Positions 1-64,000 of a stretch of DNA of 64,000 nucleotides are shown one piece after another. The stretch's first letter is position 1; the number at the start of each line of letters is the position of its first letter. Source of the DNA: Buxus sempervirens (taxonomy: Eukaryota > Streptophyta > Magnoliopsida > Buxales > Buxaceae); assembly GCA_947561395.2 (NCBI GenBank), contig OX387185.1, positions 17,696,366 to 17,760,365 of the forward strand. Reading direction: 5' to 3'. The notes beneath the pieces are model-generated. The model had not been told where the DNA came from and did not search any database. It saw only the letters and a program-made list of their open reading frames with translations. Made by a program: the position numbers and the translations under genes.

Positions 1-320
1 GAAATCATTTCAATTGGGAAATGAAGAGAGGCCATCCTTCACTCTCCCCCAAGCCTGTAAATCCTTCCAAAAAACCCAAAAAAATTCTCCCCTAGTTAAA
101 CACTTTTGAGCCTGAAAATTTCTTTTCAATCCTAGTACAGGTGTTCTTACACGCCAAAAAGGGCATTCCTGGCCCCCATACAAAAAAAAAAAAGAAGAGA
201 GCAATTGCGAAGAAAATCAAGAAAAAGAATGTCAATATGAATTCCATAAGCCAGGATGTAAGCCCCAACAATAAAGGGAGCACTGTACAGACCTATAAAA
301 TCATAGCCTTCTTGGGCCAC

Positions 321-498
321 TTATCTTTCTTTCAAAACCCCGACCTAGTTTACATTTCGTCCTACCTTAAAGACCTTTCGGATCCCAAAGAAAATGATCT
401 TGAGCAAGACAGTCAAATCTGCGTTTTCGGGTAATGACGGAATTGAATTCTCTCTGAAAGGACCAGACATAGTGAAAACCCAAAAAGGGCGCTATGTG
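321..498 (+). other. Conserved non-coding block downstream of pol (A copy)
   Basis: This stretch aligns by eye with 7361-7535 in B and, on the minus strand, with 27721-27885 in D and 58141-58302 in E. Shared anchors in order are CTTTCTTTC, TTTCRTCCTA, ATGACGGAATT and GTGAAAACC. It is outside any coding frame, yet is kept between elements whose LTRs are largely unrelated. Its function is unknown. Confidence 0.7.
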
Positions 499-1020
499 CA
501 AAAAAGGGTCAGTCGTGGTTAAAAAAAAAAAAACTGGTCATACCTTGATTAGAAGCAAAAAGGGAAATGCAGCAAAAACAGAAACAGGATGGATAGTGCA
601 CTGAGTGGGGACAGCCAAGTGACCTGAAGGGCCCAGATTGGCAGATTGTGTTTGGGTCAAAGCTTCATAATGGTCTATGATGACAAGGCTAAAAATACCA
701 ATCACTCTAATCTGTGTCTGGCTTAAGGATTGACTTTTGTGATAATTGCAGGTACAAACACACACTACCACATCTGCGTTTTTCCGTAATTATTCTGCTT
801 AACTACTCTTGAGATTTCCCCAACTGTGCTGCTAACCTGTGAAGAAAGGTTTATTACCTTGATCAACAGCCATTTTTTATGATAAGTGAAAGGCTTAAAA
901 AGAAACAAACCCTGCATATCCCCGGCAGATTGAGCACTGACATTTTGCTCTTTGTATAGGTTCAAAGAAGGAAGAAGAAAGATGCAAGATGAACATGAGA
1001 AGGATACTTTGATCCTTCAT

Positions 1021-1165
1021 TCCCCAACAGAGGCTTCTTCCCTTTCATCCCCAGCAGAGCTCAAAAGAAAGAAAGTCGTCGAGATCCTCAGAGCAAAAAG
1101 AGACATCACAATAAACCCCAGGGAGTCATCTTGACAGATCATATTCCCACCAAACCCCAGTGGAT
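1021..1165 (+). repeat. Four anti-PBS (tRNA-acceptor-like) motifs in A
   Basis: Motifs of the form TCCCCAGCAGAG occur at 1021-1033, 1048-1059, 1117-1128 and 1156-1165. The copy at 1048-1059 is a perfect 12-base match to the reverse complement of the primer binding site seen in D. Related motifs occupy the same place in B and G. Confidence 0.6.
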
Positions 1166-1432
1166 ACTCATAAGTGGGAAGAGAAGCTCTAATGCCTCGA
1201 CAAGGAAAGAGTCAAGTGAAAAGAAGCAACAAGCTTTTCAAAGAAAAACAAAGCAATAATGGGCCAATTCGCCCCCTTTTATAAATTTCTATTTCCCACT
1301 TTTGTAAATAGTCCAGGCTAGAATAGGTATGTGTGGTCTTCAAGATGATGGGCAGCAGCGCAGAAGCCTCCTCCCGTTCTCTCACCGCCACTCCCAGTCC
1401 CTAACCTTGGCCTGATAACCTCTTTTTCCCTT

Positions 1433-1469
1433 CAAAAAAAAAAAAAAAAAAAAAAAAAAACAAAAAAAC
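1433..1469 (+). repeat. Poly-A simple repeat in A's 3' region
   Basis: A run of about 30 A bases broken by one C. Element G has an A-rich run at the matching place (11810-11833), so it belongs to the element and is not a retrogene tail. Confidence 0.7.
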
Positions 1470-1793
1470 TGAAGTTACTAAAAGCTTTAATGGAACAAAC
1501 AAAAAGAAAAGAACATTGTTAAGTGCCTTGCATCAACGCCGAAACAGGCTGATGAGTTCAGATTTAATCCTATATTTCTTTTTCAAAGACAGAAAACTAA
1601 GGAATAGCCCTATTCAAACCCGAAAGAGGGTATAGGGATTCCAAAATCAGGAAGTGATACCAGACATCTGACGCTTCCCTTTCATTAAAAACAATTCAGT
1701 GATTGAGCTCGTCGACCCTGTCGACAGAAATGCAAGGTGCAAAAATAAGGTTCTTTTTCTTCTTTGCCGTTCATCCCCCAAGGTGACTCCAGC

Positions 1794-1806
1794 AAAGAGG
1801 GGCAGC
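1794..1806 (+). promoter_or_regulatory. Polypurine tract of A
   Basis: AAAGAGGGGCAGC lies directly before the LTR start TGTA. The same tract precedes the LTR in G, and a related one (reversed) borders the LTR in D. It primes plus-strand DNA synthesis in this class of element. Confidence 0.85.
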
Positions 1807-2365
1807 TGTAGACACCTGATTTTTGCACCCCTAAAATGACAAAAAAAATGAAAAGTCAAACTTTTAGTCAAACCCTGAGGGGGTCAAAAAATTGACTTTT
1901 TGATTCAACATAATTTTGCCATCAAACTTTATATCATTGAAAAGAGCATTTCAACACGGTTCTAACGCAATTGAATTTGCTGGAATCGGAGCCCAAATGA
2001 AAAAGATATGAGCTGGTCAAACTTTTGGGGAGCGAAAAGTTGACTTTTTGCTCAACCCCAATTCAACTGTCAAATTTGATCCCAATGGATAGGTGGTTCC
2101 GAGCCGATTCCAACGACACTAAGTTTGCTGAAATCGGACACCGGATGAAGAAGTTAAGAGCAGTTGAAGTTTCAGAAAAACTGCCCATGTGGCAAAAAAG
2201 GCAACAAAAATGGAATAAACCAATAAAATAAATAATATAAATGTGTTTAATAATATTTTAATAAAGAGAATCACGCTTTTTTTAATAAAATAATCGAAAA
2301 ATCGAATAAGAATCTTGCAAAAAACCAAATTGAATAAAGGTTTGAAATCCAAACATTTTAAAAAC

Positions 2366-2579
2366 GTGCTGGACCGTATTTGAATTACGGGCAGGGCATG
2401 CCCGTATATCAAATACGGGCAAGATTCCAGAAGAAAACACGGGTCGCTGTACGGCGGGACACGCGTCCCGTACGGCTGATTCGCGAGATTTGCAAATGTG
2501 CGTTTTTCGCCTGTATTTGAATTACGGGCAAGGCACGCCCGTACTTGAAGTACGGGCACGGAAATTTTGCCTATAAATA
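2366..2579 (+). promoter_or_regulatory. LTR promoter of A: palindromic TACGGGC words and TATA box
   Basis: The word TACGGGC and its complement GCCCGTA recur in facing pairs (for example TACGGGCA/TGCCCGTA around 2386-2405 and again 2524-2560). A separate palindrome, CGGGACACGCGTCCCG, lies near 2456. The cluster stops just before TATAAATA (2572-2579). Confidence 0.7.
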
Positions 2580-4078
2580 GAGAGGCCACCCCCCTCATTT
2601 CAACAAGCCCTCTCCTCTGGCCTTCCCCCTTTCCCTCCTGGTGCACTCCACGGCCAAGCCCTTCCCAACCACCACCACCCTTAACCCAAACTTATTTTAA
2701 TCCCCAAATTACCCCTACCTTTCTAAACTACCCCAAAACCATGTCCAAATTCTCTTCAGTTTGGTCTTAAACCCATCCACCTTAACCAAACTCTTCCTCT
2801 TTCATCCTAACAAAATTTGGGGAGCGGAAGCGCTGCCGGAATCGTCCGAGAACCACTACATCATCAAGTCCAAGAAATAACATTTTGGTAACCTTTTCAA
2901 CATCTTCCTTTTTCAATATAAATACATGTGAATTATTTTTTTTACTGTGTTACTAACTCAGTTGCTGTTTTGAGTAACATGAGGAGATGATAATAAAGTG
3001 GGTCATTATAAAAAAGAGAGGAGGAAAGTGTCTAAAGGACACTTTAATGAACAAATTTAATGATCCACTTTATTCTTTAATATGACCTGAAGATGCATGA
3101 ATCTTTGTAAAATTTCCTCCCCTCTCTTGAATGAGGATTTTGGATTGGTTGAACAAATAAAGAAGGAGAAAAAGCACAAGAACCAAAGAACATGAGAAGA
3201 GAAGAAAAGTGGCTTTATAAGCCAAATGAAGGAAATGTGGAACCTGGAAGGAAAGTAGAAGCCCGGTGGAGGTTACCAGAAGACCCAGAAAAGCCACGGA
3301 ACTGATCCAGATTGAAATCGGCAGCAAATATGCAAACTAAATCGCGTCCGTAAACTCAGGCCGGTCCAACCTGGACCGTGTTTGATTCCCGGACAGGAGA
3401 GACCGTAGTCAATTCACGGTCAGGTTGGACCGTAGAGAAAAAACGGGCAAATGCAAAAAATGATGTAAAAGTGTAATTTCTTGGTTCGGTTAGACCTGAT
3501 CCGGTCTAAACCATTCCCTTAAACCACTTGGGCTACCTTAAGCCCATTTTTGGACTTTAGGCCTAGATAGGCCCATCAAGATCCCTTTGGGCCACTTGTG
3601 GGGGCCCACTTTTGACTGGTCCATACCAGGCTTGTTTTCAATAAACAGGCCCAAGACCACTTGACTCTTGGCGAATGGGCCAAATCCAAGCCCACTAAGC
3701 CCATGGAATTTGTAAATAAATAAGATAACCAAATGGGTTACCCAATAACCCAGCTGGGCCCTAGGCCCAATCATGGCAACCCACGGGTCTTCCAACAGGA
3801 TCCGGGTCCGACCCACTTCACTTAAATAAATAAAAAGATAAAATCAAATAAAAATGGACCCACACCTCCAACGGGCCCCGCCAGACCTAACAAGGCAGCA
3901 TGCTGGCCTAGGAAAAGGGTGAAATTGACTCAAAAAACCAGGGAGACCCGAGGGACCCGTCAAACCGACGGGGCGGACCGGGGTGTCTTTAGGACTTCCC
4001 CGGATCGTAACCGAGGACTTAGCTAGATCTCTAATAAGCCGCAGACCAGACTTAGACCCGGTTAGGGCAAAACCGTGT

Positions 4079-4108
4079 CTGCCTGCACTCTCAGGCAGTG
4101 GCGACTCC
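4079..4108 (+). other. U5 hairpin plus PBS-like decamer (A)
   Basis: Stem CTGCCTG/CAGGCAG with a 6-base loop, followed at once by TGGCGACTCC (4099-4108). The decamer starts 77 bases from the LTR end. Equivalent structures exist in B, G and F. Confidence 0.75.
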
Positions 4109-4175
4109 GAATGTCCCGAGGCACGCACCAAAGGTGCGCCCGGTGTGCGATCTAGGCCAGGTTTAGGTGCGCACA

Positions 4176-6982
4176 GACGGCTTCTCTGGTTACAACCAGA
4201 TAAGGATGGCACCTGAGGATATGGAGAAAACATCATTTATCACGCATTGGGGCACTTACTGCTACCGCGTGATGCCGTTCGGACTGAAAAATGCGGGTGC
4301 TACATATCAGCGTGCGATGATTCTGTTGTTCCACGACATGATACACAAGGAGATGGAAGTATATGTGGATGACATGATAGCAAAATCCAAGGAAGAAGAA
4401 GACCACTTGGTGAACCTTGGAAAAATGTTTGACAGACTCAGAGAGCACAAACTTCGGCTCAACCCAAACAAATGTGTATTTGGAGTCACTTCAGGAAAGT
4501 TGCTCAGATTCATAGTGGGAAAACGGGGCATTGAAGTCAACCCCGTGAAAGCAAAGGCAATTCTGGAGATGCCTCCTCCATCGACTGAAAAGGAAGTAAG
4601 AGGGTTTTTGGGCAGGTTGCAGTACACAGTCGATTCATCGCGCAAATGACTCCTGTGTGCGAGCCTATATTCAAGCTGTTGAAGAAAGATAACCCTGTGG
4701 TTTGGAATTACGACTGCCAAGTAGCGTTTGATAAGATCAAGGCCTATCTGATGAGTCCGCCGACATTGGTCCCACCTGTCCCAGGACGACTTTTGATCAT
4801 GTATCTGACAGTCTCAGAGATGGCTGTAGGATGTGTGTTAGGGCAACACGATGAGAAAGGAAGAAAAGAACAAGCAATCTACTACTTGAGCAAGAAATTT
4901 ACCAGCATTGAAGTCAGATACACAGTGATTGAGAAGACATGTTGCGCCCTGGTCTGGGCAGCCCAAAAGCTTCACCATTATTTGCTCAGTCACACCGTCC
5001 TGCTGATCTCCAATCTGGATCCGTTGAAGTATATCTTTGAGAAGCCGATCTCCACTGGTAGGGTTGCCAGGTGGCAAGTCCTTTTGTCTGAATACGACAT
5101 TGTCTACATGACTAGAAAGGCGATAAAAGGGCAAGCTGTGGCGGATCACTTGGCAGAGCATCCCCTGCCAGACTACCAACCGCTCCTGACTCACTTCCCG
5201 GACGAAGATGTGATGTGTACCGAGTCCACATAAGAGGTAGAAGAAACCAAGTGGCGGATGTTCTTTGACGGGGCAGTGAATGTAAATGGAAAAGGGATCA
5301 GAGCAGTGCTAATCTCCCCGGATGTTGTTCATCACCCGATAGCAGCGAAACTTCTGTTTGATTGCACTAGTAACATGGCCGAGTATGAAGCGTGTGTGTT
5401 AGGCCTGCGAGCGGCAATTGAGATGCGTATACAAGAGTTGAAAGTGTTCGGTGACTCAAGTCTTATTATCTATCAAGTGATGGGAGACTGGAAGACCAGA
5501 GATGTGAAGTTGGTACCATACCAAGAACTGGTCAAGGAATTGGAAGAGCAATTCGAGAGCGTGACATTCGACTACATGCCACGAGACGGGAACCGGTTTG
5601 CGGATGCACTGGCTACGCTGGCATCAATGGCCACCATCACGGATGACACTTGGGTGCAACCATTGGAGATAGAAATTCGGCGCTACCCTGTTTACTGCTT
5701 TAGTGTAGAGAAAAGCACACCCGAAGAAGAGCCTTGGCACGCGGACATTGAAAGGTACATAAGGAACATAATTCTGCCAGAAGGTGCCTCAGCTGCAGAG
5801 AAGCGAACTATCCAAAGGTTGGCAGGGCAATACTTCTACAGTGGGGGCAGACTATACCTGAAGTCATACAATGACTCCCTACTGCTATGCGTCAGAGAAG
5901 CCGAGGTGCAGAAGTTGATTGAGGAAGTCCATGGAGGGTTGTGCGGCGCACACATGAATGGGCATATGCTAGCAAGGAAGATTCTAAGGATGGGCTATTA
6001 CTGGATGACCATGGAGGCAGACTGCTACGCTCATGTCAGAAAATGCCAGTTGTGCCAGATTTATGCAGACAACATCCATGCACCGTTGAATGCGCTGTAC
6101 TCCATGACACCACCTTGGCCGTTTGCCATATGGGGAATCGACATGATAGGCCAGGTTCATCCAATGGCTTCGAACGGGCATCGATTCATCTTAGTGGCAA
6201 TTGACTATTTTACCAAGTGGGTAGAAGCCATGTCCTTCGTGGATGTAAAGAAATCTCATGTGCTCAAGTTCATTAGAAACAATATAGTCTGTCGCTACGG
6301 AATACCAGAGGCAATCATCACGGACAATGCAAAGAATCTGAACAACAAGGAAATGGAAAAGATGTGTGAAGATCTGAAGATCAGACATCTAAACTCCACG
6401 GCATACCGGCCCAAGATAAATGGAGCAGTAGAGGCCGCCAACAAGAATCTGAAGAAGATACTCGAGAAAATGGTAGTCACATATAGAGACTGGCACGAGA
6501 AGCTGCCGTATGCACTGCACGCCTACCGGACATCAATCAGAACATCGACTGGGGCAACTCCTTTCTCCTTGGTATACGGAATGGAAGCAGTCCTCCCTGT
6601 GAAAGCACAAATTCCATCACTCAAGATTCTGAAGGAAGTGGAGATTAGTGACGTCGAATGGGAAGAATCCAGATTTGACCAGTTGCAATTATTGGATGAA
6701 AAGAGGATCAAGGCTTTGTGCCATGGCCAGCTCTATCAACAGAGAATGGCGCAAGCCTACAACAAGAAAGTGAAGCCACGGCATTTCAAAGTGGGAGATC
6801 TGGTACTGAAGAGAATTTTTCCTCATCAAGAGGACAACAGAGGGAAATTCAAGCCAAACTACGAAGGGTCATTTGTAGTCCACAAGGTGCTATCTCGAGG
6901 AGCACTTATCCTACAAGAAATGGACGGGGCAATTTTTCCTGAGCCAATAAATGCAGACGCCGTCAAACTGTACTACGCCTAA
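4176..6982 (+). pseudogene. B pol: RT (3' part), RNase H, second RNase H, integrase
   Basis: The copy enters at the RT palm (DGFSGYNQ) and shows the catalytic YVDD. Next come a gypsy RNase H, then a second RNase H beginning MFFDGA with AEYEA and GDSSLI signatures, which marks the Tat lineage. Integrase follows, with an H-H-C-C zinc-binding region (near 5930-6065) and a catalytic core in which WGIDMIG, ITDNA and GAVEAA carry the D-D-E residues. The frame ends at 6982 with the family's PEPINADAVKLYYA tail. The enzyme would copy element RNA and insert the product. Lightly broken, about two breaks. The last 574-residue stretch is open. Confidence 0.9.
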
Positions 6983-7360
6983 GATCATTCTGATTGGGAA
7001 ATGAAGAGAAGCCATCTTTGACTCTCCTTTAGACTGTAAATCCTTCCAAATACCCCGAATTCTCCCCTAGTTAGACAATTTTGAGCCTTAAAATTCTTTC
7101 AACCCATTGCAAGTGTTCCACACATCAAATAGGGCATTCCTGGCAAAGCAAAAAAGGAAACAGGGCATCCTTGCCCAGAAAAAACCTCAAAAAGAAAAGA
7201 AAATACAGTAGAAAAAGAAAGAAAAAAGAAGAGAAAGAAAAAATGGGGAAATGTTTACCCAACAAAAACAAAGATGCAAATAAGCCAGGATGTAAGTCCC
7301 ACCAGCAATAAAAGTAGCACACTTTGCGAACCTGAATAAATAAGCATTTTTTTAGCCACT

Positions 7361-7535
7361 TATCCTTTCTTTCATAACCAAAACCAAGCCTACGTTTCGT
7401 CCTATCTCTAAGACCTCTCGGATCCCAAAAGGAATGATCAGGGCAAACAGTGAGTCTGCGTTCATCAGTGATGACGGAATTCGGAACCTCCTAGAAAGGC
7501 TGAACATAGCGAAAACCCGTAAAAAGGGCGTTGTG
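7361..7535 (+). other. Conserved non-coding block downstream of pol (B copy)
   Basis: Homologous to 321-498 (A) and to minus-strand blocks in D and E. Anchors visible are CTTTCTTTCATAA, TTTCGTCCTAT, GTGATGACGGAATTC and GCGAAAACC. Confidence 0.7.
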
Positions 7536-8054
7536 TGGTCAGTCACCCAAAAAAAAAAAAAAAAGAAGAAGAAGAAAAACTGGTCACATCTGGTTTGAGC
7601 AGAGCAAGAAACAGAGGAGAGCAGTGACAGTGGCAGACAGTAAATTGAGAAAATTGCACAAATCTGAGAGGTTCAGGCCGGCAGGTTGCGCTCGAGTCAA
7701 AAACTCCACAGTGGCCTGTGATGACAATGCTACGGAAAATACCAAGCACTCCAAGTCCCGTCTGACCTTGGAAAATTTCTTTGATATTGCAAACACAGGC
7801 ACACACTGACACACCTGTTTTCTCTATAATTGTTCTGCTTAACTGTTTTGAGCTCCACATTGGGCTACTAACCAGAGTTGATAATCTCTTAACCTTGGCA
7901 AAGGCCGCTTCTAGCTGTGATGGGCAAAAGGCTCAGAGCAAGAAGAGAATAAAAGAAGTGGTTTGCATTCCCCAGCTATTCCACGGCTAACATGTTGTCT
8001 TTTCCTGCCTTCACAGGCACGCCAAAAGTGGGATGACGGACGTCTTCTCCAAAA

Positions 8055-8132
8055 TCCCCAGTGGAGTTCCTTCAGTAAACGGAGAATAATACCCTCCAAA
8101 ATCCCCAGTGGAAGGCCTTCAGCAAACAAGGG
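8055..8132 (+). repeat. Two anti-PBS motifs and polypurine tract of B
   Basis: TCCCCAGTGGAGT (8055-8067) and TCCCCAGTGGA (8102-8112) sit in two ~47 bp tandem units, and the second unit ends in the purine-rich GCAAACAAGGG directly before the LTR. In B the tandem unit therefore runs into the polypurine tract. Confidence 0.6.
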
Positions 8133-8960
8133 TGTAAGCACCTTATTTTTGCACCCCTGGAATTGCTGAAAAAGAAAACCCTGGCAGAAAGTCAAACCCC
8201 GAGGGGACAAAAAATTGACTTTTTGATTAAGTGATATTTGGCCACCTTACTTTATATCATTGGATAGAGAATCCCGACAAGGTTCCAACGCAACTAAGTT
8301 TGCAGGAATCGGAGTCCGGATGAGGTTCTGCGGGCGGTCAAACTTGGGTGGAGCCAAAAGTTGACTTTCTGCTAAGATCCAATCCAGATACCTTGCTCTA
8401 TATCATTGGATAGAGAATCCCGGCACAGTTCCAATGCAACTGAGCTTGCAGGAATCGGAGTCCGAATGAGGGTTCTGCGGGTGGTCAAACTTGAGCGGAG
8501 CCAAAAGTTGACTTTCTGCTAAAATCCGATCCGGAGGCCTACCCCTAGGTCATCGGATAGAGGGCTCCGATACGATTCTAACGCAACTAAGTTTGCCCAG
8601 ATCGGAGCCCGTATGAAGAAAATGTGAGCTGACAAAATTCCCGAGCAGCAAAACTGGCAAACTGCGCACGTGGCAGAGAGCTGCACATGTGGCAAGTTGC
8701 GCAAGAAAATATCTCGGGGATCAAATCCGCAAATATCCAAATATACGAAATATCCCAGGGACTAAATCTGTAAAAATCCAAGAATATCAGATTAAATTGA
8801 AAATAACCAGGGACTAAATCTGAAAATTCGGATTTTCCGACCAAACGAGCGGCCGCATTAATGGATTTTTAATCATTTGGTCGCTTGCGCGAACGTGGCA
8901 AGTGGTATGCGCTCACCTTGAGCTGGGCGCCAAACTCTGCGGCTACCCTCTGTCTTCGTC

Positions 8961-8967
8961 TATAAAA
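8961..8967 (+). promoter_or_regulatory. TATA box of B's LTR
   Basis: TATAAAA followed by GCCGCGCG, at the position matching the TATA in A and G. Confidence 0.65.
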
Positions 8968-8994
8968 GCCGCGCGAGGATTCAGTGCAAAGGGT

Positions 8995-9183
8995 TGGGCA
9001 TTTTCTGGTTTTGGGACTTTTGGGGTTCGGAAAATTTAGTGGGAGAGTTTTGGTTGGGCATTTTCTGGTTTTGGGACTTTTGGGGTTCGGAAATTTTAGT
9101 GGGAGAGTTTTGGTTGGGGCATTTTCTGGTTTTGGGACTTTTGGGGTTCGGAAATCTTGGTGGGAGAGTTTTGGTTGGGCATT
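8995..9183 (+). repeat. Three tandem ~63 bp units just downstream of B's TATA
   Basis: Three nearly identical copies, each containing GGGCATTTTCTGGTTTTGGG and GGGAGAGTTTTGGTTGG. They lie at the likely transcript start or early R region, where they would change the leader length. Confidence 0.8.
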
Positions 9184-9756
9184 TTAAGGTGGTCTTGACC
9201 ACCATCTTCCCCAAAAGAGAAAACCAGACACCCCCCCCCCTTTCCTCTTCTTCCTTGTCAAATCCGAAAGAGCAGATCTTTCTGTGGGCGTGGAGAGGTG
9301 CTGCTCCGACAGTTGCTTGAGCTCCAAGGCCCAACACATCCTGCCGGGGGTGTTAACAAACCCAGGTAATGTTCCCGACGACATCTTGTCCAAAATAAAT
9401 AAATAAGTTCATTTCGACATCTTATTTTCCAGCATTTTTGTTCTTCACTGATGTTAGTTGTTTGATTCAAAAGGGGGAGCATGTTCCCCATGATCTCATC
9501 TCTTGTATCCCGAATAAAGCCCCCCTTTGTTCCCTTCTTCATTATCCATGTTCTGTTAATGCATGTTGTGTTAGTGTCTTGTTTGCAGGGTTATAGGTTT
9601 GCAAAGAGACTTAGGTTAGATTAATTTCCAATGGTGTTTAGAGGTCTTCTGGGGTTCTAAGGATCCCAGAGAGTGATTACAGAGCTTCAAAACCTTAAAA
9701 ATGGAGTTTAAAAATAAAACAGTGAGCATTGGGTGTCCGCCGAGTTCGCACGAAGC

Positions 9757-9890
9757 TCACGCCCACTTCACGCGAAGCTCGAGCTCTCGCGCGAAGCTCG
9801 ACCTCTCGCGCGAAGCTCGAGCTCTCGCGCGAAGCTCCTGCGCGAAGCTCATGCGAAGCTCGCGCGAGCGCTTTTTCGCGCTTCGCGGGT
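9757..9890 (+). repeat. GCGCGAAGCTC array in B's LTR
   Basis: A short word, GCGCGAAGCTC, is repeated about six times with ~21 bp spacing, separated by GAGCTCTC. It is far more CpG-rich than its surroundings. Translated frames across it are Arg/Ala/Ser-rich and look like an artefact of the repeat. Confidence 0.75.
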
Positions 9891-11050
9891 TTCCAGTCCG
9901 CCCGGCCCGCGCCGACCTCGCGCTTAGTGCCCGAGGTCGGCGCATACCCCTAAAAGCATGCCGAATTGCTATATTTTTGAAAATTTCCAAAAATTTCCGA
10001 AAATGCCCGAGGCCCGCGCCGACCTCCGCTTCGCTTCACCCACAGGGGCCCCGGGTACCTCCCCTTGGACCCAACATATTGAGCCAGTCTCTCCTTGACA
10101 AGTGTCATCTTTGTACATTTTTCTATGATTATTGCTGGATGTGAGTGCTATTTCCGAACCGAACCGGATAAATCAACAGGGTTTCCGCATCACCCGGAAA
10201 CCCAACATGTGACTTGGACTCTCGGTCCAACCTGATTTCCAGTGGGCCTTCCAACGGGGCCCACCCAGCCCAATAAACATGTATGCATGCAACTTAATCA
10301 AGGTAAGCAAAATTAACCGACTAAACCGGGCGGGCCAAACTTAAGGCGGTCCACCCGAACCAGACTCATGAAATTGATGCATGAACTGCGTGGTTTGGCC
10401 GAGACCAAGGGCAAGGGCCTACCGGGCCCACCAAAGCCCACCAACCGAACCAAGGAAGGGTGCAAATCCTAACTTCTGGTAACTTGGGCTTTCAAGCCCA
10501 GATTTGGACTACGGGCCCCAAGCCCAGGGTTCGACTCGCTGGGGCAAATTAAAAAAATAAAATCCAACAAAATTACTTGGCCACCATGTGGGCCCACCTA
10601 AGGGGCCGACAAAGCAATCCCAGCCCGCTTTGCATGGAAACCACTAAATAAAATCAATTCATTTGAACCAAGCCCAAAGGGCCTCTCAGGCTAGACCGGG
10701 GCCCACCAGGGGACACGTGGGCTCAACCAAGCCCACCGAGGAATCCGTGGGCCTTCCAACGGGGCCCGCCTAATCCGACTCACATCACTTTAACTAAAAA
10801 GATAAAATCAAGTAAAGGGACCCACACCACTCTGGCGGTCCCGACAGACTTAATTAAATTGAGTGCTGGAAATAGGAATCGGGTGAGTGAGAGACCAAAG
10901 TTGACTCAAAACCAAGGAAATCTATGCGACCCATCACTTGACGGGGTGGACTGGGGTGTCTATGGACTTCCCCAGACTGCAACCGAGAACCTACTTAGAA
11001 TCTCTAGCCGCAGACCAAGCCTCAATAGACAAACATAGGCACCCAGGTGT

Positions 11051-11082
11051 CTGCCTGCACCCCATCAGGCAGTGGCGACTCC
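11051..11082 (+). other. U5 hairpin plus PBS-like decamer (B)
   Basis: Stem CTGCCTG/CAGGCAG with an 8-base loop, then TGGCGACTCC (11073-11082), starting 77 bases from the LTR end as in A. Confidence 0.75.
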
Positions 11083-11168
11083 AAACAAATCCCGAGGCAC
11101 GCATCGTTTTGCGCGCGCCTCGTCGTGCGACCGAAATCGGGTGCACACAAAGGGACGACACCCTTACA

Positions 11169-11527
11169 TCCCCAGTAGAGTCCTCTCAAGCAATAAGAGA
11201 GTGATACCTGATGATGTAGACTTCTCAAGCCTCGCCCAGTCTGAAGAGGCCGGCTTTGCGAAGAAGAGCGGAAAGAAGACAAAATAAGCTAGCATCAATC
11301 CTTAGTAGAGTCTCTCGCACTCAACAAGAGCTTGGACGAACGTGAAGAACTCGCACCCAAGCGGAAGGAAAAGGCTTTACAAAGAAATAATGCCAGCGTG
11401 AGGAATCCCCACTTATCCCCAGCGGAGCATCCTTCCCCAGGGAACTCCCACACTTTTCAGAAACAAGGCTCGACCCGAAAGAAGAGGGAATAAGGAAAAG
11501 ATTTCTGCCTAATCCCCAGCAATAGTC
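11169..11527 (+). repeat. Four anti-PBS motifs in G
   Basis: TCCCCAGTAGAGTC (11169-11182), a weaker copy (11299-11312), TCCCCAGCGGAG (11416-11427) and TCCCCAGCAATAGTC (from 11513). The first matches 13 of 14 bases of the complement of D's PBS. Confidence 0.6.
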
Positions 11528-12207
11528 ACTTCAAGCTAGGGAAAGCCAACCAGAAAGCGCTGCAGAAGAAGGAATGACAAGACATGACGAAGAATGAGCA
11601 TAAATGAAGATATCATCGGGCAAGATGGCCCCTTCTGTAATTTTTGATTTCACACTTGTGTAAATAGAGTAGAGCAGGTGTGTGAGCTCCCTTGAGGCCC
11701 TGGACAGCGTTGGAAGCAACTCCTCACCAACAGCAGCTCCTCCTCCGCTCTTCCCTCCTCCTTTCTCCATTCAGTCCACATCCTAACCCAACCCTCGGCC
11801 ATCAAATCCTAAAAAAAAAAAAAGAAAAAAAAATGCAAGCAAACTTCAAGTAAAAGACACGAAATGGATCAGAAATCTGAAGTCACCTAAAAGATTTAAT
11901 GGAACAAAAAAGAGGAAAAGAATATTGTCAAGTGTCTGGCATCAACGCCGAAACAGGTTGGCGAGCTCAAATCCAATCTAATCTCTTTCAAACTTAAATT
12001 AAACGCTGAAGAGTTGCCCTACAAGAAACCCGAAAAGCAAAGGGTAAGGAAACTCTGAAGCCAGGAAGTGACGCCACATCATTGGCCGCTTCCCTTTCAA
12101 AAATGAAAACTTCAAAGGACTAAGCTTGTCGACCATGTCGACAGAAATGCCAGACGCAAAAATAAGATTCTTTTTTCTCTTTGCCGTTCATCTGCAAAGT
12201 GACTTCT

Positions 12208-12222
12208 GCAAAGAGGGGCAGC
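12208..12222 (+). promoter_or_regulatory. Polypurine tract of G
   Basis: GCAAAGAGGGGCAGC immediately before TGTAAGCAC, identical in its core to the tract in A. Confidence 0.85.
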
Positions 12223-12805
12223 TGTAAGCACTTCATTTTTGTGCTCCCATAAGAGCCGAAAATGCAAACCCTAGACAAAAAGTCAAACCATATGGGTTGA
12301 AAATTTTACCTTTTGATCAAATGAAAATTGGTAACCTGGCTTTATCTCAATGGATAGAGAATCCCGACACGAGTCCAACGCAACTGAGTTTACTGGAATC
12401 GGGGTCCGGATGAAGGTTCGGTGGGCCAGTCAAACTTAAAGGAGAGACGAAAGTTGACTTTTCCTCGAACCCCGTGCCAAGTGCTTAGCCCTATGTCATT
12501 GAATAGAGGGCTCCGATACGAGTCTAACGCAACTGAGTTTGCTCAAATCGGAGTCCGGATGAAGGAGATATGAGCTATCGAGGTTTCCGTGCAGCAAAAC
12601 CGGAAACTGCACACGTGGCGCAGGAACTGCACACATGGCAGCCAACGCAGCAAAATATCTCAGGGATTAAATCTTAAATATCCAAAAATCACTAAAAATC
12701 TCAGGGACTAAACCAAAATTCGCAGGAACCAATCCGTAATTGCTCAAGAATGTCAAATCGGTCGAATCGGTCAAGTCGAGGGGCAAATCCGTAATTGTTT
12801 TATTT

Positions 12806-13070
12806 GTATCCGGTCAAATATATCAGATACACATGGACTTGTGTATAACCGACATCCAATGTCGGATACAAGGAGATCGATCGGCGAGATTCACGCCGAT
12901 CGCCCGACAAATTCGCGGCGGCATTTAATTTTCGAATAATTAAGTTTTGTATCCGGCATTGAATGCCGGATACAAAGAGGCACCTGTGTAACCGGCCATA
13001 GAGGCCGGCTAAGAAGAGGGCTTAGTGTATCCGGCTTGAGTTGCCGGATACATTAAGTTGGTCTATAAAA
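12806..13070 (+). promoter_or_regulatory. LTR promoter of G: TATCCGGC/GCCGGATA palindromes and TATA box
   Basis: Facing pairs of TATCCGGC and GCCGGATA, 7 bases apart, recur several times up to 13053. A related pair ACCGGCC/GGCCGGC lies near 12993. The cluster ends a few bases before TATAAAA. Confidence 0.72.
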
Positions 13071-15679
13071 GGCCAATAGCAGCCCATTTCCGGGGGTGGG
13101 CTTCTTTTGCTGGTTTCCAGTTTTCTTCTCCCACTTTTTCTCATCCGAAACCTTCCATCTTCAGCTCCCTTTGGCCTTCCACCACCTCACCATACCACCT
13201 TAAGGGTTTCCACCTTTGTCCCCTTCTTCTTCTCCACTTTCTAAAACAAGTCCAAGAAGCCTAGTTGTTGTTGGGGTGAAGTAGGTGCACCAAGCAAGTC
13301 ACTGGCTGCTGTACCACCTCCAAGAAGTACCACCACCTTGCCTAGGTGTGCAAGAACTATTGGGTAAGGCTTCTCATCACATTGTATCATGCATATGTTA
13401 AAATTAGAATTTTCTGGAAATTCTTCTACATTTGCTTCCCTCTTGGCATGAACTTGTTTCCGTGAATGTCATGCATGCATTTGGTGCTCTTGTTATGACA
13501 TGAAGATCTCCAAAAGTAAGAGGTTCACGTAGGGTTCCTTGGGAGTAGGAGGGTTCATTTTTCATGCCATTTTAATTCGTTGTTTTGAGTATTTTGGGAG
13601 GAGAATGCTTCTTCCAGCTTGATCTCATGTACCCCCCATATAACCCCCTTTCTTTCTCCTTTCTCTAAAGATTTTGTGCTGAGCCATAAGCCTAGACTTA
13701 AAGTTTGCTGGATGTTTTCTCTTTGCTGTTTTTTTGTTTTCTTTCACATGTGTAGTGGCATGCATGCTAGGATCGTATGGGCACTTTTTCCTTACTGTTT
13801 TTACATGCTTAATCAGGTCTCCCTTGCATGTTAGCCTCTATTGTTAGCCACCAAAAGTCAGTCCCTGGACCATGCTTTATGCATACGGTTTTTCTGTTTT
13901 CTTCTTTGATAACACGCCGATCATTGCTTGATGTTTTCAGCTACTGTCCTGCTCCCAAACCCTTCCAGAAGTTGCTGCCCTAGCACCTTTAGAACCCCCC
14001 CCCCCCCTACACCCTCCCTTAGCCCAATCCATAGAGCCACGCATGAAGGCTGTCCTCCCAATCTCCATGTTTTTTACCCTTTTGGGCATGCTTAACACCC
14101 TCATGTATGGCTGCTGTTCTGTGCATTTGCGGCAGACTTTTATGTGCTATTTATTCATGTTCATATGGCATGCTTAGTAGCTTGGTTGTTCCCCGTATGT
14201 GCACACCTGTAGGTCATCTCCCCATGCATTACTTCCCCCCATGTGCATGTTGAAATCAGACTAAAGCCTCAGTTGTAAGTTGCTGTTTGGAGTCTCATTA
14301 TATTGTGGGTTTGGTAATTAATTGGTTTAGTTTGAGATGCATGCTTGCTAGGCTTTAATGGTTGGCGGATTAATGTTGTGAAGTCATGAAATGTGGGGTG
14401 CTAAGACCCCATCTCGTTGCTGTTGGTTGCTGGAAATGGAGGGCAGCAACCCCATGCCCTCCCCTCTCTCCCTTGCCTAGCTAAGAAACCAAGAAAAGTA
14501 GGCCAAATGAGGCCTCTCCCCAAACTTGAACCAATGTGGGCCCATCCAGGGGCCCACACAGCTTATAGAAGGCCCTAGGAAGCCCCTGGAAGCGATCCCA
14601 ATGGCCAAAGCCCGAAAAGGGCATTTTTGAGGTGATCCGGCAACTCAGGCCGGATCACCTATGGCCTACGTGTATCCGGCAACTAAGGCTGGATACACAT
14701 AAAAATACCATTTTTATGTTTTTTGGGGTTCCTTGCCGAATTTTGTGATGGTTTGAGCCAAACCAAGTGAACCAGTAGGGTTTCCGGGTCACCTGGAAAC
14801 CCAACATGGGACCTGGACCACGGTCCAGTTTGGAAACATTAGTGGGCCTTCCAACGGGGCCCACCAAACTTGATGAATTCCAAAGCATGCAAATCAGTAA
14901 GATTAAATAAAGGGAACTAATTAAACCGGGTGGGCCAAACCCAATGCGGCCCACCCAAACCTTGATGCATGGAATTGGTGTGTTTAAATGCGTGGTTTGG
15001 CCGAGACCTAGGGCAAGGGCCTGTCGGGCCCGCCAAAGCCCATTAACTGAACCAAGGAAGGGTGCAAACCCTAAACCTCAAAGAACTGGGCTTTCAAGCC
15101 CAAAACTGGACCACGGGCCCCAAGCCCAAGGTCTAGCGCATTTTTGGCAAAGTTAAATAAGATAAAACCAAAAACACTCTTGGCAACCATCATGGGGGGG
15201 CCCACCACTGGGGCCCGCCAACCAACACAGACCCACTCCTTGCATGTAAATCACCTAAAATTCCACCTTAAACAATTAAGCCAAATCAACTCACTAACCT
15301 GAGCCCAAAGGGCCTCCTAGGCTTAGGCAGAGGCCCACCAAAGGCACACGGGCTCACCCAAGCCTGCCAAGGACACCATGGGCCTTCCAACGGGGCCCAC
15401 CCAATCAGACTCAGACAACTTAAGTAAAACAAGATAAAATCCATTAAAGGGACCCACACCACCCAGGTGGTCCCACCAGACTTAAACAAATGGCATGCTG
15501 GATTAGGAATCGGGTGAAGCCAAAGTAATCTGACTCAAACCAAGGAACCCACAGGACCCGTCATCCGACGGGGTGGACTGGGGTGTCTACGGACTTCCCC
15601 AGACCACAACCGAGACCCTACTTAGAATTTTAAGCCACAGACCAAAGCCCAAAATAGACTAACTTAGGCACCCAGGTGT

Positions 15680-15711
15680 CCGCCTGCACCCCATCAGGCG
15701 GTGGCGACTCC
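15680..15711 (+). other. U5 hairpin with compensatory change plus PBS-like decamer (G)
   Basis: Stem CCGCCTG/CAGGCGG: against A, B and F both partners of one base pair have changed (T-A to C-G), so pairing is kept. TGGCGACTCC follows (15702-15711), here only 45 bases from the LTR end because the distal part is shorter. Confidence 0.78.
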
Positions 15712-15746
15712 AAATTTTCCCGTGCCGTGTTTATGACGCGCGCACA

Positions 15747-18149
15747 AGCACCTTCAAACGCTTTTCCTCTATCAGATTAAGTTGATCATGTCTTGACTGT
15801 ATCCATTCAGCTTCTTCCAATTCTGCTTCCATTAGCACTCTCAGTGATGGGATTTCAACTTCGACTGGTAAGACTACTTCCATTCCATAAACTAGGGAAT
15901 ACGGGGTTGCCCCAGTAGAAGTCCGGATTGAGGTCCTGTAGGCATGTAGAGCAAGCGGTAGCATTTCATGCCAATCTCTGTAACTTACTATCATCTTCTG
16001 AATTATTTTCTTTATATTCTTGTTTGTTGCTTCTACTGCCCCATGCATCTTTGGTTTATACGGAGCTGACTTGTGATGGGTTATCTGGAACTGCTCACAA
16101 ATATTCTTCATATCCTTGTTCTTAATATTGGAAGTGTTGTTTGATACTATGGCATTTGGTAAACCAGAACGACAAATGATATTGTGCTTCAAAAATTTAA
16201 GAACATGGTTACTTGTGATATTTGCATATGAAGCTGCCTCTACCCACTTTGTGAAATAATCAATTGCTACCAGAATAAATCTGTGCCCATTTGATCCCTT
16301 CGGGGAGATCATACCAATGACATTTATACCCCACATGGAGAAAGGCCATGGTGAGGTCATCTTGTGCAGCTCACTTGGTGGTGCATGCTTATTATTAGCA
16401 TATATTTGGCACATATGACACCTCTTAACATGTACACAGCAATCGTGCTCCATCGTTGACCAATAGTATCCCAATCGTAGAATCTTCTTCGCAAGCATGT
16501 GCCTATTCATATGCAGTCCACAGACTCCTCCATGTACAGTTTCAATCAACCTTTCTGACTCAGCCTTAGCAACACATTTGAGTAGGATATCATTATGTGA
16601 CCTCTTGTATAACTACCCATCACTTAGTAAGAATTGTCCTGCTAATCTCTGTATCGCCCTTTTCTCAGTAGAGGTAACACCTTCTGGCAAGCTTCGATCA
16701 TTCAAAAATTTCCAAATATCATGGAACCATGGTTTTTCTTCTTCTGGTTTTCCTTCAAGAACAAAACAGTAAGCCGGTTCATCTCTGACTTCAATTTCCA
16801 ACAGTTTGATATCTACCCCTTCCGGAATACTGATCATTGAAGCCAATGTTGCCAAAGCATCTGCAAACTGGTTCATGGCCCTTGGCATATAGCTGAAGGA
16901 AATTCGAGTAAATTTGGTGCTTATTTCGTCCAAATACTGGTGATATGGGATCAACTTGTGATGTTTGGTTTTCCATTCACCAGTTGTTTGGAAGATGATA
17001 AGACTCGAATCTCCGTATACGTCAATTTCCTCTACTTCATGGTCTAGAGCAGCCTGTAACCCAATTATACTTGCCTCATACTCTGCAATATTGTTTGTGC
17101 ACTGGAACCTCAACTTTACTGCAATTGGGATATGTGAACCATCCGGCTTTACCAAAACTGCCCCAATTCCATTTCCATTCATGTTTGTGGCCCCGTCGAA
17201 GAACATCTACCAAGAGCTTTCACTGTCCTCTTCTTCAGTAAATAAAACTGCCTCATTAGGAAAATTAGTCTTTAATGGCTGATAGTCTGGCAAGGGATAC
17301 TCAGCTAAGTGATCAGCAATTGCTTGACCTTTAATTGTCTTTTGAGTGACATATTTAAGGTCAAATTCAGAAAGCAACAGCTGCCACTTCGCCGTTTTGC
17401 CAGTTAGTGCCGGTTTCTCAAATAGGTACTTCAGAGGGTCCATTCGGGATATCAATAATGTGGAATGACTGAGGAAGTAATGCCTCAATCTTTGAGTACC
17501 CCATACTAACGCACAACATGTCTTTTCCAAAGGAGAATACTTGGCTTCATATTCTGTGAACTTCTTACTTAGATAGTAAATAGCCCTTTCCTTCTTGCCT
17601 GTTTCATCATGTTGCCCCAAGACACACTCCATTGATGTCTCCAAAACTGACAAGTACAGAATCAGTGGTCTTCGTGGAATTGGTGGCACTGGCACAAGTG
17701 GATTCAGCAAATATTCTTTTATCTTGTCAAAGGCCTATTGTCAATCATCATTCCAGACCGTTGGGTTGTTCTTTCTTAGCAACTTGAAAATTCGTTCATA
17801 CGTGGCAGTGAGTTGTGCTATGAACCGGCTGATGTACTGAATTCTTCCAAGGAAACCTTTAACTTCCTTCTCTATTCTGGGTGGTGGCATTTCAATAATC
17901 GCTTTTGCTTTGGCCGGGTCAATCCCTATTCCCCTTCTGCTCACTATGAATCCCAACAATTTTCCTGATGTAGCCCCAAAGACACATTTTGCTGGGTTAA
18001 GTCGTAAACTGTATTTTTTGAGTCGGTCAAACACCTTCTTTAAGTTGATCAAGTGGTCTTCTTCTTTACAGGACTTGGCAATCATATCATCTACATAGAC
18101 TTCCATCTCCTTGTGGATCATATCATGGAACAGTGCTGTCATGGCCCGT
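15747..18149 (-). pseudogene. C pol, 3' segment: RT (part), RNase H, second RNase H, integrase (part)
   Basis: On the minus strand this reads from the RT palm (YVDDMIAKS) through gypsy RNase H, Tat-type second RNase H (MFFDGA, AEYEA, GDSSLI) and integrase with the zinc region and WGINVIG, VSNNTS and GAVEAT around the catalytic positions. It ends in the integrase C-terminal part at G's insertion point. Similarity to D pol is high throughout. Broken, a handful of breaks. Confidence 0.85.
18145..18149. repeat. Left target-site duplication of D (CCCGT)
   Basis: CCCGT directly left of D's LTR is repeated at 41234-41238 directly right of the other LTR. Five bases is the usual Ty3/gypsy length, and C's RT reads on from one side to the other. 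Confidence 0.9.
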
Positions 18150-20420
18150 TGTGAGACATGGGAAAAAATCACCGGAGTGATCGTCCCTCCGTCAACACAC
18201 GGGCTCAACGCAAAAGTGGGAGAGTCGCCACCATTCATGATTTTGGGGTGAGAATGGACACCAAAGAGTTCACAAATAAGCAAAAATAACCAAAAGACAA
18301 ATTCTAGGGTAAAAATAACCCTACTTGAAAATCAAATCCAGAGATGGGTAAGGGGATTAGATTATGAACGGGGGAAGGTGTTAGGCACCCCCATTCATCC
18401 ACACGAAGTGGTAGCCAAGTGTATGTTCATGCAAAAATAAAGTAAGAAAGCTTGCTAAAAATCATGAAAAAGCCTTGAAAAAGGAACAAGTGTATGATAT
18501 ATTCACATGAAGATCTAAATGGATTTTAGATCCTCTCTTATGTCAATATCATTTCTGGAACATTAAAGAGGTGGAAATCAAAGCACAAGTTGATCAAAAC
18601 CAAGTTAAATCAAATCCGGGAAGTTTGGTAAAAAGTATGCCTTTGTCTTGAAATCATTCAAATCCAATTTCAAATTGAATCAAACCAACTCTATTTGAAA
18701 GATTATGATAAATAAGGAGCTCATGCAAAATCTCAAGTTAATCCGATAAAAATCCTAGGAGTTATGCTCCTTTGAAGTTGCTGCTGGGGATTTTTAAAAG
18801 TAGTAAGTGGGCAACTTTGGAAAATTGTCTAGAAAAATCCACTACATAGACATCCGTGAAATTTGGTGTGATTGAAGTCTGTATGGCCATCTTTCAAAAG
18901 AAACTAGCCTCATACAAAAATCCCTTCGGACGTGCCTTGGGTGGTCTCCCGAACAGGCCCCGAAGATCACAGATTTACCCAGAAAAATGCAAATGAGCAG
19001 TTCTGAGTAAATCGGCTACCAATAATTCAAATGAAATCCAAAAATTATGAAACCAACTGGATTTGAAAATAGACTCATAAAGGAGTACTCAGAAATAAAA
19101 ATCACTCGAATCGGACTTAAAACGAACACATGGCGGTCCGTCGAAGTGACAAGTTCTGTATTTGAACCTGAACTGTCCACTTAACTTCTACAGAGAGGTG
19201 TCAAACATCCGCTAAATGGAAATTCGTGAAATTTGGTGGACATAAACTAGACAGCCTCACCTTTCCAATGGTTCTGGAATCACCCCAAAATTCATCCGGA
19301 TGATGAAGTTATGGGCATCCGAAGTAAGGATACAGGTGCTGTCAAGCTAAGCCACTTTTGAAGAAAACCAAATCCGAAAATTGACAAAAAGTGTGTGATT
19401 CGTGTGAGATGAATCCAAAACCTTTGAAAAACATTTAAAAACACTCCAGAATTTGATTGAGGCCATTTATTGGAGATTTATCACAATGAATGTAATAAAT
19501 CCCCAAATGTGAGCCTATTCACCAAAATAGTGTAATATGTGTGCAAAAGTGAAAAACCAAGCAAGATCAATACAACATGCATATAGATTCAACAAAATAG
19601 GTTCTAGCATAGCCTAGGGTTCCGTTCCATTATCGTTTCCCTCTGTTCTCTTTAAGATAATCAAGGGTACTTTGAATATGGAACGGTTTACAATCAATCA
19701 AAAAGGCCTTATGCTACATAGGTTCTAGCACTAGGGTCAATCCCCAGTCTCGTTTCTCCTAGATCCGCCTTCACGTTTTACGGCTAGGGGAGTCTTGAGA
19801 TACTTTGAGCCGGGGAAGGATTTCCACACATACAAACAAGGCTTTACACTACAGAAAGGTAGAAGAAGAGATCTAGATCTAGGAATGTAAAGACAGAAAA
19901 TAAAAAGAAAAGTTGAGGCTTACCTGAGTTCTGGAGACGATTCCACAGTGGTTTTCTTCTTCTCTTGGAGTTCTTCTTTGCGAGAATTCAAAACAAGAGT
20001 TGTGTTACATTTGCTCAAGGAGGAGGCTCCTATTTATAGACAAAGGCTAAGGTCATTGGTAGACACAACTTAATAACCCCTCCAACCTTAACCCTAAGGT
20101 CATTTCCGAGATTTCCCCTCATTTAATGAGGGACATGATGGTAACAAGTGATTTCTCTCGGAAAACCCTAATTTTGAGCAAACTTAAGGTATCCGGTATA
20201 TCAGGCCGAATAAAAAAGGGCCTTAAGGTATCCGGTACATGATACCGGATACACTAAGGCTCACATGTATCCGGTATGAGTATCCGGATACGGGAAAGGG
20301 TACTTGTATCCGGATTCAGTATCCGGATACAGGTAAAAGTTTCTTTTCTTCAAATTCTGTGCTGGCTTTCCAGGAGATAATGATTTTTGATGATTGTTTG
20401 TGCAATTTGGGGTGTCTACA
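18150..20420 (-). repeat. 3' LTR of element D (2271 bp)
   Basis: In element sense it starts TGTAGACACC (at 20420) and ends GTCTCACA (at 18150). The TATA lies on the minus strand at 20031-20039. TATCCGG palindromes lie upstream of it at 20184-20335. A PBS-like decamer (18221-18230) lies 71-80 bases from the LTR end. The stretch 18591-18750 is much more diverged from the other LTR than the rest. Confidence 0.92.
20184..20335 (-). promoter_or_regulatory. TATCCGG palindrome cluster upstream of D's LTR TATA
   Basis: Four facing pairs such as TATCCGGT/ACCGGATA and TATCCGG/CCGGATA within 150 bp. The same cluster occurs in the other LTR at 41002-41146, with the TATA there at 40838-40846. Confidence 0.75.
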
Positions 20421-20435
20421 ACTGCCCCTCTTTGC
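20421..20435 (-). promoter_or_regulatory. Polypurine tract of D
   Basis: On the minus strand GCAAAGAGGGGCAGT, directly before the LTR start TGTAGACACC. It matches the tract of family X although the LTRs differ. Confidence 0.88.
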
Positions 20436-20821
20436 GGGAGCTGCGAAGCAGTGAGCTGCAAAGAGTAGACAAGCCCAAATTGCATTCCCTTGAGCATGAT
20501 TTGCTCGGTTTAATTCAATTTCTGTAGAAAACCATTTTTGAGTGGAGATTTGCCAAAAAGCCCTGACTTTAAGGGGGGCATCTCTCCAAGAGTTCTTAAA
20601 TTCCACTGAGCCCTTTGTGGCTGTGAAGTGGATTTTAAGCCCAAAAATAGGATTTTTTGAAAAACTGATTTTTTATCAAACCAAGTTGAAAATTGAGTGG
20701 ATATCATCCTTTTGACCAGGCACATTTCCCAAAGTTGTCCCAAATTCCACAGAGCTCTCGTGGCTGTGAGGTGGATTTTGAGACAAAAATAGGATTTTGA
20801 GAAAATAGAAATTGTAGCACA

Positions 20822-21015
20822 ATTTTGCTTTTTCCTTTTCCTTCTCTTTTTTTTCTTTTCTTCTTTTTTTTTTTTCTTTTTTTTTCTTTTTTTTTCTTCT
20901 TTTTTTTTATTTTTTTTTTCTTTTCATTTCCTTTTCTTCTTTTTCATTTCCTTTTTTTCTATTCTTTTCTGTTTTTTTTTCTCTATTTTTTTCTATTTTT
21001 TTTTCTTTTTTCTTT
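20822..21015 (+). repeat. Long polypyrimidine (T/C) tract in D
   Basis: About 190 bases almost purely T and C, so purine-only on D's genomic RNA. It lies between the 3' polypurine tract and the antisense PMD promoter. The Phe/Leu/Ser-rich frame across it is not a gene. Confidence 0.8.
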
Positions 21016-21017
21016 GG

Positions 21018-21120
21018 TATCCGGTATGTATATCCGGATAATCAAGGGTCTGCGGGTATCCGGCCTGAGTATCCGGATCCCGCAGGTTTACTTAAGTCGC
21101 GCGCGACCGCGACTTTTCAT
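21018..21120 (+). promoter_or_regulatory. Likely promoter of D's antisense PMD gene
   Basis: Two facing TATCCGG/CCGGATA pairs (21018-21078) are followed by GACCGCGACT (about 21105) and CTTTTCAT. E has GACCGCGACT followed by CTTCACTTT at the same relative place (51243-51262). No clear TATA box. The following 300 bases look like an untranslated first exon ending in a CAG|GTAAGT donor near 21435, with an intron to 22345. Confidence 0.55.
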
Positions 21121-22345
21121 TTCTTTTCTTCTTGCTCCGATTACTCAGACCGGCTCTCTCCTTCTTCTTCTTCACCCGACGGTTGCTCCCTTCTTCTCCG
21201 GCGATTCCCTGAGCTCCGGTGGCTCCTGTTGCTGCCGGCGAGAGTCTGCAACTCCGGCGACCTGTATTGACTTCGTCTATTTGCACTTGGCTGCCACGAC
21301 CGAGCCCTGGTTTGGTGCTTTGGTTTTTTCGCTCGTCTCCAGTTGATTGCCGACTTCCAACCAGCACCGGCGACTCAGGCGTCCGTGCTTCCTTGCTCTT
21401 GCTTACCGCGGCCAACTTCTTGCTTCCAATTTCAGGTAAGTCTTCGAATGTTCAGTCATGCTCTAGCTATTGATTGCCACCATTTCAGACTATGCATTGA
21501 CTTGGATTGAGCTTGATTTAGATGCCAATTTTCTGCATCTGTTGTGATCAATGCACGATTGAGAATGCCTTTGTTGATGTTTGCCCATGACTAAACCCCC
21601 GTGGACTGATATCATGCTGTTGCTTGCCCTCCACATTGATCTTGTCGGTTTTTTGAACTGTCTGTCAGTGGAATCCGAATTGCCTGCTTAATGTCATGCT
21701 TTAATTTGGATTTCTATTCCATGTTGCAATTGACCCATGCTGCATTTTTGATTGTAATACCATGCTTGTGATTGGGTGCTGCAATTGTGCTATAATTCTT
21801 GATGACCATGATTTGTGCCTTCGATGATATCCATATTCAATCACTTTGACTGTTAGTGGGTATTCACTTGCTGATTGTATGCACGGATTTTTTTTCTTTT
21901 CCTCGCCACCCTGGCATGATCACTTTGATGCTTTTGTTAGGATGTAGAGACTTCTGAATTGTATTGCCTTCTTTCCCAATTCGATTGCCACTTCTTAGCT
22001 TGAATTTGGATCACTTGTTGGACTCAGGCTTCTCCACTTGGAATTTTTCCCCACAAGGTAGTGCTTCTGCAGTTCTTGCTAGGATCTTGCTCTGCGCATT
22101 TTTCCTGATTACACCTGGTAATTAAGAAAATATTAATCTTCCCAGAAACTTTAGGACCATATTTGGAAATGCCTTAGAAACAAAATTTTTGACAAACAAC
22201 TTAGCATAAAATTGTTGATTAGGCAGAAATACCAAATGCTTTCTAAAATAGATAAAATACCCACAATTCATGATAATTTGGAAAAAATTATGTAAGACTG
22301 GGAGCAAAGCCAACTTTGAAATTCATAAAACACTTCCCTGTGTAG

Positions 22346-25076
22346 ATGGCTAGGAGTCGTTCCCGAGTTAGAGAGGAGGCTGACCCTGCTGATCAGCCCT
22401 CCAGTTCGCGGGCTCGGACAGAGGCGAGTTCCAGCGCCACCCTGTCGGAGCCGCTAGATGTCCCCCGAGAGAGCTCTGCTGAGGTAGGCTTTCAAAAATT
22501 TTTCTTTCTTTCTTCATTCTACTCTTCTTTCCCACACAACCTTCACATCTTTCTCTTGAATACTAGCCCGTGCTTGCACCGGCTAGGGGTCGAGGCAGAG
22601 GCAGAGGCCGGGTTCAGGATCAGGCCCTTGAGGGCGAGAGAGGCCGTGGTAGAGGCCGAGGCAGAGCCAGAGATACGGCTCAGGAGGGGGTTGCTGTGGC
22701 TCTGGCCGGGGTCTCTGAGGAGTTGAGGGCCTCTGTTCAGGATACAGAGCTCCTCCATGGCTTGGATAGCCACCCCTCCATGTGCATCAGGGCTGATGTG
22801 CCGCTTCCGTACCACTCCTCTCATCTGCGAGGCAGCTGGGGCAGATTTAGTGAGTTAGCACAGTCATTGTCTCCGGCACTCAGGCGGGAGTTTGGGAGAT
22901 GTCATCTGGACCACTTTCTTAGCATCCCATCCTTCAGAGCTGACCGTCCACTCATCTTTGCCATGATGGAGAGATATTTCCCAGAGACGCAGTCGTTTCA
23001 TTTGCCGGACGTGGAGCTGGGGATCCGCCCCTCGGATTTTGTGATGATTACTGGTATTCCGTTGACGGGGCGGACCATCATCTTGGAGCGGCCTTCTGCG
23101 GAGGATATGGGACTTCTTCTGGGATATCAGGCCCTGCCTCCTACTGCTTGGGATGGGCGGAGTGGCCGGCTCTCCATTAGTTGGCTGCGGGAGAGTCTGG
23201 CTCAACATTTCGAGAGGAGGCATGAGACCATCTCTGTGGAGGATGCAGCCTTTGCACCGATCTTCCGACATGTATTCCTGCTAATGTTGGGGAGCTGCTT
23301 CTTCCCGGAGGATACCACCGGTGTCAGCCCACTTTTCTTGGATGCCTTGAGAGATTTCCATCAGACCCGCCAGCTGGCATGGGGTCGGCTGATCTATGGT
23401 ACCATCTTGGCCGGGCTGTGCCGAGCGGTTCGAGGCTTAGCATCTCCGAGAGGTGATGGAGTCAGCAGCCGGTTCTTCTGGCAGATTCTACAGGTATTGC
23501 ATTCATCTGTCTGGTTTAATTCCTTAGGCTTTATCTTTTCTTGACTGATTTTTCTTTTGCCAGGTGTTCATGTACACCTATATGACCTTCTTCCGCCCCT
23601 CCCCGGTTCCTGAGGTTGCGGATTTCCCTGTGGCCCTGTGATGGTCGGCCCAGGTTCGAGATGCTGATAGGAGCCAGCCTCGTACTGCCCGGGTGCACTT
23701 AGACCGTGCCCGCCGATCTGATGTAAGTCCTCTATTTTTTTTCTTTTATTTCCTTTCCTGTATCTTGACTGTATCTGACCACTTTGCTTCTTTGCAGCTC
23801 ATTCTATCCCGTCCAGATGACGTGGATGTCGGAGTTGCCCGTGAGATGGCAGTACAGGATGCTTTTGAGAGAGATCTCCGACGTCAGCCTTACCAGTGCT
23901 TCCTTGGGAGGCTTGGTAGGGTGATGTACTTGGGAGAGCGCCTGTACTTCCAGCACACTGGCGCACTTCGCATCCCCGTCCCTCCTCCTGCTGTGGGTCC
24001 CGATACTCTCCTTCCTGGCTTCGATGTGGATCAGTTCGATCATTTCCTGGATGCCGAGGGGCTCACAGTAGCCGGAGATTATGACGAGTGGTTCCAGGGA
24101 GTATCTATCGGATGCTTGATGGATCGACCTACTCGTGCCGGGGTGACAGAGATCGGCGGGATCCGTATCCGGATCCACGAGGACACGGTAAGCCTTGTAC
24201 TCTTCCCATTTTTATCTTCTTTTCCTTCCTTATGCATTTCTGACCACGCTTCCGTTCTTGTTGGCAGGTACACGAGCTGAACTCCATTCGGGACCGGTTC
24301 GAGAGTCAGCGGGCTGCGATCGATGATATGATCGCGGAGCATGATGCGGTCGTGGCCCAGCGGGATGTCCGGATCAGGGAGCTGGAGGCCTTAGTTGCTG
24401 AGCTCCAGGCTAGACAAGTATCTGGCCTTCTCATATTTTCATTTCTTCCATTTTTCTATTTCTGCTATTCTGATGTGCTTGTTTGCCTTGTGCAGGGCTC
24501 GGTCCCAGATCAGGGTGCCTTCTTTGAGCATGATTTCCTTATTCCTGACCCATCTCCTGCTCGGGCCTCTGATCCTGTGGACGTCCCAGCTGCTGATCCT
24601 GGTGATGCTCCAGTGATGGTTCCTGAGCCAGAGGAGGTCCCTGCTGCCGACCCAGTGGCTCCTGCAGATGCCCCGGCTGTTCCAGTGATGGTTCATGAGC
24701 CGGAGGAGGTCCCTGCTGGTATGCTTTCCTTAGCTTCTTCTTTTTTTATACATTTCAGTATCCCAATTCCTGATTTTTTCCATTTTGTACAGATATTTCT
24801 GATCCTGGCCCTTCTTCTGATGCCGGGCCTTCTGGAGCTGCGGGAGCAGAGCCTGCTATGGTTGAGGGTCCAGTTGAGCCCGTACCTGCTGGGCCAGAGG
24901 TTTCCTCCCCAGATTCTGCTCCTGCTCTACCCCCAGACATCGAGGAGTATTGCCTGGAGTATCAGCTTCAGCAGGTGGTGGGTCGGCATCCTCGTCATGC
25001 AGCCGAGCGTATTCTTGCCTACTCTAGGGGCAGAGCGCTTCGAGGGAGAGGTCGTAGGGATGATCCTGCACAGTAG
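22346..25076 (+). pseudogene. Antisense plant mobile domain (PMD) gene of D, seven coding exons, near-whole
   Basis: The start ATG follows an intron acceptor directly (GTGTAG|ATG), as in the E copy. GT-AG boundaries suggest coding exons 22346-22483, 22567-23493, 23564-23722, 23798-24187, 24268-24417, 24496-24718 and 24793-25076. Exon 1 and the start of exon 2 are Ser/Arg then Arg-Gly rich. Exon 2 holds the PMD core: MMERYFPETQSFHLPDVELG is close to the family's 'ERW.PETHTFHLP.GE' signature, followed by a GIPLTG turn. Later exons encode a heptad-like segment, an acidic Pro/Val/Ala linker and an RG-rich C-terminus. Host PMD proteins (MAIN, MAIL1) are nuclear and affect transposon silencing; PMD genes are also known inside transposable elements. 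About one break. Role here unknown. Confidence 0.7.
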
Positions 25077-25287
25077 CAGTAGATTAGGATTTTTCCTTTT
25101 CATGTATTGATCTTATCATTCCTTGTACAAAAACTTGAATATATATATGAAAAAAACTTTTTATTCATTCTATCTTGTCTTGCACATCTTTTGTTCTCAA
25201 TTTTATGCAATTATGGCATGTAAGCAGGTAAAACAGGTAAAAAATTCGGATTTTTTCATCCTTAGCTCTTTTTTGCATTTTTCCTTG

Positions 25288-25448
25288 GTATCCGGTCTGA
25301 TATACCGGATACATTGATTGGTCTTTGTATCCGGTATGTCATACCGGATACTCGTTCCATCTTTTGTATCCGGTATACTTATCCGGATATGCATAAAGCC
25401 TTTTGTATCCGGTCTGAGTTACCGGATACGCTAAAAGATGCTATAAAT
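25288..25448 (+). promoter_or_regulatory. Promoter of D's antisense DUF7745 gene: TATCCGG words and TATA box
   Basis: Four facing pairs (TATCCGGT, TATCCGGTC, ACCGGATA, CCGGATA) fill 25288-25432 and are followed at once by TATAAAT (25442-25448). The layout repeats that of D's LTR promoter, on the opposite strand. Confidence 0.7.
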
Positions 25449-25557
25449 GCAACCAGCCTCGGGATTTGAGCATTTTTACGAGTTTTTGAGTGTAGAAACC
25501 CCCTTTTTCGCCTTTTTCTTCCTCCTCTTGAGTTCTAGCTTGCTCCCGTCACATCCA

Positions 25558-27264
25558 ATGGAATCCGGATCATCTTCTGGCCCATTATTGTCTGTCCACA
25601 CTGCCTCCCCTGCAAATCAGCCTTTTAGATCAAAACCCCCAAATCTCACTAGGTACAACCCTGTGGATTCCTTTTACACAAGGTGGGTTAACTCTATGAC
25701 CCTAGATGAGGAGAGGAGATGGGGTACTACCAATCTAGGCCATACCCTGCTCATTCCCAAGGTTCCCTTCAGGTGGGAGATTATAGAGGCCATGATTGGT
25801 CATTGGGTTCCTGACCTCAACTTGTTCCGTTTTGGGAACCATGAGATGACCCCAACCATTGAGGAGGTGGAAACCATCCTGGGCCTGAGGTTTGATGAGA
25901 AGGTGGTGAATCCACCTCTTAGGCCTAGTTACAAGAAGGAAGCTTCTACTTTTTTGGGCATAGGGAAGAAGGACTTGGGGGATTCTGACACCCTTTTGAC
26001 CCTATCTAAGGCTTTTTTGACTGAGAAGCTTTTGAGGGGAGAAGATAAGGAGGCCCGATTCAATGCGTTGACCCTGATAGTGGTCAACCAGTTGCTTTTC
26101 CCACGGGAGGATGACGAGGTGGACTTGGCCTTGATTTCCGTGATATGCTAGGTTAGGGAGCGGGAGAGGTTGGCCCCTATGATTTTAGCTGGGATATATC
26201 AGGCCTTAACCGACTGCTACAATAGGAAGTCGAAACGCTTCCTAGCATGTGCCCAGATCCTGCAGGTAAAAAAAATTTTTTTTTATTTTTATTTCTTCTT
26301 TCCTTGCTTTTTTGGCTTTCTTTTTGCCTTTCTTGCTTTTTTTTTTTTTTTTTTTGTGTGCTGACATATCTCCCTTCCTTTGCAGCTTTGGCTACTTGAT
26401 CATTTGAGCCAGATTGAAGAGATCAATCGACACTTCTTCCCGAGTCTGAAAGTCCCTCTCTTGATGAGCAACAGGGGGTGCCCCGATATTCCAGGGGGCA
26501 AACAGGGCTGGTTCACTTTCTTGGGCTCGCTTTAGGATGACCAGGTGAGGTGGCCTGGTACTTATCAGCCTAATGCGGAGACAGTGATTAGCTTCCGAGA
26601 CCGCAACTTTCTGATTCTAGCTGGCCTGAGGCATGCAGTGCTTTATCTTCCTCTGCGGGTCCTTCGTCAGTTCCGTGCGACCCAGGGGATTATCATCCCA
26701 TGTGGATATGAGGATCGTCTTGGGCCCCTTTCTATGAAGCTGAATGCCTGGTTGATGAAGGAGTGGTCCTATGTCCGCTTCATGCATGGTCCAGTCTTCT
26801 CAGAAGCCCATGTGAAGGATTATCTCTTCTGGATCAAGGAGCAGATACAGACTCAGGCCCCAGTACCCGAAGATCCTCCTGTAGTCTTGGCTCCCACTTA
26901 TGAGGACATTCTAGAGTCTGAGCGGGCTTCTCATAAGCGGCTTCAGCAGATATGGGTACGGGAGGCCCAGGAGCTCAGGATACAGGGCGCTTATCTGGAG
27001 AGGCAGCTTGAGGAGCAGATCTCACGCCGTATTGCCGTGGAAGAGAAGCTGGAGGAGCAAAGGCAGGCCCGTCGCTTCGAGGTCCGTATGATCCGGCAGA
27101 AGTACCAGGATACTTTGGCCAGCCTTAGGAGTATGCGGATCAAGCAAGCCCTTTCAGATGAGGTCATTTCCTTCTTGAGTGATCCCGCTGCAGAGGGGGC
27201 TTCAGGAGTCATTGCAGCTCAGGCAGCTCGGATTCGGGAGCTTGAGGAGCGGCTAGGGGACTAG
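25558..27264 (+). pseudogene. Antisense DUF7745 / girdin-like gene of D
   Basis: The ATG at 25558 (MESGSSSG) is preferred over an upstream in-frame ATG that overlaps the TATA box. One intron is seen (26266-26385, CAG|GTAAAA to TTTGCAG). The N-terminal half has the DUF7745 pattern found in plant 'girdin-like' proteins: a conserved IGHW..DLNLFRFG segment, then the MTPTIEEVE motif. The second exon continues with LWLLDHL and a long Glu/Arg/Gln-rich coiled coil near the C-terminus (about 26900-27260). A polyadenylation-like AATAAA follows near 27341. Looks lightly broken, about two breaks. Function of the family is unknown. Confidence 0.65.
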
Positions 27265-27720
27265 CTTTATTTCCTGCACATTTTTCATTCCTTTGTACAA
27301 AATTGAACTCCAATAGTGGAAATACAAAGGATTTAATTCAAAATAAAGTTTTTATATTCTTGGCCTCAGAATGCTCAGATGCTTGTAAAAACAAAGGTTT
27401 TATGAAAAGTATTTGATTTATCATCACTGGCCAAAGTATAATTTTTCCTTTTTATATTTTTTTTGTATTTTTTGAAATTTGGTCCATGCACTTAATCACC
27501 TATAATTAAAGGAATTAAAACCAGGTTAAATAATGAAAAGGGTAGTCCACAAAATACTGAGGGCTCAGAACCGTCCATCTTAGGACCTTTAAAGTCATCC
27601 CCAACTGCCAAAACTGCCCCATTCTGCTCATGCCAACTTTGCTTAATGCTCAGATCCCCATGATCAACTCAACCTCTGATTTTCTTTCATTTTTCTTATT
27701 TTTTCCTTTTTTTTTCTTTT

Positions 27721-27885
27721 TGCCAATATTGCCCCTAGCGCCAGTTACGGTTTTCACTAGGGCCGGCTTCTGAATTCCGTCATCACCCATCTTACTCTGA
27801 TATTTGAATGAACAAGCTAAGATCACCGAGGGCTTAAAAATAGGATGAAATAAAGGCTAGGCTCAGTTTATGAAAGAAAGGGTAT
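27721..27885 (-). other. Conserved non-coding block downstream of pol (D copy)
   Basis: Minus-strand match to 321-498 and 7361-7535. In element sense it reads CTTTCTTTCATAA, then TTTCATCCTA, GTGATGACGGAATTC and CTAGTGAAAACC. It lies between the end of pol and the end of the antisense gene, so transcripts from both strands could cover it. Confidence 0.7.
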
Positions 27886-28204
27886 TAAAGGCCCAAAATT
27901 TTTCAAGTGCGGAGATAGGTCAACCGGATTTACGGTCATGATAAATTTAACCATTTTTCCCCAAATTGCATTTTTTGCATTTTTTTTTTCACACTTGGCT
28001 TTCATTTGCCATTTCCATTGCTTTTCCTCTCTTTTTCTTTTTCTTTCCTTACTTTGCCCCAATTTGTTTTGCCCCAATTTAAGACTGTAAATCCAGTTTG
28101 GGTTTATCAAAGAAACGAACCGGCTCAACTTGGCTAGACTAGGGATTTGAATTTTGAAGGAAATAAAGAAAAATGGCATCGGATCCTTTCCTAGAAATAT
28201 TCAC

Positions 28205-31200
28205 TCAAGGAAAATACCTTTTTACCGCATCAGAGTTAATGGGCTCAGGAAAATCTGACCCATCCATTTCTGCTAAGATGAGTGCGCCCCCTGACAGGAC
28301 TTTCTTGATGACATATGGGCCTTCCCAATTGGGCTTGAACTTACCACGAGGGTCTTCCAAAAATGGTAGAATTTTCTTTAGCACTAAGTTTCCTTCTTGG
28401 AAAGTTCTGGGCCTCACTTTCTTATTGTAAGCCCGGGCCATTCTCTTCTGGTACAACTGTCCATGGCAAAGCGCTTTCAACCGCTTTTCTTCTATCAGGT
28501 TAAGTTGATCATGTCTTGACTGGACCCATTCGGCTTCTTCTAGTTCTGCTTCCATGAGCACTCGGAGTGAGGGGATCTCTACTTCCACGGGCAAGACTGC
28601 TTCCATCCCATAGACTAGGGAGTACGGGGTTGCCCCAGTTGAAGTCCGGATCGAGGTTCTGTATGCATGCAGAGCAAGTGGTAGCATTTCATGCCAATCT
28701 TTGTAACTTACTACCATCTTCTGAATGATTTTCTTTATATTCTTGTTTGCTGCTTCCACTGCCCCATTCATCTTTGGCCTGTACGGAGCTGACTTATGGT
28801 GGGTGATCTGAAACTGCTCACACATTTTCTTCATGTCCTTGTTCTTAATATTTGAAGCATTGTCTGATACTATGGCACTTGGCAGTCCATAGCGACAAAT
28901 GATATTGTGCTTCAAAAATTTAATAACATGGTTGCTTGTGATATTTGCGTATGACGCTGCTTCTACCCATTTAGTGAAGTAGTCAATCGCCACCAAGATG
29001 AATCTGTGCCCGTTCGATGCCTTAGGGGAGATCATGCCGATGACATCTATGCCCCACATAGAGAAGGGCCAGGGTGATGTCATGTTGTGCAGCTCACCTG
29101 GGGGTGCATGCTTGTTATCTGCATAGATTTGACATTGATGGCACCTCCTGACATGTATACAGCAATCATGCTCCATGGTTGTCCAGTAGTATCCCAGCCT
29201 CAAGATCTTCTTTGCCAACATGTGCCCACTCATATGGGGCCCACAGACTCCTCCATGTACGGTCTCGATCAGCCTTTCTGATTCAGCCTTGGCAACACAT
29301 CTTAGCAGAATATCGTTATGTGACCTCTTGTACACATGTCCACCACTCAGCAAAAACTGACCTGCCAATCTCTGTATTGTCCTCTTCTCAGTAGCAGTGG
29401 CATTTTCTGGCAAACTACGATTATTCAAGAAGTTCTTGATATCCTGAAACCATGGTGCTTCTTCTTCTGGTGCTCCCTCTAGAACGAGACAATAATCCGG
29501 TTCATCTCTAACCTCAATTTCCAGCGGTCTGATGGCTACTCCTTCTGGTATGCTGACCATTGAAGCCAAGGTTGCTAGAGCATTTGCAAACTGATTTTTG
29601 GCCCTTGGCATATAGTTGAAGGAGATTCGAGTGAAATTTGTGCTTATTTCTTCCAAGTACTGGTGATAGGGGATCAATTTGTGATCCTTTGTTTTCCACT
29701 CACCAGTTGTTTGGAAGATGATAAGACTCGAATCCCTGTATACATCAAGTTCCTCTACTCCATGATCCATGGCTGCTTGCAATCCAATTATGCATGCCTC
29801 ATATTCTGCTATGTTATTGGTGCACTGGAATCTCAGCTTTACTGCAATTGGGATATGTGAACCATCTGGTTTAACCAAGACTGCCCCTATTCCGTTCCCA
29901 TTCATATTGGCGGCCCCATCGAAGAACATCTGCCAAGAACTCTCACTGTCCTCCTCTTCAGTGTACAGAATTGCCTCATCTGGGAAGTTGGTCTTCAAGG
30001 GTTGATATTCTGGCAGAGGATGTGCAGCCAGGTGATCAGCTATGGCTTGACCCTTGATCGCCTTCTGGGTGATGTATGTGAGGTCAAACTTGGACAGTAG
30101 TAGTTGCCACTTTGCCGTCCTGCCAGTCAGTGCCGGTTTCTCAAATAAATATTTCAGCGGGTCCATCCGGGATATCAATAGTGTGGAGTGACTAAGGAAA
30201 TAATGCCTTAGCCTCTGAGTGGCCCACACTAGAGCACAGCAAGTCTTCTCCAATGATGAGTACTTAGCTTCATATTCTGTGAATTTTTTACTCAGATAGT
30301 AAATTGCCCTTTCTTTTCTACCAGTCTCATCATGTTGCCCCAAGACACATCCCATTGACGTTTCCAATACTGACAAGTACAGGATCAGTGGTCTTCCTGG
30401 AGTTGGTGGCACTAGTACCGGCGGGTTCAGCAAATACCTCTTTATTGTATCAAACGCCTGCTGGCAGTCCTCATTCCAGACCGTCGGGTTATCTTTCCTC
30501 AAAAGTTTGAAAATTGGTTCACAGATAGCAGTGAGTTGTGCTATGAACCGGCTTATGTATTGAATCCTCCCAAGAAAACCACGAACCTCCTTCTCGGTTC
30601 TGGGTGCTGGCATTTCAATTATGGCCTTGGCTTTAGCCGGGTCAATTTCAATTCCTCTTCGGCTCACTATAAACCCCAGTAGTTTCCCTGATGTAGCCCC
30701 AAAGACGCACTTAGCCGGGTTAAGCCGTAGACTGTACTTCCTGAGCCGATCAAACACTCTCTTCAGATTGATCAAGTGGTCCTCCTCTTTGCATGATTTG
30801 GCAATCATATCATCCACGTAGACCTCCATCTCCTTTTGGATCATGTCATGAAATAGTGCAGTCATGGCCCGCTGGTATGTTGCCCCAGCGTTCTTAAGCC
30901 CAAACGGCATGACTGTGTAGTGGAATGTGCTCCAAGGTGTGATAAATGCCGTTTTTTCTTGATCCTCCTTAGCCATCTTGATCTGATTATATCCCGAGAA
31001 ACCATCCATGAAGGAAAACAGGCTATGTACCGCAGTATTATCAACCAGAATGTCGATGTGTGGAAGCGGAAAATCGTCCTTTGGGCTTGCCCTGTTCAAG
31101 TCTCTATAATCCACGCACATTCGGACCTTCCCGTCCTTCTTTGGTACCGGCACTATGTTTGCGAGCCACTCCGGGTACGTAGAGACTGCCAAAAATCCGG

Positions 31201-31393
31201 CTTGGAACTGTTTGACCACTTCATCCTTGACCTTCAAAGTCCACTCAGGTTTCAATCTTCTCAGCTTCTGCTTAATCGGCTTAACCCCTGGTAAAATCGG
31301 CAACTTATGCACCACCATGTCCATGTCCAACCCCGGCATGTCCCGATATGACCAAGCGAACACATCTTTGTAGTCTGCCAAGAATTGTGACAT
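28205..31393 (-). CDS. D pol: RT, RNase H, second RNase H, integrase (1062 aa, open)
   Basis: Approximate residues: RT 40-230 with YVDD near 191; gypsy RNase H about 330-450; second, archaeal-type RNase H from ~487 (MFFDGA, then AEYEAC and DSSLI), the hallmark of the Tat lineage; integrase zinc region (H-H-C-C) about 711-755; integrase core with D in WGIDVIG (~778), D in VSDNAS (~843) and E in GAVEAA (~876); C-terminal domain to 1062. The protein makes the cDNA and inserts it. The frame is open over its length. Its relation to gag-pro upstream is likely by splicing or read-through, as known in Ogre/Tat elements. Confidence 0.93.
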   Translation of the reverse strand: MSQFLADYKDVFAWSYRDMPGLDMDMVVHKLPILPGVKPIKQKLRRLKPEWTLKVKDEVVKQFQAGFLAVSTYPEWLANIVPVPKKDGKVRMCVDYRDLNRASPKDDFPLPHIDILVDNTAVHSLFSFMDGFSGYNQIKMAKEDQEKTAFITPWSTFHYTVMPFGLKNAGATYQRAMTALFHDMIQKEMEVYVDDMIAKSCKEEDHLINLKRVFDRLRKYSLRLNPAKCVFGATSGKLLGFIVSRRGIEIDPAKAKAIIEMPAPRTEKEVRGFLGRIQYISRFIAQLTAICEPIFKLLRKDNPTVWNEDCQQAFDTIKRYLLNPPVLVPPTPGRPLILYLSVLETSMGCVLGQHDETGRKERAIYYLSKKFTEYEAKYSSLEKTCCALVWATQRLRHYFLSHSTLLISRMDPLKYLFEKPALTGRTAKWQLLLSKFDLTYITQKAIKGQAIADHLAAHPLPEYQPLKTNFPDEAILYTEEEDSESSWQMFFDGAANMNGNGIGAVLVKPDGSHIPIAVKLRFQCTNNIAEYEACIIGLQAAMDHGVEELDVYRDSSLIIFQTTGEWKTKDHKLIPYHQYLEEISTNFTRISFNYMPRAKNQFANALATLASMVSIPEGVAIRPLEIEVRDEPDYCLVLEGAPEEEAPWFQDIKNFLNNRSLPENATATEKRTIQRLAGQFLLSGGHVYKRSHNDILLRCVAKAESERLIETVHGGVCGPHMSGHMLAKKILRLGYYWTTMEHDCCIHVRRCHQCQIYADNKHAPPGELHNMTSPWPFSMWGIDVIGMISPKASNGHRFILVAIDYFTKWVEAASYANITSNHVIKFLKHNIICRYGLPSAIVSDNASNIKNKDMKKMCEQFQITHHKSAPYRPKMNGAVEAANKNIKKIIQKMVVSYKDWHEMLPLALHAYRTSIRTSTGATPYSLVYGMEAVLPVEVEIPSLRVLMEAELEEAEWVQSRHDQLNLIEEKRLKALCHGQLYQKRMARAYNKKVRPRTFQEGNLVLKKILPFLEDPRGKFKPNWEGPYVIKKVLSGGALILAEMDGSDFPEPINSDAVKRYFP

Positions 31394-31791
31394 TTCATTT
31401 TTCTACACATCAGACAAGCATGACCCGATTTTTACAATTTTTGGGTCATCTTTGGTCCCAAGGTTTATGGATATGGTCTCCTCAATATTAGGTTGGACCC
31501 CCTTTTCATGACGTTCCAATTGGTATTCAATTTCTTTTGGAACGTCTTCTTCTTCGACCTCGGTCTCTTCTTCGACCCCCATGAGATCAAAGTCGAGCTC
31601 AAGGTCGAAGTCATATTCAACCTGGTCCAATTCGGTCTGATTATATGGTTCATAAGTGGTTTGGACCTTTTTGAAAAATTTAAACTTTCTAGAAAAAATA
31701 GAAAAATCTTTTTGGGTTTTTTGTGGGCCTTCTAAACATAATTCCCCTGAAGACGAAGGCCCATTAGAACCTTCAGGGAAATGGCATTCCA
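31394..31791 (-). other. Acidic linker between D's gag-pro and pol frames
   Basis: About 400 bases coding-like in composition and rich in Glu/Asp codons. The same linker is recognisable in C at about 41780-42140. It probably lies within the gag-pro-pol precursor, but how it is expressed cannot be seen. Confidence 0.5.
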
Positions 31792-34700
31792 CTATTGGAG
31801 TTTTTTTTTGGAAGCCGCGTTAGTTTGCCGAACAAACGCTGCTTCAAAGGTAAGGGGAGTTTCCTCCCAATTGTTCATTACAAAATTTTGGGGAGCAGGG
31901 GAAATAGGGAAAGCCTGCTCCTCAAGCCCAGCATCCGATGCCATCATCACCGGGTGGGTACTGCCCTTTTCTGCTACGGGGCCCAATCCAGAATTGACCT
32001 TGTCTGGAATCTTTACTGCGGCCCAGTCAATAAATGGCAGTTCCATGTCACTGTCAGTCTTTTCGCCTTCAGTCATGGCGAAGAAGGCACCAACATCTTC
32101 AGAAAAGTCCACCTGCTGCTCGGGCTGTGGCCCAGGCCCATCTGCTGCTCCCAGTATTGGAGAAGGGTTATAGGGTTGTAGGGCCGAGACAACAGGCTTC
32201 TGAAATGGGTTGACATTTCGGTATGGGGGTTTGGACTGGTCTATGGGAGGAGAAATTTGGATTATGTAGGAGGGTTTTGGGAAGTTCACCCTCAGATGCG
32301 GGAGTTTTCCTTTGCTTCTGCTCTCCCCTTCTTCATGTTCCATTCTTCTCCAGCCTCTGGGCTTGAAGCCCAACCCTACCTTGGGGATCAGTTTCTTAGC
32401 CGTGATTGGCTCCACCATCCCCTGCAGATTGATCCCCAGGCCTTTCCCTGGGTGAAAGTGGTATTTCTCCATCACTTTCTTAACCATTTTTTCTGCAGTG
32501 GTCCCTTTTTCCTTCTTTTTATCACACCCCCCAGGTATGTAATTGACCGCCTCAAATTGAAATGAGTGGAATGCAATCTTGTCGATAGTTAGGTCCACAT
32601 TGATCAAGGGTACATCAGGTGACACGATGGGCGGCACCAAGTTTTCGGCTAGGACTGTTATCACCCTTTGCCCTCTTATGTACTTCACTCTTTGGTGGAG
32701 CGTGGATGGTATTGCCCTAGCTGAATGTATCCACGGCCTTCCTAGGAGCAGATTGAAGGCTGCGGGTATATCCATCACCTCAAATGTGATGTTAAAGATA
32801 TTCGGCCCAATTGTGACCGGCAGTTCAATCTCCCCTAGGGAGTGGGTCTTGGAGCTATCAAAAGCCCTTACTATCCGCCCATTTCGTTTTATCCTTGACT
32901 GGTCCAGACCCAGCTTGGTAAAAGTGATTAACGGGCAAACGTTTAACGCTGACCCGTTGTCGATTAAAACCCGTGCAACCATGCAGCCCTTACAAAGCAC
33001 AGTGATGTGCAAAGGGTCCACATGATAACACCCACCTGGGCTGATCTCACCCTCTGAGAAACTTATCACATTATGTGACAAGATTCGACCAACCATTTTA
33101 CCAAGCTGGTCCGGATCAATGGTCTGGGATACATGTGCACTCTGTAGCACCCTTAACAATGCATCTCTGTGCTTTTCAGAATTCAGCAAGAGGCCCAGTA
33201 TTGAAATCTGGGCCGGGACCTTGTTTAGCTGATCCACAAGATTGAATTCACTCTTCTTTATTATTTTTATGAGGTCGGCTGCCTCATTTTCTGCACCCTG
33301 GGGGGTGTCTTCTCCCACTTTATTTTTTCCTTTCTGTTTTCTTTTTTCTTCATTTTCTTTTTCTATTTTTTCTTTTTCTACTTCTGTCTCTTTTTCTTTC
33401 TCTTCACCCCCTACACATCTCCCTGACCTCGTCATGAGGTTCACCTCCTCCTGGTTCGGGTTTCTAACCGCTGGAACCGTAGCCATGATTCCCTCGCTGT
33501 AGTTCCATGGTACAGCGGCCTCTGAATAGGCTAATTTAGGGATGTCAACCACTAGTGGCTGGAGTTTGGACCGGGATGTATGGGCCGGTTTAGGGATAGT
33601 TTGGGCTGGCTGCACATTTACAACCAGGGGTTGAAGTTTGGATTTGGTGGGGACAGAAGAAGTGATGGAAGCAGTGGTGGGGTCAAGATTGATGACCAGT
33701 GGAGCCTTAGACGGCTTGGATGGGGAACAAGTGGGTGGACTGCAATTGAAGACCAATGGGGGTCTTGCAGTATTCATCTGGGCCATGAGTGAAGAGACCC
33801 GGTTTAGAGAGGAACTTATGTCCTCAGCAGCAAGATTATTATTATTTTTTTGGGAGACCATGTTGATCTCCTCCTCTTCCTCTTCTTGGAAGAAACGGAC
33901 CTGGACAGTGGTCCCTACTGGTGCTATAAGCTGTGATGGGTCAAAGGCCCTTCTGGTGGTGGATATGGCCGTGATGGAGTTGGATGGGCCTGCCCCATTA
34001 TGGTAAGGCAGAGGGTTCTGCCCAATATCATTCCCGGACGGGGCCGGTGCAGCAGTGTTGAACACCAAGGCCTTCTGGTCCAACAGGTCCTGGACCGCAT
34101 GCTTCAGCACCCAGCAGTTATCAGTAGAATGCCCCGGTGCACCCATGTGGAAATCACAGGTGACCGATGTGTCAAAATTTCTCCCCCTGGTGGCATTCGG
34201 GTTGGGCTCTTTCAGAATCAAGTATTCACCCTTTAGCAGGGTTGGCAATAGTTGGGAAAGAGATATGGGTAGAGGGGTCAAAACCCGGTTCTTTCTGTTG
34301 GCTAACCAGGCCTCTCTTTCCTCCCTGGTAAAGGTCCTCCTTGGGTTTGCTGGTACAGAGGGAGTGAAATTGACATTCTGCGGGCTCTGATAAGACTGCT
34401 GGGCTTGTTGAGCCTGCTGGGGTTGCTGGGGTACAGAGATGTTGACGTGCAGTGGCTTCTTGGCTGGAGGAGCCTGGACCAGGTTCACCTCTCCTTCTTT
34501 TCGGGCCCCTGTCTTCTTGAACCCAGTTCCCTTCTTTTGGGCCATGGAGGCCGAGGAATCAGACTGCCCAGTCAGAGTAGAGTAGTCTATCAGCCTTCCT
34601 GACCTGACCCCTTCCTCGATCCGGTCCGCCACCTGCACTAGGGCTGCAAAGTTGGTGGTGATCTGACCCACCAGATGGTTGTAGAAGGGCTGGCCCAGTG

Positions 34701-35610
34701 TGCCCATAAATGTGGAGATCATCTCCGGCTCTTGCATAGGTGGCCTGACCTGGGAGGCAGCCTCTCTCCACCTCTTGGCGTATTGCCGTACTGGTTCATC
34801 TTTGCCCTTGGTCATCCTCATCATGTCGTACCGGTCCGGCACGATCTCAGAGTTGAATTTGTATTGGTCCAAGAAAGCGTCGGCTAGGTCCTTCCACCTC
34901 CTGATCCTTCCATGGTCCACTGTAGCCAACCACCGAAGGGTTGACCCGGTCAGACTCCTCTGGAAGAGCTGGATCAGTATGCCATCATCCCGGCCAAATT
35001 GGCATAGGGCCCCGCAGTATAGTTTCAAATGGCTTAATGGGCAGCCCGTGCCATCAAACTTGTCAAAATCTGGGCACCTGAACTTAGCCGGTAGACATAC
35101 ATCCGGGTACATGCACAGGTCCTCAAAGGTGGTGCCTCCATGGCTGCTTCCCCCTTTCACCTCTTTCAGCTCTGCCTGGATTCTTTCTATCCTCAGCAGC
35201 ATCTTCTTTTCCATCTCATCTCGGGCCTTTTCTTTCTCCAGCTCTTTCTCAGACTCCACTGTATTTTCCCCGATCAGAATGGGCTCAGGGACTGGTTCAG
35301 AAATGGGCTCAGGCATGGGCTGAGCCGGAGGCGGAATATAGGCCTGAGGTGGCGGTGCCGGATGAGAAGTCGACGCCTGATTTTGGGCTTGAGCCTGCTG
35401 GGCCTGAGCCGCCAGTAAGTCTCCCAGCATTTTGGCCAGACCGGCCACTTGCTCCTGCAGTTGAGTAAAGTCCTGAGCGGGGACAGTAGCTTGGGCTTGG
35501 TTCTCTTCAGTATTCATTGCTCTGGCTTTGGATCTGGTCACGGGAGCAATGATTGCAAATAAGTGTACCTGTACCTGAGGAAAAAATGAATAGAACATGT
35601 TAGCTTCCAT
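31792..35610 (-). CDS. D gag-protease (1272 aa, open)
   Basis: The N-terminal third is Gln/Ala/Pro rich with a coiled-coil-like stretch. The retrotransposon gag domain follows at about residues 170-330 (DKFDGTGCPLSHLKLYCGAL, then a RWLATVD segment). A cysteine/histidine motif near 493 (CDFHMGAPGHSTDNC) resembles a nucleocapsid knuckle in spacing. The aspartic protease has its catalytic motif LIDNGSALN near 877. A G-patch-like segment near 1060 (HPGKGLGINLQG) follows the protease. Gag would form the particle and protease would process the precursor. Length is large for gag-pro, as usual in Tat/Ogre elements. The same order is seen in broken form in C. Confidence 0.9.
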   Translation of the reverse strand: MEANMFYSFFPQVQVHLFAIIAPVTRSKARAMNTEENQAQATVPAQDFTQLQEQVAGLAKMLGDLLAAQAQQAQAQNQASTSHPAPPPQAYIPPPAQPMPEPISEPVPEPILIGENTVESEKELEKEKARDEMEKKMLLRIERIQAELKEVKGGSSHGGTTFEDLCMYPDVCLPAKFRCPDFDKFDGTGCPLSHLKLYCGALCQFGRDDGILIQLFQRSLTGSTLRWLATVDHGRIRRWKDLADAFLDQYKFNSEIVPDRYDMMRMTKGKDEPVRQYAKRWREAASQVRPPMQEPEMISTFMGTLGQPFYNHLVGQITTNFAALVQVADRIEEGVRSGRLIDYSTLTGQSDSSASMAQKKGTGFKKTGARKEGEVNLVQAPPAKKPLHVNISVPQQPQQAQQAQQSYQSPQNVNFTPSVPANPRRTFTREEREAWLANRKNRVLTPLPISLSQLLPTLLKGEYLILKEPNPNATRGRNFDTSVTCDFHMGAPGHSTDNCWVLKHAVQDLLDQKALVFNTAAPAPSGNDIGQNPLPYHNGAGPSNSITAISTTRRAFDPSQLIAPVGTTVQVRFFQEEEEEEINMVSQKNNNNLAAEDISSSLNRVSSLMAQMNTARPPLVFNCSPPTCSPSKPSKAPLVINLDPTTASITSSVPTKSKLQPLVVNVQPAQTIPKPAHTSRSKLQPLVVDIPKLAYSEAAVPWNYSEGIMATVPAVRNPNQEEVNLMTRSGRCVGGEEKEKETEVEKEKIEKENEEKRKQKGKNKVGEDTPQGAENEAADLIKIIKKSEFNLVDQLNKVPAQISILGLLLNSEKHRDALLRVLQSAHVSQTIDPDQLGKMVGRILSHNVISFSEGEISPGGCYHVDPLHITVLCKGCMVARVLIDNGSALNVCPLITFTKLGLDQSRIKRNGRIVRAFDSSKTHSLGEIELPVTIGPNIFNITFEVMDIPAAFNLLLGRPWIHSARAIPSTLHQRVKYIRGQRVITVLAENLVPPIVSPDVPLINVDLTIDKIAFHSFQFEAVNYIPGGCDKKKEKGTTAEKMVKKVMEKYHFHPGKGLGINLQGMVEPITAKKLIPKVGLGFKPRGWRRMEHEEGESRSKGKLPHLRVNFPKPSYIIQISPPIDQSKPPYRNVNPFQKPVVSALQPYNPSPILGAADGPGPQPEQQVDFSEDVGAFFAMTEGEKTDSDMELPFIDWAAVKIPDKVNSGLGPVAEKGSTHPVMMASDAGLEEQAFPISPAPQNFVMNNWEETPLTFEAAFVRQTNAASKKKLQ

Positions 35611-35717
35611 TTAACTTGAGTCACACCCCTATACATGTAAACCAGCAGGTTAGGTGAACACCAATCCAGATTTTTTCTTGTTTTTTTTTTTTTTTTTTTT
35701 TTGTTTTGATTTTGTGT

Positions 35718-36960
35718 TGGAATATTCTAGGGCTTCCAAGGGTCCCAAAAAAAAAATTTTTTTTTTTTTTACTTGATTGATAAAAATAACCAACCAAGGT
35801 TTTCATGGAATATTCTAGGGCTTCCAAGGGTCCCAATTTTTGATTTGATTTGATTGGTAAAAAGGAGACCAATCAAGGGTTCATGGAATATTCTAGGGCT
35901 TCCAGAGGTCCCACTTTTTTTTTGACTTGATTGGTAAAAAGGAGACCATTCAAGGTTTTTTTTTATGGAATATTCTAGGGCTTCCAAGGGTCCCAATTTT
36001 TGATTTGATTGGTAAAAAGGAGACCAATCAAGGGTTCATGGAATATTCTAGGGCTTCCAGAGGTCCCACCTTTTTTGACTTGATTGGTAAAAAGGAGACC
36101 AATCAAGGGTTCATGGAATATTCTAGGGCTTCCAGAGGTCCCACTTTTTTTGACTTGATTGGTAAAAAGGAGACCAATCAAGGGTTTTTTTTATGGAATA
36201 TTCTAGGGCTTCCAAGGGTCCCAATTTTTGATTTGATTTGATTGGTAAAAAGGAGACCAATCAAGGGTTCATGGAATATTCTAGGGCTTCCAGAGGTCCC
36301 ACTTTTTTTTTGACTTGATTGGTAAAAAGGAGACCAATCAAGGGTTCATGGAATATTCTAGGGCTTCCAGAGGTCCCACTTTTTTTGACTTGATTGGTAA
36401 AAAGGAGACCAATCAAGGGTTTTTTTATGGAATATTCTAGGGCTTCCAAGGGTCCCAATTTTTGATTTGATTGGATTTGTAAAAAGGAGACCAATCAAGG
36501 GTTCATGGAATATTCTAGGGCTTCCAGAGGTCCCACTTTTTTTTGACTTGATTGGTAAAAAGGAGACCAATCAAGGGTTTTTTATGGAATATTCTAGGGC
36601 TTCCAAGGGTCCCAATTTTTGATTTCATTTGATTGGTAAAAATGAGACCAATCAAGGGTTCATGGAATATTCTAGGGCTTCCAGAGGTCCCACTTTTTTT
36701 TGACTTGATTGGTAAAAAGGAGACCAATCAAGGGTTTTTTATGGAATATTCTAGGGCTTCCAAGGGTCCCAATTTTTGATTTGATTTGATTGGTAAAAAG
36801 GAGACCAATCAAGGGTTCATGGAATATTCTAGGGCTTCCTGAGGTCCCACTTTTTTTGACTTGATTGGTAAAAAGGAGACCAATCAAGGGTTTTTTATGG
36901 AATATTCTAGGGCTTCCAAGGGTCCGAATTTTTTTGATTTGATTGATAAAAATAACCAAC
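35718..36960 (-). repeat. Leader tandem array: 16 monomers of ~78 bp in D
   Basis: GAATATTCTAGGGCTTCC recurs 16 times. Two monomer types differ in the next bases (AAGGGTCCC or AGAGGTCCC) and mostly alternate, giving a ~155 bp dimer. Most monomers carry the inverted repeat GATTGGT/ACCAATC, a hairpin that also holds CCAAT on both strands. Frames across the array repeat the same peptide and are not genes. Confidence 0.92.
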
Positions 36961-38935
36961 CAAAGTTTTTATTTTTTTGAAATTTGATGCATTTTAGAAG
37001 ATTTTGAAGTTCTAAAGCTTGATTGACACATGTTTGAATTGAATTGGTGTCAAAAAATATGACACCTTGGTTTCCTCTTTGATTTTCAAACTTAGGTTAA
37101 ATCCTGAAAGAATATTTTATTTTATTCTTGTTTTTGTTTTTTATTTATTTATTTATTTATTTATTTTTTTGATTTTGTATTTTTGGGAACATTTCTTATG
37201 TTCTTTTCGGGGTGCCTAAGGATTATCCACAGTGTTTTAGGCATTTTATTCTGAAAATTTGGGCTGAAAAGCCAATTTGTGCATTTTTTGAATGTATCCG
37301 GTATACTATACCGGACAAGAATATGCCTTACTGTATCCGGTTACCCTAACCGGATAAACGCATATGCCTTTGTATCCGGAAATACATACCGGATATGCAT
37401 AGAGTTGTTATTAACCGGCCTGAGTTGCCGGTTATTGCCGAAATGGCCCTTTTTGACTCATTTTTTCACCCGATTAGTTTTTTTTTAATTCCCAATTGAT
37501 GTTCACCTTAATTTGACCTTCTAAACTTGCCCCAAATTGGGCTTGGACATCTTACTTGCAAAATTCCCTAAATTTAGGAAAAGAACATGGCTTTACCTTG
37601 CCACCTTGTATTACCTTCATTCAATATGGTATTCACATTATACCTTGGCCTGTAAAACATGCGAACGGCCTTCCCACATTTACACCCAATTCCCCCAAAC
37701 GCAATTGTGTGCTTTTAGCTGAAAACGTGTTTCTCCACCTTCAAGCGTATGGTTTTTGGGTTTTGGCTTAATTGGCAACTTAGAACTCAAGTCTAGTGAT
37801 GCCCGGAATCGAATCACAGATCCCATTGTCATCACATCATTGACCCAAATTCTAAGGTAAATGTTTTCACTTTCGCTTTCCGAAGTCACGACCTCGGTGC
37901 GCCAAGCTACACACATTCATGGTTCCACTTCCTAATAGGTAAAGGGTAGGCTGTGCAAATTGTTTCAAGTGCTCAAGTGCAATTTTAAAATTGTGATAAC
38001 ATTCATAACGTCCCAGCCCCTTGCCACTCTTTTTCGTAGCCATGCATTCAATTTCAAGTCAAGGCATATATGACAAAATAATGAAGCTAAATACAAGCAA
38101 GCAAGCACCAAAGTAAACAAATATGCACAAAAAATATTACATGCCCAAAAAGTGGTATACAAAACATGTTATTTGTACAAACAACAACTAAACCATGGAA
38201 GCATGCTTGACACCCAAAAGCATTCCTAAAATTCCAGATTTTCATGCTCTTTTCATGCTCAAAGTGTACCATTTACCCCAAATTGAAGCCTAAATTTTTA
38301 GCACTTACTTGGCATGGTTCAAAAGTGTTTCAATGAGGTAAAATATGCTTTAAAATCTCCAGAAATATGCACTAAAATTTTCAGATTTCTCATGCCCAAA
38401 AGTGCATCCTTTATACCCCACATTAATGCCTAAAAGTTTAGCAACTACTTGACATGGTATATTGGTGAACATACTAAAAAAATCCACAATGTGCACTAAA
38501 ATTCCAGATTTCATGCTCTTGGTTTTCATGCTCAAATTGAATCCCCCTATACCCCAAATCAAAGGCATGGCATAACAAAAAATTTTTAAGCACAAAAAAA
38601 GTATGCTTTATAGGAATCATGCTTGAATACCCAAAAATTCTGAACCCCTAGATTTCATGCTACTAATTCTCATATTCAAACCATGGTATTCAAAATTCAA
38701 ATTAGAGCATGTTATCACCAAATACAACCAAATCATGCTTCAAGATAGGCTTTTCCTAAATCAACCTTTAGGCAACATCAAGCAAAACATACATGACTTG
38801 ATTCATATAAAATTCAAAAGCATCCCAATCTGATTTGAAATACAAGAATATATACAAATGAATTAAACAAAGTAGCAAGCATTCAAAAATAATTAAAAGC
38901 ATGAATATACACAAAAAAGGCTTAAATCCACAAGT
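36961..38935 (-). other. Rest of D's 5' leader
   Basis: AT-rich, no recognisable coding frame. It includes a TATCCGG palindrome cluster (37293-37436). From about 38180 to 38760 a loosely repeated segment (CCAGATTTCATGCT and CCCCAAAT phrases) recurs every ~130 bases, suggesting a decayed tandem array. Confidence 0.6.
37293..37436 (-). promoter_or_regulatory. TATCCGG palindrome cluster in D's leader
   Basis: Facing pairs TATCCGGT/ACCGGA, ATCCGGTT/AACCGGAT, and ACCGGCC/GCCGGT within 145 bp. Same word as in D's LTRs and antisense promoters. Confidence 0.7.
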
Positions 38936-38952
38936 CCCCAGCAGAGTCGCCA
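38936..38952 (-). promoter_or_regulatory. Primer binding site of D
   Basis: On the minus strand TGGCGACTCTGCTGGGG begins two bases after the LTR end GTCTCACA. It is complementary to a tRNA 3' end finishing in CCA. From memory of Ogre/Tat elements the primer is likely tRNA-Arg; this should be checked against a tRNA set. Confidence 0.85.
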
Positions 38953-38954
38953 GT

Positions 38955-41233
38955 TGTGAGACATGGGAAAAAATCACCGGAGTGATCGTCCCTCCGTCAA
39001 CACACGGGCTCAACGCAAAAGTGGGAGAGTCGCCACCATTCATGATTTTGGGGTGAGAATGGACACCAAAGAGTTCACAAATAAGCAAAAATAACCAAAA
39101 GACAAATTCTAGGGTAAAAATAACCCTACTTGAAAATCAAATCCAGAGATGGGAAAGGGGATTAGATTATGAACGGGGGAAGGTGTTAGGCACCCCCATT
39201 CATCCACACGAAGTGGTAGCCAAGTGTATGTTCATGCAAAAATAAAGTAAGAAAGCTTGCTAAAAATCATGAAAAAGCCTTGAAAAAGGAACAAGTGTAT
39301 GCTATATTCACATGAAGATCTAAATGGATTTTAGATCCTCTCTTATGTCAATATCATTTCTAGAACATTAAAGAGGTGGAAATCAAAGCACAAGTTGATC
39401 AAACCCAAATTAAATCAAATCCGGGAAGTTTAGAAAAAAAGTATGACATTTGCCTTAAAATCATTCAAATCCAATATTAAATTGAACCAAACCAAATCCA
39501 TTTGAAAGATTAAGGTAAATAAGAGTTTCATGCAAAATTTCAATCCATTCCGATAAAAATCCTAGGAGTTATGCTCCTTTGAAGTTGCTGTTGGGGATTT
39601 TTAAAAGTGGTAAGTGGGCAACTTTGGAAAATTGTCTAGAAAAATCCACTACATAGAAATCCGTGAAATTTGGTGTGATTGAAGTCTGTATGGCCATCTT
39701 TCCAGAGAAACTAGCCTCATACAAAAATCCCTTCGGGCGTGCCTTGGGTGGTCTCCCGAACAGGCCCCGAAGATCACAGATTTACCCAGAAAAATGCAAA
39801 TGAGCAGTTCTGAGTAAATCGGCTACCAATAATTCAAATGAAATCCAAAAATTATGAAACCAACTGGATTTGAAAATAGACTCATGAAGGAGTACTCAGA
39901 AATAAAAATCACTCGAATCGGACTTAAAACGAACATATGGCGGTCCGTCGAAGTGACAAGTTCTGTATTTGAACCTGAACTGTCCACTTAACTTCGACAG
40001 AGAGGTGTCAAAAATCCGCTAGATAGAAATTTGTAAAATTTTGTGGACATAAACTAGACAGCCTCACCTTTCCCATGGTTCTGGAATCGCCCCAAAATTC
40101 ATCCGGATGATGAAGTTACGGGCGTCAGAAGTAAGGGTACAGGTGCTGTCAAGCTAAGCCACTTTTGAAGAAATCCAAATCCGAAAATTGACAAAAAGTG
40201 TGTGATTCGTGTGAGATAAATCCAAAACCTTTGAAAAACATTTAAAAACACTCCAGAATTTGATTGAGGCCATTTATTGGAGATTTAACACAATGAATGT
40301 AATAAATCCCCAAATGTGAGCCTATTCACCAAAATAGTGTAATATGTGTGCAAAAGTGAAAAACCAAGCAAGATCAATACAACATGTATATAGATTCAAC
40401 AAAATAGGTTCTAGCATAGCCTAGGGTTCCGTTCCATTATCGTTTCCCTCTGTTCTCTTTAAGATAATCAAGGGTACTTTGAATATGGAACGGTTTACAA
40501 TCAATCAAAAAGGCCTTATGCTACATAGGTTCTAGCACTAGGGTCAATCCCCAGTCTCGTTTCTCCTAGATCCGCCTTCACGTTTTACGGCTAGGGGAGT
40601 CTTGAGATACTTTGAGCCGGGGAAGGATTTCCACACATACAAACAAGGCTTTACACTACAGAAAGGTAGAAGAAGAGATCTAGATCTAGGAATGTAAAGA
40701 CAGAAAATAAAAAGAAAAGTTGAGGCTTACCTGAGTTCTGGAGGCGATTCCACAGTGGTTTTCTTCTTCTCTTGGAGTTCTTATTTGCGAGAATTCAAAA
40801 CAAGAGTTGTGTTCCATTTGCTCAAGGAGGAGGCTCCTATTTATAGGCAAAGGCTAAGGTCATTGGTAGACACAACTTAATGTCTAGAACCCCTCCAACC
40901 TTAACCCTAAGGTCATTTCCGAGATTTCCCCTCATTTAATGAGGGATATGATGGTAACAAGTGATTTCTCTCGGAAAACCCTAATTTTGAGCAAACTTAA
41001 GGTATCCAGTATATCAGGCCGGATAAAAAAGGGCCTTAAGGTATCCGGTACATGATACCGGATACACTAAGGCTCACATGTATCCGGTATGAGTATCCGG
41101 ATACGGGAAAGGGTACTTGTATCCGGATTCAGTATCCGGATACAGGTAAAAGTTTATTTTCTTCAAATTCTGTGCTGGCTTTCCAGGAGATAATGATTTT
41201 TGATGATTGTTTGTGCAATTTGGGGTGTCTACA
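38955..41233 (-). repeat. 5' LTR of element D (2279 bp)
   Basis: Full-length partner of 18150-20420, with the same TG...CA ends, TATA (40838-40846), TATCCGG cluster (41002-41146) and internal PBS-like decamer (39026-39035). It differs by an 8-base indel near 40886 and by a diverged patch at about 39397-39555. Confidence 0.92.
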
Positions 41234-41238
41234 CCCGT
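41234..41238. repeat. Right target-site duplication of D (CCCGT)
   Basis: Second copy of the 5 bp repeat. C's RT resumes directly after it. Confidence 0.9.
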
Positions 41239-42185
41239 TGATAGGTTGCCCTGGCATTCTTAAGCCCAAATGGCATGACAGTGTAGTGGAAGGTACCTTA
41301 TGGTGTAATAAAAGCTGTTTTTTCTTGATCTTCCTTTACCATCTTGATTTGATTATACCTAGAGAAACTGTCCATGAATGAGAACAGGCTATGTATAGCA
41401 GTATTGTCGACCAGAAAGCCGATGTGTGGAAGTGGAAAATCATCCTTTGGGCTTGCATTGTTCAGATCTCTGTAGTCCACGCACATCCTGACTTTCCCGT
41501 CCTTCTTTGGTACTGGAACAATATTTGCGAGCCACTCAGGGTACGTGGAGACTGCCAAAATCCTGCTTGGAATTGCTTGATCACTTCATCTTTGACTTTC
41601 AGTGTTCATTCTGGTTTCAATCTTCTCAACTTTTGCTTAACCGGCTTAACCCCTAGCAGAATTGGTAGCCTGTGCACAACCATGTCAGTATCCAATCCCG
41701 GCATATCCCGATACGATCATGCAAATATATCTTTATAATCAGCCAAGAACCATGTCATTTCATCACGCTACACATTAGATAGGCATGCCCCAACCTTCAC
41801 TATTTTTGGGTCATCTTTGGTCCCTAGATTTATTGAAATGGTCTCCTCAATATTTGGTTGAACACCCTTTTCATGACGCTCCAATTGATATGAAATTTCT
41901 TTAGGAGGGTCGTCTTCTTCGATCTCGGTCTCTTCTTCGATCCCCATTAGGTCAAAGTCGAGCTCAAGGTCGAAGTCATATTCAACCTGATCTAATTCCG
42001 TTTGCCTATATGGTTCATAAATGGTTTGGACCTTTTTGAAAAATTTAAATTTTCTAGAAAAAATAGAAAAATCTTTTTGGGTTTTTTGTGAGCCTTCTAA
42101 AAAAGCTTTTCTTGAAGATGAAGGCTATTTATAACCTTCAGGAAAAGGGCCTTCCACTAAGGCTCATTATAACCTTTAGGAAAAT
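41239..42185 (-). pseudogene. C pol, 5' segment: N-terminal RT and acidic linker
   Basis: Continues C's RT across D's insertion point; YRDLNNASPKDDFPLPHIG is the family's RT block. It then runs into an acidic linker (41780-42140) matching D's at 31400-31790. Broken, a few breaks. Confidence 0.8.
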
Positions 42186-43429
42186 TGTTCACCTCAATTT
42201 GGGGGTAGTGAACTAACTTCTTCACAAAGGTTGATATTGGTAAGTAACATGTGCAGTTCACCTCAATTGGGGGTAGTGAACTATTGTTCACCTTAATTTG
42301 GGGGTAGTGAACTAGCTCCTTCATAAAGGATGGTATATTGGTAGTATGAGCAGTTCACCTCAATTGGGGGTAGTGAACTAGTGTTCACTTCAATTGGGGG
42401 TAGTGAACTAGTTCCTTCACAGAAATGAATATTGGTAAGTAAAATGTAGTGTTTACCTCAATTTGGGGGTAGTGAACTAGCTTCTTCATAAAAGTGGATA
42501 TTGGTCGATAATGTGTGTTGTTCACCTCAATTGGGTGTAGTGAACTAGTGTTCACCTCAATTTGGGGGTAGTGAACTAGCCCTGCTACAATAGTAAGTAT
42601 GAAGTATTAGGGTGAGCAGTTCACCTCAATTTGGGGGTAGTGAATTAGCCCTGCTACAATAGTAAGTATGAAGTATTAGGGTGAGCAGTTCACCTCAATT
42701 TAGGGGTAGTGAACTAGCCCTGCTACAATAGTAAGTATGAAGTGTTAGGGTGAGCGGTTCACCTCAATTTGGGGGTAGTGAACTAGCAACCCCGTATAAG
42801 CTAGGAAATCTAACAGGTCAAGGATGATAAACAAATGATATATGATTGTTGTGAATAGCTGACCTGTACACCTACGCACATACATGCACTTGTTAAATGA
42901 CACTATGTTGCCGTCGTTTCCGCAATATTTTAAATAGCCACATGCCATAGTTTTATCGAGAGATATTTGCATAAACTGCGTTTTTATCGAATCATACATG
43001 TGTTGCTTACTGAGACATACGTCTCACAGTTGCTTTCTATCTCATTTTTCAGATCCATCGGCGTCCGGTGTGAAGGACCGGGCTGGGGATAGAGGCAAGG
43101 AAAAGGCCATCGGGTACAGAGAGGATGATTACTATAAGCCTTGGGAATTTCTTTTGCTTATACATGTATAGTTTTGAGTTGTGAAATCTTATATTTTGAG
43201 AGGAGTGATTAGTCATCCGTCTTTTTGTAACTAAACTCTTATGTTTTATTTCACATCAAATATATATATGAACACTTTTGTTATGCATAGCATGAATTGT
43301 CTTATCACTTGCATTTGTTAGGAAAAAGTTTTTAAATCCTTTGTATTTTTTTACAAGTAATTGGCCCACTTGCCACGGTCTGGGACGGGTTGTGCCTTGG
43401 AGGGGCAAACCTGGTTCCGGGTTGTAACA
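42186..43429 (+). mobile_element. Chromovirus-like LTR piece inserted in C
   Basis: Not present in D at the matching place. The right end, GGGTTGTAACA, resembles the GGGGCGTTACA end of element I. The body has the layout of a chromoviral LTR 3' part: a TTACTGAGACATACGTCTCAC segment, a TTTTCAG run and a 'GATGATTACTATAAGCC' segment, all paralleled in I. The left boundary is uncertain, and about 470 bases of C expected here are missing. Most likely a solo or truncated LTR. Confidence 0.55.
42187..42787 (+). repeat. Eleven-copy GTTCAC...GTGAAC minisatellite
   Basis: A ~28-base module, GTTCACCTCAATT followed by GGGGGTAGTGAAC, appears 11 times, alone or in pairs, with variable spacers such as TGCTACAATAGTAAGTATGA. 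Each module is bounded by the inverted repeat GTTCAC/GTGAAC, so each could fold into a hairpin. Confidence 0.85.
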
Positions 43430-46413
43430 TTCCCTTAGATGGGGGAATCCTCCTTTACTTTCTTGCTCTATATTCTGATTCTGCCTTCTCCAACCTCTTG
43501 GTTTAAACCCCAATCTTGCTTTAGGGATAAGCTTCTTAGCCCTTATTGGCTCCAACCTTCCTTGTAAGTTGACACCCAAACCTTTCCCTGGATGGAAATT
43601 GTATTTTCTTAGCACTTTTCCCACCATCTTTTCAGCACAGGTCATCTTTCCTTCCTTATCCTGATATCCCACATGTATGAAATTGTTCAATCTCAAATTT
43701 GAAAGAGTGAAATGCAATTTTGTGGACAGTAATCTCGACATTAATAAAGGGTACATCAGGTGGCACTATTGGAGGTATCAAATTCTTAGCTAGGATAGTT
43801 AGCACCTTTTGTCCTCTTATATACTTCACCCTTTGGTGAAGAGTGGATTGTATTGCCCTAGCCGAGTGTATCCACGGTCTTCCTAGGAGCAGATTGAAAG
43901 CTGCTAGAATATCCATCACTTCAAATGTGATGTTAAAGATATTGGGTCCAATAGTGACTGGTAGTTCAATCTCCCCTAGGGAGTGTGTTTTAGAGCTATC
44001 AAAAACCCTTACAATCCTCCCATTTTGTTTGATCTTGGATTGATCCAAACCAAGCTTGGCAAAAGTGATTAATGGGCAGACATTTAAGACTGACCCATTA
44101 TCAATTAAAACTTGTGCTATCATACTGCCCTTATAAAGCACAGTGATGTGCAAAGGGTCAACATGATAACACCCACCTGGGCTTATCTTAATTTCTGAGA
44201 AACTTATCACATTGTGAGATAAGATTTAGCCAACCATTTTGCTTAGCTGGTTTGGATCAATAGCTTTGAGCACATGTGCACTCTGAGGCACATTTAATAA
44301 TGAATCCCTATGCTTTTTAGAATTCAGCAAAAGTCCCAGTATTGAAATCTGAGCAGGGACCTTATTTAACTGATCGACAATATTGAATTCACTCTTTTTT
44401 ATTATTTTTATAAGATCAGCTGTCTCATTTTCAGCAACCTGGGAAGTGTCTTCCCCTGCTTTTGCTTTTCCTTTCAATTTTGTCTTCTCTTCGGCTTCTT
44501 TTCTTTCCTTTTCAACTTCCGATTCTTTTTCTTTTTCCTCTTCTCTTACACACCTTTCAGATCTCATCACGAGGTTCACCTCCTCCTGGTTTTGTATCTC
44601 GACCACTGGAACTGTGGTTGTGATGCCTTTGCTATAATTCCATGGCATGGCTGATTCTAACTAATTGGGCTTTGGAACATTTATCACCAGTGGGGGAAGT
44701 TTGGATTTACATGGAAAAGCCGGGGTAGAAGGAATATCTATAACCAAGGGTGGGAGTTGCTTTGATTATGAAGATAAGGGAAATGAAGAGGTAACTGAAG
44801 TGGTGAGATGGTCATAGTTGATGACCAAGGGTGGCTTTCATGGATTGGAGGGAGAAAAAGTAGATGGAATGCAATTAATAATCAGAGGAGGCCTCGCAAT
44901 ACTTACTTGGGCCATAAGAGAGGAAGCTCGGTCCAATGAAGAGTTAATATGCTCGGCAGCACAATCATTTTTTTTAGTAATAGCATTGATTTCATCTCCT
45001 CTTTTTCCCTGGTAGAAATGAACTTTAACCAAAGTCCCTATGGGAGCAATTAGCTAAGATGGGTCAAAAGTTCTTTGAATGGAAGAGATGGCTACAACCG
45101 AGTTGGACGGGCTTGCCCCATTGTGATAAGGCAATGGATTCTGCCCAATGTCATTTCTGGAAGGGGTGGATGCAACTGTATTGAAGGATAAGGCTTTTTG
45201 ATCCAGTAGGTCCTGAACAGCATGTTTTAAATGCCAGAGTTGTCAGCAGGGTGTCCTGGTGCACCCATATAAAAATCACAAGTAACCGAGGGATCAAAAT
45301 TCCTCCCCTTAGACGCATTTGGGTTCAGCTCCTTTAGGGTTACAGAGCCCGCCTTCAGTAATGTTGGTAATAGCTGGGAAAGTGTTAGAAGAATAGGAGT
45401 GAAGACTCTATTCCTTCTTGTTGCCATCCAGGCATCTCTCTCTTCCCTAGTGAAAGCCCTCTTCTGATTTGCAGGCACAGATGGAGAGAAATTGACGTTG
45501 AGTGGAGTTTGATGAGTGGTTTGTGGCTGCTGCGTCTGCTGGGGTGCAGGAATATTGATGTGGAGTGGTTTTCTGGGAGGAGGAGCTTGTACCAGGTTTA
45601 CTTCTCCTTCTTTATTGTTCCCATTCTTTTTCATCCCATTCTCCTTCTTCTGTGCAAAAGATTCAGAAGGATCTGATTGTCCAGTCATAGCAGAGCAATC
45701 AATTATCTTTCCTGATCTGACCTCGTCCTCAATCCGGTAGGCCACTTGTACTAGGGCTGCAAAGTTGGTAGTAGTCTAACCCACCAAATGATTGTAAAAA
45801 GGCTGCCCCAGTGTGCTAATGAATGTTGAAAGCATCTCTGGCTCCAACATAGGTGGCCTGACCTGAGAAGCAATCTCCTTCCACCTCTTGGTGTATTGCC
45901 TCACAGATTCGTCATTATTTTTGCTCATCCTCATCACATCGTACCTATCTGGCACAATCTCAGAATTGAACTTGTATTGGGCCAAAAAGGCGTCAGCCAA
46001 ATCCTTCCATCTTCTGATCTTCCCATGGTCCAGTGTGGCAAATCACCTCAAAGCAGACTCAGTCAAACTCCTCTGGAACAGTTGAATCAGAATGCCGTCA
46101 TCCCGGCCAAATTGGCATAGAGCCCCGCAATAGAGCTTTAGATGGCTCATAGGGCAGCCAGTGCCATCGTATTTTTTAAAGTCTAGGCACTTGAATTTGG
46201 CTGGTAGGCATATATCTGGGTATAGACAAAGGTCTTTAAAGTTTGTCCCTCCATAACTGTTCACCCCTTTCACTTCTCTCAGTTCTTCCTGAATCATCTC
46301 CAACTTATGCAAGAATTTCCTTTCCATTTCCTCCCTCACTCTTTCTTTTTCCTTCTCCTTCTTAGATTCAATATTACATTCCCTGATCAGTATAGGTTCA
46401 GGGACAGGTTCAA
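43430..46413 (-). pseudogene. C gag-protease segment
   Basis: Minus-strand match to D's gag-pro: G-patch-like segment (HPGKGLGVNLQG) near 43590, protease motif LIDNGSVLN near 44100, knuckle-like CDFYMGAPGHPADN near 45260 and the gag domain at about 45780-46200. It ends at 46413 where H is inserted. Broken, several breaks. Confidence 0.85.
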
Positions 46414-46916
46414 TGTAAAATCCAGGATTTTCCTAAAATAAAGTAAATTAAATAAGCCTAAATATTGATAAGTTAAGATTTAATTTAGGTATTGGAGGAA
46501 TAATATTATGATCCAAAGATATATTAGTAACTAAATGAATCAACAATAATTTTGAGTAATTAGGAATTTAAATAGTGGCTTCATTTAAATAGGAAAGAGC
46601 ATGGTTGATTTAGATAAATTGGGAGAGTGACTTAAATATGAATGTTGGAGAAGATAGGTATTAATCCAAGTACATTATATGGTTAAAATTGATTTGAGAA
46701 TAAGAGGAGCTTTGGGGTTTTTTAGTAATATTTTAAAATATGAAATTAAATTAGCATGAAAATAAATTAAAATAAATCCATCTTTTGTATGAGATACTTA
46801 AAAGAGGAATTAGAAGGAGGGTTAAGATAAGAAGGTTTCCAATTAAGAGTGAGAATCCTATTTAAAAGGTCTCCTAAACCTAGTGGGACTTCTAATTAAG
46901 AGAGCTTATAAAATGG

Positions 46917-46923
46917 GAGGTCT
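46917..46923 (+). promoter_or_regulatory. TATA box of H's LTR
   Basis: TATAAAA followed by TGGGAGG, about 500 bases from the LTR start, with AT-rich sequence before and GA-rich sequence after. Confidence 0.5.
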
Positions 46924-47052
46924 AAGAAAGGTTTAGGGTTTTTAGCAAGTCAAAAATAATGAGAAAAGAGAAGAGAATTCGTGCTTGGGCTTGGAGAAAA
47001 ATAAAGGGAAGAAGAGAGGAGAGAAAAGAGAGGAAAGAAAAGAAAAAGGGAG

Positions 47053-47440
47053 GTGCTGCAGAGGTCTGACCAGCATACTTTGAATGACGATCTTCAGAGA
47101 TCCAGTCGTTGGATCGTCATGAAATTTAGAGGTTATGATCTATATATGAGATACTTTAATCTGAACCGTGGAGATTGGATTTGGATGAGTCTAAGGTGGT
47201 ACGAATTAACCCAGAAGTTGGTGGAAAATCAGATTTAGAAAGAAAAACGAGTTGCAGAGATGGCCGACTAGCCAACTTTGAACGACGCGATAGGAAGATC
47301 TTACCGTTGGAATGTACTGAAATTTTAGGGTTTTGATTTACACATGGAGGACTTCACACTGAACGGTGGAGATTGGAATTGAAGAAGTCTAGAAGGGTGA
47401 TATCGAGCTCCAAAATGGGCACAGAAGAAGTTATGAAAAA
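47053..47440 (+). repeat. Diverged ~200 bp tandem duplication in H
   Basis: 47053-47235 and 47265-47440 share phrases in the same order: CTTTGAA.GACG, GATCTT, CGTTGGA, GAAATTT, a TTTGAT/TATGAT step, GAACSGTGGAGATTGG. The copies differ at many sites, so the duplication is old. Confidence 0.65.
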
Positions 47441-47794
47441 TCTGGGTTCATCAAAAAGGCAAGTAGCAAACACTTAGAAAACTGGAGGAATTGCATGATT
47501 TTCGTGTTTTATTATTTATATATATTATGAGATGATTTAGAAACAAACCATGTTCATTTAGACAAGGATTTTCGTAGGTGTTATATGTTTGTTTGGGGTT
47601 TTCTCTAAAACTGTTAAAGTATGGTTATATGATTAGTTTTGATACGATTTGATTTATAAATGAAGTTTTATATTGTTTAAATTGTTCTAACATGTTTATA
47701 AAGTGTTTTAGAATGATTTAGAATGGATTTGGTGCATTGGAAATTGAGTTGTCGAATTTTTATTGGTTTTAGCAACTTTTCGGATTTTCTTCGT

Positions 47795-47975
47795 ATCGGG
47801 CCGCTCGAGCAGTTACTCGAGCGCCTTTTTGTATTCTTCAAAACCCGAGAGCTATTTTCCCAGATTGAACTATCGCCTGAATAGTCGCTCGAGCGACTCA
47901 TCGAGCGACCAATCCTGAAACGACCACGTTGTATGGCCGTTCGAGCGCCCAACTGCCGCTCAAGCGACCAGTCTG
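47795..47975 (+). other. CGCTCGAGCG word cluster in H
   Basis: GCTCGAG, CTCGAGCG, CGCTCGAGCGAC, TCGAGCGACC, TTCGAGCGCC and GCTCAAGCGACC occur in 180 bases. They form palindromic CpG-containing words comparable in kind to those of the other elements, with a different core. Confidence 0.6.
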
Positions 47976-48376
47976 TCAGATTTTGGAAATTTTGCCTTTC
48001 AACCTAGTTTTTCACTACGGAACTGTTCTTATCCATTTTAACCCATGTACCCTCAAGTTTGGAGCATTTGGAGATTGTTTGCATTGGCGGATGTTTAAAA
48101 TTCATTTTTATAATAAATTTGGGTAGATTTTACCAAAGAGGCTTTTCAACTTAATACATTTGTTCCAAACGATTCTATTCTTAACCAGACTTGATTCTAA
48201 GAGTTCATACACCTGTATTTGGTCTATCTTGACATGTTTTGAGTTCCGAATGATTTTACATATACCTGGATTATTTTACCCATTAAAACCGTGATCTTGA
48301 GGCATGTATTTGACTCCACTTGTGTGGGTTTTTGGGTCACAGTTGTGACAAGGTAGGTGCCTGGTTTATTGTTTCC

Positions 48377-50810
48377 TGTGAGACATGGAAATGTCACCTA
48401 AGATGACTTTTGATATCGTCACGCGGGGATCGATAAAAACAAAGAGTCGCCACCATCCAAGTTAAGGTGTGAATGGACACCAAATGGATCATAAATGCCA
48501 AATAGAGCCAAAAATAGCTCTAATACAAGGGGAAAATCCAGAGATCAGGTATGGGGAATTAGTTATGAGTGAGGGAAGGTGTTAGGCACCCCCACCCATT
48601 CGTACAAGACGGTTGCCACATGTTTACCTTCATACTAAAGATTGCTTGCTAATCAAAAACAGACAAAGGATGCTTAAAAGTAAGCAAAATGTGTGTGATT
48701 ATTCCATATGAGTAGTCCAATGAATTTGGACTCTCTTCATGGATATACCACTTCTATAACTTCATGAATGAGTCCAAATCAAAGTAAAAATGAAGAAAAA
48801 TCAAGCTAAGGTAAATCTAAAAAAATCAGGTTGTAAGAACTTGAAGACTTCGATCAACCATAAATCACTTGATTTAAATCCAAATCAAATGAAACCAAGT
48901 CCATTTGATAGCTGGTATGAAATAGAATATTTAGTAAGAAAATCATCTCATTCCGATTTAAAACAAGAGAGTAACACACTACGAAAATCAGTTGTTGTTA
49001 CTCAGAGAAAAGCGACGAGTAAGCATTTTGGAAATCCTATTTGTGGAGTTTGGCTCCATATAAATTCATAAAAACTTGCATGGATGAAGTATATGATGCC
49101 ATATTTCAAATGAAATAGGTCTTACACCAAACTCCATCCATTTGTGACTTGTGTGTCCTCTTGAACATGCCTAGAGGATCACAGATTAACCCAGAACTCT
49201 GTTACAGAGCCACTCTGAGTCAATCAAACACACAAACCACAAATAAGATCAAAATCTATTGAAACCAATTGGAATGGAAAATAGACTCCTCAAGGAAAAC
49301 ACAGATACTAAAATCACTCAAAACGGATTAAAATGGAGCAAATGGTACACAATCAAAGCGGCAAGTTCAGCAATCTGGACTGAACTGACTTGCCGAGTTT
49401 GAACAGATGGTGTCAAAAATTGGCTCTATAAAAATGCATGAAAATTTCCAGATAAAAAGTAGGCTTTTCCATCTATCACATGTCTTTGAAATCACTAAAA
49501 AATTCATCCGGAGGATGAAGTTATAAGCATTCTAAGACAGGCCACAGATGCTGCCCTGTTTTGAAGATTTTGAATAAAAGGCCAAAATCAGTGCATGTGT
49601 GCAATTGGATTCGACCAAAACAACTGAAAACCATAAAAAAAAGCCTCATGAAGTTTTAAAATTCATTCTAAAGCCAATGATCTCAGATTTCCCATATTAA
49701 ACATGGAAAATCCAAGATCTAGCTTATCCTTGCAAAACACAGTGAAAAGTGTGTTTTGTGGTGATGGAAATCATATTTCTAGGAGAAGGTTGGAGTCCAT
49801 TGCTATGAGAGCATGGATTCGTATATCTTCTCCAGAGACAAATACACAACATATCAGAGAAAGCAACCATAGGCTCAAAATAATCAATGCACATGCTCTT
49901 CATCGTATGAGGGTTCTAAGCCTATAGGATCCATTCCACCTTATTTTTTCTAAGGCTCTCTCTTCACGTTTTACGGCTAGATAGAATTCCCATGTACTTT
50001 AGAAGAGGTTTGGGGCTACAAAACAATCAACCACAGGCTTTACACTACAGAAAGGTAGAAGTTGGGAGGTTGTTGGAATGTAAAGAGGAAACCAGAAATC
50101 TAAAGAGGAATTTACCTTAGGTAGCTTGAACTTTGAGTAGACAATCCAGCAGAGTTTCCCTCCTTCTTGCAGAGCTTCAATGCTTCAAATTGCCAGCCAT
50201 TTGCAAGAGGAGGAACCCTCTATTTATAGGCACAACCAAGGGCATTAAAGTCCCAAGGGTATGCCCAAAAATCCCTCTAGATTGTACCAATTCAAGTTAA
50301 AGCCTTGAATTGTTGTAAATCTAGAAGTTTCGAAGGGTAAAAAAAGGAGTTCAAGTCCCTGAGAGAGAGGTAATATGCGTAAATAAGGCTCAGAGATCGA
50401 GCCTTTTTGCGAATGCACGAAACAAGCAAAATTGCATACACAGTGCGGTTTCCATAAAACCGTCACTTTATATGCAGTTTTCATACAAATTCACCTCAAC
50501 CGCACATACAGGGCGGTTCCAATTCAGTTACGCTCCTCATGATTGCTGTCGATGTGGTCTAATTGCATAAGCTTCTAGAAGCCACGTGGCTGCTCATGCA
50601 AGAAGCATGAACCTCAACTGTGCTGTGTGTGCGGTCGAAACCGTATACACAGGGCGGTTGAAACCAAATTCCCAAAAACCGCATATATAGTGCGGTTAGC
50701 ACCATTTTTGAGTATTTCTGAATTTCTGACATATGTCGCAGCTCAAATAAAACATTTAAAATTCATTTTGATTGTTCGCTCACATTGAAGTGCAATTTGG
50801 GGTGTCTACA
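48377..50810 (-). repeat. 3' LTR of element E (2434 bp)
   Basis: Element sense: starts TGTAGACACC (50810), ends GTCTCACA (48377), as in D. The first bases, the segment around 50031-50060 and the PBS-like decamer (48443-48452) align with D; much of the rest is diverged. TATA on the minus strand at 50221-50229. Confidence 0.88.
50437..50705 (-). promoter_or_regulatory. ACCGCATA/TGCGGT palindrome cluster upstream of E's LTR TATA
   Basis: Facing words AACCGCA and GCGGTT, 7-10 bases apart with ACA/TATA-like spacers, recur around 50437-50465, 50503-50520, 50630-50660 and 50682-50700. It has the position of D's TATCCGG cluster but a different word. Confidence 0.72.
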
Positions 50811-50822
50811 ACTGCCCCCTCT
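50811..50822 (-). promoter_or_regulatory. Polypurine tract of E
   Basis: On the minus strand AGAGGGGGCAGT directly before TGTAGACACC. Confidence 0.82.
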
Positions 50823-51154
50823 TAGCTGGAATTGGAATCAATTAACAACGGAGAGCGAAAGACCCGCAAATTGTGCTTCCCAAGATTATGTCCACTTAAT
50901 CATGACTTGCAAGAACTTCAAAATATGATTTTTGGAAAAAGAGTTTGTTTAGAAGACCTGCTGAAAAGTCCCTAACCTTAAGGGGCAAATCCTCTTCTCG
51001 CGTCTCACAGAGCACTCGTGGCTATGAAGTGAGATTTGAGCAAATTTTTTAAACAAAGGTTGATAGGGTGGTGGTTCTTGCAATTCACAACTATCTTGGA
51101 CACAAATCTCTTGAAAGAGAGTGGAAAAAGTTTCGAAAATTCATTTTTTGGTGC

Positions 51155-51262
51155 TAACCGTATTGAACATGCGGTTTTTGGCCATTTCAATATCAACCGC
51201 TCTGTCTATGTGGTTCTCTAGGTTGCATATAACCGCGACCGTGACCGCGACTCTTCACTTTA
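51155..51262 (+). promoter_or_regulatory. Likely promoter of E's antisense PMD gene
   Basis: One facing pair AACCGTAT/ATGCGGTT (51163-51180) lies upstream of GACCGCGACT followed by CTTCACTTT (51243-51262), the element shared with D's PMD promoter. Confidence 0.5.
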
Positions 51263-51411
51263 CCTTTGCAAAACCCTGGAACTCCGTTGCTCTCTGTTTG
51301 CTCTTGCGACCGTAGTTTTCTTCCAGTTTTCGATCCCTTCTTCTTCGGTGAGGCTAATTGCTCTCCGGCGACCTCTGTTTTTCCGGTGATCTCTATTTTT
51401 CTTCCGGCAGT

Positions 51412-51537
51412 CGGTAAGTTCCGTGACTGCCGCCGCCGTGGCCTTTCTCTTGCCGCTTGGGATTTCTCACTTGTCGGTAAGTTCCGTGACTGCCGCCGCC
51501 GTGGCCTTTCTCTTGCCGCTTGGGATTTCTCACTCGC
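51412..51537 (+). repeat. Perfect-looking ~63 bp tandem duplication in the E PMD leader
   Basis: GTCGGTAAGTTCCGTGACTG and the following ~43 bases are repeated head to tail. Each copy carries GGTAAGTTCC, a good splice donor, so the duplication doubles a donor site in the presumed untranslated first exon. Confidence 0.8.
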
Positions 51538-52754
51538 AGGCGCCCACCAACATTGAGTCACCTCCCTTTTTCGGTGGTGCCGATTGTCTGCTCTCGAAGC
51601 CCCAGTGAGACAAAGATTACAAAGTCTCTTCTTTTCGACCGGAACAAGTAGGTGGCTGAACACACATTTTTTCTTGTAAACACTCAATCCGAAAATCTGT
51701 GCATGTGTCTGCTGATTGAATGAACTTGTTTTAGGCATGGATTTGATTCCTCGTTCTTGATTGAGAAGAATCCCCAAATTTTCATATGCTCCTTTGTTTG
51801 AATTGATCTGAACTCGACCATGACTTGTATTGCTCAGATTTATGGCATGATTTTGGTTATTTGCTCTTGATCGAGAGAGACCCCCCATTTCTGTGCTTGC
51901 CGACAGCATAGGTTTATCTGAATAACAATTTGTGATTCTTTTGAATGCCAACGCTGTCGATATTTCCAATTTCTGTATCTATTCATGCTACTATGCATCT
52001 GACTTCTCTTGGTTGACATTCCACCAAGAAATGCATGATCTTTGCTTGTTACTGATCATCTTTGATGCAGTGTAGCTAACCACTTCTTCATGTCTATAGC
52101 ATGCTTTGATTTTTTCTAAGAGATACTGTGTACGCACACTTGAATGCATCTGCTTCTCTTTTGAAGGCATGCTTTAGAATTGTTTTTCTTATCTCTTGGA
52201 CTTACTGATTTGCCATCATTCCTGCATGCTTGAATAGTTTTATGCTGATTTGAGCATGCCTTGATTACCTTTTGCTGCCTTCCTTTTATGAACCTGGAAA
52301 CGGAACAATTCAGCGGTTTAGAGACTTTAAGCAATTTTGTAGACACGTTAGAGTTCTACAACCTTTGGAAATGAAATTAGGAATCCTAAAAGCTCCTCTC
52401 GAAGTCTCTCTCTCTCTTCTTTTTTTTTTCTTTTTTGATATAAGAAGGATATCTAGGAATTTTACTTCCTATATATAATTCTTATATATATTATGAATAA
52501 TAAGGATAACAAAAAAACAATAGTAAAGACTAAAAGAAATCCAATCCTAGTTTGGTCGGGCACTTTTTGGAGTGCTTCTTCCGATTTCTATTTTTCTGCA
52601 AACCAAGCAAATTTGATTAGTCTAGAGAAAAGCAATATGAAAGAAAACATGAAAGAAAATCTAATGACTTTAAATGTAAAACAAAGCCTAAAAAATTTAT
52701 GACTTTAGATATAAGAAAGTATAATGAATTTCTCCCTGTAATTTGATCCTGTAG

Positions 52755-55362
52755 ATGGGCCGCACCCATCGTGCTTCTCGGGGTCCCGCAGATGAGCCTT
52801 CATCTTTGAGGGTTCGGAGGGATCCAGCCGATGTGGCATCTTCCTCTAGGGCTGAGTAGGACCCTGATCTTTCTTCTCCAAGCAGTCTGGAGGTCTCAGA
52901 TTCAGATTCTAGAGCTTCTGGGGGTTCGCGAGAGCCGACCCCTGAGGTATTCTCTTCTCCTTTTTTAAAAGACCAGGCCTTTCCTTTACAACCTTTAACC
53001 TGACCCCATCCTGTTTGCATTTCTAGCCTACTGTCGAGGTTCGAGGTTGCAGCGGAGCTCGCCGTAGAGGTAGGGCAGAGGCCCGGGCGCCTCGAGTTGG
53101 TATTCCTACTGGGATAGCGGATCAGATCCGAGATACTCCTCTTCTCCACGATCTGAGAACGCACCCTTCGGCGGGCGTCAGAGCTGACATTCCCCTTGTT
53201 TATCCGTCTTCCCATTATCGTGGGAGCTGGGCTCTTTTCGCTGAGATGGTGGCAGGATGTTCGATCCCTTTGCGCCGAGTGATGGGCTGTTTTGGGTTTG
53301 GCCCCTTCATCACTATTACCAGCGTTCGTCAGGATCGAGCTCTGATAGCGGCTATGATGGAGCGGTTTTTCCCGGAGACCCTGAGCTTCCATCTGCCTGA
53401 TGTAGAGATTGGGATTCGTCCTTCTGACTTTGCTCTTATTATTGGGATTAGGATGATTGGAGATGTCATCATTGAGTTGGATAGGCCGGCTGATTTGGAG
53501 ATTGCCGAGCTTCTGGGATATGATGAGATGCCAGTGGAGGCGTGGGACACGAGTAGGATCACTCGCCTTTCCCGGACTTGGTTGAGGGATACCTTCTTGG
53601 CGAGGAGATACGGTACTGTGGCAGTGGAGCATCCCAGCTTCCCGGTGGCCTTCCGCTTCCTTTTTCTCTTGATGATGGGGTCGTGCTTCTGCTTGGAGGA
53701 TACCACCTCAGTCAGCCCTCATTTCCTGAGTCTTCTCAGGGATTTACCTCGAGCGAGGGACTACGCTTGGGGCCAGCTTGTCTACGGCACCCTGTTAGCG
53801 GGTTTGGGGCGAGTGGTCTCTGGTCTGTCCTCTCCCAGAGGTGCTGGGGTTGGCTGCAGGTTTTTCTGGCCCTTCTTGCAGGTATGAATTCATTTTTCTT
53901 TTCTTCTTTTTTTTTCTTTTTCTTTTTTCTTAACTTCTCTTTTATTTTTCTTTTTTCTTTTCTTTCTCTTTCAGTTCTTCGCTCGGGTCTATGTGGCCCA
54001 CTTTCGCCCGACCTCCACACTGCCTGAGGGGACATTCCCTGTGGCTCGTAGATGGAGTCAGATTCGGTGCGACTTTGAGAAGAGTCGCCCTAGGTCGGCC
54101 AGGGCTCACTTGGACAGGACCTTCAGGAGAGAGGTAAATGCTTTCACGGATTCCTTTTTTATCAATCCTTATTTTCTCTTTTTTCAAGAATCTAATATTC
54201 ATCTTTGTTTATTTTCAGCTGTCCGTCCCCCGTTTAGACGGCCTTCATGATGAGTTGGGCTTTTAGCCATTTGTGGATGAGGCGTTCGCTCTAGATCAGC
54301 GACGTCAGAGGTACCCCTTCTTCATCGGCCAGCTGGGTAGTATATGGTACCTTGGTGAGCGCTTCTACTTCCAGCACACCGGCGAGCTCCGTATCCCTGT
54401 GGCTCAGAGATCGGAAGGGTGGTGATCCGCCTATATGATACCACTGTATGAATCTCGTCCTGCTCTATTCTTTTTAGCTTCTTCCTTGTTTGAAATTGCT
54501 AATGTCCTTTTCTTCTCATTTCAGGAGGCACAGTTAGGGGAGATTCGAGCTCGATATGCGGATCTAGAGCGCCAGCTGGCAGAGAGAGACGCTGCTATAG
54601 TTGAGAGCGATGTCATCATCACTGGGCAGGCCGCTCTTATTTCTGATTTTCGGGCTCAGCTAGCCAAGGCTCAGGGCCAGGCAGGGCCTTCACGGGCTCA
54701 GGTCATCCCTCTATCCCTTTCGGTTTCTGTTTTTTATCTTTTATTTTCTCTACTTCTGATCAGGATTTTTCTGTTTTCAGGAGGACGTGGCAGCCTCACC
54801 ATCCAGCTCCCGTACCCTATCTCTTTTTGTAGAGGCTGCAGAGATCCCGGAGAGAGATCCGGAGATAGTGGCCGAGGCTACTTCTGCTGCCGTTCCTGAG
54901 CTAGCTGACCTGCCGGAGGTTACCTCTATGCCTGAGAGTGCTCCTGAGCTAGAGACTGTGCCTGTATCCGCATCTGTTGAGCCGGAGGAGGATCCTGTGA
55001 TTGCCACTGAGCCAGAGGAGGGTGGTCTTGAGGTTTCTGAGGTCCCTGAGGCAGCCGAGCCTGCGATGGAGGCGGACTTGCATGATGTGCCCGAGCCTGA
55101 GGTGGCAGAGGTCCGTGAGATATCAGAGCCCATAGACGTTGATTCATCTCCTGCTGCTGAGGATTCTCGGGTTCTGGACTTGGTCCCCTTGGCGACCGAT
55201 ATCTCAGTTTCTTGCTTCATGGATCTTACCCATGATGGCTCGGATGATCCAGTTCCAGTCCCTTCAGTCGAGCCGGCGCTTCCAGTCGATCTGCCTCCTC
55301 CTGCTGGTCCTTTTGCTCTTGCTGGCCCATCTTCTCCTGCCAGCCCACGTTTCTCAAATTAG
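52755..55362 (+). pseudogene. Antisense plant mobile domain (PMD) gene of E
   Basis: The ATG follows an acceptor directly (CCTGTAG|ATG), the same arrangement as D. Early introns fall where D has them: about 52947-53026, 53882-53974 and 54134-54218. The second exon has the PMD signature MMERFFPETLSFHLPDVEIG and a GIRMIG turn. Further on are a heptad-like segment and a long Glu/Pro/Val/Ser-rich acidic region ending near 55362. Broken, several breaks. Its agreement with D in gene order and intron places shows that both descend from one captured gene. Confidence 0.7.
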
Positions 55363-55654
55363 GTTTTTATTCGACGGCGACGGCAAGGCGGAGGCTATGG
55401 GGATTGACCTGTAGGAGATAGATTTAGATTAGGATTCTTTTCTTTCTACATTCGACACTTGTATATATAAAAAAACTGATGTATTGATTTGCATATGTAT
55501 ATAAAAGAGAAAATTATTCATTTTTTGCTTCTTTTCTTTTATTTTTTTGCTTTTTATTTGTTTCCATCATGATATAACTGCTATACAGGTAACAAGTATC
55601 TTTGAAAAACATGACTTATTAAAAGAAGGAGAAAAAAAACTGTTTTTGTGCAAA

Positions 55655-55770
55655 TCCGCACATACAGGGCGGTCATGCAAGGACCGCACTTGTCCCTCGG
55701 TTTTTAAACTCCGCGTAAATGTAACTGCGCATTGGACGCTGTTCAGGCACGACCGCTGTGAGTATGCGGT
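55655..55770 (+). promoter_or_regulatory. ACCGCA/TGCGGT words upstream of E's antisense DUF7745 gene
   Basis: CCGCACATACAGGGCGG here is also found in the LTR cluster (about 50504-50520). ACCGCACT and GTATGCGGTT follow. The position matches D's TATCCGG cluster before the same gene. A TATA box is not obvious (TTTTAAAG near 55786). Confidence 0.62.
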
Positions 55771-55901
55771 TTGTGCCCTTTTGCGATTTTAAAGCCGCGA
55801 ATCGCGGGCAGAACATCACTTTGACGTATTGCTTAGGTCATAAACCCCTCTTTAGCGATTTTTCTCTCTCCTAGCTGCCTTTAATCCACTTTTGACCATC
55901 A

Positions 55902-57558
55902 ATGGCCTTTGATTCAGCCTCCGCGCCTTCTTCGTCTTCTGTACCTGAAATATCAACTTCCAGACCAACCATTAGAGCAAAACCTCCAAATTTGACAAGA
56001 TATGCCATTGTAGATGCTTGTTACGAGAGATGGTTGACTCAATGACCCATCAAGACAAGATAGATTGGGACTTCACCAATCTAGGCCACATCCTCTCACT
56101 CCCTAAAGTTTCCCTAAAATGGGAAATCATAAAGGCATTGATTGGGCATTGGGAACCCCAATTAAACCTTTTCAGGTTCGGGGATAAGGAGATGACCCCT
56201 ACAGTCGAGGAGGTTGAAACCATCCTCAACCCTAGGTTCTCCAAAAAGGTAGTCAACCCACCTCTCAAACCAAGCTTCAAAAGGGAAGCCTCTACTTTTT
56301 TAGGTATTGGCAAGAAAGAGTTAGGGGATGCTGACGCCCTATTGACCCTATTGAAGTCATTTTTGACTGAAAAGCTATTGAATAGCTCAAACCATCCAGC
56401 CTAGTTTAATGCCTTAACTTTGATAGTGGTCAACCAACTTTATTCCCCCATGATGATAGTGAGGTAGATTTATCCCTCATTTCAGTCATTTGCCAGGTTA
56501 GGGAGCGCGAAAGGCTTGCCCCTATGATCCTTGCTGAAATATACCAGGCCCTGACAGATTGCTATCATCGGAAGAAGAAGAGTTTCCTCGCCTGCGCCCC
56601 TATCCTTCAGGTAAAGTCTAAATCTCTTTCTTGAATTACAATTTTCTTGTGAATTTGAAATTTTCTTTGCAACTAAATTGAAATGCTTCCCTTTTCTTTG
56701 CAGCTCTAGCTTCTAGATCATCTGACTCAGATCGAGGAGATAGACTGACACTTTGCCTGGAACATGGGTGTTCTCACTTTGATGAACAATCGGGGATGTC
56801 TTTCTATCCCAGGAGGCAAGAGGGGGTGGTTTGTCTTCTTAGGGACGCTCCAGGATGACCAGATGAGATGGCCTGGTACTTATCAGCCTTCTGCCGAGAC
56901 GGTGATCAGTTTCCCAGATCGGAATTTTGCCGTGCTCATGGGCTTGAGGTCTGCTTTGCTTTACTTGCCTTTGATGGTCATCCGACAGTTCAGAGAGGAG
57001 ACTCAGGGGATCCTGGTACCTCAGGGCTATGATGAGTTTATTGGCACACTCACACCGGCCACCATGGGGTTGTGCTTCCATTTGATGAAGGAGTGGCCCC
57101 ATGCCTGCTTTTTGAGTGGTCCTGTCTTCTCCAAACTGCATGAGAAGGACTACCTCTTTTGGATTAGGGAGCAAGCGCAGAATTGTACTTCTGTACCGGT
57201 GGATCCCCCTGCTGTCCCGTGTCCTACCTATGAGGACCTTTTGGAGACTGAGAGGGCTTCTCATAGGCGGCTCCAGCATATATGGGTAGAGGAGGCTCGA
57301 GCCATGAGACTGGAGAAGGAGGACTTGGAGAGACGGCTCGCAGAGCAGATACAAGCCCGTCGCTTCGAGGTTAGAGCCGCATGGCGTAGGCATGATGAGA
57401 CCATGGCCAGGCTCAGAGATATGAGGACCAGATAGACCCTCTCAGATGATGTCATTTCCTTCGTTAGCGACCCGGATACAGAGGGGGCTGAGAGGCTTGT
57501 CGTGGTTCAGGCAGCTCGGATTAGAGAGCTCGAGGAGAGACTAGGGGATAGAGATTAG
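55902..57558 (+). pseudogene. Antisense DUF7745 / girdin-like gene of E
   Basis: Starts MAFDSASAPSSSSVP, then matches D's gene along its length. IGHWEPQLNLFRFG and MTPTVEEVE mark the DUF7745 region; an intron lies at about 56612-56703; after it come WPGTYQPSAETVISF, a KDYLFWI segment and a C-terminal Glu/Arg-rich coiled coil. Ends near 57558. Broken, a handful of breaks. As in D it converges on pol, with ~1 kb between the two 3' ends. Confidence 0.68.
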
Positions 57559-57987
57559 CCCTTTTATTGTATTTTTTTTCTTTTTTACACTTTTGTACAA
57601 AGAGAAACTCCTCTAGTGGAAAGACAAGGAATACAAAAATAGGTTTTTATACTATTGGCCTCAGAACTCTCATATACTTGTAAAAACTAATAGTTTAATG
57701 AAAAGTCATTGATTTCTCATCATCGGCCAAAATATAATTTTACTTTTTTATGTATTTTTGTAGGAAATTGGTCCACAGTGCTTTAATCACATATAGTTTA
57801 ATGAATTAAAGCAAGTTGAACAAAAAGTGTATTTTAAATAATAGGGAAGAATCCATTCCGTCAACCTTTGGACCTTTAGACTCATCCCCAAATTGCATAC
57901 CATCTCCATTGATGATGCCATCACTTACTGGCTCAATCCTATGCTGAAAATCTGCCCAACTCAACCCTGCTGTTGAAAACTGTGTAT

Positions 57988-58100
57988 TCAGACCGGTTTA
58001 GCCGAAACCGCCTTTAACATGTGGTTTTCTGATCATTCTGCCAAAACCGTATAAACAATGCGGCTTGGACCAATCTGTACCCACAGTGCGGTTTTTGACC
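57988..58100. other. ACCGC/GCGGT word cluster between E's antisense gene and pol
   Basis: GAAACCGCC, AAACCGTAT, AATGCGGC and CAGTGCGGTT occur in about 110 bases. D has no clear counterpart of its own word at this place. Confidence 0.55.
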
Positions 58101-58140
58101 TTTTTTCAGTTTTTTCATTTTTCTTTTGCTCTTCTTCTTC

Positions 58141-58302
58141 TGGCCAATATTGCCCCTAGTGCCTGTTACGGTTTTCACCAGGGCCGGCTCATTTACTCCG
58201 TCATTGCCAATCCAACACCGAGAGTTGAAGGAATACACCAAGATCACTGAGGGCTTGGCCAATAGGACGAAATGAAGGCTAGGTTAAGTTTATGAAAGAA
58301 AA
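58141..58302 (-). other. Conserved non-coding block downstream of pol (E copy)
   Basis: Minus-strand counterpart of the blocks in A, B and D. Element-sense anchors are CTTTCATAAACTTA, TTCGTCCTAT, CCCTCAGTGATCTT, GACGGAGTAAA and GTGAAAACCGTAA. Confidence 0.68.
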
Positions 58303-58616
58303 GTTATTATAGGCTCAAAATTTTTGGATTTTTGAAATATGACAACTAGGCTTACAGTTATGATGGATATAACCCCGATTCCCAAAATTTGCCCTTTTTC
58401 TCTCCTTTTATATTTGGCTTTCATTTGTTACCTTATTTTTCTTCTCCTATTTTTTCTTTATTTTTGCCCCTATTGGTTTTGCCCCAGTTGCAACTGTAAG
58501 TCCCAGTTTGGGTTCTTAAAAAAACATGAACAGGCTCAACTTGGTTAGGCTAGGGATTTTAAAATTTTTGAGGGATAAAGAAAAATGGCCTCGGATCATT
58601 TCCTAGTGATATTCTT

Positions 58617-61600
58617 TCAAGGGAAATACCGCTTGACCGCGTCAGAGTTGATTGGCTCAGGAAAGTCCTTCCCATCCATCTCTGATAAGATGAGAGCACC
58701 TCTTGATAGAACCTTCTTCACCATATAAGGTCCTTCCCAATTTGGCTTAAACTTTCCACGAGGGTCCTCCAGAAATGGTAATGTTTTCTTTAAAACCAAA
58801 TTACCCACTTGGAAAGCTCTGGGCTTCACCTTCTTATTATAAGCCCTGGCCATTCTCTTCTGGTACAATTGGCCGTGACAAAGCGCATTCAGACGCTTTT
58901 CCTCTATTAAGTTGAGTTGATCATATCTAGACTGAACCCATTTAGCTTCTTCGAGTTTTGCTTCCATAAGCACTCTTAGTGATGGGATTTCCACTTCAAC
59001 GGGTAAGACTGCCTCTGTTCCATAAACCAAGGAATACGGCGTTGCCCCAGTAGAAGTCCGGATTGAGGTTCTGTAAGCATGTAGAGCAAATGGTAGCATT
59101 TCGTGCCAATCTTTATAACTTACTACCATGTTCTGAATTATCTTCTTTATGTTCTTATTTGCCACCTTCACTGCCCCATTCATCTTTGGCCTGTATGGAG
59201 CTGACTTGTGATGAATTATCTGAAACTGTTCACAGATCTTCTTCATATCCTTGTTCTTAATATTTGAAGCATTGTATGATACTATGGCATTTGGCAATCC
59301 ATAGCGACAAATTATGTTGTGCTTCAAAAACTTAAGAACGTGGTTTCCTGTGATATTTGCATATGAAGCATCTTCAACCCACTTCGTGAAACAATCGATC
59401 GCCACGAGGATGAACCGGTGTCCATTTGATGCTTTTGGAGAAATCATCCCAATGACATCAATACCCCACATAGAAAAAGGCCATGGCAAGGTCATGCTAT
59501 GTAGTTCACTTGGTGGTGCATGCTTATTATCAGCATATATTTGGCACAAATGGCACCTCTTGACATGTACGCAACAATCATGCTCCATCGTAGACCAATA
59601 ATATCCCATTCGCAGTATTTTCCTTGCGAGCATGTGTCCATTCATATGCGGCCCACAAACTCCTCCATGTACTGTTTCTATTAATCTTTCTGCTTCAATC
59701 TTGGTGACACATCTAAGTAGAACATCATTGTAGGATCTCTTGTATAACTGCCCACCACTTAGAAGGAACTACCCTGCTAACCTCTATATCGTTCTTTTTT
59801 CAGTAGAAGTAGCACCTTCTGGGAAACCCCGATTATTCAAGAAATTCCTGATATCTTGAAACCATGGTATTTCTACTTCTTGCGCTCCTTCTAGAACAAG
59901 ACAGTAAGCTGGCTCATCTCTGACTTCAATTTCGAATGGTTCGATGTCTTCCCCTTCTGGAATGCTAACCATCGAAGCCAATGTCACCAAGGCATCCGCA
60001 AATTGATTCTTAGATCTTGGTATATAGCTAAATGAAATTCGAGTAAATTTGGTACTAATTTCTTCCAAATACTGGTGCTATGGGATCAACTTGTGATCTT
60101 TGGTTTTCCATTCACCAGTTGTTTGGAAGATGATAAGACTCAAATCCCCATATACGTCAAGTTCTTGAACATCATGATCTAGAGCAGCTTGTAATCCAAT
60201 TATACATGCTTCATACTCTGCGATGTTGTTTGTGCACTGAAAGCTCAACTTTACTGCAATTGGGATATGCGAACCATCCGGCTTCACTAAAACTGCGCCA
60301 ATCCCATTTCCATTCATATTTGCAGCCCCATCAAAGAACATCTGCCAGGAGTCTTCACTTTCTTCTTCTTTAGCAAATAAGATAGCCTCATTAGGGAAAT
60401 TTGTCTTAAGAGGCTGATAATCTGGTAACGGATGCTCAGCTAGGTGGTCAGCGATTGCTTGACCTTTGATTGCTTTCTGAGTGACGTAGGTTAGGTCGAA
60501 TTCTGAAAGCAAAAGCTGCCATCTCTCTATTCTACCAGTTAAGGCCGGTTTTTCAAACAAATACTTCAAAGGATCCATCCTTGAAATCAGCAAAGTTGAA
60601 TAGCTTAAGAAATAGTGCCTAAGCCTCTGAGTTGCCCAGACCAAAGCACAGCAAGTCTTTTCCAAAGGCGAATATCTCATCTCGTAATCTGTGAACTTCT
60701 TGCTCAAATAGTAGATAGCATTTTCTTTTCTGCCTGTTTCATCATGCTGCCTCAGTACACATCCCATTGATGTTTCTAAAACCGATAGATAAAGAATCAA
60801 CGGTTTTCCTGGAGTTGGCGGTACTAGAACAGGTGGGTTTAACAGATAATCCTTTATCTTGTCGAATGCTTGCTGGAAATCCTCATTCCATATAGTTGGG
60901 TTGTTCTTCCTTAGAAGCTTAAAGATCGGTTTGTAAATAGAGGTGAGCTGTGCTATGAACCGGCTAATGTACTAAATTCTTCTAAGAAAACCCCTGACTT
61001 CCTTTTCTGTTTTAGGAGGCGGCATCTCAATGATTGCCTTTGCTTTAGACGGGTCTATCTCAATCCTTCTTCTGCTTACAATGAATCCCAATAATTTCCT
61101 TGATGTGGCTCCAAAAACACACTTTGCTGGATTAAGCCTTAAACTGTATTTCCTTAAGCGGTCAAATACTTTTTTCAGATTGATCAAGTGGTCATCTTCT
61201 TCACAAGACTTGGCAATCATGTCATCCACATAAACCTCCATCTCTTTTGGATCATGTCGAGAAAAAGGGCCGTCATGGCTCGCTGATATGTTGCCCCGGC
61301 ATTCTTTAGTCCAAATGGCATGACTGTGTAGTGAAAGGTTCCCCAAGGCATGATAAAAGCAGTTTTCTCTTGATCTTCCTTTGCCATCTTGATTTGGTTA
61401 TATTCGGAAAAGCCGTCCATAAATGAGAACAAGTTGTGCACTGCAGTATTATCAACCAAGATATCGATGTGAGGCAAGGGAAAGTCGTCTTTTGGGCTCG
61501 CCTTGTTCAAGTCTCTGTAATTTACACACATCCTGACCTTTCCATCTTTCTTTGGAACCGGCACTATATTAGCAAACCAATCAAGGTACGTGGAAACTAC

Positions 61601-61632
61601 CAAAAATCCAGCTTGAAACTGTTTAACCACTT
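58617..61632 (-). pseudogene. E pol: RT (most), RNase H, second RNase H, integrase
   Basis: Minus strand. RT enters at VKQFQAGF where F cuts it and shows YRDLNKASPKDDFPLPHI and YVDDMIAKS. Gypsy RNase H, the Tat second RNase H (MFFDGA, AEYEAC) and integrase follow, with WGIDVIG, VSYNAS and GAVKVA at the places that carry D-D-E in the family. It ends EPINSDAVKRYFP, the same tail as D. Broken, several breaks; the last ~340 residues are open. Confidence 0.88.
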
Positions 61633-63303
61633 TGTGCGCACCTAAAAATCTAGATCGCACACGGGGCGCACATTGGATTCGTGCATGCCTCGGGACATTC
61701 GGAGTCGCCACTGCCTGAGAGGTGCAGGCAGACACGGTGTTTGCCCTTTTCGGGTCTAGGCCTGGTCTGCGGCTTTTCAGAGTTCTAGTTAAGTCCTCGG
61801 TTACGTCCGGGGAAGTCCGAAGACACCCTGGCCCGCCCCGTTGGTTTGACGGGTCCCTCGGGTCTCCCTGGTTTTTGAGTCAATTCCACCCTTCCTAGAC
61901 CAGCATGCTGTTTATTGGGTCTTGCGGGGCCCTCTGTAGGTGTGGGTCCCTTTTACTTTGATTTTATCTTTTTATTTAGTGAAGTGAAATGGGTCGGACC
62001 CGGGTCCCGTTGGAAGACCCGTGGGTTGCCATGGTTGGGCCTTGGGCCCAGTTGGGTTATTGGGTAACTCATTTGGTTATTAAATTAAACTATTTATACA
62101 TGTAATGGGCTTAGTGGGCTTGGAATTGGCCCATTAGTCAAGGGGCCTGGGCCTGTTTATTGAAAACAGGCCTGGTATAGGCTAGTCAAAATGTGGGCCA
62201 CTCAAGTGGGCCCAGGGTGCCTTGGTGGGCCCATCTAGGCCCAAAGTCCTTAAATGGGCTAAGAATAGCCCAAAGTGTATATGAGATCGGTTCAAGCCGA
62301 TTCAGGCTAGATCAAGTCCAACCGGGCCGAAAATTAGGTTTTTATGTTACTTTTACATCTGCTCGTATTTTCTATACGGGCCACCCTTGCCCGTGAACGA
62401 AATCTGGTTTGGCTCGCCCGTGAAGCAAACACGGTCCTGCCCGGACCGCTCTGAGTTTACGGGCACAACCAAATTTGCATTTCTGGTGCCGATTCAGCTT
62501 GGGATTACTCCGGCGACCTTCTCAGGTGTTCCGGCAGCTTCAAATGGGATTCCAGATTCTTCAAATGCTATATTTCCTTCATTTGGCCTAAAAGGCCATT
62601 CTCTTCTTCTTCCTTTTGATTTTCTTGAAGCAACAAGACCTCTTCTTGATTGTTTGTAGCCAAATTCTAGAATGGGAAAAGGGGAGTTTACAGGGAATTA
62701 TGGAACCTCAAAGGAGTCAAATTCTGCCTTTCCAAAGAACCAAAAAAAAGATTACTAAATCAGTTAATTAAGGTGTCCTTAAGGCATTTTCTTTCCCCCT
62801 TTTTTTTATGATGACCATCTCCCTGAAATTAGCCTTTCATGACTTTCAAAAACAGCAATTGGATTAGTGGTAACAAGAACAAAATAGAGAAAAGAAACCG
62901 GAAGAGATATTGAAATTGATAATGTTATGTTATAAAGCTTAACATACTTACAATATGATTATTTGCTGGTTATGGTTCCTCTGAGTAAATTGGGAAGCGC
63001 TTCCGCGTCCTCCGTGATTTCTTAGAAGGGTTTTTGGCAGAGGTTTGATAGGTTCTTGATGCTTAAAGGATGAAAAAAGAAGAGTTTAGATGAAATTTGG
63101 GCAGTATAAGGGTACTTTGGTCATTAGGGATTTTGGGTATTGGGAGAGACAGAGTTTGGACAGATCTTGGACGTGGAAATGCTGGGGGAGGAGGAGGAGA
63201 GGGCCAAAGGAGAAGGCTTGTTGAAATGGGGGGGGGGGGGGGCCTCTCTATTTATAGGCAAAAAGGGGCGTGCCTGTATTTGAAGTACGGGCGTGCCTTG
63301 CCC
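61633..63303 (-). mobile_element. Element F: family X LTR (3' part), inserted in E's RT
   Basis: Element sense: ends GGTGCGCACA at 61633, close to A's LTR. Like A it carries GGCCCA-rich sequence (62030-62280), CCCGT/ACGGG words (62344-62470 and 63265-63300) and a TATA (minus, 63249-63257). Element I cuts it at 63304. It is in the same orientation as E and is probably the 3' LTR of a longer element. The stretch 62480-63240 shows no gene; the small frames there are not supported. Confidence 0.82.
61701..61731 (-). other. U5 hairpin plus PBS-like decamer (F)
   Basis: On the minus strand, stem CTGCCTG/CAGGCAG with a 7-base loop, then TGGCGACTCC (61701-61710), whose far end is 78 bases from the LTR end. 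Confidence 0.75.
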
Positions 63304-64000
63304 TGTAACGCCCCGGATCCGTGTTGTTCAATAAAGATATAACACGTCTCACGGAGGTTAGGCAAGGATCGATAATTAAATATGATCGCTGGATAATCAT
63401 CTAACTATAACCTGTCAGAGTGCACAATTTAATTCATCCCAGAAATGTAACATTTAGACTTAACTAGAAACATATGGTTCAACCCCCAAATAGACTTTAA
63501 TACACCTCAAATATTCAGGGTACTCAAATTCGGAACAAGATAACTTACAAGTCTAAGGAAGGTAATAGTAATCTTCCTCCCTATAAGCCTCAGCAGGATC
63601 TACCCCAGTAGTCGCCTCACCACGAGTATCTGAAAATCACAACAAAACAACAGAGTGAGATACGAATATCTCAGCGAGTAGCACATGCATGCAGAAATAG
63701 TTAATCACATTTCAAAGCTATGCATCGATAAACATTCCGTACGATTAAACAACTCATATCCATTTCAAGTTCAAAACAACACCCATTTCATCAGTCAAGT
63801 CACATCTCAGTTAAGTACGACAACACATCGATCGGTCAATGTCATGACTATCGTTTAGTTGATAAATTAAACATGCCAAGTAGACACTCCACACCTCCAT
63901 GTACACAGTTCTCAGGGTTTCGGAAACTCTGAAATGACGGCCTACTCAGGGTTTCGTCATCCAATGCAGGCCTACTCCCCGGGTTTCTGCATTGACAACC
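63304..64000 (-). mobile_element. Element I: LTR 3' part of a chromovirus-like Ty3/gypsy element
   Basis: Element sense: ends GATCCGGGGCGTTACA at 63304, an ending common in Tekay-type chromoviral LTRs. Before it lie GATTACTATTACC, a TTTTCAGATACTCG segment with TACTCGCTGAG, and near the window edge short repeats of GTAGGCC and AAACCC phrases. It runs off the window. It is the youngest layer on the right side, since it cuts F, which cuts E, which cuts H. Confidence 0.65.

Follow-up and report, generated by a model that had tools for sequence, protein, structure and literature searches.

Giant plant retrotransposons carry at several of their promoters arrays of one fixed palindrome, CCG-N11-CGG, as if the palindrome were a common mark and the letters next to it the address label of the family. 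Core and spacing do not change between families D, E, A/F, G and others, while the flanks are family-specific, shared by the promoters of one element, and congruent with the tree of an element-encoded protein, DUF7745.

Palindromic arrays in the window

The initial annotation of the window, that is, of the whole 64-kb stretch analysed here, described clusters of short facing words differing between elements. The clusters are real, but the words are not units in themselves: they are the half-sites of CCG-N11-CGG palindromes, of which the arrays in the window are built. The palindrome occurs in the window in 45 copies, whereas 200 shuffles yield 3.3 copies on average and 10 at most. The step between neighbouring sites of an array is 27–28 or 38–41 bp, or about twice these values. 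Where the core CpGs have decayed, they mostly became TG/CA, the pattern expected of methylated CpG.

The words themselves behave differently. TATCCGG/CCGGATA is found 46 times (shuffle mean 3.6), with 37 occurrences inside the five D clusters (9, 5, 9, 5, 9) and nine outside, five of the latter in the G array at 12807–13044. The TACGGGC/GCCCGTA words ascribed to A and F are borne out, with 13 heptamers against 2.1 expected. For ACCGCA/TGCGGT, ascribed to E, arrays are present at all four places proposed, but the bare hexamer shows no enrichment there (14 in the whole window vs 12.7 expected), and only its N11 pairing stands out. The H word falls outside the N11 group, being represented by one exact CGCTCGAGCG and related palindromes of other architecture. 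Several clusters were also described as stopping just before a TATA box. This holds for A (14 bp), G (12 bp) and the array of the D DUF7745 gene, followed by TATAAAT at 10 bp, but the latter is the only one of the five D clusters ending right at a TATA box: in the D LTRs the TATA box lies 146–157 bp further on, and no TATA box was detected beyond the clusters of the PMD gene and the leader.

Table 1. Arrays, open reading frames and LTRs in the window.
Feature	Position	Strand	Details
A array	2370..2560	.	28-bp steps; TATA box 14 bp on (read from sequence)
G array	12845..13051	.	last three sites in 39-bp steps; TATA 12 bp on (read from sequence)
D 3' LTR	18144..20420	-	97% to other LTR
D array, 3' LTR (near U3 end)	20184..20335	.	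exact CCG-N11-CGG sites 20228, 20267, 20306
D array upstream of antisense PMD gene	21017..21081	.	exact sites 21017, 21056
D antisense frame	22567..23541	+	Plant Mobile Domain (PMD) PF10536, E 4.8e-14
D array upstream of antisense DUF7745 gene	25284..25432	.	exact sites 25288, 25327, 25366, 25405
D antisense frame, candidate reader	25447..26148	+	DUF7745 PF24924, E 5.3e-11; PMD 4.7e-06
Open frame downstream of D DUF7745 frame	26536..27261	+	without Pfam match; tail charged; may be the remainder of the DUF7745 gene
D pol frame	28205..31399	-	order RVT_1, RT_RNaseH, second RNase H (RVT_3), integrase
D gag frame	31792..35607	-	G-patch domain
D leader array	37293..37436	.	exact sites 37294, 37333, 37372, 37411
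D 5' LTR	38949..41233	-	97% to other LTR
D array, 5' LTR	41002..41146	.	exact sites 41041, 41080, 41119
E LTR array	50437..50705	.	exact sites 50496, 50637, 50675
E site upstream of antisense PMD gene	51154..51180	.	CCG-N11-CGG
E antisense frame	53027..53884	+	PMD, E 2e-15
E array upstream of antisense DUF7745 gene	55652..55775	.	exact sites 55652, 55680, 55749
Additional E cluster, 3' of DUF7745 gene	57988..58100	.	exact site 58043
F array	62373..62465	.	CCG-N11-CGG sites

Element D

Element D has the features of an Ogre (Ty3/gypsy, Tat clade): in its pol frame a second RNase H precedes the integrase and follows the first, a domain order used as a criterion for Ogre (PMC6317226), and it has extra antisense ORFs of the PMD type (PF10536 and PF24924, Table 1). 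PMD has been reported in 57% of Ogre elements (PMC6317226). All five D clusters of the initial annotation, in both LTRs, in the leader and before the PMD and DUF7745 genes, were found in their places. They show as 39-bp tandem repeats. Among the LTR, leader, PMD and DUF7745 promoter arrays the half-sites are 86–98% identical, whereas the linkers are near-random (21–38%). The leader and DUF7745 arrays can be aligned beyond the words. The dyad symmetry with a fixed spacer, together with conserved half-sites beside near-random linkers, fits a dimeric sequence-specific protein.

Spacer conservation in the genome

The genome search for facing word pairs proposed in the initial annotation gave a clear result for the D type: 41,458 of the 42,420 TATCCG...CGGATA pairs with spacers of 4–18 have exactly N11, while the reversed controls yield 23 and 279. 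AACCG-N(4-18)-CGGTT is noisy (29,957 vs 13,036 reversed), and N11 is not dominant among the matches listed. The longer AACCGC...GCGGTT is cleaner, with 6,973 pairs vs 1,279 reversed and the right spacer in 40 of 50 among the matches listed. For the A/F pattern the reversed form prevails (11,282 vs 5,881), but it is unusable as a control, since the arrays themselves contain it as their outward-facing dyad.

Sharing of the word within an element

The arrays within an element are alike, none of the 5,000 permutations being as high; hence the claim that the LTR and the antisense-gene promoters of an element have one word family is upheld. The nearest array of another type belongs to the same word family in 24 of the 26 arrays, although the similarities overlap (within-element minimum 0.46, between-family maximum 0.68). 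The comparison omits the K-family PMD array, which has no exact site, and the N family is outside the LTR-sharing test; the LTR stretches examined at L104, L105, L106 and L108 contain no array. At L110/L075, where a PMD gene cannot fit between them, the LTR and DUF7745 arrays are of one word type.

DUF7745 promoters and tree

The DUF7745 profile search of the genome scored 118 places among 5,750 candidates. Promoters were read for 90 of the 118 and for four loci from a second search (150 of 5,589 candidates scored); the profile range of the other 28 places assigns six to the array-free type and 22 to the Ogre type. Sites are present in all 58 Ogre-type promoters read, which contain 173 pairs at N11, the next commonest spacer accounting for 32. 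A separate clade of 36 DUF7745 copies, lying outside such elements, has no arrays, and 13 of the 36 have one isolated CCG-N11-CGG. The division into these two types was drawn after the promoters had been seen; a tree branch with an SH-aLRT of 100 separates the same two groups.

Co-variation of the word with the DUF7745 clade, also suggested for checking, is evident on the tree: the seven label groups require six changes, the minimum, compared to the shuffle mean of 48.9. This count leaves L068, with a mixed word, ungrouped (seven changes if it is its own state), and the labels of L113 and of E in the window were assigned by hand from their sites. D is not a single clade (two changes, L051 standing apart), and only five of the 91 inner branches are starred. 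Since the word and the genes are physically linked, such congruence is expected whoever reads the word, and since they are inherited together on one element, co-variation cannot identify the reader.

The TGAGT centre looked by eye like a general mark of the promoter-proximal palindrome, but it was dropped, as the proximal sites have it in 4 of 5 cases in D, 1 of 1 in N, 3 of 23 in E, 0 of 26 in A and 0 of 3 in others.

Possible reader of the arrays

The initial annotation suggested a self-recognition code. The family-specific sharing within elements and the fit to the DUF7745 tree with as few changes as possible agree with it, and its protein reader is a conjecture. We see about an even chance that the arrays are recognised by a dimeric DNA-binding protein specific to the family, in which case the element's own DUF7745 or PMD protein would be the likeliest one, with DUF7745 placed ahead of PMD. 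The presumed reader, a PMD-superfamily protein made from the antisense genes of the element, would contact as a dimer the CCG and CGG half-sites 11 bp apart and would also read the adjoining bases, different in each family. Its targets would be the LTR, the leader and the two antisense promoters within its family, the one driving its own gene included. Sense and antisense promoters would thereby be co-regulated, and the whole element may be switched on or kept unsilenced, this outcome being restricted to the family.

The antisense frames contain no DNA-binding domain recognised by the Pfam scan. When the DUF7745 and PMD frames were searched against PDB sequences, they yielded no solved relative (one match each, E about 1), and the AlphaFold model of the PMD frame, made from an alignment of D with E, has mean pLDDT 35. 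The DUF7745 tail gave a negative heptad test, 248 of 300 shuffles being as high, and hence no claim is made for a coiled-coil dimer formed by this tail.

Several other explanations were considered. It is possible, though rather unlikely, that the CCG-N11-CGG dimer geometry belongs to a host transcription factor, or to several paralogues, on which all these Ogre families draw, with flanks reflecting different paralogues or neutral drift homogenised within an element. The core alone is constant across families and has a CpG in every case, so that methylation could be sensed; the decay of the core CpGs mostly to TG/CA leaves room for a host factor, methylation-sensitive or not. The CGG-CCG boxes of Sireviruses, from an unrelated superfamily, also hint that plants offer dyad readers (PMC2829016). 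However, the D flanks are conserved in unlinked arrays whose linkers are not, and therefore look selected rather than drifting, and the word type follows an element-encoded protein. Further, we know of no plant factor of this geometry, which we count against a host reader.

The same CpG decay, the 39-bp tandem repeats of D and the alignment of its leader and DUF7745 arrays past the words would be natural if the CpG-rich palindromes served the host's small-RNA or methylation machinery, or if tandem duplication and gene conversion had produced them with no specific reader. We consider this improbable: conversion would drag along the linkers, which in fact diverge, the fixed N11 across families of different words is left unexplained, and a silencing target is not expected to persist at promoter positions adjacent to TATA boxes. 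It is even harder to believe that the dyads work as hairpins or cruciforms, for instance when the element RNA is packaged or dimerises: the palindromes are able to fold and occur in the LTR and the leader, but there are arrays at antisense genes far from the RNA ends, and the palindrome centres and linkers are free. As for chance or base composition, which the unenriched E hexamer and the noisy AACCG...CGGTT pattern might suggest, for the N11 arrangement it is refuted by the spacer and shuffle controls, and we give it practically no weight.

Relation to known systems

A close parallel is found in the RM boxes of Sireviruses (Ty1/copia), CGG/CCG palindromes whose reader was not identified in that study (Bousios et al. 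2010, PMC2829016). These are also CpG-rich, present in high copy, different between elements, and clustered in the LTR ahead of the TATA box and again ahead of an internal gene. However, 12 of the 13 listed motifs have the order CGG-N4 to N6-CCG instead of CCG-N11-CGG, the gene behind the internal cluster is ENV rather than an antisense PMD or DUF7745 gene, and the account of the boxes, as far as it was available, describes neither a spacer fixed across families nor congruence with a gene tree (PMC2829016). Nor is D itself a Ty1/copia Sirevirus, given its gypsy-type pol order with the second RNase H.

In the VANDAL system the element protein VANC binds arrays of short family-specific motifs in the non-coding parts of the element and undoes silencing, the motif and the protein co-evolving (PMC5735166, PMC10398659). 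The location and family specificity of the arrays are similar, but VANDALs are DNA transposons, and their motifs, YAGTATTAY and AGTTGTCC/AC, are one-oriented and form no dyads; VANC has DUF1985 and DUF287 and its binding is proven, whereas the present arrays are known from sequence only (PMC5735166, PMC10398659). The 10 + 4 frames scanned have no DUF1985 or DUF287 match, the antisense genes matching PMD/DUF7745, and DUF1985 is seen at three places in the genome, all below the cut-off.

D resembles Ogre/Tat elements in its pol domain order and PMD extra ORF, for which the available part of the published account gives no promoter word code and no extra-ORF function (PMC6317226); we found no published account of such a code in Ogre in the open-licence PMC literature. 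Retand likewise has antisense genes between pol and the 3' LTR, proposed to be DNA-binding regulators, and family-specific tandem arrays close by, but the domain is TRP28, DNA binding is only predicted, and no palindrome architecture is described in the relevant part of that report (PMC11963269). In Arabidopsis the PMD-C proteins MAIN and MAIL1 are tied to a promoter motif, DOWN, but the tie described is a genetic one, and no CCG/CGG dyad occurs in the example from the MORC1 promoter, CATGCAGTTT; whether PMD proteins bind DNA directly is left open in these reports, as far as they were available (PMC7156037, PMC9899485). The antisense frames scanned have no Zn2Cys6 Pfam match. Gal4-type zinc clusters recognise CGG-N11-CCG, with the half-site order opposite to that of the arrays.

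Implications

No function has been established for the extra antisense ORFs of Tat/Ogre elements, and the arrays give them an exact, numerous and family-resolved candidate target. In the fullest form of the proposed explanation, which we hold tentatively and somewhat short of an even chance, DUF7745 or PMD would represent a new class of proteins that bind specific DNA sequences as dimers, with a fixed CCG-N11-CGG contact and flank specificity diverging with the clade. Its tens of thousands of sites at sense and antisense promoters would constitute a family-private cis-trans code, each family activating or unsilencing itself only, a retrotransposon counterpart of VANC. If so, giant retrotransposons would coordinate several promoters without waking rival families, and sequence-specific anti-silencing would extend from DNA transposons to LTR elements.

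Palindrome architecture and position of the arrays

The initial annotation described short words specific for each retroelement family, clustered at the LTRs and antisense promoters. All clusters are present in the window where it placed them, and the words proved to be half-sites of a single palindrome, CCG and CGG separated by eleven bases (CCG-N11-CGG), shared by the families D, E, A/F and G. The window contains 45 such sites, whereas 200 dinucleotide shuffles average 3.3 and reach at most 10. With any other spacing between 0 and 40 bases, 1 to 34 matches are obtained, the 34 at spacer 37 being due to the 39-bp step between sites and to CCGG containing both CCG and CGG. The observation is partly confirmed and sharpened, the exceptions being the E hexamer, which as a bare word is not enriched in the window, and the words of H, whose palindromes have another architecture. 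The latter (GTCGCTCGAGCGAC and its relatives at 47800-47970) are outside the CCG-N11-CGG kind and perhaps form a separate code.

Upstream of the gene for DUF7745 (PF24924), the site step is 38–39 bp in D, 27–28 bp or about double that in A, and 28, 41 or 69 bp in E; a 39-bp step also occurs upstream of the E gene for the Plant Mobile Domain (PMD, PF10536) at locus L040. In arrays of the A/F type, inward-facing and outward-facing dyads alternate at 14-bp intervals. The steps of 28 and 39 bp differ by about one helical turn, although the E step of 41 bp does not fit this idea. The TGAGT centre common to palindromes at 25405, 37411, 21056, 13027 and 62442 (D, G and F) was rejected as a general feature, as the count found it in only some palindromes. 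An extra E cluster (57988-58100) lies downstream of the E DUF7745 gene, just before the stretch re-aligning with D, and no word cluster is seen at the matching place of D.

Several of the clusters were also said to end just before a TATA box. This is the case for A and G in the window (14 and 12 bp, respectively) and for the DUF7745 cluster of D (10 bp), but not for the D LTRs, where the TATA box is 146–157 bp beyond the array, and none was found after the PMD and leader arrays of D. Among the DUF7745 promoters, a TATA box lies no more than 120 bp beyond the last site in 24 of 26 A copies, all five D, the single N and P copies and the mixed-word copy L068, but in one of 23 E copies and not in the only K copy.

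Element D and its relatives in the genome

The window is G000:C6:17696366-17760365 of a 676.5-Mb genome, whose content is that of a plant. Element D, an LTR retrotransposon of 23 kb, lies on the minus strand. Profile matches in its pol frame follow the order reverse transcriptase, RNase H, second RNase H, integrase, which is the Ogre/Retand order in the available text of Neumann et al. 2019 (PMC6317226); the same text reports PMD extra ORFs in 57% of Ogre elements. Two antisense genes, PMD and DUF7745, are situated between pol and the 3' LTR, the DUF7745 product having an additional weak PMD match in a profile search. We found no paper on DUF7745 in the open literature. The leader region contains a large tandem array (35762-36952) with periods of 78, 157 and 235 bp.

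Features of element D and words of the DUF7745 promoters
Feature	Position or word	Strand	Basis or location
D LTRs	38949-41233 and 18144-20420	minus	pairwise alignment, 97% identity
D gag frame, G-patch domain inside the same frame	31792-35607	minus	profile matches
Word, D family	GTATCCGG		DUF7745 promoters
Word, P family	GTATCCGA		DUF7745 promoters
Word, E family	AACCGC/AACCGT		DUF7745 promoters
Word, A family	GCCCGTA or GACCGTA		DUF7745 promoters
Word, K family	CCGCAT type		DUF7745 promoters
Word, N family	TAACCGAA		DUF7745 promoters

Of the 42,420 places in the genome where TATCCG and CGGATA are separated by 4 to 18 bases, 41,458 have a spacer of exactly N11 (279 and 23 places for the reversed-pattern controls), and TATCCGA-N9-TCGGATA occurs at 8,452 (control, 2). 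Among the matches listed, N11 accounts for 46 of 50 TGCCCG...CGGGCA and 40 of 50 AACCGC...GCGGTT pairs. From site coordinates alone, contig 1 contains four D-type elements (first sites 3409339, 3441585, 3679719 and 4234112), each with five arrays across about 20.5 kb spaced as in D and, by this distance, assigned to LTR, leader, DUF7745, PMD and LTR; at 3409339, a separate profile search places a DUF7745 match next to the expected array. A 9.7-kb set at G000:C1:3385807-3395482, again from coordinates, has LTR, PMD, leader and LTR arrays by spacing and lacks the DUF7745 array, possibly being a deletion derivative.

Family words and the DUF7745 tree

We read the DUF7745 promoter side of 94 copies, of which 90 belong to the 118 places of one genome search and four to another search. 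All 58 Ogre-type copies have at least one CCG-N11-CGG, nearly always at about -460 to -300 from the domain; N11 yields 173 sites in these promoters, and the next commonest spacer 32. No arrays were found in the promoters of a separate clade of 36 copies, 13 of which have a single isolated CCG-N11-CGG near -570. This clade is deep (L005-L007, L009-L015, L017-L022, L024-L026, L028-L034 and others), with many open frames near 498 aa. Upstream of one array-free copy, E-type and A-type arrays adjoin within 2.5 kb (L041, 1377-3829), probably as nested insertions.

On a DUF7745 protein tree built without promoter sequence, the seven word groups require six changes, the minimum possible, against an average of 48.9 in shuffles, a contrast inflated by near-copies; strong support is rare among the branches of the tree (5 of 91 starred). 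The D group alone requires two changes, and L068 was kept ungrouped. The word co-varies with the DUF7745 clade.

Sharing of words within an element was assessed in 26 arrays of nine elements from five families; the LTR of the N family lay outside the stretches read. Half-site similarity averages 0.62 among arrays of one element (minimum 0.46), 0.55 among different elements of a family and 0.29 across families (maximum 0.68). The observed mean is higher than in any of 5,000 permutations, which supports a sharing of words between the LTR and antisense promoters of an element; 24 of the 26 arrays have, as the closest array of a different type, one of their own word family. Across D promoters, identity is 86–98% in half-sites, 29–52% in centres and 21–38% in linkers, and only the leader and DUF7745 arrays align beyond the words. 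Since block copying would bring the linkers too, we read this pattern of sequence conservation as selection on the half-sites.

Candidate readers and known precedents

The proposal of a self-recognition code is partly supported, by the sharing of words within elements and by the congruence with the DUF7745 tree. Since the core and spacing are fixed, the flanks diverge and the words follow the protein clade, the arrays fit putative sites of one homologous dimeric protein, whose core contact and spacing would be constant and whose specificity would drift. Element-encoded candidates are the DUF7745 and PMD proteins. In the adjoining stretches L110/L075, an LTR array directly precedes the DUF7745 gene, the LTR and DUF7745 arrays both being of A type and leaving no room for PMD, which mildly favours DUF7745, although PMD could have been lost recently. 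Domain profiles and PDB sequence searches revealed no DNA-binding fold in the antisense proteins, nor did one low-confidence structure model of the PMD protein, and a dimerisation test on the DUF7745 tail was negative; the reader of the arrays may instead be a host protein. Decayed core CpGs are mostly TG/CA. In the E promoters, CG is retained in 86% of core cells and in 83% of the remaining CpG columns; the corresponding values for the A promoters are 93% and 70%.

The nearest precedent is the repeated motif of Sireviruses (PMC2829016), palindromes of CGG and CCG located ahead of the TATA box in the LTR and ahead of ENV; by our reading, 12 of the 13 motifs in Table 3 of that paper contain CGG-N4 to N6-CCG, with a shorter spacer and the opposite order. 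The functional model is VANC of VANDAL DNA transposons, which according to PMC5735166 and PMC10398659 binds arrayed family-specific motifs and reverses silencing. Those motifs, however, are not dyads, and the VANC domains are DUF1985 and DUF287 rather than PMD and DUF7745. Regulatory DNA binding has been proposed for the antisense TRP28 proteins of Retand (PMC11963269). In the open-licence literature we found no description of a CCG-N11-CGG code for Ogre retrotransposons.
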